63,346 nt of DNA from Roseisalinus antarcticus (GTDB lineage Bacteria > Pseudomonadota > Alphaproteobacteria > Rhodobacterales > Rhodobacteraceae), in contig NZ_FWFZ01000023.1 in assembly GCF_900172355.1 (NCBI RefSeq), positions 1 through 63,346 on the forward strand. Reading direction: 5' to 3'. The notes under the pieces are model-generated. The model had not been told where the DNA came from, searched no databases, and saw nothing but the letters and a program-made list of their open reading frames with translations. The position numbers and the translations under genes were made by a program. Shown one piece after another: positions 1-63,346 of the stretch (the first letter of the stretch is position 1; each line of letters opens with the position of its first letter).

Positions 1-138
1 AGGGCAGTTTCTTGACAATAAAGTCGGTCATCTGAGCTCACCTGCAGGGTTAATCTCAGATGAAGGCTAAGTGCTTTACCTCAATAGGTAAATCAACAAA
101 TGTCGACTGCGAAGTCACCGATTCAGGGGGATGTCCTC

Positions 139-513
139 CTAGGCTGCATCCATGAGCGTGGCCAGCTTCGGGAGCTTGCCGGCATGGGCGAGCGCATTGC
201 GCTGAAAGTGGACCTGCAGCGCTGTCAGGTCGTGGACAGGACCCGAGCCGTGGCAGCCTTGATGCCCTCATGCGCATCGCTCCCTCTCGGCAGATTGCTT
301 TGCAGTCGCCTGCCGGGCAGTGGATGGCCTGAACCAGATCGTCCATGGACCGTGTCGAGACGCCGTGGACGCGAGCCTCTTGGAGCGCGCCATGTCCGCC
401 ATTGGTCCGACGACAATGGCGAGCTCTGTCAGCGTCTTCTCCGCAGCCCGCCGGGGCTCCGGGAAGGAGGGATAGTAGGAGCCGGTGCGCAGTCGGGGGA
501 TGCGCAACGCCAC
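139..513 (-). pseudogene. IS256-family (mutator) transposase remnant
   Basis: Three minus-strand reading frames carry consecutive pieces of an IS256-type transposase. One has ALRIPRLRTGSYYPSF...EPRRAAEK, the next ARVHGVSTRSMDDLVQAI, and then come SDAHEGIKAATARVL and VHFQRNALAHAGK before a stop at 139-141. The pieces sit in different frames and the stretch between MDDLVQAI and SDAHEGIK is missing, so the gene has at least two frameshifts and an internal deletion. It cannot encode a working transposase. Family assignment is from remembered IS256 motifs; the exact IS name is unknown. Confidence 0.8.
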
Positions 514-561
514 GCTGCCCGCCCGGGTCTGCCGGTCCCGGTCACGGCAACCAATAGGCTG

Positions 562-885
562 CGCAAGACGCTCGACGCTCTTCTCGCCATAGTCGGCGCC
601 GGTCTTGGCGCCGACCTCATTGTCCCTGCGATCGGTCCCCCGGACCGCTCGCTTGACGGTCGAATTCCATCATGCCGTCATCCCGCCCCGCAAGTACGCC
701 AAGCGATGGAAGGCCGTCACCGCCGGTGCCGCCGCGTCGAGACGACGTTGCATTGTGTGAAGCTGCTGGGGCAGCGCCTCATGGCGCGGGACTTCGACCG
801 ACAGGTCGCTGAACTCCAGATCCGCATCGCCGTCCTGAACGGCTAAACCGCGCTCGGCATCCCGGTCACGGAAGCTGTGGGATAA
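562..885 (+). pseudogene. IS5-family transposase C-terminal remnant
   Basis: The plus strand encodes the tail of an IS5-type transposase: HHAVIPPRKYAKRWKAV in one frame, then, after a frame change near 720, RVETTLHCVKLLGQRLMARD and DRQVAELQIRIAVLNG in another. A TAA at about 844 interrupts the family tail, and the rest, TALGIPVTEAVG, follows in the same frame to the natural stop at 883-885. The N-terminal half is absent. This is a dead fragment beside the IS256 remnant. Confidence 0.8.
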
Positions 886-920
886 GTCCTTCCGGGGAAA
901 GGGGAACCCTGACCATCAGC

Positions 921-940
921 CAATTTGTGCAACAGAGTCC
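921..940. repeat. Probable right terminal inverted repeat of the IS5 remnant
   Basis: The sequence ATTTGTGCAACAGAGTC lies 40 nt after the transposase stop. It matches the ends (GAGTCTGTTGCACAAAT in reverse) typical of IS5-group elements with a GTTGCACAA core. No left partner repeat is visible, in line with a truncated element. Confidence 0.55.
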
Positions 941-1396
941 CTGCCGGGTGCGGACCCAGCCTGGAGGTCTTGATGGCGGCGGACCAAGTGGGGCTCTGTC
1001 TCTCTTCATGCGCTTTCGTGAAATCTCGGCGCGGCGGCGGGTCTGGCCTCGGCGGCGTGACGGTTTCGGCCAGCTCGGACCATCGGCCGACAGGGTGAGT
1101 GGCGGCAAAGGCAAAGCGAATCGACCATGTGGCGTGGCCCAATGGCAATGCCGGGAAACGCAAAACCTGAGCGAGGCGCGGCCGCTTGAGCGAGGCGTCC
1201 CGAAGCCAGCGTGTCGTCCTCGTGCGCAACGCGGTGAACACCAGTCACAGCCATCTGGGGCCGACATCGTCGAGGCGGTATCTGCTTTGCCTCCCGCGAT
1301 TGGATCACTAGACTTGCCCGCGCCGAGTACCGCAGGAACCCGTAGCATGGTCCAATTGTCTTCGCCGCTTCGATCCGCCCTGGGCGGGCGCTTGGT
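941..1396. other. Stretch without a recognisable gene
   Basis: About 450 nt between the IS5 end and the GtrA-like gene. Open frames exist on both strands, but none gives a protein I recognise, a convincing start with a ribosome binding site, or codon use like the neighbours. It is best read as residual mobile-element or displaced intergenic DNA. Confidence 0.4.
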
Positions 1397-1417
1397 GGGC
1401 CCCTCCGGGAGGGGCCC
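1397..1417. repeat. 9-bp perfect hairpin just upstream of the GtrA-like start
   Basis: GGGCCCCTC (1397-1405), loop CGG, GAGGGGCCC (1409-1417). There is no U-tract. The 3' arm contains the only purine-rich stretch that could act as the ribosome binding site for the GTG start at 1424, so folding would hide it. A translational role is inferred. Confidence 0.5.
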
Positions 1418-1423
1418 GTCGAG

Positions 1424-1846
1424 GTGACCCTGCGCGTGCTGCTGATCCGCTATGCCGCGTTTGCCGTCATCGCGACCTTCGGCAACCTGCTGACCCAGCG
1501 GGCTGTCCTTCTGGGCGGGCAGGGCGCCGCGTGGTTCGCCCTCGCGGTGGCGGCGGGGACGCTGGTCGGCTTGGTGATCAAGTACCTGCTCGACAAGCAA
1601 TGGATATTTCAGGACAACTCCACCGGGCTCAGGGCGCATGGGCAGAAATTCACGCTCTATACGGTGATGGGCCTGGTCACGACCGCGATCTTCTGGGGGA
1701 CCGAGACGGCGTTCTGGCTGACCTGGCGGACCGATCTGATGCGCGAGGCCGGCGCGGTCATCGGGCTGGCGGTGGGATATGTCGTGAAATATCAGCTCGA
1801 CCGCCGCTTCGTCTTTCCCGATGCCCGGCTGAGGCAAGCCGCATGA
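1424..1846 (+). CDS. GtrA-like small membrane protein (polyprenyl-phosphate sugar flippase family)
   Basis: 140 aa, the usual size for GtrA-like proteins, with four hydrophobic segments (about residues 5-25, 33-55, 75-95 and 107-125). The family pattern of basic and aromatic residues after segments 2 and 4 is present (KYLLDKQWIF and KYQLDRRFVF). GtrA family members are thought to flip polyprenyl-phosphate-linked sugars across the inner membrane. The GTG start is chosen because no better start lies upstream and the frame opens here. The stop overlaps the next ATG (ATGA), which indicates coupling with the DprE1- and DprE2-like genes. A job moving polyprenyl-phosphoryl arabinose is inferred from these neighbours. 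Confidence 0.85.
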   Translation: MTLRVLLIRYAAFAVIATFGNLLTQRAVLLGGQGAAWFALAVAAGTLVGLVIKYLLDKQWIFQDNSTGLRAHGQKFTLYTVMGLVTTAIFWGTETAFWLTWRTDLMREAGAVIGLAVGYVVKYQLDRRFVFPDARLRQAA

Positions 1847-3165
1847 GGCTGAGCGGCTGGGGCAATTTTCCGGTGCACACCGCCGAGGTCTCGGCCCCCG
1901 ATGGCGAGGCCGCGCTCGTCTCGGCGCTGCAGAAGGGGCCGCTGATCGCCCGCGGCAACGGCCGCGCCTATGGAGACAGCGCGGTGAACCGCCTCAACAC
2001 CGTGCAGATGCGGCGCTTCGACCGGATGCTGTCTTTCGACGCCGACAGCGGCCTGCTGGTCGCCGAGGCCGGTGTCCTGCTGGGCGACGTGATCGAGGCG
2101 TTCCTGCCGTTGGGCTGGTTTCCGGCGGTGACCCCCGGCACCAAGTTCGTGACGCTGGGCGGCATGGTCGCCGCCGATGTGCATGGCAAGAACCACCACA
2201 AAGTCGGCAGTTTTCGCAGCTGTGTCAGCTGGTTGGACCTGATGGGCGCGGACGGGCAGGTGCGCCGCTGTGCGCCCGACCGGCATGCAGAGCTCTTTGA
2301 CTGGACGCTCGGCGGGATGGGTCTGACCGGGATTGTGCTGCGGGTCGCCATCCGGCTGACCCCGGTCGAGACCGCCTGGATCCGGCAGGAGACGCGGATC
2401 GCCGCCAATCTCGACGCGGCCATGGACCTGTTCGAGGCCTCCCATGACGCCACCTATTCCGTGGCCTGGATCGACTGCCTCAGCGGCGGGGCGCAGAGGG
2501 GGCGGTCCATCGTGATGTTGGGCGAACATGCGACCCTCGCCGATCTGGACCGCAAACAGGCCCGCGCACCGCTGAGCGTGCCCCGCAAGAGGCCGAAATC
2601 GGTGCCGCTGACCCCGCCGGCGGGGCTGCTGAACGGGCTGACGGTGCGGGCGTTCAACGCGCTGTACTACCGCAACGGTCAGCGCAACGCGGGCACCCGC
2701 CTGGTGGATTGGGACAGCTATTTCTACCCGCTCGACGCGATCCTGGGCTGGAACCGGATCTATGGCCGCAAGGGCTTCATGCAATTTCAATGCGCCCTGC
2801 CGCTGGAGCGGTCGCGCGAGGGGCTGACCGCGCTGCTCAAGGCGATCTCGGCTGCGGGCGCTGGGTCCTTCCTGGCGGTGCTGAAACGCTTCGGCCCTCA
2901 GGACGGCCGCTTCAGCTTTCCGGTGCCGGGCTACACCCTGGCGCTCGATTTTCCGGTCACGGCCAGGACCCGGCGGCTGATGGAGCGGCTGGACGGGATC
3001 ACCATCGCCCACGGCGGCCGCTTCTACCTGGCCAAGGACAGCCGCATGAGCGCCGAGACGCTACGCCTGTCCGACCCCCGGGCAGAGGCGTTCGCGCAGG
3101 CGCGAAAGGACTTCGCGGCGCGGGAAAGTTTTGCATCACTTCAATCGGAAAGGCTGGCCATATGA
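1843..3165 (+). CDS. DprE1-like FAD-dependent decaprenylphosphoryl-ribose 2-oxidase
   Basis: 440 aa. N-terminal FAD-binding (PCMH-type) domain with ARGNGRAYGDSAVN (about residues 39-52) and GGMVAADVHGKNHHKVGS (about 107-124), followed by the D-arabinono-lactone-oxidase-like C-terminal domain. The HGKNHH stretch and overall order match DprE1, which oxidises the 2'-hydroxyl of decaprenylphosphoryl ribose to the keto form on the way to arabinose. ATG 1843 overlaps the upstream stop, and its own stop overlaps the next ATG, so the three genes form a translationally coupled operon. The active-site cysteine of mycobacterial DprE1 was not checked by alignment. Outside Actinobacteria the polyprenyl substrate may differ. 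Confidence 0.85.
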   Translation: MRLSGWGNFPVHTAEVSAPDGEAALVSALQKGPLIARGNGRAYGDSAVNRLNTVQMRRFDRMLSFDADSGLLVAEAGVLLGDVIEAFLPLGWFPAVTPGTKFVTLGGMVAADVHGKNHHKVGSFRSCVSWLDLMGADGQVRRCAPDRHAELFDWTLGGMGLTGIVLRVAIRLTPVETAWIRQETRIAANLDAAMDLFEASHDATYSVAWIDCLSGGAQRGRSIVMLGEHATLADLDRKQARAPLSVPRKRPKSVPLTPPAGLLNGLTVRAFNALYYRNGQRNAGTRLVDWDSYFYPLDAILGWNRIYGRKGFMQFQCALPLERSREGLTALLKAISAAGAGSFLAVLKRFGPQDGRFSFPVPGYTLALDFPVTARTRRLMERLDGITIAHGGRFYLAKDSRMSAETLRLSDPRAEAFAQARKDFAARESFASLQSERLAI

Positions 3166-3899
3166 GCAAAGGCGTGGTTCTCGTCCTCGGAGCGCGGTCC
3201 GACATCGCCCGCGCCGTCGCCCTCAGGTTCGCGGCGAAGGGGCATCCGATCCAGCTTGCCGCGCGGCAGAGCGAGAGCCTGTCCAAGGACAAGACGGATA
3301 TCGAGCTGCGCCACAAGGTCCCGGTCACGGTGCACGAGTTCGACGCACTGGACGTCGCCAGCCATGCCGCCTTCGTCGATGCCCTGCCGGAGCTGCCGCG
3401 CATCGCGGTTTCGGCCATCGGCTTCATGGGTGCGCAGGCCGAGAACGAGACCGACGTGGAGCTCGCGATCCGCGTGATGCGCAGCAACTATGAAGGCCCG
3501 GCGAGCATCTTTTCCCATCTCGCGACGCGTTTCGCCGGGCGGGGGTCGGGCACGCTGGTCGGCATCAGCTCGGTCGCCGGTGAGCGGGGCCGGGCGACGA
3601 ACTACATCTACGGCTCGGCCAAGGCGGGCTTTACCGCCTTTCTGTCTGGGCTCCGGAACCGGCTGGCGGAGGATGACGTCCACGTGCTGACGGTCCTGCC
3701 CGGGTTCGTGGCCACCCGCATGACCGAGGACATGGACCTGCCCGAGCGTCTGACCGCCAAGCCCGAGGAGGTGGCGGATGCCATCGTCAAGGCGGTCGCG
3801 GCCAAGCGGAACGTCATCCATGTGCGTCGGATCTGGTGGCTGATCATGCTGATCATCCGCAACATTCCCGAGCGGATCTTCAAGCGGATGAAGATCTGA
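3162..3899 (+). CDS. DprE2-like short-chain dehydrogenase (decaprenylphospho-keto-ribose reductase)
   Basis: 245 aa SDR. It has a Rossmann motif with LGARSDIARAVA near the N-terminus, the catalytic Ser in GISSVAGERG, the YGSAKAG Tyr-Lys motif and an LPGFVATRMT segment. The C-terminus ends in a short hydrophobic/basic tail (IWWLIMLIIRNIPERIFKRMKI region), as in DprE2 proteins. It would reduce the keto intermediate made by the preceding DprE1-like enzyme with NAD(P)H to give polyprenyl-phosphoryl arabinose. Coupled to the upstream gene by an ATGA overlap. The prenyltransferase and phosphatase that make the ribose precursor are not in the window. Confidence 0.85.
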   Translation: MSKGVVLVLGARSDIARAVALRFAAKGHPIQLAARQSESLSKDKTDIELRHKVPVTVHEFDALDVASHAAFVDALPELPRIAVSAIGFMGAQAENETDVELAIRVMRSNYEGPASIFSHLATRFAGRGSGTLVGISSVAGERGRATNYIYGSAKAGFTAFLSGLRNRLAEDDVHVLTVLPGFVATRMTEDMDLPERLTAKPEEVADAIVKAVAAKRNVIHVRRIWWLIMLIIRNIPERIFKRMKI

Positions 3900-3967
3900 C
3901 CGCAGCGGCGGTGCGGGCGGAAATCTGCACGGACCGGGCGCAGACGGGACAAACTATCGCCCCGATT

Positions 3968-3998
3968 GCGGGCCATGGGAAATCCCGCCATGGTCCGC
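3968..3998. repeat. Inverted repeat between the SDR and the UDP-glucose dehydrogenase
   Basis: GCGGGCCATGG (3968-3978) pairs with CCATGGTCCGC (3988-3998), one mismatch, 9-nt loop. No U-run follows. It may be a weak terminator or attenuator within the 186-nt gap, or simply a spacer. Confidence 0.45.
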
Positions 3999-4085
3999 CA
4001 CGCTCTCGCCGGACCCGGTGTTTGACGATGGCGCAGGGTTCGGACAAAGGTCGGCACGGGCCGATCGTCACGTGAGGGTGTGAAA

Positions 4086-5252
4086 ATGAAGATTGCCGTT
4101 GCGGGGCTGGGGTATGTCGGCCTGTCGAATGCCGTCTTGCTGGCGCAGAACCATTCGGTCACCGCGGTCGATGTCTCGGAGGAGCGGGTGGCGATGGTCC
4201 GCCGGCGCCAGTCGCCGATCGTCGATGCCGAGATCGAGGATTTCCTGGCGAACCGGACCCTGGACCTGGCCGCCACCACCGATGCGGCCGCGGCCTATGC
4301 CGATGCGGCCTATGTCATCGTCGCGACGCCGACGAATTACGACGCCAAGTCCAACTACTTCGACACCTCCAGCGTCGAGGACGTGGTCGTCGAGGTCACC
4401 CGCGCCAATCCGGACGCCGTCATCGTCATCAAGTCGACAATCCCGGTGGGTTATGTCCGCCAGATCCGCGAGCGGATGGAGACCGATCAGGTGATCTTTT
4501 CGCCGGAATTCCTGCGCGAGGGCCGGGCGCTCTACGACAACCTGCACCCGTCCCGGATCATCGTCGGCGAGCGGTCCGAGCGGGCGGAGGTCTTTGCCGG
4601 CCTGCTGCTGGAGGGCGCCGTCGAGAAGGACGCCCAGGTGCTGTTCACCGACCCCGACGAGGCCGAGGCGATCAAGCTCTTCGCGAACACCTACCTTGCC
4701 ATGCGGGTCGCCTTCTTCAACGAGCTCGACAGCTATGCCATGGCCGGCGGCATGGACACCCGGCAGATCATCACCGGGATCAGCCTCGACCCCCGGATCG
4801 GCGGGCACTACAACAATCCCTCCTTCGGCTATGGCGGCTATTGCCTGCCCAAGGACACCAAGCAGTTGCTGGCGAATTACAACCACGTGCCGCAGAACCT
4901 GATCCGCGCCATCGTGGACGCCAACCGCACCCGCAAGGACTTCCTGTCGGACGAGATCCTGAAGCGGGGCGCCAAGGTCGTCGGCATCTACAGGCTGGTG
5001 ATGAAGGCGGGGTCGGACAATTTCCGCCAGAGCTCGATCCAGGGGATCATGAAGCGGCTCAAGGCCAAGGGCGTCGAGGTGATCGTCCACGAGCCGGTGC
5101 TGGACGGCGACGAATTCTTCCGATCGCGGATCGTCAACGACCTTGCCGCGTTCAAGGAGCAGGCAGACCTGATCGTCGCCAACCGGCTCACCGACGAGAT
5201 CGCGGATGTGAAGGACCGTGTCTTCACCCGCGACCTGTTCGGCGGAGACTGA
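4086..5252 (+). CDS. ugd: UDP-glucose 6-dehydrogenase
   Basis: 388 aa, the same length as E. coli Ugd. N-terminal Rossmann motif [10 protein letters not shown], central [13 protein letters not shown], and the active-site [14 protein letters not shown] with catalytic Cys at about residue 253. It oxidises UDP-glucose to UDP-glucuronate with two NAD+, a cytosolic step supplying uronic acids and pentoses for surface polysaccharides. ATG 4086 is preferred over the GTG at 4080 because of spacing from the GAGGGTG ribosome binding site at 4074-4080. It follows the DprE1/DprE2 block on the same strand with a 186-nt gap, so it may belong to the same surface-glycan programme. Confidence 0.93.
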
Positions 5253-5267
5253 CCGGCCACCGGGCGG

Positions 5268-6455
5268 CTAGCGCAGGTAGCGCAGCCTGAGATGTTCGAC
5301 CAGGTCGCCGGTCGTCTTGCGCCAGCATTTCAGCCCGTCCTGCCCCTCGTGTTCGAGGCAGAGGTTGCAGGACACGCAATCGACCATGCCTTTGCGGCCG
5401 GCGATGATCTTCTTCGGCAGATCCGGCTCGCGCACGAAGGGCCGGGCCATGGCGACGAAATCGGCATCCCCCGACCCGATCACTTCGGACATGATCTGCG
5501 TCGTGCGGATGCCGCCGACCAGGATCACGGGCAGATCCGGGCAGGCCTGTTTGATGTTCTTGGCGAAGGGCCGGTAATAGGCCTCGGTGCTCGGGGGCTT
5601 CCACAGACGCTCGACCGCCCAGTCCCGCAGGGCCCGACCGGCGCCGACGCCGACATAGGGCCGGATGTTGTCGAGATAGCTGTTCATGATGCAATAGACC
5701 GGCTCGACCGCGTTCAGCCCCTCGGGTTGCAGCAGCCGCACCGTCTCAAGGCTGTCGGCGACGGTCAGCCCGCCGGCGCCGGGATCGGCCATGCCGATCC
5801 GGGCGGTGACTGGAAAATCCGGCCCCACCGCGGCGCGGATCGCCCGGTAGACCTCGACCAGGAACCGGCCCCGATTTTCCGCGCTGCCGCCCCATTTGTC
5901 GGTGCGGGTGTTGGCCAGCGGGGACATGAACTGAGAGATCAGGTAGCCGTTGCCGCCGTGGATGTGGATGCCGTCGAAGCCGGCCTCGACCGCGCGCCGG
6001 GCGGCCTGGCCGAAGGCGTCGATCACCGCGTCGATACCGTCGGGCGTCAGCTCTTCGGGGCGGGTCGCGAAGATCGCGTTCGGCACGATCGAGGGGGCGC
6101 AGGGCGTGTTTCCGGGCACCACGGACTGGCTGCCGGCATGGGCAAGCTCGGCGAAGATCGTGCCGCCGTCCGCGTGCACGGCCTCGACCAGCCCGCGCCA
6201 GCCCGGGACCTTCGCGTCCGACTCGATGCCGGTCTGGAAAGGGGCGTATTGCCCGCGGCGTTCGACATAGATGTGGCCGGTGATGATCAGGCCGGCCCCC
6301 CCTTTCGCGAGCCGCCGGTAGAAGTCGACGAGGGCCGGCGTGATGGTGCCGTCCTCGGTCGCCATCGTCTCGGAGGTCGCGGCGCGCACCATCCTGTTGC
6401 CAAGCTCCACGGTTCCGATCCGGCCGGGGCGGAGCATCGGGGCGCCGTCCGTCAT
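5268..6455 (-). CDS. Old-yellow-enzyme-family NADH:flavin oxidoreductase
   Basis: 395 aa TIM-barrel flavoprotein (FMN) of the OYE / 2,4-dienoyl-CoA-reductase-like group. Recognisable segments: GRIGTVELGNRMVRAA at the N-terminus, the substrate-site HGGNGYLISQFMSP, NTRTDKWGGSAENRGRFL, and a C-terminal CVSCNLC...C cysteine set (CxxCxxCx10C) suggesting an iron-sulfur site. The dienoyl-CoA reductase FAD/NADH domain is absent, so it is a short member. Start at 6455 has AGGAG upstream. It lies downstream of cofE on the same strand with a 230-nt gap. Substrate unknown; a link to F420 metabolism is only positional. Confidence 0.85.
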   Translation of the reverse strand: MTDGAPMLRPGRIGTVELGNRMVRAATSETMATEDGTITPALVDFYRRLAKGGAGLIITGHIYVERRGQYAPFQTGIESDAKVPGWRGLVEAVHADGGTIFAELAHAGSQSVVPGNTPCAPSIVPNAIFATRPEELTPDGIDAVIDAFGQAARRAVEAGFDGIHIHGGNGYLISQFMSPLANTRTDKWGGSAENRGRFLVEVYRAIRAAVGPDFPVTARIGMADPGAGGLTVADSLETVRLLQPEGLNAVEPVYCIMNSYLDNIRPYVGVGAGRALRDWAVERLWKPPSTEAYYRPFAKNIKQACPDLPVILVGGIRTTQIMSEVIGSGDADFVAMARPFVREPDLPKKIIAGRKGMVDCVSCNLCLEHEGQDGLKCWRKTTGDLVEHLRLRYLR

Positions 6456-6603
6456 GTCATGCTCCTGTCGTCTTGTCGCGCAGAGAGGATCGTCATGGGC
6501 ATTCCCCTTCACTGGGCCGGCCGGCGTCGGGACAACATGGATGACGGGCCATCGAGACCGCGCCTGACCTTTGCCCGTAGTGTCGCAGGAACCGCGCCGG
6601 ATG

Positions 6604-6628
6604 CTTGAAAAATTGAACTAGATTCAAG
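6604..6628. promoter_or_regulatory. Nested inverted repeat upstream of the OYE gene
   Basis: CTTGAA (6604-6609) pairs with TTCAAG (6623-6628), and inside it TTGAA-N5-TTCAA spans 6613-6627. It is an AT-rich island in GC-rich DNA, 149 nt upstream of the OYE start. It has the look of an operator for a dimeric regulator; none is identified. Confidence 0.4.
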
Positions 6629-6685
6629 AATGCTTTGAGCAAGGCTCACTGTCAACGCCCGATGGCGCTGCGCCGGGCGGACGGC

Positions 6686-7438
6686 TCAGGCGAAGAGGTC
6701 CGTCTCCGGGTCGCGAATGAGGTCGGCGGCCTTGCCCGGCCCGGCGATGATCTGCCCGCGCAGGTGGGCCGCCGGGATGCCCTCGGCGGCCTGTCCCATG
6801 ACAAGCGACGCGGCCGCCGCGATCTCGTCGGCATGGGCGATGGTCGAGACCTGAAGCACCCGGCCGAACAGGTCGGTCTCGCCACGCCGGTCCACGTGGG
6901 CGACCACACCGGCCGATCCGATCGCCGTGCCCGTGACCCCGTTCCGGAACGGCCGGCCAAAGCTGTCGGCGATGACGATCGCGGGGGCGGTGCCCAGCCG
7001 CTCGGCCAGGGCCGACCGCAGCGCGGCGGCAGAGCCGTCGGGGTCTTTCGGCAGCAACAGCACCGTCTCTTCGCCGTGATCAATATTGGACTGGTCGATC
7101 CCCGCCTGCGCCAGCACGAAGCCAAGCCGGTGGCGCACGATCAGCACGCCGGGGCGGCTGCGCACCACCGCGACGCTTTCGTCGAGGATCGCCTGCACCA
7201 GCCGCGGATCCTTTCGGGTCTGCTCGGCGATCCGGACCGCCGCGTCCGTCGGGGCGATGTCGGCAAGGCGGCGGAACTGCCCCTCGGCCTTCGACACGAT
7301 CTTTTGCGCGACCACGATGACGTCGCCCTCTGCCGGCAGGATCCCGGCCCGGTCCAGTGCGGCGCAAAGCAGCTCGGCCAGATCGTCGCCCGGGGCCACC
7401 ATCGGCAGGCCCGGAAGGGGGGTGATGGTCAGCGTCAT
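6686..7438 (-). CDS. cofE: Coenzyme F420-0:L-glutamate ligase
   Basis: 250 aa, the length of a stand-alone CofE. It has VVAQKIVSKAEGQ, RRLADI, ADSFGRPFRNGVTGTAIG and GETDLFGRVLQVSTI segments typical of the F420-0:gamma-glutamyl ligase fold. It adds glutamate residues, with GTP, to F420-0 made by CofD. The C-terminal nitroreductase-like domain found in mycobacterial FbiB is absent. The start overlaps the fgd stop (ATGA), so it is the last gene of the coupled cofD-cofC-fbiC-fgd-cofE operon. Confidence 0.93.
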   Translation of the reverse strand: MTLTITPLPGLPMVAPGDDLAELLCAALDRAGILPAEGDVIVVAQKIVSKAEGQFRRLADIAPTDAAVRIAEQTRKDPRLVQAILDESVAVVRSRPGVLIVRHRLGFVLAQAGIDQSNIDHGEETVLLLPKDPDGSAAALRSALAERLGTAPAIVIADSFGRPFRNGVTGTAIGSAGVVAHVDRRGETDLFGRVLQVSTIAHADEIAAAASLVMGQAAEGIPAAHLRGQIIAGPGKAADLIRDPETDLFA

Positions 7439-8439
7439 CCGAACGCGGCGCGGACCTTCGGGGCGACATGAGCGGCAAAGTTCGACAGGAAACCCGCCTG
7501 ATCCGGCCCGGGGGCGTGAAACACGAAGTGGTTGAAGCCAAGCTCGGCATAGGGCCGTAGCCGGTCGACCACCTCGTCGGGGTCGTCCGTCACGATCCAG
7601 CGGCTTGCGGTCTGGTCCGAGGACAGGGCGTCGGCCAACTGCTCCATCTCCAGCGGGTCCTCGACATCGGCCTTCTGCTCGGGCGTAAGGGCGAGCGCCC
7701 CCCAGAAGCGCGTGTCCTCCTTGGCGCGGGCCTTGTCGGTATCGAACGACAGCTTGATCTCTATCATCCGGTCGATGGCGTCGGGGGCGCGGCCCTTGTC
7801 GGCCAGCCCCGCCTCGAGGTTCGGCACCAGCGTCTCGGCGTAAAGCTCGTGCGCCTTGCCCGAGGTGGTGATGAAGCCGTCGCCGAAACGCCCGGCATAC
7901 TTGGCGATCATCGGCCCGGCCCCGGCGACATAGATCGGCACCGGCGTGTCGGGCCGGTCATAGATCGTGGCGGCGTCGGTCTTGTAGTAATCGCCCTCGA
8001 AGGTGACCCTCTCTTCGGTCCACAGGTCGCGGATCAGGCGGACGGCCTCGCGCAGGCGGGCGAACCGCTCCTTGCGCTCGGGCCAGTCACAGCCGATTGC
8101 GGGCACTTCGTTCAGCCCCTCGCCGGTGCCGATGCCAAGGATGACGCGGCCGGGAAACAGGCTGCCCAGCGTGCCGAAGGATTGCGCCACCATCGAGGGG
8201 TGATGCCGGAAGGTGGGCGTCAGCACCGATGTGCCGATGGCGATCCGCGAGGTCCGCGCCCCCATCGCGCCCAGCCAGACCAGCGCGTGCGGCGCGTGGC
8301 CGCCGGTGTGGCGCCAGGGCTGGAAGTGGTCCGAGATGAAGACGGACTCGAGCCCCGCCTCTTCGGCCAGAACGCCAAAGTCGATCAGCTGCGCGGGGGT
8401 GAATTGTTCGGCGGACGCCTTGTAGCCCAGTTTCAGCAT
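7435..8439 (-). CDS. fgd: F420-dependent glucose-6-phosphate dehydrogenase
   Basis: 334 aa LLM-fold enzyme that follows mycobacterial FGD1 closely from the N-terminus: KLGYKASAEQF, SDHFQPWRHTGGHAP, GTSVLTPTFRHHP, GTGEGLNE. Counterparts of the FGD1 catalytic His40, Trp44 and Glu109 are visible as H38, W42 and E107. The phosphate-binding region IDRMIEIKLS and the ALTPEQKADVEDPLEME stretch are also present. It oxidises glucose-6-phosphate to 6-phosphogluconolactone and makes F420H2, the hydride source for F420H2-dependent reductases. It sits inside the F420 biosynthesis operon, 11 nt after fbiC. FGD is best known from Actinobacteria, so its presence here suggests transfer (inference). Confidence 0.92.
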   Translation of the reverse strand: MLKLGYKASAEQFTPAQLIDFGVLAEEAGLESVFISDHFQPWRHTGGHAPHALVWLGAMGARTSRIAIGTSVLTPTFRHHPSMVAQSFGTLGSLFPGRVILGIGTGEGLNEVPAIGCDWPERKERFARLREAVRLIRDLWTEERVTFEGDYYKTDAATIYDRPDTPVPIYVAGAGPMIAKYAGRFGDGFITTSGKAHELYAETLVPNLEAGLADKGRAPDAIDRMIEIKLSFDTDKARAKEDTRFWGALALTPEQKADVEDPLEMEQLADALSSDQTASRWIVTDDPDEVVDRLRPYAELGFNHFVFHAPGPDQAGFLSNFAAHVAPKVRAAFG

Positions 8440-8450
8440 CGCATGTCCTT

Positions 8451-10775
8451 TCAGGCCCTCAGCCGGGGCCGCAACGGGGTGTTTGTCATCTGTGCCAGCG
8501 GCGCCGCCTGCATCGCCCGCAACTGCCGTTCCTGCGGGACCGGGCCATAGAGCGTCGTGCGCTGGCGCGGGCTGCGGCCGGCGTCGCGGGCCAGCGCCTC
8601 CATCCGGTGGGGCGCGAATTCCTGTCCGTGGATCGCCCCGGCGGCGCGGGTGATGCTTTCGTTCATGAGCGTGCCGCCAAGGTCGTCGGCGCCGGCGGCC
8701 AGGCAGGCGGCCGCGCCCTCGGGGCCCATCTTGACCCAGCTCACCTGCACGTGGTCGATGAGCCCGTGCAGCACGATGCGCCCGACCGCGTGCATCAGCA
8801 CGGCCTCGCGAAAGGTCGGGCCGCGCCGCGCCTCGCCCTTGAGGTACATCGGCGCCTCAAGGGCGACGAAGGGCAGGGGCACGAATTCGGTGAACCCGCC
8901 GAACCGGCGCTGGTGGGCGGCCAGCCGCGACAGGTGCCGCGCCCAGTGGATATAGCCCTCGACATGGCCATACATGATCGTCGCGGTCGACCGCAGGCCG
9001 AGGCCGTGCGCGGCCTCCATCACCTCGAACCATTCGGCGGTGGTGATCTTGTCGGGGGCGATGCGGGCGCGGATCCCGTCATCGAGGATCTCGGCCGCCG
9101 TGCCGGGCAGCGAGCCGAGGCCCGCCTCGCGCAGCATCCCGAGGTAGTCGGCGAGCGGGAGCCCCAGCGTCCGCGCGCCCTGCGTGATCTCCAGCGGCGA
9201 GAAGGCGTGGACATGGATACCCGGCGCCGCACGTTTCGCCGCCCGCAGCAGGTCGAGGTAGGTCTGGCCGGTGTAATCGGGGTGAATCCCGCCCTGCAGG
9301 CAGACCTCGGTCGCGCCGCGGTCCCAGGCCTCGGCCACGCGGCGCTCGAACTCGGGCAGGTCGAGGTCATAGGCCGTCCCGGCCAGCGCATCCGTCCGCC
9401 GGCCCTTGGAAAAGGCGCAGAAGCGGCAGCCATAGGTGCAGACGTTGGTATAGTTGATGTTGCGGGTGACGACATAGTGGCTGGCGTCGCCGTTGACCGC
9501 CCGCCTCAGGGCGTCGGCATGGGCGCAGACCCGGTGGAAATCGCCCTCCCGCGCGGTGAACAGCAGCGCGATCTCGTCTTCGGTCAGGTCCCGCGTCCCG
9601 GCCGCATCCAGCACGGCGGCAATGCGGGCGTCCGGTGCGCCGCCGCCGCCGGGCAGGGGGGCCGCGTCGTGCACGCCCGGGGTCCAGCCGCCCTCGAAGC
9701 TCAGGCCCTCGCCGTCCGCAGACCGCAGGACCGCCTTGGTCATCCGCGCGTCGATCCAGTCTTCGGACTGGAACCGGGGATAGATCGTCAGGCGGGGGGC
9801 CAGCGTCTTGCCCGCGCCGGCGGTGATCGCGGCCAGCGTGTCGATTTCCGGCCAGGGCGCCTCGGGGTTCACGTGGTCGGGCGTCACCGGAGAGACGCCG
9901 CCCCAATCGTTGATCCCGGCCTCGATCAGCTCGGCCCCGGTGCCGGCCGCCAGGTTCGGCGGCGCCTGCACAGAGATCTCGGGCGGCAGGATCAGCCGGG
10001 CAACCGCGATCGACCACAGGTGATCGTCGGGGGCGGCCGGCGGATGGTCCCGCATCCTTGTGTCGGCCTTGGGCATGAAGTTCTGGACGATGACCTCTTG
10101 CACATGGCCGTGCCGGGCGTGGCTGTCGCGGATCGCCTCCAGCGCCTCGATCCGGTCGGCGCGGGTCTCGCCGATGCCCACCAGCAGGCCGGTGGTGAAG
10201 GGCACCCGCGCCGCACCGGCGGCGTCGAGCGTGGCCAGCCGGGCGGCGGGGTCCTTGTCGGGCGATCCGAAATGCGGCCCGCCGCGCTGAAACAGGGTCT
10301 GCGAGAGCGATTCCAGCATCATCCCCATGGAGGCGGCGGCCGGTCGCAGCATCCGGAACTCGCCAAGCGTCAGGGTGCCCGGGTTCAGGTGCGGCAGAAG
10401 GCCGGTCTCGTCCCGCACCAGCGCGGCCACATGGGCGAGGTACTGCAGGGTGCTGTCGAACCCCAGCGCGTCAAGCGCCTCGCGGGCGGCGCGATACCGC
10501 AGCTCGGGCCGCTCGCCCAGGGTGAACAGCGCCTCGCGGCAGCCCATCCCGGCGCCCTCGCGCGCGATCGCCAGCACCTCCTCGGGTGAAAGGTAGACCG
10601 ACTGCCCGGGCCGGGGCGGTTTCGCGAAGGTGCAATAATGGCAGACGTCCCGGCAGAGCTTGGTCAGCGGGATGAAGACCTTGGGCGAATAGGTGGTCAG
10701 CGCCGGAAAGGCCTTGTCGCGACGCTCGCGCGCGGCGGCCATGAGGTCCGGCAGGGGCGTGTCGAAGAGATTCAT
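8451..10775 (-). CDS. fbiC: FbiC: bifunctional FO synthase (CofG-CofH fusion)
   Basis: 774 aa with two radical-SAM halves. The N-terminal CofG half has CRDVCHYC (C41, C45, C48) and TFAKPPRPGQ. The C-terminal CofH half has NVCTYGCRFCAFSKGR near residues 445-455. It joins a tyrosine-derived fragment to the 5-amino-6-ribitylaminouracil intermediate to make FO, the deazaflavin core of F420. The fused form is the arrangement known as FbiC in Actinobacteria. In archaea CofG and CofH are separate proteins. The stop of cofC overlaps its ATG by one base. The start at 10775 gives MNLFDTPLPDLM, a reasonable N-terminus. Confidence 0.95.
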   Translation of the reverse strand: MNLFDTPLPDLMAAARERRDKAFPALTTYSPKVFIPLTKLCRDVCHYCTFAKPPRPGQSVYLSPEEVLAIAREGAGMGCREALFTLGERPELRYRAAREALDALGFDSTLQYLAHVAALVRDETGLLPHLNPGTLTLGEFRMLRPAAASMGMMLESLSQTLFQRGGPHFGSPDKDPAARLATLDAAGAARVPFTTGLLVGIGETRADRIEALEAIRDSHARHGHVQEVIVQNFMPKADTRMRDHPPAAPDDHLWSIAVARLILPPEISVQAPPNLAAGTGAELIEAGINDWGGVSPVTPDHVNPEAPWPEIDTLAAITAGAGKTLAPRLTIYPRFQSEDWIDARMTKAVLRSADGEGLSFEGGWTPGVHDAAPLPGGGGAPDARIAAVLDAAGTRDLTEDEIALLFTAREGDFHRVCAHADALRRAVNGDASHYVVTRNINYTNVCTYGCRFCAFSKGRRTDALAGTAYDLDLPEFERRVAEAWDRGATEVCLQGGIHPDYTGQTYLDLLRAAKRAAPGIHVHAFSPLEITQGARTLGLPLADYLGMLREAGLGSLPGTAAEILDDGIRARIAPDKITTAEWFEVMEAAHGLGLRSTATIMYGHVEGYIHWARHLSRLAAHQRRFGGFTEFVPLPFVALEAPMYLKGEARRGPTFREAVLMHAVGRIVLHGLIDHVQVSWVKMGPEGAAACLAAGADDLGGTLMNESITRAAGAIHGQEFAPHRMEALARDAGRSPRQRTTLYGPVPQERQLRAMQAAPLAQMTNTPLRPRLRA

Positions 10776-11413
10776 CAGGGGGTCTCTCTCTCCAGCGTTG
10801 GCAGGTAGCGGCGCAGCGCCCGGGCGGTGGCCCCGTCGGGCGCGAGCGACAGGACCCGCGCGACATCCTGTGGCAGGTCCAGGTCCTGCGCAAGACCGGG
10901 GCGGTGCAGCTCTGTCAGCGCGATGCCCAGCTCGGCGGCGGCGGCGTGATGCCGGGCACGGCTGTCGGGGCCGAAGCGGTAGGGCAGCGGCAAACCGGCA
11001 CCGAGGCAGAGCGCGTTGGTCCCGGTGCCATCATGCGCCGGGGCGATGATCGGCGTGTCGGCGGCGAGCGCGATCACGTCGGCCGGTGTCAGCGCGGGCA
11101 GGTCGCCATGCAGGACGGTGACGACCTTGGCCCCCTGCCGCCGCAACTTGCGGCGAGCCGCTTCCAGGGCCGCATTCAGCCCGTCTCCGACGTCTGCGAT
11201 CACCTTCGCGCCCATGGCGCGGGCGATGCGGGCGGTATCCGCGGCCCCGGTCACCACGCTCACGCTGTCGAACAGGCCGGCGGGCACCGCGGCGAGCGTG
11301 TCGCGCAACAATGCCTCGGCCAGCCCGGCGCGGCCCGTCTCGGGCAACATCGGCGACAGGCGGCTCTTGGCCCGTGTCAGACCCTGCGCCGGGATCAGGA
11401 GGTGGCGCGTCAT
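10775..11413 (-). CDS. cofC: Phospholactate (or phosphoglycerate/PEP) guanylyltransferase
   Basis: 212 aa nucleotidyltransferase fold: IPAQGLTRAKSRLSP near the N-terminus (the LKxxxxAKSRL-type NTP site), ADVGDGLNAALEAA, VTVLHGDLPALTPADV and GTGTNALCL. It activates a three-carbon phospho-acid with GTP for transfer to FO. Homologs use 2-phospholactate (archaea), PEP (mycobacteria) or 3-phosphoglycerate (Paraburkholderia), and I cannot tell which from the sequence by eye. Coupled to cofD upstream (ATGA overlap) and fbiC downstream. Confidence 0.9.
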   Translation of the reverse strand: MTRHLLIPAQGLTRAKSRLSPMLPETGRAGLAEALLRDTLAAVPAGLFDSVSVVTGAADTARIARAMGAKVIADVGDGLNAALEAARRKLRRQGAKVVTVLHGDLPALTPADVIALAADTPIIAPAHDGTGTNALCLGAGLPLPYRFGPDSRARHHAAAAELGIALTELHRPGLAQDLDLPQDVARVLSLAPDGATARALRRYLPTLERETP

Positions 11414-12366
11414 CCCGCCCCCTTCAGCTCGGCCGCGAGGTCCAGCGCGGCGCGGGCGAGCCGCGTGCGGGCGGGAAGGTCGACCATCATCGTGTCTGTC
11501 TGCCGCGCGGTGATGCCCAGCGCCGCCCAGGCGTCAGGCTCATGGGGGTCGCGCTTGTCGCAGAGGTATCCGTCGAAGAGGTCCCCATGGATCGCGGCGA
11601 CGCCGGCGGCCGTGACTGGCCGTCCGAAGGTGCGCAGCATGTCCGCCGTCGGCCCCTTGATCGCAGCGCCGCCGACGATGGGCGTGATCCCGACGATCGG
11701 CACCCCCGCCCCGCGCAGCGCCTCTGCCATGCCCGGCACGGCGAGGATCGGCGCGATCGAGAGATACGGGTTCGACGGCGCCACGATGATCGCCTCCAGC
11801 TTCGGGTCGGCGAGCGCGGCCAGAACCTCGGGCGTGGGCCGGGCCGCCTCGGCGCCGTCGAAGAGGATCTCGTGCGCGGGGGGCGCACAACGCGCCTGCA
11901 CGAACCACTCGTGAAACGCATAGATCCGGTCGTCGCTGCGGATCCGGGTGGAGACCGGATCGTCCGTCATCGGCAACAGCCGGACATCGACCCCGAGGCT
12001 GTGCGCGAAGCCCGCCGTGATCTCGGTCAGCCGGGCGCCGCCGGCCAGCCTCACCGTCCGGGCCAGGTTCACGCCCATGTCGCGGTCACCGAGGTTGAAC
12101 CACACGTCCTCGCCCAGGGTGCGCATCATCTCCATCGTGCGCCAGCTTTCGTCGCGCTGGCCCCAGCCCCGGTCCTCGTCGTTGAGCCCGGCGAGCATGT
12201 ACATCTGGCTGTCCAGATCGGGACAGACCATCAGGCCGAAATGGTGGGAATCGTCGCCGGTGTTCACGATGATCGACAGGTCGCGCTCGGCCACGCACTC
12301 TGCCAGGCCGGCGGACAGACGTGCGCCGCCCACGCCTCCTGAAATCGCAATGACCTTGCCCGCCAT
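11410..12366 (-). CDS. cofD: 2-phospho-L-lactate transferase
   Basis: 318 aa. ISGGVGGARLSAGLAE is the N-terminal nucleotide-binding signature, followed by NTGDDSHHFGLMVCPDLDS and WFNLGDRDMG, all strong CofD/FbiA marks, and IVAPSNPYLSIAPIL later on. It transfers the phospho-acid from the CofC product to FO, giving F420-0 (or a variant). Start at 12366 gives MAGKVIAISGGVGG, the usual CofD N-terminus; in-frame ATGs at 12393 and 12414 are alternatives. It is the first gene of the F420 operon, divergent from the LLM gene at 12619. Confidence 0.93.
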   Translation of the reverse strand: MAGKVIAISGGVGGARLSAGLAECVAERDLSIIVNTGDDSHHFGLMVCPDLDSQMYMLAGLNDEDRGWGQRDESWRTMEMMRTLGEDVWFNLGDRDMGVNLARTVRLAGGARLTEITAGFAHSLGVDVRLLPMTDDPVSTRIRSDDRIYAFHEWFVQARCAPPAHEILFDGAEAARPTPEVLAALADPKLEAIIVAPSNPYLSIAPILAVPGMAEALRGAGVPIVGITPIVGGAAIKGPTADMLRTFGRPVTAAGVAAIHGDLFDGYLCDKRDPHEPDAWAALGITARQTDTMMVDLPARTRLARAALDLAAELKGAG

Positions 12367-12424
12367 ATCCGAGGCCCCGTTGACAAAGGTCATACACAGC
12401 AAAGCTTGGGCCAAAGTCCAAGGC

Positions 12425-12450
12425 GAATTTAGATCAAACGATCAAATTTC
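12425..12450. promoter_or_regulatory. GATC-centred imperfect palindrome in the cofD / LLM divergent region
   Basis: The region between the divergent cofD and LLM genes (12367-12618) has an AT-rich island with two GATC boxes four bases apart (12432-12435 and 12440-12443), flanked by GAATTT on the left and AAATTTC on the right. It is 59 nt upstream of cofD and about 170 nt upstream of the LLM start. It partly resembles the motif seen upstream of the catabolic units. A shared operator is possible but unproven. Confidence 0.4.
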
Positions 12451-12618
12451 TGCGTTGTGACGCTTTTCTTGGCAACGGCCACCCTTGGGCGGCGCGCAAC
12501 GCGCCGGCCGCGTCGCGCCGTGCCGCCAATTTGTCCAAATGGTCAAAAGACCTTGACGCCAGCAGCCCCTTGGCTGTTTCGTTCGAGCAAAGCAGCGACG
12601 AACAGGAGGGCGCGGGCC

Positions 12619-13626
12619 ATGGAATTCGGGATTTGCTTCAAGGGCTTCGTTGAACCCGAACGGGCCCGTGCGCTGGTGCGCCAGGCCGAGAACGCGGGCT
12701 TTACCTATTGCTGGTTCTACGATTCCCACATCCTCTGGCGGGAAAGCTTCATCGCCATGGCCATGTGCATGGAGCACACGACCAGGATGCGCTTCGGTCC
12801 CTGCGTGACGAACCCCAACACCCGCGACTGGTCGGTTGCGGCGTCGATGTTCGCTTCGCTGGCCAAACAGTCGGGCGGCCGCTTCGACATCGGCGTGGGC
12901 CGGGGGGATTCCGCGGTGCGGGTCATGGGCCTCAAACCCGCACCGCTGGCCCGGCTGGCCGAGTTCACCGACGTGGTGCGCAAGCTCTGCTCGGGGCAAG
13001 AGGCGCAATATGGCGAATGCCCGGCGCCGGTGCAGTTCTCCTGGGTGCCGGAAGGCGGCTGGGAGATGCCGATCTGGGTCGCGGCCTACGGGCCCAAGGC
13101 GCTGGCCACGGCCGGCGAGGTCGGCGACGGGCTGATCCTGCAGATCGCCGACCCGGGCATCTGCAAATGGCTGTCCGATCAGGCCAAGGAGGGCGGCGTC
13201 GCGGCCGGCAAGGACATGAGCGGATATCGGGTCATGTCCGCGGCCCCGGCCCACACCGGCCCGATCGAGGAGGGCCGCGAAAAGACCCGCTGGTTCCCCG
13301 CCATGGTCGGCAACCACGTGGCCGATATCGTCGAGAAATACGGCAAGGACACCGACCTGATGCCGCCGAGCCTGCTGTCCTATATCGAGAAGCGGCGCGG
13401 CTACGATTATTCCAAGCACGGCCAGAGCGACAATCCGTTCCTGGACTTCATCACCGACGACATCGTCGACAGCTTCGCCGTGCTCGGCCCGCCCGAGGCG
13501 CATATCGAGAAGCTGCACACGCTGAAGGCCGCCGGGGTGACGCAGTTCAACATCTACCTCGACAACGGCGACGAGGAAAAAATCATTGCCGACTACGGCA
13601 ATATCGTGATTCCCGCCTTCAACTGA
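12619..13626 (+). CDS. LLM-class, probably F420-dependent, oxidoreductase
   Basis: 335 aa luciferase-like TIM barrel related to methylene-tetrahydromethanopterin reductase (Mer) and the group annotated as F420-dependent oxidoreductase TIGR03842. Segments: MEFGICFKGFVEPERA, YDSHILWRESF, GPCVTNPNTRDW, GRFDIGVGRGDSAVRVMG and WVAAYGPKALATAGEVGDG. A clear AGGAGGG ribosome binding site (12604-12610) sets the ATG. The gene is divergent from the F420 operon and next to the XRE-cupin regulator. It probably uses F420H2 made by Fgd to reduce, or F420 to oxidise, an intermediate of the catabolic pathway. FMN dependence cannot be excluded, and the substrate is unknown. Confidence 0.85.
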   Translation: MEFGICFKGFVEPERARALVRQAENAGFTYCWFYDSHILWRESFIAMAMCMEHTTRMRFGPCVTNPNTRDWSVAASMFASLAKQSGGRFDIGVGRGDSAVRVMGLKPAPLARLAEFTDVVRKLCSGQEAQYGECPAPVQFSWVPEGGWEMPIWVAAYGPKALATAGEVGDGLILQIADPGICKWLSDQAKEGGVAAGKDMSGYRVMSAAPAHTGPIEEGREKTRWFPAMVGNHVADIVEKYGKDTDLMPPSLLSYIEKRRGYDYSKHGQSDNPFLDFITDDIVDSFAVLGPPEAHIEKLHTLKAAGVTQFNIYLDNGDEEKIIADYGNIVIPAFN

Positions 13627-13648
13627 CGGCCTCGCCCCACCGCCGCCG

Positions 13649-13673
13649 GCCCCCTGCGATCCCTCGCGGGGGC
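13649..13673 (+). terminator. Hairpin downstream of the LLM gene (possible terminator)
   Basis: GCCCCC-T-GCG (13649-13658), 6-nt loop, CGC-GGGGGC (13665-13673): nine pairs with one bulge, 23 nt after the stop. There is no U-tract, so factor-independent termination is uncertain. Confidence 0.4.
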
Positions 13674-13865
13674 GCGCAAGTTGCGACAGTTCGCCGACAA
13701 TCGCGCCGCCGGTGTCGCTAGCAATTTGCATCCCGCGGAAATTGTTTTAATGTGGATCACAAGGCCACCGGCCGAGTTTCCTGTTTGCGGGCACGGCCTC
13801 CCCTGCCCATCGCTATGCAGAAGATTTTTGGCAAAGAATTGATTTGTATAGAAAAAGGTCTGAGA

Positions 13866-14456
13866 ATGCCGAGTGAAATGGGGCCGCTCCAGCCGAGTGC
13901 GGCGGCGCAGAAGACGATCACCGTCATCGGAAAGCGCATTCGCGAGATGCGCAAGGACAAGGGCATGACCCTGTCGCAGCTCGCCGAGGCCTCGGGCCTC
14001 TCGTCCTCCATGCTGAGCCTCGTGGAACGCGGACTCGCCTCGCCGTCCATCGGCTCCCTGATCGTCGTCGCCGGGGCGCTGGGCCGCTCGATGTCCGACC
14101 TGCTCGAGACCGAGAGCCACGAATCCGACATCGTCGTGCGATCGGGCGATGTGACGCCGGTTCAGGCCCCGGGCGAGGTCATCCGCCGGGTGATGAAGGA
14201 AGACCGGGCCAACGGCGTCTCGATCGCGGTCAACGAATATGCGCCGCACACCTCGTCCAACGAATCCGCGCTCAGCCACGAGGGCTATGAATACGGGCTG
14301 CTGCTGGACGGGTCGCTGACGGTCGAGGTCGGTGGCGAAGCACATGTCATCGAGGCTGGCGACCTGATCTCCTACTCCTCGCGCCGGCCGCACCGGATCT
14401 ACAACCACACGGATCGGATGGCGCGGACGGTCTGGGTCAATACCGACCGGAGGTAG
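13866..14456 (+). CDS. XRE-cupin transcriptional regulator
   Basis: 196 aa. An N-terminal helix-turn-helix of the XRE/Cro type (IGKRIREMRKDKGMTLSQLAEA, then SGLSSSMLSLVERGLASPSI) occupies about residues 20-75. A C-terminal cupin domain follows (HEGYEYGLLLDGSLTVEVGGE, GDLISYSSRRPHRIYN), the PuuR-like layout in which the cupin senses a small molecule. It sits at the head of the catabolic island, between the LLM gene and the Mo-hydroxylase operon, so it is the likely pathway regulator. ATG 13866 is chosen; ATG 13815 upstream and 13878 downstream are in frame. The upstream DNA is AT-rich. The ligand is unknown. Confidence 0.88.
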   Translation: MPSEMGPLQPSAAAQKTITVIGKRIREMRKDKGMTLSQLAEASGLSSSMLSLVERGLASPSIGSLIVVAGALGRSMSDLLETESHESDIVVRSGDVTPVQAPGEVIRRVMKEDRANGVSIAVNEYAPHTSSNESALSHEGYEYGLLLDGSLTVEVGGEAHVIEAGDLISYSSRRPHRIYNHTDRMARTVWVNTDRR

Positions 14457-14465
14457 CCCGCGGGC

Positions 14466-14479
14466 GACCTCAATAAAAG
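14466..14479 (+). promoter_or_regulatory. Putative operator site 1 (upstream of the Mo-hydroxylase operon)
   Basis: GACCTCAATAAAAG fits the by-eye consensus RAYCTGRWTAAAWA seen upstream of four other island units, with two deviations. It is 141 nt upstream of the medium-subunit start, in the 164-nt gap after the regulator gene. Confidence 0.4.
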
Positions 14480-14620
14480 TTGACCACATTGAATAATCGC
14501 CCCGGCTGGCTGCACAAGGTTTGTGCTGCATCTTTACTTGTGCCCGGAGTTTCAATCTTTTTCCTTGATCGAGTCTCCGGCCCTGCCTAAGCCTGAACAA
14601 GAAGTTTGATAGGATTAAAG

Positions 14621-15493
14621 ATGAAGCCCGCCGCGTTCTCGTATCACCGCCCGGAAACCATCTCCGACGCGCTTGCCCTGCTGGCCGAGCATGGCGACGT
14701 CGGAAAGATCATCGCCGGGGGGCAGAGCCTGGTTCCGTCGATGAACTTTCGCCTGGCCCGCCCCGAGACCCTGATCGACATGAACGCCATCGCCGAGATC
14801 GCGGGCATCGAGGATCGCGGCGACACCCTGGTGATCGGCGCGATGACCCGGCACGCGGCGTTTCACACGCCGGTCTGCGATGGGCCGACGGGGGCGATGT
14901 TGACGCGTGTCGTCGGCAACATCGCCCATTACCCGATCCGCCAGCGCGGGACCTTCGGCGGGTCGCTCTGTCATGCCGATCCGGCAAGCGAATGGTGCCT
15001 CGTCGCGGCGACCTTCGATGCAGCGATGGAGATTCACGGCCAGGACGGCATGCGCGAGGTCGGCGCGGCGGATTTCTTCAAGGGCACCTTCACCACGGCG
15101 GTCGGGGGCGACGAGTTGCTGGCGCGGATCCATCTGCCGAAACTGCCCGAGGGCTGGGGCACGGGGTTCTACGAATTCTCCCGCCGCCGGGGCGATTTCG
15201 CGCTGGCGATGGCCGTGGCGGCCCTGAAGGTCGAGGGCGGCAAGATCGCCGATGCGCGGCTTGGCGTCGGCGCGGTCGCGGCCCATGGCCTGCGGCTCGA
15301 GACGCTGGAACAGGCCCTGACCGGGCAGCCGGCGACCGAAGAGACCATCGCCGAGGTCGCGGCACAGGTGCCGGGCCTCGTCAAGCCGAGCGGCGACATC
15401 CACGGCTCCGCCGAGTACCGCCGCGATCTGGCCCAGGCCGTGGTCCGCCGGGCGCTGAACGCGGCGCTCGCCGATTGCGCGGTGCCGGCATGA
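14621..15493 (+). CDS. Molybdenum hydroxylase FAD-binding (medium) subunit, CoxM-like
   Basis: 290 aa. FAD-binding PCMH fold with the family motifs AGGQSLVPSMNFRLARP (about residues 32-48) and IRQRGTFGGSLCHADPASEW (about 107-126), then a CO-dehydrogenase-flavoprotein C-terminal domain. It passes electrons from the [2Fe-2S] small subunit to FAD and on to an acceptor. AGGA at 14611-14614 supports ATG 14621. It is first in a coupled operon M-L1-S-L2, and its stop overlaps the L1 ATG. The acceptor and substrate are unknown. Confidence 0.92.
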   Translation: MKPAAFSYHRPETISDALALLAEHGDVGKIIAGGQSLVPSMNFRLARPETLIDMNAIAEIAGIEDRGDTLVIGAMTRHAAFHTPVCDGPTGAMLTRVVGNIAHYPIRQRGTFGGSLCHADPASEWCLVAATFDAAMEIHGQDGMREVGAADFFKGTFTTAVGGDELLARIHLPKLPEGWGTGFYEFSRRRGDFALAMAVAALKVEGGKIADARLGVGAVAAHGLRLETLEQALTGQPATEETIAEVAAQVPGLVKPSGDIHGSAEYRRDLAQAVVRRALNAALADCAVPA

Positions 15494-17820
15494 CCTGGGT
15501 CGGCCGCACGCTTCCCCGGCTGGAGGACCCGACCCTGCTGAAGGGCGGCGGCCGGTTCACCGCCGATCTGAAAGCCGGGGCCTGGGCGGTGAAATTCGTC
15601 CGCTCGCCCGAGGCTGCCGGCACGATTGTCGAGGTGGAGCGCCCGGACGAGGGCATCGTCTTCACCGCCGAAGACCTCGATGCCGCCGGCGTAGGCTCGA
15701 TCCAGGCGGTTCTAGACCGTCCCGACTATCGCCGGGTGCCGCACCCGGTCCTGGCCCGCGACCGGGTGGTCTTTGCCGGCCAGGCGGTGGCGCTGGTCGT
15801 CGCCCCGACCGAGGCAGAGGCGGAAGACCTGGCGGAACAGGTCTTCGTCGATATCGACACGGAGGACGCGGTGACCTCGATCGAGGCGGCGCTGGCCGAG
15901 GGCGCCCGCGACGTTCACCCGGAGGCGCCGGGCAACGTGATGGTCGAGGGCGTCATGCGAACCCCCGGGGTGGACGCGGCCTTTGACGCCGCGGCCTGCG
16001 TGGTCGAGCTGGACCTGTCCTCGGCCCGCCAGTCGGCGATGCCGATGGAGACCCGCGGCGGCGTGGCCGATTACGACCCGGCAACCGGGCGCGTCACCTT
16101 GTATGCCTCGGTGCAGATGCCGCACATGCTGCGCACCGGGCTGGCCGATGTGCTGGGCATCGACGAGGGCGACCTGCGCGTGGTCGCGCCGGATGTCGGC
16201 GGCGGGTTTGGGCAGAAGATGTCGCTCTTTCCCGAATACGTGGCGCTGGTCTGGACCGCCTTCCGCCTGCGCCGCAAGGTCGCCTGGATCGAGGACCGGC
16301 GCGAGAATTTCCTCTCCGCCTCCCATGCCCGCGACCAGCAATTCACCGTGCGCGGCGCCTTTGACGCCGAAGGGCGGCTGCTTGCGGTCGATGCCGACCT
16401 GCGCAGCAATGTCGGCGCCTTCTCCTGCTACCCGGTGACTTGCGGGGTGGAGCCGTTGATGGCCTTCGCCGAGCTGCCCGGTCCTTACGATTTCGCCGAA
16501 TACGGCGTGCGGTCCCGTGGCGTGACCACGAACCTGTCGATGATGGCCCCCTATCGGGGCGTCGCGCGGCCGATGCTGACCCTGTCGATGGAGCAGCTGA
16601 TGGACGCGGCGGCCGAAAAGCTGGACCTCGACCCGGTGGAGATCCGGCGGCGCAATCTCATCACCAGCTTCCCGCACACTTCGCCCACGGGGCTTGTCTA
16701 TGACGAGGCCTCGTATCTGGAGGCGATGGAGGCCGCCGTGACCTCCGCCGACATCCCCGGCTTTCGCGAGAGGCAGGCGGCGGCGCTGGCCGAGGGGCGG
16801 TATCTGGGGCTTGGCCTGTCGGTCTTTTCCGAGCGGACGGGCTATGGCACCCCGGCCTTTGCCGCCCGCAAGATGCAGATCGTCCCCGGCTACGAGACCG
16901 TGGATTGCGAGATGGGGCCCTCGGGCCAGGTAACGCTGCGGATCGGCGCCTCGCCCCACGGGCAGGGGCTCAAGACCGCGCTGGCGCAGCTTCTGGCCGA
17001 CCAGCTGGGCGTTGCGCCCGAGCGGATCCGCGTGATCTCCGGCGACACCGACGCGAGCCCCTACGGCTGGGGCACCTTCGCCAGCCGGTCGATGGTGATC
17101 TCGGGCGGGGCCAGCAAGATTGCCTCGGGGCAGCTCGCCGACAAGCTGCGCGCGATCGCCGGCGTCCTGCTGGAGGTCGATCCCTCGGGGGTCGAGCTGA
17201 AGGACGGGCTGGCGCTTGCGACCGGCACCAACAAGTCCCTGTCCATCGCCGAGGTCGCCCGCGCCGCCCACCACCAGAGCCACCGGTTCGAGGGGATGGC
17301 ACCGGGGCTGAAGGAACAGGCGTTCTATGACCCCTCCGGCACCTTCTCCAACGCCGCCCATGTCTGCGAGGTGGAGCTTGACCCCGAGACCTGCGGCGTC
17401 CGGATCACCCGGTTCCTCGTGGTCGAGGACGCGGGCCGGCTGATCAACCCGATGATCGTCGACGGCCAGATCGCGGGCGGCGTGGCGCAGGGCATCGCCA
17501 CCGCGCTCTACGAAGAGCTGGTGTTCGACGAATTCGGAACGATGCTGACCACCTCGCTGGCCGATTACCTGCCGCCCACCGCCGCCGAGATCCCGGATAT
17601 CGAAATTATCCACATGGAAACGATCTCTCCCCAGACGGTGACCGAGGCCAAGGGCGTCGGAGAGGGCGGCACCATCGGTGCGCCCGCCGCCGTCCTGTCC
17701 GCCCTGAACGATGCGCTGCGGCCCTTCGGCACGCGCATCACATCCATGCCGGCGACCCCGGACCGGATCGCCGCGGCGCTTCGGGCCGCGCGCACCGCCG
17801 CCGCCGAAGCCGAAGCCTGA
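15490..17820 (+). CDS. Molybdenum hydroxylase large (molybdopterin) subunit 1
   Basis: 776 aa, the normal length of a xanthine-oxidase-family large subunit. It opens with VGRTLPRLEDPTLLKGGGRF. Cofactor and active-site segments follow: AMPMETRGGVADYDP, PDVGGGFGQKM, APYRGVARP, GASPHGQGLKTALAQ and VGEGGTIGAPAAV, with the likely catalytic Glu at about residue 725. The active-site loop has no CoxL-type cysteine (AYRCSFR), so it is not a form I CO dehydrogenase. It would hydroxylate a carbon next to nitrogen or an aldehyde. Start overlaps the medium-subunit stop (ATGA). Confidence 0.92.
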   Translation: MTWVGRTLPRLEDPTLLKGGGRFTADLKAGAWAVKFVRSPEAAGTIVEVERPDEGIVFTAEDLDAAGVGSIQAVLDRPDYRRVPHPVLARDRVVFAGQAVALVVAPTEAEAEDLAEQVFVDIDTEDAVTSIEAALAEGARDVHPEAPGNVMVEGVMRTPGVDAAFDAAACVVELDLSSARQSAMPMETRGGVADYDPATGRVTLYASVQMPHMLRTGLADVLGIDEGDLRVVAPDVGGGFGQKMSLFPEYVALVWTAFRLRRKVAWIEDRRENFLSASHARDQQFTVRGAFDAEGRLLAVDADLRSNVGAFSCYPVTCGVEPLMAFAELPGPYDFAEYGVRSRGVTTNLSMMAPYRGVARPMLTLSMEQLMDAAAEKLDLDPVEIRRRNLITSFPHTSPTGLVYDEASYLEAMEAAVTSADIPGFRERQAAALAEGRYLGLGLSVFSERTGYGTPAFAARKMQIVPGYETVDCEMGPSGQVTLRIGASPHGQGLKTALAQLLADQLGVAPERIRVISGDTDASPYGWGTFASRSMVISGGASKIASGQLADKLRAIAGVLLEVDPSGVELKDGLALATGTNKSLSIAEVARAAHHQSHRFEGMAPGLKEQAFYDPSGTFSNAAHVCEVELDPETCGVRITRFLVVEDAGRLINPMIVDGQIAGGVAQGIATALYEELVFDEFGTMLTTSLADYLPPTAAEIPDIEIIHMETISPQTVTEAKGVGEGGTIGAPAAVLSALNDALRPFGTRITSMPATPDRIAAALRAARTAAAEAEA

Positions 17821-17831
17821 GAGGCCCTGAC

Positions 17832-18323
17832 ATGACCGAGACAACCACCGTCACCTTTACCCTCAACGGCGAAGAGCGCAGCCTGACGCTCGAGCCGCGC
17901 CAGAACCTGGCCGACACGATCCGCGACACCTGCGGGCTGACCGGCACCCATGTGGGCTGCGAACACGGCGTCTGCGGCGCCTGCACCGTGCTGATGGACG
18001 GCAAGGCCGTGCGGTCCTGCCTGACCTTCGCCGTCCAGGCCCAGGGCGCCGAGATCGAGACCGTCGAGAGCCTCGCCGACGGCGACACCCTGCACCCGCT
18101 GCAACAGGCCTTCTGGGAGCTGCACGGCCTGCAATGCGGTTTTTGCACGCCCGGCTTCCTGATGCTGGCCGCCGGGGCCCTGCGCGAGAATCCGGACATG
18201 TCCGACGACGAGATGCGCGACCTGCTGAGCTCCAACCTCTGCCGCTGCACCGGCTACCAGAACATCGTAAAGGCGGCGCGGCAGGCCGCCGAGGTGATGC
18301 GCGGCGAGAGGGCCGAGGCGTGA
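17832..18323 (+). CDS. Molybdenum hydroxylase [2Fe-2S] small subunit
   Basis: 163 aa. The plant-type cluster is built by C43, C48, C51 and C63 (CEHGVCGACTV...C) and the second cluster by C102, C105, C137 and C139 (CGFC...CRC). This is the complete eight-cysteine set of the family. It carries electrons from the molybdenum site to the FAD subunit. It lies 11 nt after large subunit 1, and its stop overlaps the GTG start of large subunit 2, so it may serve both catalytic subunits. Confidence 0.95.
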   Translation: MTETTTVTFTLNGEERSLTLEPRQNLADTIRDTCGLTGTHVGCEHGVCGACTVLMDGKAVRSCLTFAVQAQGAEIETVESLADGDTLHPLQQAFWELHGLQCGFCTPGFLMLAAGALRENPDMSDDEMRDLLSSNLCRCTGYQNIVKAARQAAEVMRGERAEA

Positions 18324-20602
18324 CCGACGCCCCTGCCGATCTTGCCAACGCCAATGCCATCGGCCGCAGCCTGCGCCGGATCGAGGACCGGCCGCTGCTG
18401 ACCGGGCAGGCCGCCTTTGCCGCCGATCTCAGGGTCGAGGGCCAGGTGCATATGCGCGTCGTCCGCTCTCCGGTCGCCTTCGGGCGGATCACCGAGATCG
18501 ACGTGGACGAGGCGCTGGAGCTGCCCGGGGTGATCGCGGTCTGGACCCATGCGGATGTCGCCGCCCTGCCGCAGATCGACTTTCGCATGACCAGGATCGA
18601 GGGGCTTGGCCCCTACCGGCAATGGGTGCTGGCCCGCGACTTTGTCCGCTATGTCGGAGAGCCGATGGCCGTGGTCTTTGCCGAGACCGGGTTTGCCGCC
18701 GAGGATGCGGCGGACCTGATCTTTGCCGAGATCGACGAGCTGGACGCGCATCTTTCGGCCACCGCCGACCCGGTCGAGGTCTATCCCGGGGTCGAGACCG
18801 GGCTGCTGTCCGAACCCGCCGTCATCCGCAAGGGGGCGGGCGATGTCGATGCCGCCTTCGCCGCCGCCGACCGGGTGGTGGAGCTCGAGGTCGCCGTTGG
18901 CCGCCACACCGGCGTCCCGCTGGAGACGCGCGGCGCACTCGCGCAACATGACCCCGACAGCGACGTGGTCACGATGATGGGCGCGGCGAAGGTGCCCCAT
19001 TACAACCGCGGCGCCATCGCCACCATGCTGGGCCTGCCCACCGACAAGGTGCAATTGTCCGAACAGCACGTGGGCGGCGGCTTCGGCATCCGCGGCGAGC
19101 TTTACCCCGAGGACGTGCTGGTCTGTCACGCGGCGCGGGTGCTGGGGCGCCCGATCCGCTGGATCGAGGACCGCAAGGAGCATCTTCTGGCCGCCAACCA
19201 CTCGCGCGACCAGGCCTATCGGCTGCGGGCCGCGGTGGATCCAGAGGGTGTGATCCTTGGCCTCGACGCGGCGTTCTACACCGACCAGGGGGCTTATGTC
19301 CGGACCCATGGCGGAACCGTGACCGACCTCGCGGCGGCGATGCTGCCCGGGCCCTACCGAATCCCGGCCTACCGGGTCGCGGGCCATATCCGGCTGACGA
19401 ACAAGACCCCCGCCGGCACCTATCGCGCCCCGGGACGGTTCGAGAGCACCTTCGCCCGCGAGCGCCTGATGGACGAGATCGCCGACCAGTGCGGGCTGTC
19501 GCGGTCCGAGGTCCGGCGCCGGAACCTGATTCCGGAGGCGGCAATGCCCTTCGACCGGCAGATCGACACGCTGGGCACGCACCTGGTCTATGACAGCGGC
19601 AAATACGCCGACCTGCTGGAGCGGTTCCGCACCATGCTGGACCTGGACCGGACCGAGGACGCGCTCGCCGAACGCCGGGACGCGGGCGAGATGGCGGGCT
19701 GCGGGCTGGGATTCTTCGTCGAGAAATCCGGCCTCGGCCCCGATGACCTTGTGCGGCTGCACCTCTCCGGGGATGGCACGATCCGCATCGTGACCGGGGT
19801 GGCGAGCGTGGGCCAGGGGGTCGAGACGACGCTGGCCCAGGTCTGCGCCGGTACGCTGGGCATCGGGATCGACGGGATCGAGGTGATCCACGGCCAGACC
19901 TCGCTGATCGAGAAGGGCATGGGCGCCTTCGCCACCCGGGTGACGGTGATGGCCGGTTCCGCGGTCAAGATCGCGGCCGAGGCGCTGATCGCCAAGGCGA
20001 CCGAGGCGGCGGCAAAGGCGCTGGGCGCCGACCCCGCCGATCTGACGTTCGACGCGGGCCGGGTCTCGGGCCCGTCCGGTGCGCTGACCCTCGCCGAGGC
20101 AGCGCAGGCCGCGGGCGGAGAGATCGTGGCCGAGGGCCTCTTCGAAACCACCCACATGACCTATCCCTACGGCATCCATTTCGCCCAGGTCAGCGTCGAC
20201 CCCGAGACCTGCGGCGTCACGATCGAACGCTATGCCGTGGCTTATGACATCGGCCGCATGGTGAACCCGATGCTGGTCGAGGGGCAGCTTGTCGGCGCCG
20301 TGGCCCAGGGGGTCGGCGGCGCCCTGCTGGAGGAATTCGTCTATGACGAGGCCGGCCAGCCCCTGGCCACCTCGCTCGCCGACTACCTGATGCCCACCGC
20401 GATGGAGATGCCGGAGGTGGAGCTTCTGATTCGCGAGGACGCGCCGAGCCCGATCAACCCGCTGGGGGTCAAGGGCGCGGGCGAAGGCGGGATCAACGGC
20501 GCGGGCGCCGCCCTGGCCGGAGCTGTCTCGCAGGCGCTGGGCCGCCGGGTCGATCGGCTGCCGATGACGCCCGAACGGATCTATCGCTGGATTCGCGGCT
20601 GA
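18320..20602 (+). CDS. Molybdenum hydroxylase large (molybdopterin) subunit 2
   Basis: 760 aa, clearly paralogous to, but distinct from, large subunit 1. It opens with IGRSLRRIEDRPLLTGQAAFAAD. Motifs: GVPLETRGALAQHDP, HVGGGFGIRGELYPED, GTYRAPGRFESTF, GVASVGQGVETTLAQV and VKGAGEGGINGAG, with the likely catalytic Glu at about residue 722. The GTG start overlaps the small-subunit stop. There is no second medium or small subunit in the island, so it probably shares those of subunit 1 or forms an alternative holoenzyme with another substrate. Both copies appear intact. Confidence 0.9.
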   Translation: MTDAPADLANANAIGRSLRRIEDRPLLTGQAAFAADLRVEGQVHMRVVRSPVAFGRITEIDVDEALELPGVIAVWTHADVAALPQIDFRMTRIEGLGPYRQWVLARDFVRYVGEPMAVVFAETGFAAEDAADLIFAEIDELDAHLSATADPVEVYPGVETGLLSEPAVIRKGAGDVDAAFAAADRVVELEVAVGRHTGVPLETRGALAQHDPDSDVVTMMGAAKVPHYNRGAIATMLGLPTDKVQLSEQHVGGGFGIRGELYPEDVLVCHAARVLGRPIRWIEDRKEHLLAANHSRDQAYRLRAAVDPEGVILGLDAAFYTDQGAYVRTHGGTVTDLAAAMLPGPYRIPAYRVAGHIRLTNKTPAGTYRAPGRFESTFARERLMDEIADQCGLSRSEVRRRNLIPEAAMPFDRQIDTLGTHLVYDSGKYADLLERFRTMLDLDRTEDALAERRDAGEMAGCGLGFFVEKSGLGPDDLVRLHLSGDGTIRIVTGVASVGQGVETTLAQVCAGTLGIGIDGIEVIHGQTSLIEKGMGAFATRVTVMAGSAVKIAAEALIAKATEAAAKALGADPADLTFDAGRVSGPSGALTLAEAAQAAGGEIVAEGLFETTHMTYPYGIHFAQVSVDPETCGVTIERYAVAYDIGRMVNPMLVEGQLVGAVAQGVGGALLEEFVYDEAGQPLATSLADYLMPTAMEMPEVELLIREDAPSPINPLGVKGAGEGGINGAGAALAGAVSQALGRRVDRLPMTPERIYRWIRG

Positions 20603-20688
20603 CCGGCAGCGCCGGTGCCGAAATCTTGGGCACCGGCCACCCTGAACGGCTTCGACGGCCCGTTCTCAGAAAAAACCGCGAGAAAAAG

Positions 20689-20718
20689 TTGATCTGATTA
20701 AATATCTTTGCATAATAT
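20689..20718 (+). promoter_or_regulatory. Promoter with putative operator site 2 (cupin-nitrilase-coxG unit)
   Basis: TTGATC (20689-20694) and TAATAT (20713-20718), 18 bp apart, look like -35 and -10 boxes. The motif GATCTGATTAAATA (20691-20704) overlaps the -35 box and fits the island consensus RAYCTGRWTAAAWA exactly. The ATG of the cupin gene is 28 nt after the -10 box. Confidence 0.5.
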
Positions 20719-20746
20719 CAAAGTAAGAATTGCAAGGACCCCGCTC

Positions 20747-21151
20747 ATGCCAGACACAGGCCTCTCTCCGGTAACCGTTATCGACAGTCGCTTTACGCGA
20801 AAGCCGCTTCCGCTGGTGCGGGGGGCAGGGCAGGCCTTCGCCGTGCTCTATCCCGAGAACGGCGCCGAGTACCGGACGTTCAATGTCATTGAACTGACCC
20901 CGGGCGACGTGACCCGCGACCTGAGCCATGCCGAGGAATGCGTCTATTACATCGAATCGGGCTCCGGCCTGATCCGCGACCTGTCGGACGACGCGCCGCA
21001 GGACCTGGTCGAAGGGTCGATGATCCATATCGGTGTGGGCGATTCCTACCGGCTGGAAGCCGGCGACGCGGGGATGCGGCTGATCGGCGGCTGCGTGCCG
21101 GTTGACCCGGCCCTCTACGACCTGACAGAAGAAGAAGGATCGCCGGCATGA
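20747..21151 (+). CDS. Cupin-domain protein 1
   Basis: 134 aa single-domain cupin: VIELTPGDVTRDLSHAEECVYYIESG, VEGSMIHIGVGDSYRLEAGD. The usual metal-binding histidines of the first cupin motif are reduced (SHAEE with one His), so it may be a sensor, isomerase or binding protein rather than a dioxygenase. GGACC upstream and the promoter at 20689 support ATG 20747. Its stop overlaps the ATG of a second cupin, so the two may work as a pair. No specific reaction can be assigned. Confidence 0.75.
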   Translation: MPDTGLSPVTVIDSRFTRKPLPLVRGAGQAFAVLYPENGAEYRTFNVIELTPGDVTRDLSHAEECVYYIESGSGLIRDLSDDAPQDLVEGSMIHIGVGDSYRLEAGDAGMRLIGGCVPVDPALYDLTEEEGSPA

Positions 21152-21564
21152 GCATTCGTGTCTTTCACCGCGACAAGCCCACGCTGACGCTGGAGCTGAT
21201 ATCCAAGGACGCCCGGTTCGTGGTCTGGCCCGGCACCGACGCCTGGAACGCCAACGTGAACTACGTGGTGCTGGAGCCGGGCGAATCGAACGTGCCGCAT
21301 ATCCATCCGATCAGCGAGGACACGATCTTCATCATCGAGGGAAAAGGCACCGCGCGGGACTATACCCACGACCTTGCCATCCCTTTCGAGGCCGGCTGCA
21401 TCGTGCACGTGCCGATGGGCGTCAAACATGCGATCTGCGCGGACCGGGACTCGCGCATCGTGTCGGTCGGCGGGCCGGCCCCGGCGGATGTTCCGCTCTT
21501 GAAGAAGGTCGGGGCGATCGCCGAAGATGCCGTGATTCCCGAGCATTACGTGGGCAAGCTCTGA
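21148..21564 (+). CDS. Cupin-domain protein 2
   Basis: 138 aa cupin with a fuller metal-site pattern, VPHIHPISEDTIFIIEGKG (two His plus Glu) and VHVPMGVKHAICAD (third His). It could bind a metal and act on a pathway intermediate. It is not closely related by eye to the preceding cupin except in fold. ATGA overlap with cupin 1 and TGATG overlap with the nitrilase gene indicate coupled translation. Function unknown. Confidence 0.78.
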   Translation: MSIRVFHRDKPTLTLELISKDARFVVWPGTDAWNANVNYVVLEPGESNVPHIHPISEDTIFIIEGKGTARDYTHDLAIPFEAGCIVHVPMGVKHAICADRDSRIVSVGGPAPADVPLLKKVGAIAEDAVIPEHYVGKL

Positions 21565-22406
21565 TGATCCTGTCGGCCGTCCAGATTGGCACCAAGCTCT
21601 ATGCGCCGGAAGAGAACCGCGCATGGATCGAGGCGGCCGTCCGGCGCGAGGCGGCCGAGGGCGCGGCGCTTGTCGTGCTGCCGGAACTGGCGGTCTCCGG
21701 CTATGGAAGCGACCCTGACCGGCTTGCGGAGAGCGCGGAGCCGCGCGACGGGCCGACGCTGGACCTTCTGGCGCGCCTGTCGGCCGAGCTGAAGCTGGTG
21801 CTGGTCTGCGGCTACTGCGAATCCGCGGACGGCGCACTTTACAACAGCGCGGTTCTGACCGCGCCCGGCCGTGCGCCCGCGCATTACCGCAAGCTGCACC
21901 TGTTCGACCGGGAAAAAGAGGTCTTTCGGCCCGGCGACCTGGGGCTGGTCATGGCCGAGACCGATATCGGCACGATCGGAATCTGCGTCTGCTACGACCT
22001 GCGCTTTGTCGAAGTGGCGCGGGGGCTGGCGCTTGGCGGCGCGGACCTGCTGGCGGTGCCCACGGCCTGGGTCGGGGGCTTCGACGCCGTCGCCCGCGAT
22101 GACGGCGGCTATATCGGCCAAGCGCGGGGCGCGGTTGTGCAGGCGAACCTGAACCAGCTGCCCATGGTCTGCGCAAGCCAGTCGGGCGGCGACCAGGGGA
22201 TCCGTTTCCTGGGCTCCTCGCTGATCGCGGATGCCTTCGGTACCTGCGTCGCGGGCCCCATGGGCGAGGACGAAACCGGAGTGATCCGGGCCGAGATGAC
22301 GCTGGAGGCGATCCGCGCCGCCCGCATCCGTTCCGACCGTATCCGACCGCGCGAGGACCGGCGGACCGACACCTACGGTGTCTCGGTCAACGGCCGGCTT
22401 CACTGA
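21564..22406 (+). CDS. Carbon-nitrogen hydrolase (nitrilase superfamily amidohydrolase)
   Basis: 280 aa. The catalytic triad is visible: Glu41 (VVLPELAVSGYG), Lys110 (HYRKLHLFD) and Cys143 (ICVCYDLRF). Members of this branch hydrolyse amides, N-carbamoyl groups or omega-amides rather than nitriles. In this island it could release ammonia from an amide formed after ring opening. The start overlaps the cupin 2 stop (TGATG). The substrate is unknown. Confidence 0.88.
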   Translation: MILSAVQIGTKLYAPEENRAWIEAAVRREAAEGAALVVLPELAVSGYGSDPDRLAESAEPRDGPTLDLLARLSAELKLVLVCGYCESADGALYNSAVLTAPGRAPAHYRKLHLFDREKEVFRPGDLGLVMAETDIGTIGICVCYDLRFVEVARGLALGGADLLAVPTAWVGGFDAVARDDGGYIGQARGAVVQANLNQLPMVCASQSGGDQGIRFLGSSLIADAFGTCVAGPMGEDETGVIRAEMTLEAIRAARIRSDRIRPREDRRTDTYGVSVNGRLH

Positions 22407-22427
22407 GCCGAGAGGAAAGGACGAGAG

Positions 22428-23042
22428 ATGAAACTGCAACAGACCTTTACGCTCGAACGGCCCCGCGACGATGTCTGGGCCTTCTTTCATGACGTGCCCG
22501 CCGTGGCTGATTGCCTGCCGGGCGCCGAGTACCTGGGCACCAACGAGGACGGGACGCACAAGGGCAAGATGTCCGTCAAGGTGGGCCCGTTCCAGGCCGC
22601 GTTCGAAGGCGCCGCCGACGTCACCTATGACGACGCAGAGCATACCGTGGCGATGTCGGGCAAGGGCGTCGACAAGCGCGGCGCCTCGCGCGGCAAGATG
22701 AAGATGGAATGCGCCCTGATCGACGAGGGCGGCGGCACCAAGGTGACGATCGACGCCGATGTCCAGCTGTCCGGCGCGATCGCCCAGTTCGGCCGCACCG
22801 GCATCATCGAAGAAATCGCGGGCACCTTGATTTCGGATTTCGTGTCCAATGTCGAAGAGGCGTTGCCGCCCCCCGCCACGGCGGCCGGGGCCGAGGCCGA
22901 ACAGGGCAGCGAGGCGGCGCAGGCCCGGCCGGCGCGGAGCGCTTCGCGCGGCGGCGCTCGCAAGTCCAAGCCCCTCAGCGGCACGCGTCTGCTGTGGATC
23001 ACTCTGCGGAATTGGGGGCGGCGGCTGCTGTCCACGAAATGA
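22428..23042 (+). CDS. CoxG-like SRPBCC-family protein
   Basis: 204 aa. The first 150 residues match the CO-dehydrogenase subunit G / SRPBCC fold: MKLQQTFTLERPRDDVWAFFHD, LPGAEYLG, YKGKMSVKVGPFQAAFEG-like segment and AQFGRTGIIEEIAGTLISDF. A basic Ala/Arg-rich linker and a short hydrophobic C-terminal segment follow. CoxG in carboxydotrophs anchors CO dehydrogenase to the membrane, and relatives accompany many Mo-hydroxylases. It is probably a partner of the M-L1-S-L2 enzyme. It is last in the cupin-cupin-nitrilase unit. Confidence 0.85.
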   Translation: MKLQQTFTLERPRDDVWAFFHDVPAVADCLPGAEYLGTNEDGTHKGKMSVKVGPFQAAFEGAADVTYDDAEHTVAMSGKGVDKRGASRGKMKMECALIDEGGGTKVTIDADVQLSGAIAQFGRTGIIEEIAGTLISDFVSNVEEALPPPATAAGAEAEQGSEAAQARPARSASRGGARKSKPLSGTRLLWITLRNWGRRLLSTK

Positions 23043-23064
23043 CAAGCGAGACTAAAAAAACTTT

Positions 23065-23078
23065 GACCTGAATAAAAA
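23065..23078 (+). promoter_or_regulatory. Putative operator site 3 (upstream of the ABC importer)
   Basis: GACCTGAATAAAAA fits RAYCTGRWTAAAWA exactly and overlaps a TTGACC box at 23064. It is 155 nt upstream of the LivH-like ATG, in the 177-nt gap after coxG. Confidence 0.45.
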
Positions 23079-23219
23079 AAGGGTCGAAAATTTCCCTGGG
23101 GGCAATTGTCCAAAGAGACGGACCCCTCCAACTGCCACCCGATCTGACGGTCACGGCCGGCGCAGAGGAAACCCTTCTGCGCATAAGGAGAGGTGCGCGT
23201 GGTATCAAAGGACGCGGCA

Positions 23220-24086
23220 ATGGACATTATCTACTTCGGACTGATTTCGGCGAGCGTCCTGCTGCTGTCTTCGGTCGGCTTCGCGCTGATCGTTCAGGTC
23301 GAAGGCTTCCTGAACATAGCCCATGGCCAGATGCTGCTGATGGGCGGCTACACCGGTCTTTGGCTGACCAATATCGGCGTGCCACTGGCCCCTGCGGCCG
23401 TGCTTGCGGCGGTGATCACGGGGCTTCTGGGGATGGCGATGTACGGTCTGCTGTTCCGGCCGATCAAGGCCAAGGGTGCGCTGGTGATGCTGTTCACCTC
23501 GGTCGGCGCGGCCTATGTCATCAACGGGGTGATCGGCGCCATCGCCGGGGCGCGGATGCAAGGATATGACCTGCCGCCGGTCCGGGCGATGTTGCTGTTC
23601 GGCGAGCCCTTCATGACCCGCTACGAGTTGGCCATCGTGATCGTCGCCCTGTTGTCGGCACTGGGCCTGCACCTGTTCATGAGCGGCACTCGCTCGGGCA
23701 AGTCGATTCGCGCCGTCGCCGACAACGAGGCGCTGGCCCGCGCCCGTGGCATCGACCCGCGCAGCACGTCCTACCTGGTGTGGTTCGTCGCCTCGGCGCT
23801 GGGCGGCCTGGCGGGGGTGTTCCTGGGCGTCATGGGTTCGCTGACGCTCGCCATGGGCTGGCAGCAGATCATCCTGATCCTGGCCACCACCGTGCTCGGC
23901 GGGCTCGGCAGCCTCTACGGGGTGATGCTCGCGTCCTTCGTCCTCGCCTTCGGGATCGAGTTCGGCCTGCTCGCGGTCCAGCCCGCGTATCGCTCCGCGC
24001 TCGCCTTCTCGATCATCATCATCGTCCTGCTGATCCGGCCGCAGGGGCTGCAAAGCCTCTGGGTCCGGGCGGCGCGGACGCATTAG
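23220..24086 (+). CDS. Branched-chain amino acid-type ABC transporter permease (LivH-like)
   Basis: 288 aa with about eight hydrophobic helices. LivH hallmarks include FLNIAHGQMLLMGGYTG near the N-terminus, the GKSIRAVADNEALARARGID cytoplasmic loop (contacting the ATPase) and LGGLGSLYGVMLAS. It forms one half of the membrane channel. ATG 23220 has AAAGGA upstream; a GTG at 23199 with AAGGAG upstream is an alternative. First gene of the livH-livM-livG-SBP-livF set. HAAT-family importers also take up amides, urea and aromatic acids, so the cargo may be the catabolic substrate. Confidence 0.93.
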   Translation: MDIIYFGLISASVLLLSSVGFALIVQVEGFLNIAHGQMLLMGGYTGLWLTNIGVPLAPAAVLAAVITGLLGMAMYGLLFRPIKAKGALVMLFTSVGAAYVINGVIGAIAGARMQGYDLPPVRAMLLFGEPFMTRYELAIVIVALLSALGLHLFMSGTRSGKSIRAVADNEALARARGIDPRSTSYLVWFVASALGGLAGVFLGVMGSLTLAMGWQQIILILATTVLGGLGSLYGVMLASFVLAFGIEFGLLAVQPAYRSALAFSIIIIVLLIRPQGLQSLWVRAARTH

Positions 24087-24099
24087 GGGGGGGCCTGTC

Positions 24100-25050
24100 A
24101 TGGACGGCTTGCTGATCTTCGCCACATCCATGGTCACCCTCGCGGCGATCTACGGGATGGTGTGCATGGCGCTGAACCTCGAGGCGGGCGTCGGCCCGCT
24201 CTGGGACCTCGGGATCGTCGGATGTTTCGGCGTAGGGGGATATGCCTACGTTCTGCTGACGGCAGACCCCGCGGCGGACTATCAATCCTATCTCTTCGGC
24301 TTCGGCCTGCCGATGTGGGTCGGGGCGATCGGGGCGGCGACGGCGGCGGGGCTCGCGGCCTGGCTGATCTCGCTGCCGACGCTGCGGCTGCGCAAGGAAT
24401 ACTTCCTGATCGTGACACTCGCCTTTGCCGAAGTGATCCGGCAGTTCTATGCCAACGAGGAATGGCTGACGAACGGCGTTGCCGGGATCTACGGGCTGGA
24501 CCAACCGCTCAAGCAGCAGTTCGCGCCGGGCGACTATCCGTATGTCCTGATGGCGCTGTGCCTGGCCGGCCTGGCGGCGACCTGGGCATTGACGCGCCAA
24601 CTGTCGAAATCGCCCTTCGGCCGCTCGATCAAGGCGCTGCGCGAGAACGAGGCGCTGGCGATCACCGCCGGGATCGAGCCGACGGCCACCTCGCGCAGGC
24701 TTTACGTGACCGCGGGGGCGATCACCGGTTTCGCCGGCATGTTCTTCGTCTGGTACAACACGCTGATCGTGCCGGGCCAGTTCGACAGCGACTTTACCTT
24801 CTTCATCTGGGCGGCGCTCATCATCGGCGGCATCGGCAGCCAGCGGGGCGCCCTGGTCGGGGCCTTCGTCTTCATCCTGCTGCACGATTCCCTGCGCTTC
24901 GTGCAGGTCTCGGGCGAGATGGCCGTCGCCCTGACCTCTCTGCGGACGGCGCTTGTGGGGCTGGTGCTGATCCTGATCCTGCGGTTCCGCCCCGACGGAT
25001 TGTTCCCCGAACGCCCGGACCGTATGACGAAAGGATCCCGACATGCTTGA
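24100..25050 (+). CDS. Branched-chain amino acid-type ABC transporter permease (LivM-like)
   Basis: 316 aa polytopic membrane protein. It has WLISLPTLRLRKEYFLIVTLAFAEVIRQ, the coupling loop FGRSIKALRENEALAITAGIEP, and IGGIGSQRGALVGAFVF, all standard for LivM. It pairs with the LivH-like subunit to make the inner-membrane pore. The gene starts 13 nt after livH and overlaps livG by 8 nt. The run of G upstream of the start is the only ribosome-binding candidate. Confidence 0.93.
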   Translation: MDGLLIFATSMVTLAAIYGMVCMALNLEAGVGPLWDLGIVGCFGVGGYAYVLLTADPAADYQSYLFGFGLPMWVGAIGAATAAGLAAWLISLPTLRLRKEYFLIVTLAFAEVIRQFYANEEWLTNGVAGIYGLDQPLKQQFAPGDYPYVLMALCLAGLAATWALTRQLSKSPFGRSIKALRENEALAITAGIEPTATSRRLYVTAGAITGFAGMFFVWYNTLIVPGQFDSDFTFFIWAALIIGGIGSQRGALVGAFVFILLHDSLRFVQVSGEMAVALTSLRTALVGLVLILILRFRPDGLFPERPDRMTKGSRHA

Positions 25051-25798
25051 TGTGCGCGATGTCCGGCTGAGCTATGGCGGCGTCCACGCCGTGAATGGCG
25101 TGTCGCTCGATGTCCAGGAAGGCGAGATCGTCGGCCTGATCGGCACCAACGGGGCCGGCAAGACCTCCCTGTTCAATGTGATCACCGGCTTCACCCGGGG
25201 CGACGCGGGCACGATCCGCTTCCTCGACAACCAGATCGAGGGCAGCAGCCCGGCGGCGATCGCCGCTTCGGGCATGGTGCGGACCTTCCAGACCCCGATC
25301 GGCTTTCCCAAGATGACGGTGCTCGAGAACATGCTGGTGTTCTCGCACAAGGAGCGGTCCGAACGGCGCAAGCTGCTGGGCGGGGCACGCCCCGACAAGG
25401 CGCTGATCGCCGACGCGCTCGAGATCCTCGCCGAGTTCCGCCTCGACGGCCGGGCGGATATCTGGGTGCAGGACCTGTCCGCGCCCGAGATGAAGATGCT
25501 CGAATTCGCCCGCGCCATGATGGCGCGGCCCAAGCTCATGCTGCTGGACGAACCCGCCGCGGGCGTGAATCCGGCGCTCATGGAAAACCTTGAAGGCCAT
25601 ATCCGCAGTCTGCGGGACCGTGGCGTGACCTTCCTGGTGGTGGATCACAACCTCAGGTTCATCTCGGCGGTGTGCGAGCGCACCTACGCGATGGCCGACG
25701 GCAAGGTGATCGCCGACGGGCCGACCTCGGACGTGATCGCCGATCCAGAGGTCATTCGCCTCTACATCGGGACGGGGCCGGGAGAAGCCGCTGCCTGA
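25043..25798 (+). CDS. ABC transporter ATP-binding protein (LivG-like)
   Basis: 251 aa. Walker A GTNGAGKTSLFN, an atypical signature region VQDLSAPEMKMLEFARAM in place of LSGGQ, Walker B LMLLDEPAAGVNP and the H-loop VVDHNL. Degenerate signatures occur in some LivG proteins, and the partner LivF keeps a canonical one. It hydrolyses ATP on the cytosolic side of the LivHM channel. Overlaps livM by 8 nt. Confidence 0.92.
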   Translation: MLDVRDVRLSYGGVHAVNGVSLDVQEGEIVGLIGTNGAGKTSLFNVITGFTRGDAGTIRFLDNQIEGSSPAAIAASGMVRTFQTPIGFPKMTVLENMLVFSHKERSERRKLLGGARPDKALIADALEILAEFRLDGRADIWVQDLSAPEMKMLEFARAMMARPKLMLLDEPAAGVNPALMENLEGHIRSLRDRGVTFLVVDHNLRFISAVCERTYAMADGKVIADGPTSDVIADPEVIRLYIGTGPGEAAA

Positions 25799-25845
25799 GA
25801 CACGACCACGACGCACCCACCAAACTTCCAATAGGAGACGAAACC

Positions 25846-27087
25846 ATGCTGACTGCTTCACGTCGCGCCACATTGGCACTGCTTGCCGCAACCGCCCTCG
25901 CCCCTCTCTCGGTGGCCGCCCAGGACGGTGAGCCGATCAAGATGGGCCTGCTCGTCGGGTTCACCGGCGACATGGGCCCCTGGGCCCCCGCGCTCAACAA
26001 CGCGGCTATTCTCGCCGTCGAAGAGATCAACGAGGCCGGCGGCATCCTCGGCCACCCGGTCGAGCTTATCTCCGAAGACAACACCTCGACCGTGGACGGC
26101 GCCATGCGCGGCGCGACCCGGCTGGTCAATGTCGAGGGCGTGCCGGTCATCATCGGGCCCGAGTCCGACCCGATCGTCGCCCTGCGGTCCTTTGCCGTCG
26201 ACAACCAGGTGCCAATCATCTCGACCTCGGCCGGCACCGAGGCCCTGAACGAGGCCGGGGGCACCGGCACCTACATCTACCGCACCAACGCCTCCGACAG
26301 CTTCCTCGGCGTGGTGCATGCCAAGATGCTGCTGGACGAGATGGACCAGTCGGAAATCATCATGGTCGTCGAAAACCTCGAAGGCACGACCTCCGCCGCC
26401 AACACCTTCAAGGCCGCCTACGAGCGCCTTGGCGGCACGATCATCGACGAGGTGGTCCTCGCGCCCGGTCAGACCAACTATCAGTCCGAAGTGCGGACCG
26501 TGGCGGGCTACGAGCCCGACATGATCTTCCTCGCCACCGGCCAGACCACCGGCGTGGCCTTCGTGCGCCAGGCCTACCAGCGCGGCTACGACTGGGATTA
26601 CTGGGTCACGGCCGAGCTTCAGTCCCCCGACTTCGTCGATGCCGCAGGCGTCGAGATCGTCGCCGGCGCCCTGAACCCGGTGTCGAGCCAGGTCGAGGAC
26701 AGCGAAAGCTGGGGCCGGTTCTCTGCCGCCTATTCGGCGCGGTTCGACGAGGCGCCGGAGCCCGGGTTCTACCAGGCCGAAACCTATGACGCCTTCATGG
26801 TCGCGGCGCTGGCGATGGTCGCCGGTGGCGAGGCCACCGGTGCGGCGGTCGACGCCAACCTGACCGAGGTGGCGACGCCCGGAGGGACCGAGGTGATCTC
26901 CTTCGCCGACGGTGTGGCCGCGCTCGAGGCCGGGGAAGAGATCAACTATGAGGGCGCGTCCGGCTCGATCAACTTCAACGAGTACGGCAACGTGACGATC
27001 CCCGCCACGCGGCTGCTGCAGATCTCCGAGGACGGCACCTGGGAGACAATCATGATGGTGGACAGCACCGAGTTCCCGGCGAACTGA
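25846..27087 (+). CDS. Periplasmic substrate-binding protein of the ABC importer
   Basis: 413 aa. Signal peptide MLTASRRATLALLAATALAP-type followed by an Ala-rich region and cleavage near LSVAAQD. The mature part is a Leu/Ile/Val-binding-type (type I periplasmic) fold: KMGLLVGFTGDMGPWAP, INEAGGILGHPVELI, IIGPESDPIVALRSFA. It captures the ligand and delivers it to LivHM. AGGAG upstream of ATG 25846. The ligand pocket cannot be read by eye; the cluster suggests an aromatic or heterocyclic acid or amide rather than an amino acid. Confidence 0.92.
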   Translation: MLTASRRATLALLAATALAPLSVAAQDGEPIKMGLLVGFTGDMGPWAPALNNAAILAVEEINEAGGILGHPVELISEDNTSTVDGAMRGATRLVNVEGVPVIIGPESDPIVALRSFAVDNQVPIISTSAGTEALNEAGGTGTYIYRTNASDSFLGVVHAKMLLDEMDQSEIIMVVENLEGTTSAANTFKAAYERLGGTIIDEVVLAPGQTNYQSEVRTVAGYEPDMIFLATGQTTGVAFVRQAYQRGYDWDYWVTAELQSPDFVDAAGVEIVAGALNPVSSQVEDSESWGRFSAAYSARFDEAPEPGFYQAETYDAFMVAALAMVAGGEATGAAVDANLTEVATPGGTEVISFADGVAALEAGEEINYEGASGSINFNEYGNVTIPATRLLQISEDGTWETIMMVDSTEFPAN

Positions 27088-27105
27088 TCCCGGCAAACCC
27101 CCGCG

Positions 27106-27136
27106 AAGGTCCGGCCCGTCAGCGGGTCGGGCCTTT
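27106..27136 (+). terminator. Hairpin after the binding-protein gene (terminator or attenuator)
   Basis: AAGGTCCGGCCCG (27106-27118) pairs with CGGGTCGGGCCTT (27123-27135), loop TCAG, two mismatches, followed by a short T run. It lies between the binding-protein gene and livF. Such hairpins often end most transcripts after the highly expressed binding protein and let a few through to the ATPase gene. Confidence 0.5.
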
Positions 27137-27170
27137 GCCCCGATAGATACCCCAAGGCGGAGTGACGCTC

Positions 27171-27884
27171 ATGGCACCGATCCTCTCAATCGAAGGTCTG
27201 ACGGCCGGCTACGGCAAGCTGCCGGTGCTGCACGACGTGTCGCTGGCGCTGGAACAGGGCCGGATGCTGTCGATCATCGGGCCGAACGGCGCGGGCAAGA
27301 CGACACTCACCCGCGCGATCTGCGGCCAGTGCACGGTGATGTCCGGCGCGATCCGCTATGACGGGCGCGACATCGCCGGCTGGCCGGGGCAGGAGATCGC
27401 CCGCGCGGGCATCGGCTACGTCCCCCAGAGCAACAATGTGTTCAGGGCGCTGACGGTCGAGGAGAACCTCGAGATGTCGTCCCTGCTGATGGAACGCGCC
27501 GCGCAGAAGGCCGCGATCGAGGCCGCCTATGCCCGTTTCCCCCGCCTGACCGAGCGGCGGCGTCAGGTCGGCGCGTCCCTCTCGGGCGGCGAGCGGCAGA
27601 TGCTGGCGATTGCCTCGGCGTTGCTGTCCGAGCCGCGGCTGCTGATCCTCGACGAGCCGGTGTCCGGCCTGGCGCCGTCGATGACGGACGAGGTGGCGCA
27701 CAGTATCTCGCAGATCGCCAAGAGCGGCGTGACCGTGGTCTGGGTCGCGGAAGAGAACCCGCAGATGATCATCGGCCTGTCCGACGAGGTCGTGGTCATG
27801 ACCACCGGGACCATCAAGCTGCACCAATCCGCGCAGGAGATGCTGGCGGCAGAGAACTTCCGCGAGATCTTCCTTGGCATCTAG
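27171..27884 (+). CDS. ABC transporter ATP-binding protein (LivF-like)
   Basis: 237 aa. Walker A GPNGAGKTTLTR, Q-loop YVPQSNNVF, signature SLSGGERQMLAIASAL, Walker B LLILDEPVSGLAP and switch region VVWVAEENP in place of the usual His-containing loop. It is the second ATPase of the LivHMGF importer. ATG 27171 is chosen over the GTG at 27162 because of spacing from AAGGCGGAG. It is separated from the binding-protein gene by 83 nt with a hairpin. Confidence 0.92.
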   Translation: MAPILSIEGLTAGYGKLPVLHDVSLALEQGRMLSIIGPNGAGKTTLTRAICGQCTVMSGAIRYDGRDIAGWPGQEIARAGIGYVPQSNNVFRALTVEENLEMSSLLMERAAQKAAIEAAYARFPRLTERRRQVGASLSGGERQMLAIASALLSEPRLLILDEPVSGLAPSMTDEVAHSISQIAKSGVTVVWVAEENPQMIIGLSDEVVVMTTGTIKLHQSAQEMLAAENFREIFLGI

Positions 27885-27900
27885 ATGGCGCGAAATTTTC

Positions 27901-27914
27901 ATCCGGATTAAATA
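27901..27914 (+). promoter_or_regulatory. Putative operator site 4 (upstream of the Rieske oxygenase unit)
   Basis: ATCCGGATTAAATA matches the island motif RAYCTGRWTAAAWA with two deviations. It lies 453 nt upstream of the Rieske oxygenase start, directly after livF, so a long leader would be implied. Confidence 0.35.
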
Positions 27915-28366
27915 AATCGAGCAAAAATGCCGCATAAATTCAAGAATTGATTGACGGCGGCGGCCAGCCTCTGGAAAGATGATCGAGAAACGGGGCCGTT
28001 TGTCCCGATGCGAACCACGAGGATCCTGACCGTGATCGAGCTGATCCGAAACCGCATTGATGCCGTCGCCGTCCTGCGGTGCGCCATCTCTGCCGGGCCG
28101 GTTGGCGATCGCAGGCCAGCTCCGTGCGCCGATGCCGAGGTGCAGGCGCTGGCTGATGGAAGCGACGGCGACCCTCCTGCCTGCCGCTGCTGATCCCGGC
28201 AGGGGCCAGGGCGCCGGTCCTGACCGGCCATGCGCCAGCGTTCCCTGTCGATCCATCCGCCGCAGAGGCCCCGGGCGGGCCTGCTGGATGACATATATGT
28301 CCCCGATCCGCGACCGACACCGCGCCGCAAGGATCGACCCCATGCCCGATGCCAAAGGAGCCCACC
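27915..28366. other. Long untranslated region upstream of the Rieske oxygenase
   Basis: About 450 nt without a convincing gene. Short frames on both strands have no recognisable product. The first 60 nt are AT-rich (promoter-like), and the rest is GC-rich. It may be a long leader or the decayed remains of a gene. Confidence 0.4.
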
Positions 28367-29359
28367 ATGCTCGATGTCTTGCGCAAGTACTGGAATCCCG
28401 TCGCCCGCAGCGAAGAGATCACCCCCACCCCCACCCGCCACATGATGCTCGGAGAGCAGCTGGTCCTCTGGCGGACCTCCGACAGCGGCACGGTCAGCGT
28501 GATGAAGGACCTCTGCATCCATCGCGGCGCGGCGCTGTCGGGCGGCCGGGTGGAGGGCGAAAACATTGTCTGCCCCTATCACGGCTGGCGCTATGGCGCC
28601 GACGGCGCCTGCACCCATATCCCGTCGCTGCCCGAGGGCTCTCCGATCCCGGCCAAGGCCCGCACCACGACCTATCCCGTGCGCGAGGCCTATGGCCTGA
28701 TCTGGGTCGCGCAGGACGATGACCCGGCACCGTTCCCGGATTTCCTCGATGCCTACGAGTCCGACCCCGCCTTTCGCATGTGCTATGTCAGCCATTACGA
28801 CTGGGCGACCTCGGCCGGGCGCGTGCTGGAAAACGCGATGGATTTCTCGCATTTCAACTTCGTCCACAAGGGCTACACCGAGCTTGCGGACGGCCCCGTC
28901 ATCAAGCCCTACGAGGTCAAACGCTCGGACCGCGGCTTTACCTATGCCTATGACGATGGGCACCTGGTGCGGGACTACACCGTGGAGTTTCCGTTCATCG
29001 TCCACGACCGCAAGAGCGTGACCAACCCCGAGGGCGGCAAGACCTGGTCCGACGACGGCGAGAGCAAGGCCGGGGACTGCACCCTTCTGACCTTCATCGC
29101 CGCGCCGGTCGACGAGGCGACGACCCGGATTCACGTGCTGGTGTCGCGCAATCACGGGCTGAATCGGCCCGACGAGGATTTCACCAGCGGCTTCGACGTG
29201 GTGATGAACCAGGACAAGGTCATCGTCGAAAGCCAGCGCCCCGAGCAGATCCCCATGGACCTCAAGGAGGAACTGCACCTGCGGATGCCCGACGCCCACG
29301 CCGTGCTGTATCGCCGGATGCTGCGCGAGATCGACCTGCCCGAGGGCTACATGCCATGA
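28367..29359 (+). CDS. Rieske non-heme iron oxygenase, large subunit (vanillate demethylase-like)
   Basis: 330 aa. The Rieske [2Fe-2S] site is C50-x-H52 and C69-xx-H72 (CIHRGAALSGG, CPYHGW). The mononuclear iron site is D160, H163 and H168 (MDFSHFNFVHKG). Length and layout fit the VanA / caffeine-demethylase branch, which uses O2 and electrons from a reductase to hydroxylate or O/N-demethylate aromatic and heterocyclic compounds. AAAGGAG six nt before ATG 28367 fixes the start. Its stop overlaps the reductase ATG. It is the only O2-activating iron enzyme in the island. Confidence 0.93.
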   Translation: MLDVLRKYWNPVARSEEITPTPTRHMMLGEQLVLWRTSDSGTVSVMKDLCIHRGAALSGGRVEGENIVCPYHGWRYGADGACTHIPSLPEGSPIPAKARTTTYPVREAYGLIWVAQDDDPAPFPDFLDAYESDPAFRMCYVSHYDWATSAGRVLENAMDFSHFNFVHKGYTELADGPVIKPYEVKRSDRGFTYAYDDGHLVRDYTVEFPFIVHDRKSVTNPEGGKTWSDDGESKAGDCTLLTFIAAPVDEATTRIHVLVSRNHGLNRPDEDFTSGFDVVMNQDKVIVESQRPEQIPMDLKEELHLRMPDAHAVLYRRMLREIDLPEGYMP

Positions 29360-30309
29360 CCGAGCCCACGGTCGACCTGCGGGTCGCGGCGGTGGCGCAG
29401 GTCGGCGGGGATGTGCGCTGCTTCACGCTCTGTCCCGCGGTGGAAGGGGCGGCGCTGCCCGGCTTCACCGCCGGGGCGCATATCTCGCTGCACCTGCCGT
29501 CGGGGCTGGTGCGGGATTATTCGCTGTGCTCCGATCCGGGGGAGGCCGGACATTGGCAGATCGCGGTAAAGCGCGAGGCCGAGGGCCGCGGCGGGTCGAT
29601 CGAGGTGCATGACCGGCTGGAGGTGGGCGAGACCCTGACTGCGAGCCACCCCCGCAACACCTTCGCCCTGCCGGACGGCGACGGGCCGTTGCTGCTGCTG
29701 TCCGGCGGGATCGGGATCACGCCGATCCTGTCGATGATCCCCGCGTTGCGTCGCGCCGGCCGGCGTTTTCGGCTGATCCACCTGGTGCGCGATGCGGCCG
29801 ACGTCCCCTTTGCCGATCGGATGGTCCCGACCGGCGACGAGGACATGATGATCTGTCCGCGCGGCGGTGCGCGGTTCCCCGTGGGCGCGGCGCTGGCCGG
29901 GCTCGGGCCCGACTGGTCGGTCCAGTGCTGCGGCCCGATGTCCCTGATCGAAGCGGCCGAGCGCCAGGCCGCGGCGCTGAACTGGGCCCCCGGCCGTCTG
30001 CGCCGCGAGGTGTTCCGGGCCGAGGACGTGGCCCCGCGTGACGGCGACGCGCCGATCCGGGTCACCATCGCCTCCACCGGCCAGGTGGTGCAGGTGGCCG
30101 CCGACAAGACGATCCTCGACGCCCTGCTGGGCGCGGGCGTGGATGTGCCGTTCAGTTGCGAGGAAGGCACCTGCGGCACCTGCATCACCCGCGTGCTGGA
30201 CGGCGACCCTGACCACCGGGACATGGTTCTGATGCCTCACGAAAAGGCAGATCACATCACCGTCTGCTGTTCCCGGGCGAAATCGGCGGCCCTGACGCTC
30301 GAATTATGA
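29356..30309 (+). CDS. Rieske oxygenase reductase (FMN/NADH and [2Fe-2S], VanB-like)
   Basis: 317 aa of phthalate-dioxygenase-reductase type. A flavin-binding barrel (HLPSGLVRDYSLCSD), an NAD domain (LLLSGGIGITPILSMI, CCGPMSLIEA) and a C-terminal plant-type ferredoxin (CEEGTCGTC...VCC) appear in that order. It takes electrons from NAD(P)H and feeds the Rieske oxygenase encoded immediately upstream (ATGA overlap). Confidence 0.93.
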   Translation: MTEPTVDLRVAAVAQVGGDVRCFTLCPAVEGAALPGFTAGAHISLHLPSGLVRDYSLCSDPGEAGHWQIAVKREAEGRGGSIEVHDRLEVGETLTASHPRNTFALPDGDGPLLLLSGGIGITPILSMIPALRRAGRRFRLIHLVRDAADVPFADRMVPTGDEDMMICPRGGARFPVGAALAGLGPDWSVQCCGPMSLIEAAERQAAALNWAPGRLRREVFRAEDVAPRDGDAPIRVTIASTGQVVQVAADKTILDALLGAGVDVPFSCEEGTCGTCITRVLDGDPDHRDMVLMPHEKADHITVCCSRAKSAALTLEL

Positions 30310-30311
30310 AT

Positions 30312-30358
30312 TTGACAGTTGTCAATCAACCGCGAATAATTTTTAATCTGGTTAAATA
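30312..30358 (+). promoter_or_regulatory. Strong sigma70-like promoter with putative operator site 5 (cyclase unit)
   Basis: TTGACA (30312-30317) and AATAAT (30335-30340) are spaced by 17 bp, the best promoter match in the island. AATCTGGTTAAATA (30345-30358), a copy of the island motif with one mismatch (G at position 8 region tolerated by R), lies just downstream, where a repressor would cover the transcription start. The cyclase ATG is 44 nt further on. Confidence 0.55.
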
Positions 30359-30402
30359 GTCCGATGCCGGGCTAGTGACATGCAAGCAAAAGGATCCGGT
30401 CC

Positions 30403-31251
30403 ATGAAGATCACAGACATGACCCATCTGATGAACGCGCACACCCCCGGTTGGGTGGGCTATGCGGGCAACAAGATGTATTATGCCCAGAACCTGCAGAC
30501 CAAGCAGATCGTGGCCCAGCGCATCGACGTGGCCCTGCACACCGGCACCCATATCGACGGCGCCATGCACGGCACCGACGGCATGGGCGACATGGCCTCC
30601 TACCCGATGGATTTCCTGGTCGGCCCGGGCGCCGTCGTCGATGTCAGCGAGCATATGGAGGATTGGGCCGTCATCACGCCGGAGATGATCGAAAGCGCCC
30701 CGGTCGAGGTCAAGGAAGGCGATATCCTGATCCTGCACACCGGCTGGCACCGCTACTGGGAAGGCCGCGACCAGCAGGATCTCGTCCGCTATTTCTGCAT
30801 GCACCCGGGCGGCAAGATCGAGCTTCTGGAGTGGATGCTGGACAAGAAGATCAAGTGGTTCGGGATTGATGCGGGGTCGGGCGACCACGCCATGAACACC
30901 TCGATCCGCCACATGCGCCCCGACATCGCCAAGCGGTTCGAGCAGAAGGTGGGCATGACCTGCGACGAGTTCTTCGGCGATTATTCCTTCACCCACCACA
31001 AATCCGGCCGCGAAGTGGTCGAGAACATCTTTCCGTTCCATGCCTACGGGTTCGACCGCGGCCTGATCCACGCCGAGAACGTCGGCGGCGACATCGAACT
31101 GTGCCTGAACAAGCGCGGCGTGATCGGCGCCTTCCCCTGGCGCTATGACGGGCTCGAGGCCAGCCCCTGCCGGATCCTTCTGATGGAAGGCATCGACGAA
31201 TCCGTCGAGGCGGTGGGCGACGTGGCGAAGGCAATCTTCGACCGGCGCTGA
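30403..31251 (+). CDS. Cyclase-family metal-dependent hydrolase (isatin hydrolase / kynurenine formamidase-like)
   Basis: 282 aa. The family metal site HTGTHIDGAMH (H46, H50, D52, H56) is intact, and LILHTGWHRYW and WFGIDAGSGDHAMNT follow. Characterised relatives hydrolyse amides and lactams such as isatin or N-formylkynurenine with Mn or Zn. In this island it is a good candidate for opening a cyclic amide produced by the hydroxylases. It has its own promoter at 30312. The precise substrate is unknown. Confidence 0.88.
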   Translation: MKITDMTHLMNAHTPGWVGYAGNKMYYAQNLQTKQIVAQRIDVALHTGTHIDGAMHGTDGMGDMASYPMDFLVGPGAVVDVSEHMEDWAVITPEMIESAPVEVKEGDILILHTGWHRYWEGRDQQDLVRYFCMHPGGKIELLEWMLDKKIKWFGIDAGSGDHAMNTSIRHMRPDIAKRFEQKVGMTCDEFFGDYSFTHHKSGREVVENIFPFHAYGFDRGLIHAENVGGDIELCLNKRGVIGAFPWRYDGLEASPCRILLMEGIDESVEAVGDVAKAIFDRR

Positions 31252-31348
31252 CTCTCCCACAGCAGCCCGGACGAAGCCCTCGCGGCGAAGAGCGGTCTGG
31301 CCGGTAGCTCCCGCCGGTCAGGCCGTCGTCTTGTGTGAAAGGATGCCC

Positions 31349-31882
31349 ATGCTGATCGGCGCCCGCCCCGGCGAGATGACCTCGCAACAGCAAGCTTTGC
31401 ACGATGCCATCGCCAGCGGCCCGCGCGGCGGGGTGCCGCTTCCGTTCCTGGCGATGCTGGACAGCCCCGGGCTGTGCGATGCGATCCAGGGGGTGGGCGA
31501 GACGATCCGCTACCGCACCACAATGACCGACCGTCAGCGCGAGATCGCGATCCTCGCGGCCGCCGCCGCCTGCGGGTCGGGCTATGAATGGGGCTATCAC
31601 GATGCGCTCGCGGTCAAGGCCGGGATGACCCCCGCCGAGCGCACCGCCGTCCTTGACGGCAGCGGCGCGGGTCTGCGGCCCGGCGAGGGCGCCATGGTCC
31701 GCTATATCCGCATCGCCGTGCACGAGCGGCGGGCGGACGCCGCGGAACTGGCCGATATCACCGCAACCCTGGGCCGCGAGATCGCCACCGAGGCGACGGC
31801 CATCGCGGGCTATTACCCCCTGCTGGCGCTGTTCCTAGGCGCGGGCGGGCTGGACGAGCCCCTGCCCGCCAGCATCGCCTGA
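31349..31882 (+). CDS. Carboxymuconolactone decarboxylase-like (AhpD-fold) protein
   Basis: 177 aa all-helical protein of the CMD/AhpD fold: RYRTTMTDRQREIAILAAAAACGSGYEWGYH. The AhpD redox pair CxxC is not present; one Cys (CGSGYEWGYHD) lies in the family His/Glu segment instead, as in CMD-like proteins of unknown function. GAAAGG before ATG 31349 sets the start. It is the last plus-strand gene of the island, 97 nt after the cyclase, and probably acts on a ring-opened acid or deals with peroxide. Role uncertain. Confidence 0.75.
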   Translation: MLIGARPGEMTSQQQALHDAIASGPRGGVPLPFLAMLDSPGLCDAIQGVGETIRYRTTMTDRQREIAILAAAAACGSGYEWGYHDALAVKAGMTPAERTAVLDGSGAGLRPGEGAMVRYIRIAVHERRADAAELADITATLGREIATEATAIAGYYPLLALFLGAGGLDEPLPASIA

Positions 31883-31917
31883 CCTCGGACCGTCTGACCG
31901 CAGTCCGTCTGACCGCC

Positions 31918-32769
31918 TCAGCGATAGAGCAGAACCGGGATCTTCACCGTCTGGATCATCGAGGTCGTCGTCGAGCCGATGATCAGGTTGCGGATCCGGC
32001 CGTGGCCGTAGGCGCCCATCACCAGAAGATTGAAATCCTCGTCCGCGACCAGCCTGGCCAGGACCTCCTCGGGCTCTCCGGTCTCGGCCCGGGGGGACGC
32101 GGTGACATTCGCGGCCCGAAGCTTGGCGACCGCTGTCTCGGCGGTGGCCATGGCGCGGCCCTTGTCCGGACCGGCGCAAAGAACGCAGAGGTCCAGATGC
32201 TCGAACACCGGGCTGTCGGCCATGCGCTGGATCGCGACCTTGGAACTGGCGCTGCCGTCATAGGCGACCAGGACGCGCGAAATCGGCCGGAATTCCCGCG
32301 AGGCGACGAAGACCGGCACGGTCGAGGTCCGCACGATCCGTTCGAGGTTGGAGCCGAGGTGACCGCTGGCGAAATCCGCCCCCTCGCCGCGCTTGCCGAT
32401 CGTGATTGCGCGGGTATCGCTCGCGATTTCGCGGATGGCATCCAGCAGGTCGCCCTTGCGCAGCCGCAGGTTCACGTTCGGCACCCCGTCCTGATCGAGG
32501 ATCGCCTTGGCGTCTTCAAGGATCGCGTGACCCCGGGCCTGGGCCAGCTTGGCCCGCTCCTCGTCGAGCGCCGACAGCTTTTCCAGCAGGGCCGACCGGG
32601 CGCCAAGCCGCAGGGCGCCCGACAGGTCGGTCGACGCCGCTCCCTCGCGCCGGCCCAGCACGTGCATCGCCTCGACGTCGGCGTTCAGCTTCTTGGCGAT
32701 CCAGGCGGTGTGGTGGCAGACGCTTTCGGAATAGGCCGAGCCGTCCAGCAATGCGAGTATCTTGTCCAT
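31918..32769 (-). CDS. Tandem universal stress protein (UspA family)
   Basis: 283 aa with two Usp domains in tandem, ILALLDGSAYSESVCHHTAW at the start and VLVAYDGSASSKVAIQRM in the middle. The second half ends in VMGAYGHGRIRNLIIGSTTTSMI, the GxxGxG-(S/T) ATP-binding signature, and the first has IGKRGEGADFASGHLGSNLERIV. GGAGG precedes ATG 32769. It starts 11 nt after the sulP-like gene, so the two form an operon, a common anion-transporter plus stress-protein pairing. Confidence 0.9.
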   Translation of the reverse strand: MDKILALLDGSAYSESVCHHTAWIAKKLNADVEAMHVLGRREGAASTDLSGALRLGARSALLEKLSALDEERAKLAQARGHAILEDAKAILDQDGVPNVNLRLRKGDLLDAIREIASDTRAITIGKRGEGADFASGHLGSNLERIVRTSTVPVFVASREFRPISRVLVAYDGSASSKVAIQRMADSPVFEHLDLCVLCAGPDKGRAMATAETAVAKLRAANVTASPRAETGEPEEVLARLVADEDFNLLVMGAYGHGRIRNLIIGSTTTSMIQTVKIPVLLYR

Positions 32770-32780
32770 CTGTTCCTCCC

Positions 32781-34277
32781 TCAATGCTCCATCAGCGTAT
32801 CCATCGCGCCGGGCTTGTCGTGGATGGCAAGCTTGTCGACGAGAGTTTCGGACGCCTTGTTCATGCCGACGACCTCAACATCTGCCCCTTCCCGGCGCAA
32901 CTTGAGGATCACCATGTCGAGCGCCTGGACAGAGCTGATATCCCAGATATGCGCCCGGCTGACGTCGATGACGACCCGGTCCGGCGCCTCGCGGAAGTCG
33001 ATCGCCTCGGCGAAATCCTCGGTCGAGCCGTAGAACAGCTGACCTTCGAGTACATAGGTCCGCTCTCGCCCGTCCGCGGACAATGTCGACGAGATCCGGA
33101 ACAGCTGCGAGATCTTGCCGGCAAAGAAGATGCCCGACAGAAGCACGCCGACCAGAACGCCGATGGCCAGATTGTGGGTATAGACCACCGTGACAACCGT
33201 CGCGATCATCACGATCGAGGACGAGCGCGGATGCACCCGCAGCGCCTTGATCGAAGACCACGAGAAGGTGCCGATCGACACCATGATCATGATCGCCACC
33301 AACGCCGGCATCGGGATCCGCGCCACCAGGTCGCCCAGCCCGACGATCAGGATCAGCAACACGGTGCCCGCGGTGAAGGCCGACAGGCGCCCGCGGCCCC
33401 CGGATTTCACGTTGATGATGGACTGCCCGATCATGGCGCAGCCGGCCATGCCGCCGATGAACCCGGTCGCGGTGTTCGCGATGCCCTGGCCGATGCACTC
33501 CTGGTCGCGGTTGGACTTGGTGTCGGTCAGGTCGTCGACGATGTTCTGGGTCATCAGGCTTTCGAGCAGGCCGACCACTGCGACGGCGGCCGAATAGGGG
33601 AAGATGATCAGCAGCGTCTCCAGCGTCAGCGGGATCTGCGGAATGAGGAAGACGGGCAGGGTGTCGGGCAGGGCCCCCATGTCGCCCACGGTCCGCACCT
33701 CCCAGCCCATGACCACGACCAATGTGGTCAGCACGATGATCGTCACCAGCGGCGAGGGGACGGCGGTGGTGAGGCGCGGGAAGAGATAAATGATCGCGAG
33801 CCCCGCCGCGACCAGCGCATAGGTCAGCCAGGTGACGCCCTCGGTGCTCGGGTTCAGCTCGGGCAGCTGGGCCATGAAGATCAGGATCGCCAGCGCGTTC
33901 ACGAACCCCGTCATCACCGATTTCGACACGTAGCGCATGAACTGGCCAAGCCGCAGCAGGCCCGCGCCGATCTGCAGCAGCCCCGCCAGGACCGTGGCCG
34001 CCAGCAGGTATTCCAGCCCGTAGTCCCGCACCAGCGTCACCATCAGCACGGCCGTCGCCGCCGTGGCCGCCGAGATCATGCCGGGCCGCCCGCCGGTGAA
34101 GGCGATCAGCACCGCGATCGAGAACGAGGCATAGAGCCCCACCTTCGGATCCACGCCGGCGATGATGGAAAAGGCGATCGCCTCGGGGATCAGTGCCAGG
34201 GCCACGACGAGCCCGGCGAGCAGGTCGCCGCGGATGTTGCCGAACCATTGCTGTCGATAGTCGGAGAGTGAGATCAT
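32781..34277 (-). CDS. SulP-family anion transporter with STAS domain
   Basis: 498 aa. It has about ten to twelve hydrophobic segments with the SulP pattern [21 protein letters not shown] at the N-terminus and [26 protein letters not shown] in the middle. A C-terminal STAS domain follows ([38 protein letters not shown]). It moves sulfate, bicarbonate or another small anion, often with Na+ or H+. Substrate cannot be read directly. Operon with the UspA gene; transcribed toward the end of the catabolic island. Confidence 0.9.
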
Positions 34278-34675
34278 GATCAGTCCAATACCCTGTGCCG
34301 GTGCGCCTTTCGCAAGACAGCCCGACCGTGCAATTTGGGCTTACCTGTTGCGTTGTCCGGCGGATCAGCGGCCGGAAGAGCCACCCGGTCTTTCACCGGG
34401 TCCAAGCGAGATTCCTGCGCACAAATGCGATTTCGCCCGGAATCTCAAGGGCTGATGGCCACCTTCGGGCATTCGGCGCACCCATCCGCAAGGCGTTGAC
34501 CTGAATTGCGGCGCGGATGACCACAAAGCAGTCGCGCCTTTCAATGGGGATGCGACGCCCGACAAGCGCCCGTGACGGCATACGTTGTCGTGGCGCTGCC
34601 ATGACGAACTTGTCCCCAAATGCTTCCTTCAAAGCTGGAGAAAGTGTCACGCCATCGAGCCCCGGGATCGAACAC
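34278..34675. other. Gap between SulP and the histidine kinase
   Basis: About 400 nt between two minus-strand genes. A minus-strand frame of 85 codons (34393-34650) exists but has no recognised domain, and I do not call it. The promoter of the sulP operon should lie near 34278-34340. Confidence 0.4.
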
Positions 34676-36847
34676 CTAGGTTCCTGGTCGAAGCGTCTCT
34701 ATCATTTCAAGCAAGATGGCACGTGGAATGGGCTTCGTCAGAACCGGGTGTCGGGTCGCCACCCCATTGCCTTCGATGGCAGCTTCCTGCGGGTAGCCGG
34801 AAATGAGAAGCACGGCCATCTTCGGGCGGTCTCGCTCCACTCTTCTGGCCAGTTCCGCCCCTTGAATCGCTCCGGGCATTACCAAATCCGTGATCAGCAT
34901 GTCATAGCCGCCCTGCCTTTCGAGTTCAGCCCAGGCGGCGTCGCCGGTCGAAACACGCTTGACCGTGTATCCCGCGCGATTGAGATGCTGGACCAGAATG
35001 CGGGCAACGGCGTCTTCGTCTTCCGCCAGAAGGATCCTTGCGCCGCCCGTAGGGTACTGCGGTTCCGGCTCGCGCTCTTTTGCCGGGATAGGGCGGGGGT
35101 CGCTTGCGGGAAAATACATCCGCACGGTCGTGCCGACGCCCGGTTCGCTGTAGATCCGGCAACTTCCGCCAGACTGGCGACAGAATCCCAGGACCGATGG
35201 CAGCCCTAGTCCCGATCCGTCGGTGGCATGCTTCGTCGTGAAAAAGGGTTCGAATGCTCGGTCGACCACCTCGGGCGCCATGCCCGCGCCGGTGTCGGAA
35301 ACCGAAACCACGACGTAGCGACCCGGTGGCATCGCCTCGTCCGGCCGTTCCTGCAGGTAGTCTTGCGTGATGCGGGTGTTCGAAGCCTCCATGGTCAGCT
35401 TCCCGCGCCCATCCATTGCGTCTCGAGAATTCAGTGCAAGGTTCAGCAATGCGTTCTGAAGCCCATTCGGATCAAGTTCGACGGGCCAGAGCCCCGCGGC
35501 GGGAATGGTCGCAAGCTCAATGGATTCAGGCAGCACACGCTTCATCATGTTTGCGGCATCGTGCAGCGTGCCGGTAACATCGAGACGCTGCGGCTCGAGG
35601 TGCGACTTGAGGCCGACCGCCAGAAGCTGACGGGTCAGGTGCGCACCGCGCAACGTTGCCTTTTCCGCCTCGTCAAGAAGCATCGGGTCGGCCCTGCCGC
35701 CCTCTTCCTTCAGAAGTTCGATGTTGCCTAGAACCACGCTCAGGATGTTGTTGAAATCGTGAGCTACACCGCCGACGAGGCGTCCAAGCGCCTCGATCCG
35801 CTGCGAACGCGATTGGATACGGTAGGCATCGGCCAATTCGCTTTCCCTGCGGACCAGTGCGCTTTCAAGTGTCCGCTGGGCGGTCGCGCGTGCCCAAAGC
35901 AAACGCAAGACCGATGCACCCAGAAGCGCGACAAATGCTGCGGCGATAAAGGGCAGAACCGCATCGAGGGCTCTTGGGGCATAAGAGACGCTGGCGCGGA
36001 ACGGCATGTCGAAACCGCCGGTCCGGATGACCGGCATTTCCATATGCTCAATCAAGCTCACTGTCAGACCGGTGACTGGTGAATCATCCCCAAGGCGAAC
36101 CGGCAGGTCGACGCCGGCGATCCCGATTTCAATAAGCATCGTATGCTCGTCGTGTAGGGCAACGTGGTTGGCAAAAAGGTCCGCGGGCGTCATGCCGGCC
36201 CCGAGGATGGCTTGGGTGACGCCCATGGGCTCGACCCCTTCGCCGAAAAACACGGGGTACAACATCAGAAAACTGGCTTGGGACAGATCCGCGTCTTGAG
36301 ACAGCGCTACCGGCCCGGACGTCGTCATGAGCCCCTGTGCCAGCGCGGCGCGCGCGGCCCCGAGGCGTTCCGGGCTCGTGCCCATGTTGTAGCCGAAGAC
36401 ATTCTGGCGACTCTCGGCCGGCTCCACGAGGATGACCGGGAAAAGCGCAGCCGCCACTTCGGCTGGGAATATCGCAAATTCCGGGTAGCCGGCTTGCGCG
36501 TACTCTGTGCCCAGAGCGTCGAAGAAATCGTTGACCTGATCGATTGATGCCAAGTCCGGCATGAATGCAAGGGCGCGCTCGGGCGGTCGTTCTATTGTCT
36601 CGGTCGCGTCCTCGTAGATTTCGGTGAAATTGTCCGGGGTCAACCTGGTATCCCGTTCCAGCGCGGTTGCCATGCCAGACATCCGTACGGCGAGGGTGGC
36701 CAGCGCCAGTTCGAGTTCACTGTAAACCGCCTCTATCTCGACTTCAGCATCTGCACGCCTCTGCTCGAAGACGAACATCGCGGCAATCCCGCCGGCCAGT
36801 AGGCTCAAGGTCAGAACGAAAGAAACTTGAAGAAGGCGTTGAGCCAC
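34676..36847 (-). CDS. Hybrid sensor histidine kinase with CHASE-type periplasmic domain and receiver
   Basis: 723 aa. An N-terminal membrane helix (about residues 8-28), a periplasmic sensor of about 260 residues resembling a CHASE domain (AFMPDLASIDQVNDFFDA, DADLSQASFLMLYPVFF) and a second helix (about 300-320) precede the HisKA box with His363 (GRLVGGVAHDFNNILS). An HATPase domain follows (NSRDAMDGRGKL, DTGAGMAPEVVDRAFEPFFTT, GSGLGLPSVLGF), then a C-terminal receiver with phospho-acceptor Asp654 (ITDLVMPG). No separate response regulator gene is adjacent. The ligand and output are unknown. Confidence 0.9.
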   Translation of the reverse strand: MAQRLLQVSFVLTLSLLAGGIAAMFVFEQRRADAEVEIEAVYSELELALATLAVRMSGMATALERDTRLTPDNFTEIYEDATETIERPPERALAFMPDLASIDQVNDFFDALGTEYAQAGYPEFAIFPAEVAAALFPVILVEPAESRQNVFGYNMGTSPERLGAARAALAQGLMTTSGPVALSQDADLSQASFLMLYPVFFGEGVEPMGVTQAILGAGMTPADLFANHVALHDEHTMLIEIGIAGVDLPVRLGDDSPVTGLTVSLIEHMEMPVIRTGGFDMPFRASVSYAPRALDAVLPFIAAAFVALLGASVLRLLWARATAQRTLESALVRRESELADAYRIQSRSQRIEALGRLVGGVAHDFNNILSVVLGNIELLKEEGGRADPMLLDEAEKATLRGAHLTRQLLAVGLKSHLEPQRLDVTGTLHDAANMMKRVLPESIELATIPAAGLWPVELDPNGLQNALLNLALNSRDAMDGRGKLTMEASNTRITQDYLQERPDEAMPPGRYVVVSVSDTGAGMAPEVVDRAFEPFFTTKHATDGSGLGLPSVLGFCRQSGGSCRIYSEPGVGTTVRMYFPASDPRPIPAKEREPEPQYPTGGARILLAEDEDAVARILVQHLNRAGYTVKRVSTGDAAWAELERQGGYDMLITDLVMPGAIQGAELARRVERDRPKMAVLLISGYPQEAAIEGNGVATRHPVLTKPIPRAILLEMIETLRPGT

Positions 36848-37061
36848 GATTTATCCGTTTTTTTGGCGACCGCCAAAGAAGGCAAGCCTGAACTTGCGCA
36901 GTCAAGTGCGGATTCCCAATTGCGATGAGTGCTTGACCGTTCCCCACCATCTACGCAGCGGCATCCAATTCAGATCGAATGGCTGATATGGGCCGATTGT
37001 GGCAACAAGGCGGCGTGTGCCGATACATCGTTGCCTTGTGCACCCACGACGAATGGGCGCA

Positions 37062-37289
37062 ATGTCCGTCCTGACCTGCACGGCTCAGGGCCGCATTCGT
37101 GATCGGGCTATCGAGGGCGCGGCGGACATGGCGGCGGAGGTTGTCGGCGATCTGAATTCATCAACGCTGCAACTTGCCATAGCGCTCGAAGACCCGGTCA
37201 GCGGTCTGGGCGAGGACTGGCGCGACGGGCGTCTGATCGACGCGATGATCCTTGCCCGCCTGTTCCGCCTGAACCAGGCCCGCGCCTGA
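37062..37289 (+). CDS. Small hypothetical protein
   Basis: 75 aa (MSVLTCTAQGRIRDRAIEGA..., ending LARLFRLNQARA), acidic in the middle, no signal peptide and no recognised domain. Codon use is like that of real genes here. An in-frame ATG at 37053 is an alternative start. It lies in the accessory stretch between the kinase and tRNA-Leu and may be part of a decayed element. Confidence 0.4.
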   Translation: MSVLTCTAQGRIRDRAIEGAADMAAEVVGDLNSSTLQLAIALEDPVSGLGEDWRDGRLIDAMILARLFRLNQARA

Positions 37290-37361
37290 CCTTTCCAGGT
37301 GGGCTTCGCTTGTCGATAGGATGTTCTATGATACCTCGGGACAGGATTGCCGGAGGGTGAT

Positions 37362-37511
37362 ATGGCAACGGATCTGGACAAGGCCGCGAACCGGGCCGCT
37401 GCTATCCGGGCCCGCATGCCGCCGCGCGTGACGCTCGATTGCGCAGAGGATGGCCGGCGCAATATCCAGACAGACGGCTCCTGGGACCGCACCCTGAAGG
37501 CGACGTGTTGA
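37362..37511 (+). pseudogene. Hypothetical gene truncated by an IS21-type element
   Basis: A good ribosome binding site (GGAGGG, 37351-37356) and ATG start a 49-aa frame (MATDLDKAANRAAAIRARMP...GSWDRTLKAT). The frame ends because a TGTTGA from the adjacent IS end supplies its stop. The intact protein must have been longer. Family not recognised. Confidence 0.6.
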
Positions 37512-37935
37512 TTTCCACCCAGAACTGACCCGGGCTTTCCATCGAGATTTGACCCACCTTCAGGTCATGTTTCGGGGGGCAGGCTTTGGTCAAGGCATGG
37601 ATGTCCTTCTTGGTTTTCCGTGCAGCTGCGGCCGAACTGGCCTTGAAGCGGAAGCTGTCCTTTCCTGTTTCCAGGATGTGGCAGCGGTGGGTCAAGCGGT
37701 CGAGCAGCGCGGTTGTCATCTTCGCATCCACTGCCCGGCAGAGCATTGCGTAGCAATGGTCGAGAGGGGCCGAAGACCGTGGCCCATTCGCTGAAGCTCA
37801 GGTTCGTGGTGATGACGACGCCGGTGTGTTCGAAGAGCTTGCTCGAGCCGGGTGGAAGGGCAGCGCACCGCCCAAGGCGGAGAACGGCAGGTAAAGGGCA
37901 GCGCCGCGCTGCCCGCAGTCCGGTGCACAAGCATC
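37506..37935 (-). pseudogene. IS21-family istB helper ATPase remnant
   Basis: Minus-strand frames encode the C-terminal part of IstB. GVVITTNLSFSEWATVFG lies in one frame, and MTTALLDRLTHRCHILETGKD in another after a frameshift near 37750. The piece ends at TGTTGATTTCC (37506), matching the 5'-TG...CA-3' termini of IS21 elements. The istA gene, the istB N-terminus and the other end are missing, so this is a deleted, frameshifted relic. Confidence 0.75.
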
Positions 37936-37936
37936 T

Positions 37937-38311
37937 TCATGCAGCGATCTCCACTTCCGAGATATGGTTGCGGAAGGCCATCTGCTCGCGGAATGGCAGC
38001 GCCTCATATGCTGCCAGCGCATACGCCTTGCGCTCTTTGAGCGAGGCAAAGGACGCCCACCATCGCGCATCTTCCATAGGATTGAGGAAAGTCGACAGCG
38101 GATAGCCCGCGACGGCCAGGACCGCGTCCGCGACCATCTCCGCCTGTTCCGGGGTATCGAGCGCCCGGAGTGCCGCCCATGCCAACGCGGCGCGTTCTTC
38201 AATCGTCAGGCGCACTCTTGCCACGGTCGTGAAACCGGCCCATGCGTCAGCATCGCCGAGGGTCAGAGTGTAGCCGATCACCCGCGCCATCCGCTTGTGT
38301 TCGGACTTCAT
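37937..38311 (-). CDS. Hypothetical protein
   Basis: 124 aa (MKSEHKRMARVIGYTLTLGD..., ending HISEVEIAA). It is helix-rich with TIEERAALAWAALRALDT and ERKAYALAAYEALPFREQMAFR. Codon use looks coding. Start is uncertain: ATG 38311 is chosen, 38290 and 38452 are in frame, and no strong ribosome binding site decides. Possibly a phage- or plasmid-borne accessory gene; function unknown. Confidence 0.55.
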   Translation of the reverse strand: MKSEHKRMARVIGYTLTLGDADAWAGFTTVARVRLTIEERAALAWAALRALDTPEQAEMVADAVLAVAGYPLSTFLNPMEDARWWASFASLKERKAYALAAYEALPFREQMAFRNHISEVEIAA

Positions 38312-38479
38312 GAAATTTCCGAGGCTGGACCGCTTTTTCGCGTTGGACAAAGCGGGCTTTTCCGCTTTGTTATCAATGAGGGGATTGGTGCCGGTTGGAC
38401 AACCTATGCTCTTGTTATCGCTGGAAACTGAAACAACCCTACGGATTGCCACACTTCAAACCCTCGGGGACGAGACTGG

Positions 38480-38653
38480 CTACGCTGCCTCGCCCATGAT
38501 CCGCGCGAGATCGTCGTTGAGGTCTGCCTGGGCGGCAATCTGTCGCTCGAATTCAAGGATGATCGGCACGAACTTCGCTCTGTCCTCTCTCGCCTGCACG
38601 ATGCGCACCCTCGCGCGTCGTGCGGCCATCAGCCTTTCCAATGTCACGTTCAT
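38480..38653 (-). CDS. Small hypothetical coiled protein
   Basis: 57 aa (MNVTLERLMAARRARVRIVQ..., ending LNDDLARIMGEAA). It is highly charged and predicted helical, with GGGGCAG upstream of the ATG. It is on the same strand as the 124-aa hypothetical gene and upstream of it by 168 nt. No function recognised. Confidence 0.45.
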   Translation of the reverse strand: MNVTLERLMAARRARVRIVQAREDRAKFVPIILEFERQIAAQADLNDDLARIMGEAA

Positions 38654-38814
38654 CTGCCCCGTCCTTCAAACTGGGTCGGAGGGGAGATCGGTCTGATGAT
38701 TTCAGCACAGAAATCGGTAAGGTTGAGTCAGCTCGCGCCTTCGTCCAGCGTTGGCTGGGACCGGCTCGAGGTGCTTTGTGGAGCAGTCTCGGGAGAAAAG
38801 ACCTGCAAAAACGC

Positions 38815-38842
38815 AAAAAACCCAGCAACGCTGGGCTTTTTT
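38815..38842 (-). terminator. Factor-independent terminator of tRNA-Leu (works on both strands)
   Basis: CCCAGC (38821-38826), loop AAC, GCTGGG (38830-38835), with six A before and six T after. On the minus strand it ends in a U-run just downstream of the tRNA 3' end. Confidence 0.85.
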
Positions 38843-38851
38843 GCTTGATTG

Positions 38852-38938
38852 TGGTGCCCAGGAGAGGACTCGAACCTCCACGACCGTTAAGTCACTGGTA
38901 CCTGAAACCAGCGCGTCTACCAATTCCGCCACCTGGGC
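38852..38938 (-). tRNA. tRNA-Leu (anticodon CAG)
   Basis: 87 nt including an encoded CCA. The minus strand starts GCCCAGGTGGCGGAATTGG and ends TCCTGGGCACCA, giving a 7-bp acceptor stem. The anticodon stem CTGGT/ACCAG encloses the loop TTCAGGT, anticodon CAG. A long variable arm follows, as expected for leucine. The T-arm GGTTCGAGTCC is canonical. A terminator lies 10 nt downstream. Confidence 0.96.
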
Positions 38939-39070
38939 AGGTGTGCGAGCGGTCGTTTAGGGCCAGACAGAGGGGGTGTCAACGGGATTCCTGCGGCGCG
39001 GCCAAATGCGCCTTGTGTGGTGTCGGGCCGACCGGTAGACCGGGCATCGTATCGGAAACGGAGGCCAGCA

Positions 39071-40066
39071 ATGTCCAAGCTCGTGACCATCTTCGGCGGC
39101 TCCGGCTTTGTCGGCCGCTATATCACCCAACGCCTGGCGAAAGAGGGCTGGCGCGTCCGCGTCGCGGTGCGCAATCCGAACGAGGCGCTTTTCGTGAAGC
39201 CCTACGGCGTCGTCGGCCAGGTGGAGCCGCTGTTCTGCAATATCCGCGACGATGACAGCGTGGCCTCTCTCACGCGCGGGGCCGATGTGGTCGTGAATTG
39301 CGTCGGGGTGCTCGACGAGGTGGGCCGGAACACCTTTGCCGCCGTCCAGGCCCAAGGCGCCGAGCGGATCGCGCGGATCGCCGCCGAGCTGGGGGTGGAG
39401 CGCATGGTCCACATCTCGGCCATCGGCGCCGACGCGGAGTCAGCCTCCGCCTATGCGCGCACCAAGGCCGCCGGCGAAGAGGGCGTTCTGCGCCACATGC
39501 CCGGCGCGATGATCCTGCGGCCTTCGATCATATTCGGGGCCGAGGACGATTTCTTCAACCGCTTCGCCGGGATGATCGGACCCGTCGTGCCGGTCGTCGG
39601 GGCCGACACACGGTTTCAGCCGGTCTACGTGGACGACGTGGCCCGCGCCGCCGTGATGGGCGCGATCGGCCAGGCGCCCGGCGGAACCTATGAGCTTGGG
39701 GGCCCGGAGGTGCACAGCTTTCGCGCGCTGATGCAGCTGATGCTGAAGGTCATTCACCGTCGCAAGCTGATCGTCGCGCTGCCGTTCTGGGCCGCCAACA
39801 TTGCGGCGGGCGCTTTCGGTTTGGCCAAGACCCTCAGCCTCGGGCTTGTGCGGCCGCCGATCACCAAAGACCAGATCCGGAACCTGCGCAGCGACAACGT
39901 GGTGGCCGAGGACGCGACCGGCTTTGCCGCGCTGGGGATCAAGCCGGAGGGGCTGGACGCGATCCTGCCGGAATACCTCTGGCGGTTCCGGCCGTCGGGG
40001 CAGTATGACGAGATCAAGGCCTCGGCCAAGAACCTGCGCGGCCCGCACAGCACCGATTACACCTGA
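39071..40066 (+). CDS. NAD(P)-binding SDR, complex I NDUFA9-like
   Basis: 331 aa atypical SDR. It has N-terminal FGGSGFVGRYITQRL, VVNCVGVL, ISAIGADAESASAYARTKAAGEEGV (Tyr-x3-Lys) and RPSIIFGAEDDFFNRFA. Alphaproteobacterial copies are annotated as NDUFA9-subunit-like because the mitochondrial complex I accessory subunit descends from this family. A bacterial role in quinone or envelope lipid handling is not established. Start ATG 39071. Convergent with uppP. Confidence 0.85.
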   Translation: MSKLVTIFGGSGFVGRYITQRLAKEGWRVRVAVRNPNEALFVKPYGVVGQVEPLFCNIRDDDSVASLTRGADVVVNCVGVLDEVGRNTFAAVQAQGAERIARIAAELGVERMVHISAIGADAESASAYARTKAAGEEGVLRHMPGAMILRPSIIFGAEDDFFNRFAGMIGPVVPVVGADTRFQPVYVDDVARAAVMGAIGQAPGGTYELGGPEVHSFRALMQLMLKVIHRRKLIVALPFWAANIAAGAFGLAKTLSLGLVRPPITKDQIRNLRSDNVVAEDATGFAALGIKPEGLDAILPEYLWRFRPSGQYDEIKASAKNLRGPHSTDYT

Positions 40067-40088
40067 GACGGGGCCGCCGCGGCGGCGT

Positions 40089-40892
40089 CTAGAAATAGGC
40101 GATGCCCAGCAGGATCACGCCCAGCACGCAGCGATAGATCACGTAGGGCGTGAAGCTGACCGACCGCAGCAGGCGCATCATGAGCCACAGCGCCGCCAGC
40201 GCCGAAACGAAGGCGAAGGCCGCGGCGATGGCGCCGTCCCGGGCCATCTGCATGTCGCCGGCCTCGATCACGTCGAGCCCCAGCAGCAGGCCCGAGGCCA
40301 TGATCGTCGGGATCGACATCAGCATCGACAGCCGCGCCCCGCTGGCGCGGTCATAGCCAAGGCGCCGGGCGCCGGTGATCGTGATGCCCGACCGCGAGGT
40401 GCCCGGGATCAGCGCGATCACCTGCCACAATCCCATGATCAGCGCATGGCGCATCGTCCAGGTCTCCGCCGCGCGCGTCTCGGGGCCGGTCTGGTCGGCC
40501 CAGTAGAGCACGATGCCGAAGATCAGCATGGTCCAGCCGATCACCGCGACCGAGCGCAGCGCCTCGTCCAGCCCGGACATCTTGAGCAGGACGCCCGCGA
40601 TCACCACCGGCACCGTCGCCACGATCAGGCAGAGCGCGAGGAACGCGCCGGGCGTATCGACCTTGCCGCGTGCCAGCCGGCCGAGGCCCGCCAGTGCCTT
40701 GGCCACGTCGGGCCAGAAGAACAGGATCACCGCAAACAGCGTGCCGACATGCACCGCCACGTCGATGGTCAGCCCCTGGTCCGCCATCCCGGTCAGTTGC
40801 GGCAGCAGAATCAGGTGGCCGGAGGACGAAATCGGCAGGAACTCGGTGATCCCCTGGATGACGGCGACGAGAAAGAGCTGAAAGACTGGCAT
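40089..40892 (-). CDS. uppP: Undecaprenyl-diphosphatase (BacA/UppP)
   Basis: 267 aa integral membrane protein. Catalytic signature GITEFLPISSSGHLIL at residues 14-29 and the second motif IPGTSRSGITITGARRLG. About eight hydrophobic segments. It recycles undecaprenyl diphosphate to the monophosphate carrier for peptidoglycan and other envelope glycans, acting on the periplasmic face of the inner membrane. Usual family length. The gene stands alone on the minus strand. Confidence 0.95.
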   Translation of the reverse strand: MPVFQLFLVAVIQGITEFLPISSSGHLILLPQLTGMADQGLTIDVAVHVGTLFAVILFFWPDVAKALAGLGRLARGKVDTPGAFLALCLIVATVPVVIAGVLLKMSGLDEALRSVAVIGWTMLIFGIVLYWADQTGPETRAAETWTMRHALIMGLWQVIALIPGTSRSGITITGARRLGYDRASGARLSMLMSIPTIMASGLLLGLDVIEAGDMQMARDGAIAAAFAFVSALAALWLMMRLLRSVSFTPYVIYRCVLGVILLGIAYF

Positions 40893-41042
40893 GGAAGCCT
40901 CTTCGATTCGGTCGCGTCAAACTAACCGTCTGCATCCCAAGCGAAAGCGCAGAGATAGGTCAACATCCGGAACTAAAATCCTGGAAACGCCGGCGGGTGG
41001 CATTTGAGTGGAGGGCGAAAATCAACATATAGGTCAGCACTT

Positions 41043-41073
41043 TTGACTTTTATTCGCGTGCGAACCCTAGTAT
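41043..41073 (+). promoter_or_regulatory. Possible promoter of gltD
   Basis: TTGACT (41043-41048) and TAGTAT (41068-41073), 19 bp apart, in the AT-rich part of the gap between uppP and gltD. The spacing is longer than ideal. An alternative is a promoter for another sigma factor. Confidence 0.35.
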
Positions 41074-41115
41074 GCGAAGCTTCCTGATCCATTCGTCGCG
41101 AAAGGAGCGGCCGAC

Positions 41116-42558
41116 GTGGCTTCACAGAAGATGCTCAAATTCGTCACCGTCAACCGGGACATGCCGGAAAAGCGGCCTCCTCAGCTTCGCCGCGAGGACT
41201 TTGGCGAGATCTACGGCGAGTTCGCCCGTGAGAAGGCAGCCGAGCAATCGGGCCGCTGCTCGCAATGTGGCGTGCCCTATTGCCAGACCCATTGCCCGTT
41301 GCACAACAACATCCCCGACTGGCTTCGCCTGACTGCCGAGGGGCGCCTGCAGGAGGCCTACGAGGTCAGCCAGGAGACCAATACCTTCCCCGAGATCTGC
41401 GGCCGGATCTGCCCGCAGGATCGCCTGTGCGAAGGCAATTGCGTGATCGAGAAATCGGGCCACGGCACCGTCACCATCGGCGCCGTCGAGAAATACATCA
41501 CCGACACCGCCTTCGACGAGGGCTGGGTCAAGCCGATCCAGCCGGCGCAGGAGCGCGCCGAGAGCGTCGGCATCATCGGCGCCGGGCCCGGCGGGCTTGC
41601 GGCGGCCGACCGGCTGCGCCGCGCCGGCGTGCAGGTCACCGTCTACGACCGTTATGACCGCGGCGGCGGGCTGATGACCTACGGCATCCCCGGCTTCAAG
41701 CTGGAAAAAGACATCGTGATGAAGCGCATGGATCAGCTTGAGGCGGGCGGTGTGACGTTCCGGCTGAACTGCAATGTGGGCACCGACATCACCTTCGCCG
41801 AGATCCGCGAGGCACATGACGCGGTGATGATCGCCACCGGCGTCTACAAGTCGCGCGACCTGCTGATGCCGGGCGCAGGCGCCGACGGCATCATCCGCGC
41901 CATCGACTATCTGACCGCGTCCAACCGCGTCGGCTTCGGCGACACCGTGGCGGAACACGAGTCCGGCGAGCTCAACGCAAGCGGCAAGAAGGTCGTCGTG
42001 ATCGGTGGCGGCGACACCGCGATGGATTGTGTCCGCACCGCGATCCGCCAGGATGCCGCGTCGGTCAAATGCCTCTACCGCCGCGACCGGGCCAACATGC
42101 CCGGCTCGCAGCGCGAGGTGGCCAATGCCGAGGAAGAGGGCGTCGAATTCGTCTGGCTGTCGGCGCCCAAGGGCTTTGCCGCCGCCGAAGGCGATGCGGT
42201 CTCGGGGGTCATGGTGCAGAAGATGCGCCTGGGCGCCCCCGACGCGACCGGCCGCCAGATGCCCGAGCTGATCGAGGGGTCCGACTATATCGAGGACGCC
42301 GACCTGGTCATCAAGGCGCTGGGCTTCGAGCCCGAGGAGCTGCCGAGGCTCTGGGGTGTCGAGGGGCTGGAGGTGACTCGCTGGGGCACGATCAAGGCAG
42401 AGTTCGGCAGCGGCCAGACCAGCCTGCCCGGCGTCTATGCCGTGGGCGACATCGTCCGTGGCGCCAGCCTCGTGGTCTGGGCGATCCGCGACGGGCGCGA
42501 CAGCGCCGACGCGATTCTGGCCCAGCTGAGCCAGGCCGCGACCGTCGCCGCCGAGTGA
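41116..42558 (+). CDS. gltD: Glutamate synthase [NADPH] small subunit
   Basis: 480 aa. An N-terminal ferredoxin-like Fe-S domain with CSQCGVPYCQTHCPLH and CGRICPQDRLCEGNC precedes two nucleotide-binding folds (GIIGAGPGGLAAADRLR for FAD and VVVIGGGDTAMDCVR for NADPH). It passes electrons from NADPH to GltB, which makes two glutamate from glutamine and 2-oxoglutarate. The GTG start at 41116 is chosen for its AAAGGAG ribosome binding site at 41101-41107; an in-frame ATG at 41131 is the alternative. gltB follows only after six intervening genes. Confidence 0.95.
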   Translation: MASQKMLKFVTVNRDMPEKRPPQLRREDFGEIYGEFAREKAAEQSGRCSQCGVPYCQTHCPLHNNIPDWLRLTAEGRLQEAYEVSQETNTFPEICGRICPQDRLCEGNCVIEKSGHGTVTIGAVEKYITDTAFDEGWVKPIQPAQERAESVGIIGAGPGGLAAADRLRRAGVQVTVYDRYDRGGGLMTYGIPGFKLEKDIVMKRMDQLEAGGVTFRLNCNVGTDITFAEIREAHDAVMIATGVYKSRDLLMPGAGADGIIRAIDYLTASNRVGFGDTVAEHESGELNASGKKVVVIGGGDTAMDCVRTAIRQDAASVKCLYRRDRANMPGSQREVANAEEEGVEFVWLSAPKGFAAAEGDAVSGVMVQKMRLGAPDATGRQMPELIEGSDYIEDADLVIKALGFEPEELPRLWGVEGLEVTRWGTIKAEFGSGQTSLPGVYAVGDIVRGASLVVWAIRDGRDSADAILAQLSQAATVAAE

Positions 42559-42624
42559 TGCGACCCCTTCGGGACGCGCCCGGGTGGCGCGTCCCCTCCC
42601 CGATCCGGCAGGGTGTATGACAGG

Positions 42625-43335
42625 ATGAAGACAGCATCTTCGAACAGGGGCGCCGTGGCGTTGGCAGTGTCGCTGCTCTGCGCGGGCCCTGCCGTGGCGC
42701 AACAGGTCTTTACCCCGCCGCAGGGCTGCACCGGCACGTTGACGGTGCAGTATACCTCTTGCATGGTCACCAATGTCTGGACCTGCGACGACGAGCCCGA
42801 CGGGATGCAATGGGTCGCCATGTTCGGGCCGGACGGCCCGTCGCAGGTGCGCCAGGTCGATGCCGAATTCCAGTGGCTGGTGACCTATTACTTCAACCCC
42901 AGCGGCACCCGCAGGATGCAGACCCCCGCGCCCGACCCCGAAAGCCTGACCGAGCTGTTTGCGACGGGCTATGACACCTACGATTTCACCGTGGTGCCTG
43001 AAGGGAGCGCACCCCTGCGCTATGTCGGCTTCGACGAGATCACCGGCGACACCGTGATCGACGGCGAACCGCTGAAGACCACCAGCTTCGGCATGACCGT
43101 CTATGACACCGGGGGGAACGCGATCTATTCCCTTTCCGGCAACCAATACGCGTCGGAACGGCACCGGCTGTTCTTCCTGGGCGAGAGCTGGGACCCGTCC
43201 GCTCCCGCAGATGTGACCGATTCCGCCCCGATGGAGTTCATCTATCCGGGGGAGGCGGGCTTTTTCTCGCCCAACCCGCTCTATGGCTGTGACATGATGA
43301 TGTCGTCATACACGCCAAAGGAGTTCCACCAATGA
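42625..43335 (+). CDS. Secreted four-cysteine protein, tandem paralog 1 of 4
   Basis: 236 aa with a signal peptide (cleavage near AVAQQ). The mature part begins PPQGCTGTLTVQYTSC...WTC and ends FIYPGEAGFFSPNPLYGC. These framing motifs, a DTYDF segment and RYVGFDEITG recur in the next three genes. Four cysteines are shared by all copies, suggesting two disulfides in the periplasm. I do not recognise the family. ATG 42625 is preferred over GTG 42613. It follows gltD by 66 nt, and the stop overlaps the next start. Confidence 0.75.
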   Translation: MKTASSNRGAVALAVSLLCAGPAVAQQVFTPPQGCTGTLTVQYTSCMVTNVWTCDDEPDGMQWVAMFGPDGPSQVRQVDAEFQWLVTYYFNPSGTRRMQTPAPDPESLTELFATGYDTYDFTVVPEGSAPLRYVGFDEITGDTVIDGEPLKTTSFGMTVYDTGGNAIYSLSGNQYASERHRLFFLGESWDPSAPADVTDSAPMEFIYPGEAGFFSPNPLYGCDMMMSSYTPKEFHQ

Positions 43336-44003
43336 TGCGTCTTGTTCTGCCGCTTGCCGTTCTCGCGGGGCCTGCCCTCGCCGATGCCGCCCTGACATTG
43401 CCGCCCGGTTGCGAGGCAACCCTTACGGTCCAGGAGAGGGGCTGCAGCGTAAGGGTCGTCATGACGTGCGAAAGCGACGGGCCCGGCGTGCGCCGCGACC
43501 TCGTGTTCGAACAGGAAGGCATGACCTTTATGAGCACGACCGACCCCGAGGGGCAGTGGCTGACCAGCAGCTTTCTGGCCTCGGGCGGGTCGGAGGTTCT
43601 GGAGGACAGCCCCGCCGACCGGATCAGCATGTCCAACATGCTGGCGACCGGCGAGGACCCATACGATTTCGTCATGCTGTCCGAGGAATACGGCGACACC
43701 CGCTACATCGGCAGCGACCGGCTGACCGGCGGGCAGGCAGTGATCGACGGCGTGATCATGCCCTACGGCGAATGGGGCTATGTCGCCTATGACGCCGCGG
43801 GCCAGGAGATCTTTCGCAGCGAGGGCGACGAATACGTGGCGACCGGCTGGCGGATCCACCTGACGGGCAAGTCGCGCACGACCTATCCCGACGGCTCGGT
43901 CGAACAGCTCGACTACACCCCCGTCGATTTCATCCTGCCCGGAGAGGACGGTTTCCTGTCGCCCGTCCCGCTTTACGGTTGCGAAGAGGCTGCCTCCAGA
44001 TGA
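43332..44003 (+). CDS. Secreted four-cysteine protein, tandem paralog 2 of 4
   Basis: 223 aa. Signal peptide MMRLVLPLAVLAGPALADA. The mature protein shows the family pattern PPGCEATLTVQERGC...MTC, DPYDF, RYIGSDRLTGG and FILPGEDGFLSPVPLYGC. Translation is coupled to the first copy through ATGATG overlapping its TGA. Function unknown; an extracytoplasmic role is inferred from the signal peptide and cysteines. Confidence 0.75.
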   Translation: MMRLVLPLAVLAGPALADAALTLPPGCEATLTVQERGCSVRVVMTCESDGPGVRRDLVFEQEGMTFMSTTDPEGQWLTSSFLASGGSEVLEDSPADRISMSNMLATGEDPYDFVMLSEEYGDTRYIGSDRLTGGQAVIDGVIMPYGEWGYVAYDAAGQEIFRSEGDEYVATGWRIHLTGKSRTTYPDGSVEQLDYTPVDFILPGEDGFLSPVPLYGCEEAASR

Positions 44004-44698
44004 TGACACTGCGTTCCCTGACCATTGCCCTTGGCCTTGCAGCCGTGGCCGCGCCCGCCGCGGCACAGGACACCTTCACGCTGCCCGCGGGCTGCGACGC
44101 CTACGTCACGATCCAGTCGCGGGGCTGCACCGTCTCGCACCATTTCACCTGCGAGGGCGATCCGCTCGGCCATCAGCGCCGCGTCGACCTCGGCGAGCGC
44201 GGCCTTATGTATGTCGGCATGATCGACCGCGAGACCCAGTGGATCGAGAGCTTCCACGTCTCCAGCCAGCACAGCGAGGTGCTGGAGGCCGACCCCGAAG
44301 ATCCGGCCTCGTTCTCGGAGCTGATGGAGGAGGGCGAGGATACCTACGACTTCCGCACCCTGTCCGACGAGATCGGCCAGACCCGCTATGTCGGCCGCGA
44401 CGCGCTAACCGGGATGATCGAGACGATCGACGGCGTGACGCTGCAACAGACCGAATTCGCCATCGTCGCCTACGGGCCCGACGGGGCCGAGGAATGGCGC
44501 TCGTCCGGCAACGAATACGTGTCGTCCGACTGGCGAATGTTCCTGTCGGGCACCAGCAGCGTCACCACGCCCGACGACGCCTGGGAGACCGACGACAGCC
44601 CGGTGGAATTCATTTATCCGGGCGAGCCGGGTTTTCTTTCGGCCAATCCGAAATACGACTGTGGGGCGATGATGTCCAAATATGAGGTGCAGCCATGA
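44000..44698 (+). CDS. Secreted four-cysteine protein, tandem paralog 3 of 4
   Basis: 232 aa. Signal peptide ending near APAAAQD, then PAGCDAYVTIQSRGC...FTC, EDTYDF, RYVGRDALTG and FIYPGEPGFLSANPKYDC. It is closest by eye to copies 1 and 4 in the C-terminal block. Coupled to copy 2 by ATG/TGA overlap at 44000. Function unknown. Confidence 0.75.
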   Translation: MMTLRSLTIALGLAAVAAPAAAQDTFTLPAGCDAYVTIQSRGCTVSHHFTCEGDPLGHQRRVDLGERGLMYVGMIDRETQWIESFHVSSQHSEVLEADPEDPASFSELMEEGEDTYDFRTLSDEIGQTRYVGRDALTGMIETIDGVTLQQTEFAIVAYGPDGAEEWRSSGNEYVSSDWRMFLSGTSSVTTPDDAWETDDSPVEFIYPGEPGFLSANPKYDCGAMMSKYEVQP

Positions 44699-45387
44699 CG
44701 ATCCGCCATGCCATTCCCCTTGCTCTGCTCTGCATCGCCGGACCGGCGGCCGCCCAGCAGGCCTGGCAGGCGCCCGAGGGGTGCGAACCGATCCTGACCG
44801 TGCAGCAGCGCGGCTGCATGATGTCGAACCATTACGTCTGCGAGGACGACCCGGAAGGCGACCAGTGGCGCGTCGATTTCATCGAGCAAGGCCCAATCTT
44901 TGCCAGCCGCATCAACTACGAGACCGAATGGGTCGAAAGCCTGGGCCTGATCACCCGGACCCAGACCCTGCTGGAGGATGACCCGGCCGACCCCGCCTCG
45001 TTGACCGAGCTGCTGGAGACCGGGATCGACACCTATGATTTCGTGACCATCACCAACGGCGAGGAGGAATCGCGCTATCGCGGCGCGGACGTTCTGACCG
45101 GGGACAGTGTCACCATCGACGACACCGAACTTCTGGTGATGACCTATACGACCGAGGTGGACGATGCCGACGGCCGCTCTCGGCAGGAGGGGATCAACTA
45201 CGTCAGCGGGGAATTCCGCTTGTTCCTGCCCGGCACCTCGGCCACCCGCAACGAGGACGGCTCGCTCGGCCCCGAGCGGGACAACACCCCGGTGCATATC
45301 ATCCGCCCCGGAGAGCCCGGGTTCTTCGCGGCCTCGCCGATCTACGATTGCGGGGTGCAGGACATCTCGTTCGAGACGGCCGAATGA
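44695..45387 (+). CDS. Secreted four-cysteine protein, tandem paralog 4 of 4
   Basis: 230 aa. Signal peptide ending near GPAAAQQ, then PEGCEPILTVQQRGC...YVC, DTYDF, RYRGADVLTG and IIRPGEPGFFAASPIYDC. It overlaps copy 3 (ATGA) and the following small gene. All four copies keep the same cysteine spacing while the rest has diverged strongly, which points to old duplications kept by selection. Confidence 0.75.
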   Translation: MTIRHAIPLALLCIAGPAAAQQAWQAPEGCEPILTVQQRGCMMSNHYVCEDDPEGDQWRVDFIEQGPIFASRINYETEWVESLGLITRTQTLLEDDPADPASLTELLETGIDTYDFVTITNGEEESRYRGADVLTGDSVTIDDTELLVMTYTTEVDDADGRSRQEGINYVSGEFRLFLPGTSATRNEDGSLGPERDNTPVHIIRPGEPGFFAASPIYDCGVQDISFETAE

Positions 45388-45917
45388 TGATCCGTGCGCT
45401 TGTCCTGGCGGCCGGGGTGGCAACGGGTGCCGTGGCGCAAGACGCCCCCTATGCCGGCCAGGACGGTCGCGCCATCGCGCAACTCGGCGAGGCGGACGTG
45501 GCCGCCTTGCTGGCCGGCGAGGGATGGGGCCTCGCCAGACCTGCCGAGCTCAACGGCTTTCCCGGCCCATCCCATGTGCTTGAACTGGCGGACGAATTGG
45601 CGCTGAGCGACGATCAGCGCCACGAGATCGAACAGATCTTTCACGAGATGCAGAACGACGCCGCCGCCCTTGGCGCACGCTACGTCGAGACAGAGGCGTG
45701 GATCGACGAGCTGTTCGGGGACAAGCAGCCCGATCCCGAAGAGCTGACGTATCTGCTCCGGTCCTCGGGCGAGATGCTGGCGCAATTGCGCGGGATACAC
45801 CTGATGGCGCATATCCGGACGGCGCCGCTTCTGACCCCGCACCAGCGCATGCAATACGCGTCGCTGCGCGGCTATGGTGCGCCTGACCACGCCGGACACG
45901 AGGGGGGCGGCCATTGA
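45384..45917 (+). CDS. Periplasmic Spy/CpxP-like (LTxxQ) protein
   Basis: 177 aa with a signal peptide (MMIRALVLAAGVATGAVAQD). The mature part is helical and charged: LADELALSDDQRHEIEQIFHEMQ and LLTPHQRMQYASLRGY match the LTxxQ repeats of Spy/CpxP chaperones or heavy-metal-resistance proteins of the same fold. It could bind unfolded proteins or metal in the periplasm. It overlaps paralog 4 and is followed by a GFA gene at 3 nt, so it is in the same operon. Confidence 0.7.
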   Translation: MMIRALVLAAGVATGAVAQDAPYAGQDGRAIAQLGEADVAALLAGEGWGLARPAELNGFPGPSHVLELADELALSDDQRHEIEQIFHEMQNDAAALGARYVETEAWIDELFGDKQPDPEELTYLLRSSGEMLAQLRGIHLMAHIRTAPLLTPHQRMQYASLRGYGAPDHAGHEGGGH

Positions 45918-45919
45918 CC

Positions 45920-46366
45920 ATGGGTACGGGGACCATGCGTACGGGCGGATGTTTGTGCGGCGCGGTCCGTTTCAAAGCGGCCGAGACCGGCAGTTTCGGC
46001 GTCTGCCACTGCACCCAGTGCCAGCGCTGGGCGGGTTCGGCGCTGTTTGGCGTGACGGTGCCCGAGGCGGCGATGTCGATCGCCGGTGCCGAAAACATCG
46101 GCACCTACCGGTCCTCGGCCTGGGCCTCGCGCAGCTTTTGCAAGACTTGCGGGTCGGCGCTCTGGTATCGGCCGGACATGGGCGTGGACGGCGCCGGCGA
46201 TTACGAGGTGCCCATCGGCCTGCTGGATGACCCCGGCGGACTGGACCTGCACCGAGAGATTTTCATTGATCGCAAACCGGACAGCTGGACGTTGGTGGGC
46301 GACCATCCCCGACTGACCGAAGCGGAAACATTGGCCCTCTACGGGCCGAGCACGGAAGGAGCCTGA
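45920..46366 (+). CDS. GFA-family (glutathione-dependent formaldehyde-activating-like) protein
   Basis: 148 aa. The Cys4 zinc-site pattern of the GFA fold is present: GGCLCGAVRF, CHCTQCQRW and FCKTCGSALWYR. Most members other than Gfa itself have no proven activity; they bind zinc and sometimes a thiol adduct. ATG 45920 is chosen for its AGGGGGGCGG upstream; 45935 is possible. It sits directly before gltB (2-nt gap after its stop), so the glt operon includes it. Confidence 0.85.
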   Translation: MGTGTMRTGGCLCGAVRFKAAETGSFGVCHCTQCQRWAGSALFGVTVPEAAMSIAGAENIGTYRSSAWASRSFCKTCGSALWYRPDMGVDGAGDYEVPIGLLDDPGGLDLHREIFIDRKPDSWTLVGDHPRLTEAETLALYGPSTEGA

Positions 46367-46368
46367 CC

Positions 46369-49300
46369 ATGACGACCTATGATGCCGATTGGGCCGCGCA
46401 GGAAGAGACCAAGCGCAAGTGGATGGCCGAGAACTCGATGTTCCGCGAAGAGGACGAACATGCCTCCTGCGGCGTGGGGCTCGTGGTGTCTCTGGACGGG
46501 TCCCGCTCGCGCCAGGTGGTCGAGAACGCGATCAAGGCGCTCAAGGCGATCTGGCACCGGGGCGCGGTCGATGCCGATGGCCGGACCGGCGACGGCGCCG
46601 GCATCCATGTGCAGATCCCGGCCGACTTCTTCTATGACCAGATCCGCCGCACCGGGCACGAGCCGCGCATGGATCAGCTGATGGCTGTGGGCCAGGTCTT
46701 TCTGCCGCGCACCGATTTCGGGGCGCAGGAGACCTGCCGCACGATCGTGGAATCCGAAGTCCTGCGGATGGGCTACTACATCTATGGCTGGCGGCACGTC
46801 CCGGTCGATGTCTCGGTGCTGGGCGAAAAGGCCAACGCGACCCGCCCCGAGATCGAGCAGATCCTGATCTCCAACTCCAAGGGGGTGGACGAAGAGACCT
46901 TCGAGCGCGAGCTTTACGTCATCCGCCGCCGGATCGAGAAGGCCGCCGCCGCCGCCCAGGTGCCGCAGCTGTATCTTGCGTCGCTGTCCTGCCGGTCGAT
47001 CATCTACAAGGGCATGATGCTGGCCCAGGACGTGGCCGAGTTCTATCGCGACCTGCTGGACGAGCGGTTCACCTCGGCCTTCGCGATCTATCACCAGCGG
47101 TATTCGACCAACACCTTCCCCCAGTGGTGGCTGGCGCAGCCGTTCCGGATGCTGGCCCACAACGGCGAGATCAACACGCTCAAGGGCAACCTCAACTGGA
47201 TGAAGAGCCACGAGATCCGGATGGCCTCGGCCACGTTCGGCGACATGGCGGGCGATATCAAGCCGATCGTGCCGCAGGGATCGTCGGATTCTGCCGCGCT
47301 CGATTCGGTGTTCGAGGTGCTGGTCCGCGCCGGCCGCACCGCGCCCATGGCCAAGACCATGCTGGTGCCCGAAAGCTGGTCGAAGCAGGCCGAAGAACTG
47401 CCCGAGGCCTGGCGCGACATGTATGCCTATTGCAACGCCGTGATGGAGCCCTGGGACGGCCCCGCAGCCCTGGCCATGACCGACGGCCGCTGGGTCTGCG
47501 CCGGACTTGACCGGAACGGCCTGCGCCCGATGCGCTATGTCGTCACCGGCGACGGCCTGCTGATCGCCGGGTCCGAGGCGGGGATGGTGCCCGTGGACGA
47601 AGGCTCCGTCCGCGAGAAAGGGGCGCTGGGCCCCGGCCAGATGATCGCCGTCGATATGGCGGAGGGCACACTCTATCACGATGTCGAGCTCAAGAACCGG
47701 CTGGCGGCCGCGCAGCCGTTCTCCGACTGGGTCGGCAAGATCAACGAACTCGACAGCCTGCTGGCCGGCGTCACCGAAGCGCCGATCCACACCGGTTCCG
47801 ATCTGCGCCGCCGGCAGATCGCCGCGGGCTTCACCGTCGAAGAGCTGGAACAGATCCTCGCGCCCATGGCCGAGGACGGCAAGGAGGCCATCGCCTCCAT
47901 GGGCGACGACACGCCGCCCGCGGTGCTGTCGGACAAGTATCGCCCGCTCAGCCACTACTTCCGGCAGAACTTCAGCCAGGTTACGAACCCGCCGATCGAC
48001 AGCCTGCGCGAATTCCGCGTCATGTCGCTCAAGACCCGGTTCGGCAACCTGAAGAACGTGCTGGACGAGGACAGCTCGCAGACCGAGATCCTGGTGCTGG
48101 ACAGCCCGTTCGTGGGCAACGCGCAATGGGATGCGCTCAAGACCGCGTTCAACGCGCCCTGCGTCGAGATCGACTGCACCTTCCCGGTCGACGCCAACCG
48201 CCAGACGCTGCGCGAGGGGCTGGATCGAATCCGGGCCGAGGCCGAGGATGCCGTGCGGTCCGGCGGCGGCCACATCATCCTGACCGACCAACATGCGAGC
48301 GAGGACAAGGTCGCGATGCCGATGATCCTCGCCACGTCGGCGGTGCATTCCTGGCTGACGCGCAAGGGGCTGCGGACCTTCTGCTCGATCAACGTGCGAT
48401 CGGCGGAATGCATCGACCCGCATTACTTCGCGGTGCTGATCGGCTGCGGCGCGACGGTGGTGAACGCCTATCTCGCCGAGGACAGCCTGGCCGACAGGAT
48501 CGAGCGCGGGCTGCTCGACTGCTCCCTCACGGAGGCCGTCGCGCGGTATCGCAAGGCGATCGACGCGGGCCTGCTCAAGATCATGTCGAAGATGGGCATT
48601 TCCGTCGTGTCGTCCTATCGCGGCGGGCTGAACTTCGAGGCCGTCGGCCTGAGCCGCGCCATGGTGGCCGAGTTCTTCCCCGGCATGCACAGCCGGATCT
48701 CGGGCATCGGTGTCTCGGGCATCCAGAAGAAGGCCGAAGAAGTGCACGCGCGGGGCTTCAAGGGAGGGCGCGACATCCTGCCCATCGGCGGCTTCTACAA
48801 GTCGCGCCGCTCGGGCGAGACCCACGCATGGGGCGCCACCTCGATGCACATCCTGCAATCGGCCTGCGACCGGGCCTCCTACGAGATCTGGAAGCAGTAT
48901 TCCAAGGCGATGCAATCGGCCCCGCCGATCCACCTGCGCGACCTGCTGGCGATCAAGCCGATGGGGGATGCGGTGCCGATCGAAGAGGTGGAAAGCATCA
49001 CCTCGATCCGCAAGCGCTTTGTCACGCCGGGGATGTCGCTGGGCGCGCTGTCGCCCGAGGCGCACAAGACCCTGAACGTCGCGATGAACCGGATCGGCGC
49101 CAAGTCCGACAGCGGCGAGGGCGGCGAGGACCCGGCGCATTTCGTGCCCGAGCCCAACGGCGACAACCCGTCGGCAAAGATCAAGCAGGTCGCCTCGGGC
49201 CGCTTCGGCGTGACCGCAGAATACCTCAACCAGTGCGAAGAGCTGGAGATCAAGGTGGCCCAGGGCGCCAAGCCCGGCGAGGGCGGCCAGCTGCCCGGCA

Positions 49301-50907
49301 TGAAGGTCACCGACCTGATCGCCCGGCTGCGGCATTCGACCAAGGGCGTCACGCTGATCAGCCCGCCGCCACACCACGACATCTACTCGATCGAGGATCT
49401 GGCGCAGCTGATCTATGACCTCAAGCAGATCAACCCGCGCGCCAAGGTGACGGTCAAGCTGGTGGCGTCTTCTGGCGTCGGCACCATTGCCGCCGGCGTG
49501 GCCAAGGCCAAGGCCGATGTGATCCTGATTTCGGGTCACAACGGCGGCACCGGGGCGAGCCCCGCGACCAGCATCAAGTATGCCGGCCTGCCGTGGGAAA
49601 TGGGCCTGACCGAGGCGCACCAGGTGCTTGCGATGAACAACCTGCGCGACCGGGTGACGCTGCGCACCGACGGCGGGCTTCGGACCGGCCGCGACATCGT
49701 CATGGCGGCAATGCTGGGGGCCGAGGAATACGGCATCGGCACCGCAGCCCTCATCGCCATGGGCTGCATCATGGTGCGCCAGTGCCAGTCCAACACCTGC
49801 CCCGTGGGCGTCTGCACCCAGGACGAGGCGCTGCGCGGCAAGTTCACCGGCAACGCCGAGAAGGTCGTGAACCTCATCACCTTCTACGCCACCGAGGTGC
49901 GCGAGATCCTGGCCTCTATCGGGGCGCGCAGCCTGGATGACGTGATCGGGCGGGCGGATCTGCTGACGCAGGTCTCGCGCGGGTCCGCGCATCTGGACGA
50001 CCTGGACTTGAACCCGCTTCTGATCACCGTCGACGGGGCCGAGCACATCACTTACGACCGCACCAAGCCGCGCAACGCCGTGGCCGAGACGCTCGATTCC
50101 GAAATCGTCAAGGACGCCGCCCGCTTTCTCGAGGACGGAGAGAAGATGCAGCTGCAATACGCGGTGCAGAACACCCTGCGCACCATCGGCACCCGCACGT
50201 CGAGCCATATCGTGAAGCGGTTCGGGATGCGCAACGACCTGCAGCCCGATCACCTGACGGTGAAGCTGAACGGCTCGGCCGGCCAGTCCCTGGGGGCGTT
50301 CGCGGCGCCCGGGCTCAAGCTGGAGGTGTCGGGCGATGCCAACGACTACGTCGGCAAGGGCCTGTCGGGGGGCACCATCGTGGTGCGGCCGCCCATGGCC
50401 TCGCCGCTGGTTGCGTCCGAGAACACGATCATCGGCAACACCGTGCTTTATGGCGCGACGGACGGCTACCTCTTCGCCGCGGGCCGCGCGGGCGAGCGGT
50501 TCGCCGTGCGGAACTCGGGCGCGAAGGTGGTGATCGAGGGCTGCGGGTCGAACGGGTGCGAATACATGACCGGCGGCGTCGCGGTCATTCTCGGCCCAGT
50601 CGGCGCGAACTTCGGCGCGGGGATGACCGGGGGGATGGCCTATCTCTACGATCCCGAGGGGGTGTCCGCGCAATTGCTGAACATGGAAACGCTGGTGACC
50701 TGCCCGGTGACCGTCGACCATTGGCATGACCAGCTGCACGGCCTGGTCAAGCGGCACCTTGCCGAAACCGGCAGTCGAAAGGCGGCGGACATCCTCCAGC
50801 ACTGGTCCGAGGAGCTGCCGAATTTCGTGCAGGTCTGCGCGATCGAGATGCTGGACAAGCTGTCCTATCCGCTGGGGATCGAAGACTCCCGCATGCCGGC
50901 GGAATGA
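46369..50907 (+). CDS. gltB: Glutamate synthase [NADPH] large subunit
   Basis: 1512 aa, the usual length. An N-terminal propeptide of 33 residues precedes Cys34 (EDEHASCGVGLVVSLDGS), the nucleophile of the class II amidotransferase domain. A central domain, the FMN-binding synthase barrel (SSGVGTIAAGVAKAKADVILISGHNGGTG) and a [3Fe-4S] cysteine set (CQSNTCPVGVCTQ) follow. The C-terminal GXGXG beta-helix is seen as GSNGCEYMTGGVAVIL. It makes glutamate with GltD. AAGGAG sits before the ATG. No frameshift or truncation seen. Confidence 0.97.
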   Translation: MTTYDADWAAQEETKRKWMAENSMFREEDEHASCGVGLVVSLDGSRSRQVVENAIKALKAIWHRGAVDADGRTGDGAGIHVQIPADFFYDQIRRTGHEPRMDQLMAVGQVFLPRTDFGAQETCRTIVESEVLRMGYYIYGWRHVPVDVSVLGEKANATRPEIEQILISNSKGVDEETFERELYVIRRRIEKAAAAAQVPQLYLASLSCRSIIYKGMMLAQDVAEFYRDLLDERFTSAFAIYHQRYSTNTFPQWWLAQPFRMLAHNGEINTLKGNLNWMKSHEIRMASATFGDMAGDIKPIVPQGSSDSAALDSVFEVLVRAGRTAPMAKTMLVPESWSKQAEELPEAWRDMYAYCNAVMEPWDGPAALAMTDGRWVCAGLDRNGLRPMRYVVTGDGLLIAGSEAGMVPVDEGSVREKGALGPGQMIAVDMAEGTLYHDVELKNRLAAAQPFSDWVGKINELDSLLAGVTEAPIHTGSDLRRRQIAAGFTVEELEQILAPMAEDGKEAIASMGDDTPPAVLSDKYRPLSHYFRQNFSQVTNPPIDSLREFRVMSLKTRFGNLKNVLDEDSSQTEILVLDSPFVGNAQWDALKTAFNAPCVEIDCTFPVDANRQTLREGLDRIRAEAEDAVRSGGGHIILTDQHASEDKVAMPMILATSAVHSWLTRKGLRTFCSINVRSAECIDPHYFAVLIGCGATVVNAYLAEDSLADRIERGLLDCSLTEAVARYRKAIDAGLLKIMSKMGISVVSSYRGGLNFEAVGLSRAMVAEFFPGMHSRISGIGVSGIQKKAEEVHARGFKGGRDILPIGGFYKSRRSGETHAWGATSMHILQSACDRASYEIWKQYSKAMQSAPPIHLRDLLAIKPMGDAVPIEEVESITSIRKRFVTPGMSLGALSPEAHKTLNVAMNRIGAKSDSGEGGEDPAHFVPEPNGDNPSAKIKQVASGRFGVTAEYLNQCEELEIKVAQGAKPGEGGQLPGMKVTDLIARLRHSTKGVTLISPPPHHDIYSIEDLAQLIYDLKQINPRAKVTVKLVASSGVGTIAAGVAKAKADVILISGHNGGTGASPATSIKYAGLPWEMGLTEAHQVLAMNNLRDRVTLRTDGGLRTGRDIVMAAMLGAEEYGIGTAALIAMGCIMVRQCQSNTCPVGVCTQDEALRGKFTGNAEKVVNLITFYATEVREILASIGARSLDDVIGRADLLTQVSRGSAHLDDLDLNPLLITVDGAEHITYDRTKPRNAVAETLDSEIVKDAARFLEDGEKMQLQYAVQNTLRTIGTRTSSHIVKRFGMRNDLQPDHLTVKLNGSAGQSLGAFAAPGLKLEVSGDANDYVGKGLSGGTIVVRPPMASPLVASENTIIGNTVLYGATDGYLFAAGRAGERFAVRNSGAKVVIEGCGSNGCEYMTGGVAVILGPVGANFGAGMTGGMAYLYDPEGVSAQLLNMETLVTCPVTVDHWHDQLHGLVKRHLAETGSRKAADILQHWSEELPNFVQVCAIEMLDKLSYPLGIEDSRMPAE

Positions 50908-50919
50908 CATCCGGCGGTT

Positions 50920-50940
50920 CCGCCCGCTTTTCGCGGGCGG
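50920..50940 (+). terminator. Hairpin after gltB
   Basis: CCGCCCGC (50920-50927), loop TTTTC, GCGGGCGG (50933-50940): eight perfect pairs, 13 nt after the gltB stop. The lack of a T run makes it a Rho-assisted or 3'-end-stabilising hairpin rather than a clear intrinsic terminator. Confidence 0.5.
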
Positions 50941-51245
50941 GGCCGTTCCCAGGCGGGGCCGTGCCGGAGCAACCTCGCAGATCTGACGCACTGACCCCGA
51001 GCGATCTGCTTTTGGCGGGCCTGACGGCCCCCGATCCCGGCCGCGCGGACCGGCAAAAGATCGGTGCCGGCGCGATTCGGCCTTAATTGTTTCTTATTCG
51101 CGACGAATTAGGCGGTAACCCTCTCGACTGTTCACAATTGGGCTGGGGCAGGCGACATGGTAGAGCTGAGAGTGGAGGCCGGCGGGCCGCGACTGCGCAC
51201 AATCGTGACCGCCACGCTACGTCCGCAAAAATCGAGACAGGCAGA

Positions 51246-51989
51246 ATGGCAGCGAAGGCAAATCGGACTCGCAAAGCAAAGGCGCCTGACGGCAAGGAAG
51301 GACAATTCAGGCCCTTGCTTTGGATTCGGCGCTGGACTTTCAGGCTTGTCGGGGGATTTGCCGTGCTGACGCTACTCTTTGTGACGATGTTCTCGTGGGT
51401 GAACCCGCCCACGACGCCCTACATGTTTTCCGAAGGCCGCCGGCTGGATGGTCTGACGCGGGAATGGGTTTCGATGGAAGAGATCGCGCCGGTCATGGCG
51501 CGGGCCGCGGTCGCCGCCGAGGATGCGAACTTCTGTCGTCACTGGGGGCTCGACCTGACCGCGATCCGTGCGGCCATGTCCGAAGGCGGGCAACGCGGCG
51601 GCTCCACCATCTCGCAGCAGGTCGTCAAGAACGTGTTCCTCTGGCACGGACGCAGCTACACCCGAAAGGCCCTCGAAGCGATGCTGACCCCGGTGATGGA
51701 GGCGATCTGGACTAAGCGACGGATCCTCGAGGTCTACCTCAACGTGGCCGAATTTGACGAAGGCGTCTTTGGCGTCGAGGCCGCGGCGCAACATTACTAC
51801 GGCATCTCGGCGCTCGATCTGTCGGCCACGCAGGCGGGCCTTCTGGCCGCCCTGCTGCCGTCGCCCAAGACGCGGTCGGCGTCCAATCCGTCCGGCTACA
51901 TGCGCGAGCGCGGACAGCAGATCGTCGATGGCGCCGCGACAATCGAGCGCGACGGCCGCGCGGCCTGTTTCGAGGCGACATCCGGCTGA
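51246..51989 (+). CDS. mtgA: Monofunctional biosynthetic peptidoglycan transglycosylase
   Basis: 247 aa. One N-terminal membrane helix (about residues 30-52) precedes a GT51 domain with AAEDANFCRHWGLDLTAIRAA (catalytic Glu), GGSTISQQVVKNVFLW and KRRILEVYLNVAEF. There is no transpeptidase domain. It polymerises lipid II into glycan strands on the periplasmic side. ATG 51246 gives a normal basic cytoplasmic tail; the frame is open further upstream to 51087, so a longer form cannot be excluded. Confidence 0.93.
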   Translation: MAAKANRTRKAKAPDGKEGQFRPLLWIRRWTFRLVGGFAVLTLLFVTMFSWVNPPTTPYMFSEGRRLDGLTREWVSMEEIAPVMARAAVAAEDANFCRHWGLDLTAIRAAMSEGGQRGGSTISQQVVKNVFLWHGRSYTRKALEAMLTPVMEAIWTKRRILEVYLNVAEFDEGVFGVEAAAQHYYGISALDLSATQAGLLAALLPSPKTRSASNPSGYMRERGQQIVDGAATIERDGRAACFEATSG

Positions 51990-52068
51990 GCGACCGGCGC
52001 GCGCTGTTGAATACGGGGTCAAATCGCGGCATGAGGGGGTATTCGCGCCCCGCTGGAAGACCTCGCCC

Positions 52069-52734
52069 ATGAACCGGCTGTATCACTATCCGTTGTCCCC
52101 GTTCTCCCGAAAGGTGCGCCTTTCGATGGGAGAGAAGAAGCTCGAGGTCGAGCTGGTGGAGGAACGATACTGGGAACAGGACCCGGAATTCCTGCGCCGG
52201 AACCCTGCCGGCAAGGTCCCCGTGCTGAAATATGGCAACCGGCTGCTGGCCGACAGCACCGCGATCTGCGAATTCCTCGAAGAGGTGCAGCCCTCGCCGG
52301 CCCTGCTGCCGCGCCACGCCGAGGATCGCTACGAGGTGCGCCGCCTGGTGGCCTGGTTCGACGACAAGTTCCATGGCGAGGTGACCTCCAAGCTGATGGG
52401 CGAGCGGGTGTTCCGCAAGGTCATGGGCACGGGCTATCCGGATTCGGCGAACGTCAAGGCCGGGGCCCGCGCCATCAAGGAACATCTCGACTACATGGAA
52501 TCCCTGCTGGACCAGCGCCGCTGGCTCGCGGGCAACGAGATGAGCCTGGCCGATTTCGCCGCGGCCGCGCAGCTGTCGTGCCTCGATTACGTGTCGGACG
52601 TGGACTGGAACCGATCGAGCGTGGTGAAGGACTGGTACGCCAAGATCAAGTCGCGCCCGGCGTTCCGGTCGATCCTCGCGGACCAGATCCCGGGGTTCCC
52701 GCCGCCGTCCCATTACGCGGACCTTGATTTCTGA
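52069..52734 (+). CDS. Glutathione S-transferase family protein
   Basis: 221 aa. N-terminal thioredoxin fold (LYHYPLSPFSRKVRLSMGEK, with the PLSPFSRKV active-site segment, RRNPAGKVPVLKYG and the GSH-contact LADSTAICEFLEE) and a helical C-terminal domain with AGNEMSLADFAAAA. It is cytosolic and likely conjugates or handles glutathione adducts. Substrate unknown. It lies 79 nt after mtgA and 32 nt before queG. Confidence 0.9.
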   Translation: MNRLYHYPLSPFSRKVRLSMGEKKLEVELVEERYWEQDPEFLRRNPAGKVPVLKYGNRLLADSTAICEFLEEVQPSPALLPRHAEDRYEVRRLVAWFDDKFHGEVTSKLMGERVFRKVMGTGYPDSANVKAGARAIKEHLDYMESLLDQRRWLAGNEMSLADFAAAAQLSCLDYVSDVDWNRSSVVKDWYAKIKSRPAFRSILADQIPGFPPPSHYADLDF

Positions 52735-52766
52735 AGCCCGGCGGCGCCCCGCATGCCTGAGGAGCG

Positions 52767-53819
52767 ATGATGGACCCGTTGAAGGAGCGGCTGCGGGAAT
52801 TTGCCATCGAGGCCGGGTTCTCCGCCATGGGAATTTGCCGGCCCGACGCGATCCCCGAGTCGGCCGGCCGGCTGGCGGCCTTCGTCGCCGACGGGCGACA
52901 CGGGCAGATGGGCTGGATGGCTGAGCGGATGGGCTGGCGCGGCGACCCGACGGCGCTCTGGCCCGAGGCGCGGTCGGTGGTGATGCTGGCCGAGGCCTAT
53001 ACGCCCGAACACGACCCGCTGGCGGTGCTGGACCGGCCGGAGCTGGGCGCGATCAGCGTCTACGCCCAGGGGCGCGACTACCACGACCTGGTGAAGAAGC
53101 GGCTGAAGCGCGTGGGCCGCTGGCTGCTGGAGCAGGCCGACCAGGACGCGGAGTCTGCGCATCAGATCAAGGTGTTCGTCGACACCGCCCCGGTGATGGA
53201 AAAACCGCTGGCCCAGGCCGCCGGCCTCGGCTGGCAGGGCAAGCACACCAACGTTCTGGGGCGCGAGCTTGGCAACTGGGTCTTTCTGGGCGCGATCTTC
53301 ACCACCATCGACCTGCCCCCGGACGAGGCCGAGGCGGAGCATTGCGGCACCTGCACCCGCTGCCTCGACATCTGCCCGACGGAGGCTTTTCCCGCGCCGT
53401 TCCAGCTCGATGCGCGGCGCTGTATCTCTTACCTGACGATCGAGCATCGCGGGCCGGTGGCAGAGGATCTGCGCGAGAAGATGGGCAACCGGATCTACGG
53501 CTGCGACGATTGCCTGGCGGTCTGCCCCTGGAACAAGTTCGCCACCGAGGCCCGCGAGATGCGCTATCTGCGGCAGGACGGCCCGCCCGCGCTGGCCGAG
53601 CTCGCCGCGCTGGATGATGCCGCATTCCGCGCCCGTTTCTCCGGCTCGCCGATCAAGCGGATCGGGATCGCGCGGTTCCTGCGCAACGTGCTCTATGCCA
53701 TCGGCAATTCCGGTGACCCCGGATTGCTGCCCGCGGCCAGGGCCCATCTGGCAAGCGATGACGCGACCGTGACCGATGCGGCGCGCTGGGCGGTGGCCCG
53801 ATTGCGGAACCACATGTGA
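52767..53819 (+). CDS. queG: Epoxyqueuosine reductase
   Basis: 350 aa. N-terminal cobalamin-binding region followed by two ferredoxin cluster motifs, [12 protein letters not shown] and [10 protein letters not shown], and then a HEAT-like C-terminal region. It reduces epoxyqueuosine to queuosine at position 34 of tRNAs with GUN anticodons, using cobalamin and Fe-S clusters. Length is typical. GAGGAG precedes ATGATG; the second ATG (52770) is possible. Confidence 0.93.
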
Positions 53820-53863
53820 CCCGCGGGGTTGAGTCGCCGAACCCACCGAGTGCGGAGATCAAC

Positions 53864-55063
53864 ATGACCCTGAGCCGACCCCTGACCCTAGCCGCCGCGA
53901 TCTGTGCGCCCGCCGTTCTGGCCGCTCAGGGAGCGCCCGTCCAGCAGGGCGCGGCCAATGCCGATTTCGAGCCTGCCTTCGCCGAACAGACCCGCGCCCC
54001 CGCCATGGATGGCCCCGAGGTGACCCATGCGCCCTTCGCAGAAGGTCTGGTGCATCCCTGGGGCATCGCCGCCCTGCCTGGCGGCGGATACCTGGTGACG
54101 GAGCGGCCCGGGCGGCTGCGCCAGGTGTCGGCGGACGGGACCGTGATGGAGCCGATCTCGGGCGTGCCAGAGGTTGACGCCCGGCGCCAAGGCGGGCTTC
54201 TGGACGTGGCGGTGCGCGATGATTTCGCCGACACCCGGCGCGTCTGGCTGACCTATGCCAAGATGATCGACGATGGCACGGTGACGGCCGCGGCGACGGC
54301 CGTGCTCTCGGCGGACGGCACCACGCTGGAGGACGTGCAGGAGATTTTCGTGCAGCAGCCCGGCTCCTCCAACCCGGCGCATTACGGCAGCCGGATCGTG
54401 TTCGAGCCCGGCACCGACAATGTCTTCATCACCACCGGAGAGCACTTTTCGCAGCGCGACCGCCAGCTGGCTCAGGATCTCGATACGACCTACGGCAAGG
54501 TTGTCCGGGTGAACGCGCTGGACGGCAGCGCCCCGGAAGACAATCCCAATGTCGGAGAGGACGGCATCGACACGATCTGGTCCTACGGCCACCGCAACCT
54601 GCAGGGCGCGGCCATCCATCCCGAGACCGACGCGCTCTGGACGATCGAGCATGGACCCGCCGGCGGCGACGAGCTGAACCGGCCGGTGCCGGGGCGCAAC
54701 TACGGTTGGCCCGTGATCTCCTACGGGGTGAACTACAGCGGCTCTCCGGTCGGCTCGGGCGAGGCGGTCCGCGAGGGCATGGAACAGCCGGTTTACTACT
54801 GGGACCCCGTGATCGCGCCGGGCGGCATGATCTGGTACGAGGGAGAGATGTTTCCCGAGTGGCAGGGCGACCTGCTGATCGGCGGGCTGGTGGCGGCTTC
54901 GGTCGTGCGGCTCGACCTCGAAGACGGCCGCGTGACGGGCGAAGAGCGTGTCGCCCAGGGTATTGGCCGGGTGCGCGATGTAGAAGAGGCGCCCGACGGG
55001 GCCCTGCTGGTGCTGATCGACGCGCCGGAGGGCGGTATCGACAGGATCGAGCGGGCGCAATGA
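53864..55063 (+). CDS. PQQ-dependent aldose sugar dehydrogenase-like periplasmic protein
   Basis: 399 aa. A signal peptide (MTLSRPLTLAAAICAPAVLA) precedes a six-bladed beta-propeller of the soluble glucose dehydrogenase / YliI group: HPWGIAALPGGGYLVTERPGRLR, DVAVRDDFADTRRVWLTYA, ITTGEHFSQRDRQLAQDL, GHRNLQGAAIHP, EHGPAGGDELNRPVPGRNYGWPV. These include the catalytic His and PQQ-contact residues of the family. It oxidises aldoses in the periplasm if PQQ is available. PQQ biosynthesis genes are not in the window. Confidence 0.88.
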   Translation: MTLSRPLTLAAAICAPAVLAAQGAPVQQGAANADFEPAFAEQTRAPAMDGPEVTHAPFAEGLVHPWGIAALPGGGYLVTERPGRLRQVSADGTVMEPISGVPEVDARRQGGLLDVAVRDDFADTRRVWLTYAKMIDDGTVTAAATAVLSADGTTLEDVQEIFVQQPGSSNPAHYGSRIVFEPGTDNVFITTGEHFSQRDRQLAQDLDTTYGKVVRVNALDGSAPEDNPNVGEDGIDTIWSYGHRNLQGAAIHPETDALWTIEHGPAGGDELNRPVPGRNYGWPVISYGVNYSGSPVGSGEAVREGMEQPVYYWDPVIAPGGMIWYEGEMFPEWQGDLLIGGLVAASVVRLDLEDGRVTGEERVAQGIGRVRDVEEAPDGALLVLIDAPEGGIDRIERAQ

Positions 55064-55076
55064 CGGTTGCGGCGCC

Positions 55077-56108
55077 ATGAGGGCGCCCGCACCCCTCGTC
55101 CGCGCAGCGCATTGGGCCGAGCGGATGGCCGTGCGGCTGCTGACCCGGTCCAGCCCCGGCGGCCCGCCCGTGCTAGAGCCCTATATCGGCTTTGCCGGAC
55201 CCGAACACCTGGTGTTGCGGGGGCGGGTGCTGACCGCGCTGCGACGCAGTGCGACGAGACCCGAGCACGGGCGGCTGACCAACCTGCGCCAGATGATCCG
55301 CCTGTTCCTCACCGACGAGGTGTCGGGCGTGCTGATCGAGGCGCGGGGCGTTCAGGCAAGATCCGACGACGAGGGCTATTTCACCCTGCGCGTGCCCCGG
55401 CAGGACGACCCGCCGGGCTGGGCAAGCGTCCCGGCTCATTTGCCGGAGGCACATGGCGACGCGGCGCCCGAGGGCGTGCCCACGATGCTGACCGCCTTCG
55501 TGCCGGAGGCAGAGGCGCGGTTCGGCGTGATCTCGGACATCGACGACACGATAATGGAGACCGGCGCATGGCGCCCCGTCCGGATGGCCTGGACCTCGCT
55601 GACAGGCAACACCCTGACCCGCCGGATCTTTCCCGACGCGGTGCGGCTGATGGCGGTGCTGTCGGACGAGGGCCGGAACCCGGTGTTCTACGTCAGCTCC
55701 AGCCCCTGGAACCTTCACGACTTCCTGATCCGGGTCTTCCTGCGCCACGGCCTCGCCGACGGGCCGCTGTTCCTGCGGGACTTCGGCATCTCGAAAACCG
55801 GGTTCATCGCCGACGACCACGGCACCCACAAGTCCTCGGCGATTGACGAGATCCTGTCCGCCACCCCGGACCTGCCGTTCGTTCTGGTGGGCGACACCGG
55901 CCAGCAGGATGCCGCGATCTATGCCTCGGTGGTGCGGCGTCACCCGGGGCGGGTCGCGCGGGTGGTGCTGCGGGTCCCTGACAAGGGCACCGATGCCGCC
56001 GACGAGGTGCATGTCCGCGTGATCCGCGACAACGACATCCCCGTGAACATTGGCCGGGATTTCTCCGAGGCGCTCGGGGCTCTGGAACCTTCGGGCGGCC
56101 AGGCGTAA
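55077..56108 (+). CDS. App1-like phosphatidate phosphatase domain protein (DUF2183)
   Basis: 343 aa. The HAD-type phosphatase motif DIDDTIMETG (about residues 155-164) marks the App1 / DUF2183 family, followed by FYVSSSPWNLHDFL and FVLVGDTGQQDAAIYA. The N-terminal part resembles the beta-rich domain of these proteins. Yeast App1 is a phosphatidate phosphatase; the bacterial substrate is unproven. It starts 13 nt after the sugar dehydrogenase gene. Confidence 0.85.
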   Translation: MRAPAPLVRAAHWAERMAVRLLTRSSPGGPPVLEPYIGFAGPEHLVLRGRVLTALRRSATRPEHGRLTNLRQMIRLFLTDEVSGVLIEARGVQARSDDEGYFTLRVPRQDDPPGWASVPAHLPEAHGDAAPEGVPTMLTAFVPEAEARFGVISDIDDTIMETGAWRPVRMAWTSLTGNTLTRRIFPDAVRLMAVLSDEGRNPVFYVSSSPWNLHDFLIRVFLRHGLADGPLFLRDFGISKTGFIADDHGTHKSSAIDEILSATPDLPFVLVGDTGQQDAAIYASVVRRHPGRVARVVLRVPDKGTDAADEVHVRVIRDNDIPVNIGRDFSEALGALEPSGGQA

Positions 56109-56118
56109 AGCCGGGGCC

Positions 56119-57042
56119 ATGACGACGCAGCCGAACCCCACGCGGGGCATCCTTCTGACCTGTGGGGCGGTGACCCTGTTCACCGTGATGACGGCCTTCA
56201 TCAAGGCCGCCGATGACATCCCGGCGGGTCAGGCGATGTTCTTCCGGTCGTTCTTCGCCATGCCGGTCGTGCTGGGCTGGCTCGCGATGACCGGCGGTCT
56301 CAAGGGCGGTGTGCGGACGACCAACTGGCGCGCCCATGCGCTGCGCGGGGTCGTGGGCTCGACCGCCATGGGGCTGGGCTTTGCCGGGCTGAAGTTCCTG
56401 CCGCTGCCTGAGGTCACCGCGATCCGCTTCGTCACGCCGGTCATCCTGGTGGTTCTGGCCGCGCTGATGCTGGGCGAGCGGCTTCGCATGATCCGGATCA
56501 CCGCGGTCACCGTCGGGCTGGTCGGCGTCGTCATCATCACCCTGCCGCGCTTCACCGCGGGGCTTGGCACGGCCGAGGCGCTGGGCGCGATGCTGACGCT
56601 CGGCTCCGCCTGCCTCGCCGCTCTGGCGCAGGTCTTCGTCAAGTCCATGTCGGGCCGGGAATCGACCGCCGCCATCGTCTTCTACTTCTCTCTGACGGCG
56701 TCGGTGCTGGCGCTGTTCACCCTGCCGTTCGGCTGGGTCTGGCCATCTGCCTGGGAGTTGGCGCTGCTGCTTGGCGCCGCGCTCTTCGGCGGGATCGCGC
56801 AGATCCTCGTGACCTCGTCCTACCGCTTTGCCGATGCCGGGGTGCTGGCGCCGTTCACGTACCTCTCGATGCTCTGGTCGATCGTGATCGGCTTTCTGTG
56901 GTTCGCCGAGGTGCCGACGCTCGAGATGCTCGCCGGCGCAACGCTGATCATTGCCGCGGGCGTGGCGATCGTGCTGCGCGAACGGCAGCTGGGTATGCAG
57001 ACCACCGCGCGCCGCAAGGTCGACGCCAAGAGCCTGCTGTAG
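56119..57042 (+). CDS. EamA/DMT-family transporter
   Basis: 307 aa with about ten membrane helices in two EamA repeats. GILLTCGAVTLFTVMTAFIK opens the first, and LGSACLAALAQVFVKSMSG opens the second. RFVTPVILVVLAALMLGERLR and YLSMLWSIVIGFLWFAEVPT are the typical glutamate-containing motifs. It probably exports a metabolite such as an amino acid. Starts 10 nt after the App1-like gene. Confidence 0.9.
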   Translation: MTTQPNPTRGILLTCGAVTLFTVMTAFIKAADDIPAGQAMFFRSFFAMPVVLGWLAMTGGLKGGVRTTNWRAHALRGVVGSTAMGLGFAGLKFLPLPEVTAIRFVTPVILVVLAALMLGERLRMIRITAVTVGLVGVVIITLPRFTAGLGTAEALGAMLTLGSACLAALAQVFVKSMSGRESTAAIVFYFSLTASVLALFTLPFGWVWPSAWELALLLGAALFGGIAQILVTSSYRFADAGVLAPFTYLSMLWSIVIGFLWFAEVPTLEMLAGATLIIAAGVAIVLRERQLGMQTTARRKVDAKSLL

Positions 57043-57101
57043 CCATTCCGCGCCGGCGGCCCTAGACTCCGCCCCGTCACAGTTTCAGTCCGGAGGCCCC
57101 C

Positions 57102-57707
57102 ATGCATTCCCCCGACACCGCCCTGCTGGTCATCGACGTCCAGAACGACTTCTGCCCGGGCGGCGCCCTTGCCGTCGCCGGCGGCGGAGAGATCGTGCCC
57201 GGCATCAACGCGCTGATGCCCGAGTTCGCCGCCGTCGTGCTGACGCAGGACTGGCATCCGGCGGGGCATTCCTCCTTCGCCTCCGAACATCCCGGCAAGG
57301 CGCCGATGGAAATGATCGAGATGCCCTACGGCCAGCAGGTGCTCTGGCCCGATCATTGCGTGCAGGGCTCTGACGGCGCGGCCTTTCATCCGGATCTGCA
57401 CACGGACCCGGCCGACATGGTGATCCGCAAGGGCTTCCGCCCCGAGATCGACAGCTATTCGGCGTTCTTCGAGAACGACCACGAGACCCCGACCGGGCTG
57501 GAGGGCTATTTGCGCACGCGGGGCATCTCGAAGCTGGTGGTCGTCGGGCTCGCCACGGATTTCTGCGTGAATTACTCCGCCGTGGACGCCGCGAAGCTTG
57601 GGTTCAGCGTGGAGCTTCGCACGGAGCTTTGCCGCGGGATCGACCTTGGCGGCTCGCTCGCCGCTGCCATGACCGGCATGAAAGACGCCGGCGTCTCGAT
57701 ATCCTGA
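57102..57707 (+). CDS. pncA: Nicotinamidase
   Basis: 201 aa cysteine hydrolase. The catalytic triad is Asp12 (VIDVQNDFCPGG), Lys110 (MVIRKGF) and Cys155 (GLATDFCVNY). The metal-site residues Asp50, His52 and His85 (LTQDWHPAGHSSF, WPDHCVQGS) are present. It converts nicotinamide to nicotinate for the Preiss-Handler NAD route; pncB, the next enzyme, is 4 kb downstream. The length is close to E. coli PncA. Confidence 0.95.
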   Translation: MHSPDTALLVIDVQNDFCPGGALAVAGGGEIVPGINALMPEFAAVVLTQDWHPAGHSSFASEHPGKAPMEMIEMPYGQQVLWPDHCVQGSDGAAFHPDLHTDPADMVIRKGFRPEIDSYSAFFENDHETPTGLEGYLRTRGISKLVVVGLATDFCVNYSAVDAAKLGFSVELRTELCRGIDLGGSLAAAMTGMKDAGVSIS

Positions 57708-57724
57708 CCTCGAAAGGCCTTCCC

Positions 57725-58327
57725 ATGATCCGTAGCTTCGCCGTCCTGGCCTGCCTCGCCCTCGCCTCGCCATCCCTTGCCGCCTGCCCGGATCCGGCCG
57801 CGCTTGACGGTGACGGCATCGTCATGGCCTTCGACGACGGTGGTGTCGGGGTGCTGCGGCGCCAGCCCGACAACCTTGTCCGCGAGGACAATATCTATCA
57901 GCTTCCCGGCGAGGATTTCTATCATTCCGTGGGGATCTATGAACGCGGCCTGATCCCGGTGGTGGAGTTCGAGCTGAACGAGGCCGGAGAGACCCTGTCG
58001 GAATCGGTCTACACCACGACCTATGCCAGCGATCCGCTTGCGGCCTTCGACCTCGCACCGGGTGAAAGCCTGACCGTCGATTTCGCCGAAGAGGGCCCCG
58101 CAAGCGACACCGGCACCTTGACCATCCTGCGGGGCGAGGACGCGCCCTTCGTGTTGGGTGATTGCGAGACGCCGGCCATCGCCTTCACCTTCAAGAAGAC
58201 CCACTCGGACGGGTCCTGGATCCAGCCCGAGTTCGCCTATCTGACCGACTACGGCGTCGCTATCTTCATGCGCTCGACCTTCGATGACGGCTCCACGATG
58301 GAATTCGCGCCGGTGTCGTGGAATTGA
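57725..58327 (+). CDS. Hypothetical periplasmic protein
   Basis: 200 aa with a signal peptide (MIRSFAVLACLALASPSLAAC). The mature part starts at Cys (ACPDPAALDGDGIVMAFDDGG). SLAAC could be read as a weak lipobox, so it may be a lipoprotein. It is beta-rich with a second Cys in LGDCETPAIAF. I do not recognise the family. It starts 17 nt after pncA and may be cotranscribed; it is convergent with efp. Confidence 0.65.
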   Translation: MIRSFAVLACLALASPSLAACPDPAALDGDGIVMAFDDGGVGVLRRQPDNLVREDNIYQLPGEDFYHSVGIYERGLIPVVEFELNEAGETLSESVYTTTYASDPLAAFDLAPGESLTVDFAEEGPASDTGTLTILRGEDAPFVLGDCETPAIAFTFKKTHSDGSWIQPEFAYLTDYGVAIFMRSTFDDGSTMEFAPVSWN

Positions 58328-58336
58328 CGACGGGCG

Positions 58337-58903
58337 TCAGTCCTTGGACCGCTCCACATAGGTGGCGTCTTCGGTGTTGACGACGACGCGGGTGCCGACG
58401 CCGATATGGGGCGGGACCATGACGCGCACGCCGTTGTCGGCGATCGCGGGCTTGTAGGACGAGGAGGCCGTCTGGCCCTTCACCACGGGCTCGGTCTCGG
58501 CGATCTCGACGGTGACCTTCTGCGGAAGCTGCAGCGCGATGGCGATCTCGTTGTAGACCGACAGGTAGACCTTCATCCCGTCCTGCAACCAGACCTTGGA
58601 ATCGCCGACGACGTCGGGGGTCACGGTGAGCTGCTCGAAGGTGTTCGGCTCCATGAAGTGATAGCCCTCGCCGTCCTCGTAGAGAAAGTCGAATTCGCTT
58701 TCTTCCACGTGGGCGCGCTCGACGCTTTCGGTGGTGCGCCAGCGCTCGGACACCTTGTTGCCGTCGGCCAGGCGGCGCATGTCAACCTGGGTGACGGGCG
58801 TGCCCTTTCCGGGGTGGAAATTCTGGGCCGAGAGGATGACATAGAGCTTGTCGTCGATCTCGACGACGTTGCCCTTGCGCAGTTGCGAGGCGATGACTTT
58901 CAC
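58337..58903 (-). CDS. efp: Elongation factor P
   Basis: 188 aa in three beta-barrel domains. The modification-site loop [12 protein letters not shown] places Lys33 at the position aminoacylated by EpmA, and the C-terminal domain has [18 protein letters not shown] and [17 protein letters not shown]. It rescues ribosomes stalled at polyproline stretches. Divergent from epmA, 75 nt apart, so modifier and target are probably controlled together. Confidence 0.97.
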
Positions 58904-58978
58904 GGGGGGCTCCTTCGCGAGAACCTGGAATTTCGGACTAGAGGCGCTGGTAGCGCATCAAGCGGCAGAGGGCCAGCC

Positions 58979-60001
58979 ATGTCATGGTGGGACAAACAGC
59001 ATCACGCCGACCGCCGGCCGCTGCTGCTGACGCGCAACCGAATACAGGCGGCGATCCGGGCCTGGTTCGCCGATGAAGGCTTCGTCGAGGTCGATCCGGC
59101 TTGCATGGTCGTCTCGCCCGGCAACGAGACCCATCTGCACGCCTTCGAGACAGAGGTGGTGGCGCCCGACCTGTCGCGCAGCCGCCGCTTTCTGCACACC
59201 TCGCCGGAATACGCGATGAAAAAGCTGCTGGCGGCGGGGGAGGAGCGCATCTTTGCCTTCTCCCACGTCTGGCGGAACCGCGAGGGCGGGCCGCGCCATG
59301 GCAATGAATTCGTGATGCTCGAATGGTATCGCGCCCACGCGCCCTATGACCGGATCATGCGCGATTGCGCCGATCTGCTGGCCGTCGCCGCGCGGGCGGC
59401 CGGCGGCGGGCCGTTCCGCCATGGCGCATTTTCCTGCGATCCGTTTGCGCCGCCCCAGCGCGTGACCCTGGCCGAGGCCTTTGCCGCGCAGGGCATGGAC
59501 CTGTTGTCCACCCTGCCGGAGGGCGTGCCCGACGCGGCGCGGATGCGGGCCGAGCTTGATGGCGCCGGCATCGGCCACGCCGCGGCCGACAGCTGGTCCG
59601 ACATGTTCTCTCGCGCCCTGGTCGCCCGGATAGAACCGGGACTGGGGGCCGGGCAGGCGGTTTGCCTCGACGAATACCCCGCGCCCGAAGCGGCCCTCGC
59701 CCGGCGCTCGGCGAAGGATGCCCGGGTGGCCGAGCGGTTCGAGCTTTATGCCTGCGGGGTGGAGCTCGCCAACGGCTTCGGAGAGCTGACGGACCCCGCC
59801 GAACAGCGCGCCCGGTTCGAGGCCGACATGGACCTGAAGCAGGCGATCTACGGCGAGCGCTATCCCCTGGACGAGGATTTCCTGGCCGCGCTCGCCCATA
59901 TGCCGCCCGCCTCCGGCGTGGCGCTGGGCTTCGACCGGCTGGTGATGCTGGCCACGGGCGCCCCGCGCCTTTCGGACGTGGTCTGGACCCCCAGCGCCTG
60001 A
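58979..60001 (+). CDS. epmA: EF-P lysyl-lysine aminoacylase EpmA (GenX/PoxA)
   Basis: 340 aa, LysRS class II catalytic core without the anticodon-binding domain. Class II motifs: motif 2 FAFSHVWRNREGGPRHGNEFVMLEWY and motif 3 GVALGFDRLVMLATGA. It attaches (R)-beta-lysine to the conserved EF-P lysine. The ATG at 58979 gives MSWWDKQHHADRRPLL. The beta-lysine-forming aminomutase gene epmB is not adjacent here and not in the window. Confidence 0.95.
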   Translation: MSWWDKQHHADRRPLLLTRNRIQAAIRAWFADEGFVEVDPACMVVSPGNETHLHAFETEVVAPDLSRSRRFLHTSPEYAMKKLLAAGEERIFAFSHVWRNREGGPRHGNEFVMLEWYRAHAPYDRIMRDCADLLAVAARAAGGGPFRHGAFSCDPFAPPQRVTLAEAFAAQGMDLLSTLPEGVPDAARMRAELDGAGIGHAAADSWSDMFSRALVARIEPGLGAGQAVCLDEYPAPEAALARRSAKDARVAERFELYACGVELANGFGELTDPAEQRARFEADMDLKQAIYGERYPLDEDFLAALAHMPPASGVALGFDRLVMLATGAPRLSDVVWTPSA

Positions 60002-60312
60002 GGCCGCGCCGGGCCCGGCGGCTCGCATGGGCCAGAGGCGCCGGCGACGCGGGTTGACTTTCGACCCGCCATGCCCCACTTGCAACTCAACGTGTCCGTT
60101 CTGCCGCGTGAGCAGAGGGCCAGCCACCGACGGAAGCGTCGCGCGGCATCCGGGCCACAGGCGAACGTTGAACTTGTTTCCGACATCACGCGTGGAGGCA
60201 GCGCCGGGAGGCTTCGGACAGGGTGTCCGACGTCATCGATCCTGGTGCGCATCACACACTCGCCGGATGTTGTCCGGTGCTCACCGGGCAATATGTCCGG
60301 CGAAAGGGACTT
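60002..60312. other. Gap upstream of the DEAD-box helicase
   Basis: 310 nt with no gene recognised. A GCGGGT...ACCCGC inverted repeat (60049-60070) lies 47 nt after epmA and may end its transcript. The remainder is probably a long 5' leader for the helicase, a feature often seen with cold-inducible DEAD-box genes; no known leader motif was recognised. Confidence 0.4.
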
Positions 60313-61548
60313 ATGACTTTTGAAGACCTGGGGCTCGCCCCCCGCCTTACCGCCCGCCTGACCGAGCTGGGCCTCGTCGATCCGACGCCGATCCAGCAAA
60401 AGGCGATCCCGGTCGCCATGGAAGGCCGCGACGTCATGGGCCTCGCCCAGACCGGCACCGGCAAGACCATGGCCTTCGGCCTGCCGCTTCTGCACGACCT
60501 CAACCGCCAGGGCCGCAATCCGGCTCCACGCCACGCGACCGGTCTTGTGCTGGCGCCCACGCGCGAGCTGGCCAAGCAGATCGCCGATAACCTTGCTGAT
60601 CTGACCAAGGGCACGCACATGAAGGTCGTGCTGGTCGTCGGCGGCGGCTCCATCAAGCGGCAGATCGACCAGATGGCGCGCGGCGCCGATCTGTTGATCG
60701 CCACGCCGGGTCGCCTGATCGACCTGCTGGACCGCAAGGCCGTGAGCCTCGCCGCCACGCGGTTCCTGGTGCTGGACGAGGCCGACCAGATGCTCGACAT
60801 GGGCTTCATCCATGCGCTGCGCCGGCTGGTGCCGCTGCTGCCGACCGAGCGTCAGACGATGCTGTTCTCGGCCACCATGCCGAAACTGATGGCCGACCTG
60901 TCCAAGCAGTTCCTCACCGACCCGGTGCGGATCGAGGTCTCGCCCCCCGGCAAGGCCGCCGACAAGGTCACGCAATGCGTGCACTTCGTCACCCAGTCCA
61001 ACAAGCAGGCCCTGCTGATCGACCTTCTGTCCAAGCACCGGGGTGACCGCAGCCTCGTTTTCGCGCGGACCAAGCACGGCGCCGAGCGGCTGATGAAGAA
61101 CCTCGACAAAGCCGGCTTCGACACCGCCTCGATCCATGGCAACAAGAGCCAGGGCCAGCGCGACCGCGCCATCAAGCAGTTCAAGGAAAACAAGATCGCC
61201 GTCCTGGTCGCCACCGACGTGGCCGCCCGTGGCATCGACATTCCGGGGATCGAGCAGGTCTACAACTACGATCTGCCCAACGTGCCCGAGAACTACGTCC
61301 ACCGCATCGGCCGGACCGCCCGGAACGGCCTCGACGGCCAGGCCGTGGCCTTCTGTTCGGATGCCGAGATGAGCGAGCTGCGCGCGGTCGAAAAGGCGCT
61401 GGGCACCTCGATCCCGGTCGCCTCCGGCTCGCCGTGGGAGGCGCCCCGCGGGGCCGCCAAGCCGCGCGGTGGCAAGCCCAAGCCGCAGCAACAGCGCCGC
61501 CGTCGCCCCGAGAACCGCGGCCGCCCAGGCAACCGCCGCGCGGCCTGA
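60313..61548 (+). CDS. DEAD-box RNA helicase (RhlE-like)
   Basis: 411 aa. Q motif FEDLGLAPRLTARL...PTPIQQKAIP, motif I AQTGTGKT, Ia PTRELA, II DEAD, III SAT, and VI HRIGRTARNG in the helicase C domain. The tail is short, basic and Arg/Pro/Gln-rich (about residues 375-411). It unwinds short RNA duplexes with ATP, typically in ribosome assembly or mRNA decay. ATG 60313 has GAAAGGGA upstream. A terminator lies 24 nt downstream. Confidence 0.93.
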   Translation: MTFEDLGLAPRLTARLTELGLVDPTPIQQKAIPVAMEGRDVMGLAQTGTGKTMAFGLPLLHDLNRQGRNPAPRHATGLVLAPTRELAKQIADNLADLTKGTHMKVVLVVGGGSIKRQIDQMARGADLLIATPGRLIDLLDRKAVSLAATRFLVLDEADQMLDMGFIHALRRLVPLLPTERQTMLFSATMPKLMADLSKQFLTDPVRIEVSPPGKAADKVTQCVHFVTQSNKQALLIDLLSKHRGDRSLVFARTKHGAERLMKNLDKAGFDTASIHGNKSQGQRDRAIKQFKENKIAVLVATDVAARGIDIPGIEQVYNYDLPNVPENYVHRIGRTARNGLDGQAVAFCSDAEMSELRAVEKALGTSIPVASGSPWEAPRGAAKPRGGKPKPQQQRRRRPENRGRPGNRRAA

Positions 61549-61571
61549 TCCGGCCAGCCTGACCGGACCCG

Positions 61572-61605
61572 AGCCCTGCGCCCACCCCCGGCGCAGGGCT
61601 TTTTC
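61572..61605 (+). terminator. Intrinsic terminator after the DEAD-box gene
   Basis: AGCCCTGCGCC (61572-61582) pairs with GGCGCAGGGCT (61590-61600), 11 perfect pairs, followed by TTTTT. It is the clearest intrinsic terminator in the window after the one of tRNA-Leu. Confidence 0.9.
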
Positions 61606-61701
61606 GTGCCTGCGGCCCCCCCCCGGGGGCGGACCCGCGCCCCCAGTCCCAGCTTTACCCCCGGCCGAGCGATTGCGATAACGTCCCGAACGGAGGAGCC
61701 C

Positions 61702-62994
61702 ATGGTCGACATCGCCACCCGCGTCTGGAACCACAAGTGGAAGATCGACCCGATCGTCCGCTCGCTGATAGATACCGATTTCTACAAGCTGTTGATGTGC
61801 CAGTCGGTCTTCCGGAACCACCCGACCAAACAGGTCACCTTCTCGCTCATCAACCGGACCAGCGCGATCCGCCTGGCGGAGCTTGTCGACGAGGGCGAGC
61901 TGCGCGAGCAACTGGACCACATCCGTTCGCTCTCTCTCACCCGGGGGGAGAGCACGTGGCTGCGCGGCAACACCTTCTACGGCAAGCGCCAGATGTTCAC
62001 GCCCGAGTTCATGGACTGGTTCGAGGGCTTCCGCCTGCCGCCCTACCACCTTGAAAAACGCGACGGCCAGTACGATCTGACGTTCGAGGGCAACTGGCCC
62101 GAGGTCATGCTGTGGGAGATACCCGCCCTCGCCGTCCTGATGGAGCTGCGCGGCCGCGCCGTGCTGCGCGACATGGGCCGGTTCGAACTTCAGGTGCTCT
62201 ACGCCCGCGCCATGACCAAGCTGTGGGAAAAGGTGCAGATGCTGCGCCCGCTCGACGGGCTGAAGGTCGCCGATTTCGGCACCCGCCGGCGGCATTCCTT
62301 CCTGTGGCAGGATTGGGCCGTCCAGGCGATGTACGAGGGGCTGGGCAGCGCCTTCACCGGCACCTCGAACTGCCTGATCGCCAAGAACCGCGACCTCGAG
62401 GCGATCGGAACCAATGCCCACGAGATGCCGATGATCTACGCCGCCCTGGCCGAGGACGACGCTGCGCTGGCCCGTGCGCCCTACGACGTGCTGTCCGACT
62501 GGCACGAGGAACACGACGGCAACCTGCGGATCATCCTGCCCGACACCTACGGAACCGAGGGGTTCCTGCGGCGCGCCCCCGACTGGCTGGCGGGCTGGAC
62601 CGGCATCCGCATCGACAGTGGCGACCCCGCCGAGGGCGCCGAGATCGCGATCCGCTGGTGGCGGTCCCGCGGCGAGGACCCGCGCGACAAGCTGGTGATC
62701 TTCTCCGACGGGCTGGACGCGGCCAAGATCGTGGAGCTGCACGCGCAATTTTTGGGCCGGGTCAAGGTCTCCTTCGGCTGGGGCACGATGCTGACCAACG
62801 ACTTCCGCGGCCTCGCCCCGAACGAGGCGCTGGCCCCGTTTTCGCTCGTCTGCAAGGCGGTCTCCGCCGAGGGCCACCCCACGGTCAAGCTCTCCGACAA
62901 CCCCCGCAAGGCGATGGGCCCGGAAAGCGAGATCGAGCGGTACAAGCGGGTGTTCGGGGTGGGCGAGCAGGTCGAGAGGGAGGTTGTGGTCTAG
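61702..62994 (+). CDS. pncB: Nicotinate phosphoribosyltransferase
   Basis: 430 aa. LIDTDFYKLLMCQSVF is the N-terminal signature, DFGTRRRHSFLWQD carries the phosphorylated active-site His, and GTSNCLIAK, IRIDSGDP and FSDGLD complete the fold. It makes nicotinate mononucleotide from nicotinate, PRPP and ATP, following the nicotinamidase encoded at 57102. GGAGGAG precedes the ATG. The GC-rich stretch upstream (61620-61640) is a strong inverted repeat of C and G runs. Confidence 0.95.
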   Translation: MVDIATRVWNHKWKIDPIVRSLIDTDFYKLLMCQSVFRNHPTKQVTFSLINRTSAIRLAELVDEGELREQLDHIRSLSLTRGESTWLRGNTFYGKRQMFTPEFMDWFEGFRLPPYHLEKRDGQYDLTFEGNWPEVMLWEIPALAVLMELRGRAVLRDMGRFELQVLYARAMTKLWEKVQMLRPLDGLKVADFGTRRRHSFLWQDWAVQAMYEGLGSAFTGTSNCLIAKNRDLEAIGTNAHEMPMIYAALAEDDAALARAPYDVLSDWHEEHDGNLRIILPDTYGTEGFLRRAPDWLAGWTGIRIDSGDPAEGAEIAIRWWRSRGEDPRDKLVIFSDGLDAAKIVELHAQFLGRVKVSFGWGTMLTNDFRGLAPNEALAPFSLVCKAVSAEGHPTVKLSDNPRKAMGPESEIERYKRVFGVGEQVEREVVV

Positions 62995-63023
62995 TCTTGT
63001 TTAGTCGCAGCCTCTCAGATCGA

Positions 63024-63299
63024 ATGATTGAGCTTTCTGGAATAGTCGAGAAGCAAGGTGTGCCGGCTGAGGTGGCGCTCGACATCAGTGATGTTGAATG
63101 GCCGGATCCCATTGAGTTCGAGCCGGGGCAAGTCCAGATGGGGTATGACTCAGAACATAAACCTTACATCAGGATCAAAGATCAGGACCGTGACGTCGAC
63201 AATGCACTTTGGTCCGTTGGGCTCAGGACTCATAGCCAAAAGATCACGGTTGCGGCGAGAGCAATGGCCGAGAGGAAGACCTTGGGACTTCGGTCATAG
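63024..63299 (+). CDS. Small hypothetical protein, 3' end overlapping an IS end
   Basis: 91 aa as it stands (MIELSGIVEKQGVPAEVALD..., ending ERKTLGLRS). The first 60 or so residues look like a genuine gene: less GC-rich than the neighbours, acidic, no recognised domain. The last part is read antisense through the IS5 transposase end at 63230-63346. The original protein was probably cut by the insertion and now ends in IS-encoded residues. Hence only the 5' part is native. Confidence 0.45.
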   Translation: MIELSGIVEKQGVPAEVALDISDVEWPDPIEFEPGQVQMGYDSEHKPYIRIKDQDRDVDNALWSVGLRTHSQKITVAARAMAERKTLGLRS

Positions 63300-63346
63300 C
63301 GCGTGGCGACGCGCCTCCAGTCTTTCAAGCGTCCGAACATGATCTC
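63230..63346 (-). CDS. IS5-family (IS427-type) transposase C-terminus, partial at window edge
   Basis: The minus strand reads EIMFGRLKDWRRVATRYDRS then PKVFLSAIALAATVIFWL and a stop at 63230-63232. This is the highly conserved C-terminus (with the YREK-like catalytic Glu region just upstream) of the two-ORF IS5 transposases common in Rhodobacteraceae. It runs off the window. It is a different IS5 type from the remnant at 562-885. The visible part is not interrupted. Confidence 0.85.
   Translation of the reverse strand, partial: EIMFGRLKDWRRVATRYDRSPKVFLSAIALAATVIFWL

Follow-up and report, generated by a model that had tools for sequence, protein, structure and literature searches.

A conserved catabolic gene set with a common operator-like motif encloses an F420 operon in Roseisalinus antarcticus

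The window analysed here, a 63,346-nucleotide stretch of Roseisalinus antarcticus DNA, carries an F420 operon and an LLM oxidoreductase gene in the midst of genes for a molybdenum (Mo) hydroxylase, a Rieske oxygenase, hydrolases and an importer. Do these make up one F420-linked pathway, as a first-pass annotation had proposed for positions 12619–31882, or do the F420 genes form a unit of their own? All of the gene families claimed in that annotation were found on the forward strand of this interval by Pfam or NCBIfam matches. Its gene list was right in the families and wrong in the order, which is actually orfX, cupin, CN hydrolase, CoxG; of its "two cupins", the one at 21148–21564 matches Cupin_2, whereas orfX, at 20708–21151, has no Pfam match of its own. 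The interval also omitted two linked features on the reverse strand, the complete F420 operon and an OYE gene. The genes are:

5268–6512, reverse strand: OYE-family flavin oxidoreductase (PF00724, E = 6.5e-69)
6686–7438, reverse strand: cofE, F420-0:glutamate ligase (TIGR01916, 264.5 bits, cutoff 180.65)
7435–8439, reverse strand: fgd (TIGR03554, 475.5 bits, cutoff 420)
8451–10775, reverse strand: fused cofGH, FO synthase (NF006687, 1089.8 bits, cutoff 1018)
10775–11413, reverse strand: cofC (TIGR03552, 147.5 bits, cutoff 105)
11410–12414, reverse strand: cofD (TIGR01819, 286.6 bits, cutoff 257.45)
12619–13626, forward strand: LLM oxidoreductase (TIGR03842, 482.1 bits, cutoff 295.45)
13866–14456, forward strand: XRE-cupin regulator (HTH_3, Cupin_2; longest ORF 13752–14456)
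14606–15493 (longest ORF), forward strand: Mo hydroxylase FAD subunit M, MoM (FAD_binding_5, CO_deh_flav_C)
15490–17820, forward strand: Mo hydroxylase large subunit L1 (MoCoBD_1/2, GVGEGG motif)
17832–18323, forward strand: Mo hydroxylase [2Fe-2S] subunit S (Fer2, Fer2_2, both Cys motifs intact)
18320–20602, forward strand: Mo hydroxylase large subunit L2 (Pfam match)
20708–21151, forward strand: orfX, small cupin-like protein
21148–21564, forward strand: cupin cupB (Cupin_2)
21564–22406, forward strand: CN hydrolase, amidase/carbamoylase type (CN_hydrolase, 1.9e-45; PE, HYRKL and CYDLR motifs)
22428–23042, forward strand: CoxG-like protein (COXG, 4.6e-17)
23193–27884, forward strand: LivH, LivM, LivG, substrate-binding protein and LivF (Pfam)
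28349–29359, forward strand: Rieske oxygenase, VanA/NdmA group (Rieske, VanA_C, D..H....H motif)
29356–30309, forward strand: Rieske reductase, VanB type (Fer2, FAD_binding_6)
30403–31251, forward strand: cyclase-family metal hydrolase (PF04199, 1.2e-28; HTGTHIDGAMH metal motif)
31331–31882, forward strand: CMD-family protein (PF02627, 1.3e-7; EW..H present)

The island enzymes retain their metal, catalytic and Rieske motifs. In the Mo hydroxylase, the M, S and L subunits with two [2Fe-2S], FAD and Mo domains are all present. The closest solved proteins to L2 are 6-hydroxypseudooxynicotine dehydrogenase (7.7e-175) and then quinoline 2-oxidoreductase (2.3e-118), with which the enzyme shares its subunits and cofactor motifs; it differs from this type in having two complete large subunits, one M and one S in a row, and in being linked to cyclase and CN hydrolase genes, not nicotine genes. 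The CN hydrolase is similar to carbamoylputrescine amidase and to an entry deposited as nitrilase/beta-ureidopropionase. The cyclase (282 residues) matches the PF04199 family model and carries the HxGTHxDxxxH metal motif shared with isatin hydrolase and kynurenine formamidase; its predicted model, with a mean pLDDT of only 67.6, matches the fold of 4m8d, 4j0n and 4co9 at only 15–18% identity, and "isatin-hydrolase-like" is a reasonable label only for the fold of this low-confidence model. The CMD-family protein lacks the C..C...H pattern of AhpD-type CMD peroxidases. A relative of orfX (locus L066) scores 27.0 bits against Cupin_2, slightly below the 27.2 cutoff.

It is possible, if unlikely, that the substrate is not an N-heterocycle at all, with the Mo enzyme oxidizing an aldehyde or aryl compound and the CN hydrolase, cyclase and Rieske enzymes attacking a side chain of the amide or lactone type. 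Two points fit such a substrate: glyceraldehyde dehydrogenase and CO dehydrogenase are the NCBIfam models that the Mo subunits come closest to, with every score below cutoff, and lactones are also among the substrates of the CMD and cyclase families. However, the closest solved relatives of L2 hydroxylate N-heterocycles, and those of the Rieske oxygenase, SxtT (2.3e-41) and NdmA (1.3e-38), likewise argue against it.

We examined 80 cyclase loci, counting as an island each locus with at least three of seven chosen genes near the cyclase; some of the compared extracts are drafts, in which contig breaks may hide neighbours. Twenty-nine of the 80 qualified, in both Alphaproteobacteria (Methylobacterium, Bradyrhizobium, Bosea, Chelatococcus, Bauldia) and Actinobacteria. 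The XRE-cupin gene was present in 27 of these, cupB in 24, MoM and MoL2 in 23 each, MoS and orfX in 22 each, MoL1 in 21, the CN hydrolase in 19 and CoxG in 17. LivHMGF, Rieske–reductase, CMD and OYE genes also occur at some island loci, with genes 60–75% identical to LivHMGF and the binding protein at five (L045, L046, L047, L056, L071). A Rhodococcus ruber plasmid has the order Rieske–reductase–cupin–CN hydrolase–cyclase–CMD, and no LLM or cof gene is annotated within the 48 kb examined. Because the motifs are kept and the set is found again in other genomes, the island is not a chance assembly. It is a genuine degradation pathway for a nitrogen compound, found widely among bacteria. Among the matches listed in our literature searches there was no work on this gene set, in agreement with the first-pass annotation, which recognized no published pathway with it.

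A palindromic operator motif, TTTTAATnnnATTAAAA, was learnt from relatives only and then applied to the window. The hold-out training used 49 sequences from upstream of MoM, XRE-cupin and orfX, with the closest relatives left out, and gave a likelihood gain of 262, compared with 33–49 in three shuffles. The ten top-scoring of 63,328 window positions, representing eight distinct sites, fall in the cyclase, MoM, OYE, orfX, LivH, Rieske and XRE-cupin promoters, showing that an operator-like motif is common to the island promoters in the window. The predicted operators, listed without strand, are:

6611–6629: upstream of the OYE gene (hold-out motif, rank 3 of 63,328)
13837–13855: before the XRE-cupin gene, a weaker site (hold-out motif, rank 7)
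14603–14621: Mo hydroxylase operon (hold-out motif, rank 2)
20686–20724: two operators before orfX, at 20686 and 20706 (motif scan)
23060–23078: transporter operon (motif scan)
27896–27914: Rieske operon (motif scan)
30340–30358: cyclase operon (top site in the window)

The position of its operator led us to propose 13866 as the XRE-cupin start. Similarly, an ATG at 14621, abutting the predicted operator, is a likelier MoM start than 14606, and orfX probably starts downstream of its operator. The OYE site is equalled by 0–2 of 104 control spacers, depending on motif width. Since the OYE gene has this operator of its own and its orthologs adjoin island genes at several loci (L071, 63%; L101, 59%; L121, 47%; L122, 46%; also L140, L143 and L150), it is a member of the island regulon, lying outside the interval first considered. 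For the XRE-cupin site, E is 0.13–0.34 per window at widths 17–21 and 1.35 at width 15, and 2–8 of 104 control spacers match its score; we read this site as predicted autoregulation. The presence of the XRE-cupin protein in 27 of the 29 island loci suggests that it is the binder of the predicted operator. Among relatives (width 15), the operator was found at XRE-cupin in 18/20, MoM in 14/21, orfX in 12/20 and LivH in 3/4; because XRE-cupin and orfX share one spacer there, their counts are not independent. The motif is rarer at cyclase (2/20), Rieske (1/5) and OYE (0/1) promoters, which counts against a regulon of this extent.

Gene identity, conserved co-location and the common operator-like motif are the observed features of the catabolic unit, and to this extent the original proposal of a single set of genes, inherited and regulated together and directed at an N-heterocycle- or amide-type substrate, is supported. 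From the gene families, we infer both this substrate class and an order of steps. LivHMGF and the binding protein would import the substrate, and the Mo enzyme is predicted to hydroxylate the nitrogen ring, where L1 and L2 may share M and S to give two successive hydroxylations. The Rieske oxygenase and reductase would carry out an N-demethylation or hydroxylation, the cyclase-family hydrolase would open the ring and the CN hydrolase would release ammonia, with OYE, CMD and the cupins presumably taking further steps.

The F420 biosynthesis and recycling set is complete, with cofC, cofD, cofE, cofGH and Fgd all above NCBIfam cutoffs. The operon is divergent from the LLM gene and placed between OYE and the regulator with the rest of the island. 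The intervening cofD/LLM promoter region (12415–12618) is without an island operator: its top site ranks 31st in the window, a score equalled by 9–18 of 104 control spacers, depending on motif width. Orthologs of fgd (65–70% identity) were found in eight other genomes of a 385-genome draw from the class; these alphaproteobacterial operons share fgd and cofGH (58–61%) with the window, but OYE, a TIGR03842 ortholog and the island were not found in the eight extracts of 12–20 kb. Neither LLM nor cof genes were found in the flanks of the 80 cyclase loci. These flanks reach at most 10 kb, whereas about 17 kb separates the LLM gene from the cyclase in the window, and whole genomes were therefore searched. 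An LLM ortholog (E ≤ 1e-50) was present in 3 of 29 other island genomes, each time on a different contig from the island, and was not found in the remaining 26. In Pseudogemmobacter humi (cyclase 92%) and Bauldia litoralis, the island is present and an LLM ortholog was not found (best E 2.2e-8 and 3.4e-4, respectively). Among island-bearing Alphaproteobacteria, 3/22 had the ortholog, compared with 5/384, a mild enrichment (Fisher 0.0065; 0.046 when two sister MAGs are treated as one).

The LLM superfamily includes FMN monooxygenases, and FMN-type families match the protein far below cutoff; it might be one of these, its F420 neighbours being incidental. This is very improbable: TIGR03842 matches far above cutoff, the closest solved proteins are F420-dependent Mer, and cof or Fno genes adjoin LLM orthologs in 10 of 13 extracts. 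The orthologs are 72–79% identical and belong to F420 clusters, of which some include hydantoinase genes. In Leisingera, cofGHDCE-Fno-LLM stands opposite genes for an NCS1 nucleobase symporter, dihydropyrimidinase (HydA), Zn hydrolase, aminotransferase and PntAB; L128 and L129 carry LLM-ZnHyd-HydA, and genomes G568 and G659 have a second HydA (94% and 89%) besides the ordinary one. These F420/Fno clusters, some of them with dihydropyrimidinase and Zn-hydrolase genes, suggest reduction of a pyrimidine-type ring with F420H2 as the most likely role of the TIGR03842 LLM, although only 3 of 13 extracts have a HydA of at least 60% near LLM. The HydA and Zn hydrolase beside LLM orthologs in Leisingera and in L128 and L129, and the nucleobase symporter in Leisingera, recall the reductive pyrimidine pathway (PreTA/PydA, dihydropyrimidinase, ureidopropionase); the difference would be that an F420H2 enzyme replaces the NAD(P)H enzyme. 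In R. antarcticus, the usual LLM partner is missing, since the genome search found neither a close HydA (best 34%, none at E ≤ 1e-120) nor PreA (no match above cutoff). PreA is absent in 9/11 LLM genomes and in 2/21 LLM-less genomes, the latter all of one family; within that family it occurs in 2/4 LLM and 19/21 LLM-less genomes, and PreA is also missing from most other LLM-less genomes (present in 1/2 and 1/8 in two sets). A paper on Chloroflexota uric acid clusters describes a putative F420-dependent yanthine reductase of the LLM family, proposed by its authors to replace a flavoenzyme in reductive N-ring breakdown (PMC12507026); this is another phylum and another cluster, and the likeness to the window LLM is one of LLM-family membership.

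Could the LLM nevertheless act within the island? In a single F420-linked pathway, the Mo enzyme would make an oxo-heterocycle, LLM would reduce the ring with F420H2 from Fgd, the cyclase would take over ring opening from dihydropyrimidinase, and the CN hydrolase would serve as ureidopropionase. The island genes on both sides of the F420 operon and LLM, the missing HydA and PreA, the enrichment of LLM among island genomes and the likeness of the CN hydrolase to carbamoylputrescine amidase and nitrilase/beta-ureidopropionase all speak for it. Nonetheless, we consider it quite unlikely, given the rarity of LLM among the other island genomes, its place on another contig in the three that have it, the lack of both LLM and PreA in 8 of 12 island genomes tested and the cofD/LLM promoter without an operator. 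We give similarly little credence to the version in which a module of TIGR03842 pyrimidine-type reductases was inserted here into an N-heterocycle regulon, so that LLM reduces the ring hydroxylated by the two-headed Mo enzyme and the cyclase, not a dihydropyrimidinase, opens it. Separate, independently conserved pathways in relatives had been named beforehand as the outcome that would tell against the first-pass annotation; on this point its F420 link fails, while the rest of the gene set holds together.

The F420 genes thus look like a unit of their own, located inside the island by coincidence, and not like a step of its pathway. Two interleaved units probably account for the locus: the conserved XRE-cupin catabolic regulon, and an F420 module that would comprise cofD-cofC-cofGH-fgd-cofE and the divergent LLM, which lacks the regulon operator and has OYE on one side and the remaining regulon genes on the other. 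For the conserved regulon, the operator-like motif offers a reporter for N-heterocycle screening. For F420, a 2021 review describes why Proteobacteria make it as an open question, and bacterial F420-dependent reductases outside Actinobacteria as being without experimental study (PMC8498797). The genes found around TIGR03842 point to one concrete answer, pyrimidine-type ring reduction; if true, this would be one reason why some Proteobacteria produce F420.

The gene list of the first-pass annotation, which covered 12619–31882, held up: every gene on it is present on the plus strand of the window (G+C 0.67). Motif checks showed that the cyclase has its metal motif and the CN hydrolase the motifs of its catalytic region; the Mo hydroxylase S subunit (MoS) has both iron-sulfur motifs, each of the two large subunits (MoL1 and MoL2) a GEGG motif, and the Rieske protein its Rieske and mononuclear-iron motifs. 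The CMD protein lacked the C..C...H pattern of AhpD peroxidases in the same check. Outside that interval lies a complete F420 operon, divergent from the LLM gene and comprising cofD, cofC, a fused cofGH, fgd and cofE, each of which scored above its curated NCBIfam cutoff. Two oxidoreductase genes are central to what follows:

12619–13626, plus strand: LLM oxidoreductase (TIGR03842)
5268–6512, same strand as cofE and downstream of it, also outside the interval: OYE-type flavin oxidoreductase

Other features of the window were recorded separately:

100–846, at the left end: IS5-family transposase remnant (NF033579, 31.5 bits, below cutoff)
1531–3165, plus strand: DprE1-like FAD oxidase (NF053785, 418 bits, below the 500-bit cutoff), with a gene for UDP-glucose dehydrogenase nearby (4080–5252)
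34351–34406, minus strand: sul1 RNA motif (Rfam RF03058, 74.6 bits, gathering threshold 36.2), directly upstream of a SulP-family transporter gene (32781–34277, minus strand)

Species genomes were scanned with an alignment of the cyclases of the window and Rhodococcus ruber, yielding 129 confirmed relatives, the best 80 of which were taken on. Genes were scored as present at these loci by tblastn at ≥38% identity over half of the query, and a locus with three or more genes from a chosen set of seven (MoL1, MoL2, orfX, cupB, CN hydrolase, CoxG and XRE-cupin) was called an island. By this rule, 29 of the 80 were island loci, 22 in Alphaproteobacteria and seven in Actinobacteria, while the remaining 51 had few or none of the island genes. 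The counts among the 29, inflated by locus selection for the seven chosen genes and depressed for all genes by the use of flanks of ≤10 kb, were XRE-cupin 27, cupB 24, MoM 23, MoL2 23, MoS 22, orfX 22, MoL1 21, CN hydrolase 19, CoxG 17, Rieske 10, CMD 7, LivG 6, LivF 6, LivH, LivM and the binding protein 5 each, OYE 4 and reductase 4. In longer extracts from Pseudogemmobacter humi and Bauldia litoralis, the island runs from MoM to CMD; OYE directly follows CMD in B. litoralis, and none was found within the P. humi extracts. As these gene sets recur in relatives, the island is one conserved unit, with OYE as an optional member. No paper on this gene set was among the matches listed in the open-licence PMC literature, though one may exist elsewhere.

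A conjugative plasmid of R. ruber carries the Rieske, reductase, cupin, CN hydrolase, cyclase and CMD genes in a single run; the annotation of the 48 kb examined lists neither a Mo hydroxylase nor LLM or cof genes. Beside this block (L043, 3522–16664) are genes for two DUF1116 proteins, formate dehydrogenase and malate synthase G.

Among solved proteins, MoL2 is closest to 6-hydroxypseudooxynicotine dehydrogenase and quinoline 2-oxidoreductase, and the Rieske protein to SxtT and to NdmA, a methylxanthine demethylase. A four-subunit 3-hydroxypyridine dehydrogenase also exists. The CN hydrolase is similar to carbamoylputrescine amidase and to archaeal nitrilases, and a modest-confidence model of the cyclase (pLDDT 67.6), used for fold only, matches the isatin hydrolase and kynurenine formamidase folds. 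From these relatives we propose a route in which the ring would be hydroxylated and opened and ammonia released, with either N-demethylation or a second hydroxylation as a further step; both the order of steps and the substrate are inferred. In several other genomes (L071, L046, L047, L050, L054, L060 and L110), the island has genes for a BMP/PnrA-type ABC transporter nearby, which hint at a nucleoside- or purine-like substrate. Ten representatives of the distant cyclase loci gave Pfam matches in five (NMT1-type binding protein, TauE, ABC permease, SDR and alpha/beta hydrolase), a context from which no substrate could be deduced.

Several spacers of the window share an AT-rich palindrome. To avoid circularity, the motif was learnt from relatives only, with the window kept out of training; 91 upstream regions gave TTTTAATnnnATTAAAA at four widths. 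When the window was scanned with this motif, the best sites lay upstream of the cyclase, MoM, orfX, LivH, Rieske and OYE genes, equalled by 0–2 of 104 control spacers from other loci at each width. The one exception was the XRE-cupin/MoM spacer as cut: since its end truncates the site, it scored 9/104 at widths 19 and 21. A weaker site precedes XRE-cupin itself (2–8/104 controls as high), and the cofD/LLM spacer was no better than 9–18/104 controls. In relatives, sites at width 15 were found upstream of XRE-cupin (18/20), MoM (14/21), orfX (12/20) and LivH (3/4), but were rare at the cyclase (2/20), Rieske (1/5) and OYE (0/1) genes, so the sites at these last three are mostly the window's own. 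A motif retrained on 49 MoM, XRE-cupin and orfX regions, from which the closest relatives had been excluded, gave a likelihood gain of 262, versus 33–49 in three shuffled sets. The top ten of 63,328 window positions (eight distinct sites) lay at island promoters, OYE ranking third; the eleventh, 46259, is unrelated to the island, and the cofD/LLM spacer ranked 31st. The F420 operon and LLM therefore sit between two regulon members without carrying the regulon's motif. The island is apparently co-regulated, and we infer that XRE-cupin binds the predicted operator.

No LLM or cof genes were found in the ≤10 kb flanks of the 80 cyclase loci. Since the window LLM is ≈17 kb from the cyclase, this count alone was not a fair test, and whole genomes were searched (E ≤ 1e-50). 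An LLM ortholog was present in 2/12 and 1/17, or 3/29, other island genomes. In two of these, the cyclase and LLM contig numbers differ; in the third, LLM is on a contig of 9,753 bases and the island on one of 20,174. Of 12 island genomes tested, 8 yielded neither PreA, the NAD-dependent pyrimidine-pathway enzyme, nor an LLM ortholog. Against the separateness of the F420 module counts the mild enrichment of LLM in island-bearing Alphaproteobacteria (3/22, versus a class rate of 5/384; Fisher 0.0065, rising to 0.046 when two sister MAGs are treated as one).

LLM orthologs (72–79% identity) were found in Paracoccus alcaliphilus, on ten Leisingera plasmids and in other Alphaproteobacteria. The one Leisingera plasmid opened has the order cofG-cofH-cofD-cofC-cofE-Fno-LLM, opposite genes for a nucleobase symporter, dihydropyrimidinase (HydA), Zn hydrolase, aminotransferase and transhydrogenase. 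In L128 and L129, LLM is followed by Zn hydrolase (68–70%) and HydA (68%); in L126, the nearby genes of these kinds are no more than distant relatives (hydantoinase-like, 30%; Zn-hydrolase-like, 32%). Across 13 extracts (L040, L041, L125–L132 and L156–L158), cof or Fno genes adjoin LLM in ten, and HydA of ≥60% is near it in three, reference cluster counted. The window LLM grouped with the HydA-linked LLMs (support 81/100, tree drawn open), with inner branches mostly unresolved. The authors of the TIGR03842 model reportedly noted a link to hydantoinase genes. Such neighbours suggest that LLM may reduce a pyrimidine-type ring, a role absent for TIGR03842 from the matches listed in the open-licence PMC literature, though it may be described elsewhere. 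A genome search of R. antarcticus found no close HydA and no PreA.

PreA was kept in 2/11 LLM genomes versus 19/21 LLM-less genomes (Fisher 9e-5 at first), an exclusion on which we do not rely because it is largely confounded by taxonomy at the family level. Two PreA-keeping genomes have a second HydA, 94% and 89% like that of Leisingera.

In a draw of 385 genomes from the class, 8 genomes besides that of R. antarcticus carried Fgd orthologs of 65–70%, closer than actinobacterial Fgd (about 57–60%, best 15 of 20). The eight extracts, 12–20 kb each, contained no OYE, TIGR03842 ortholog or island. In two of these extracts, L169 and L171, both from Alphaproteobacteria of a single genus, a Mo hydroxylase unlike that of the island (S 43–44%, L 31%) lies close to cofGH and fgd.

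The first-pass annotation had read the region as one F420-linked catabolic pathway for an N-heterocyclic or amide-type substrate. Its catabolic island stands as a conserved unit, but the F420 link is not supported, given the scarcity of LLM in other island genomes and the lack of an operator at the cofD/LLM spacer; conservation, the whole-genome search and the operator scan led us to reject the single pathway as the main reading. There is a minority chance that the link is functional; most likely, the F420 module and the island are simply juxtaposed in the R. antarcticus genome.
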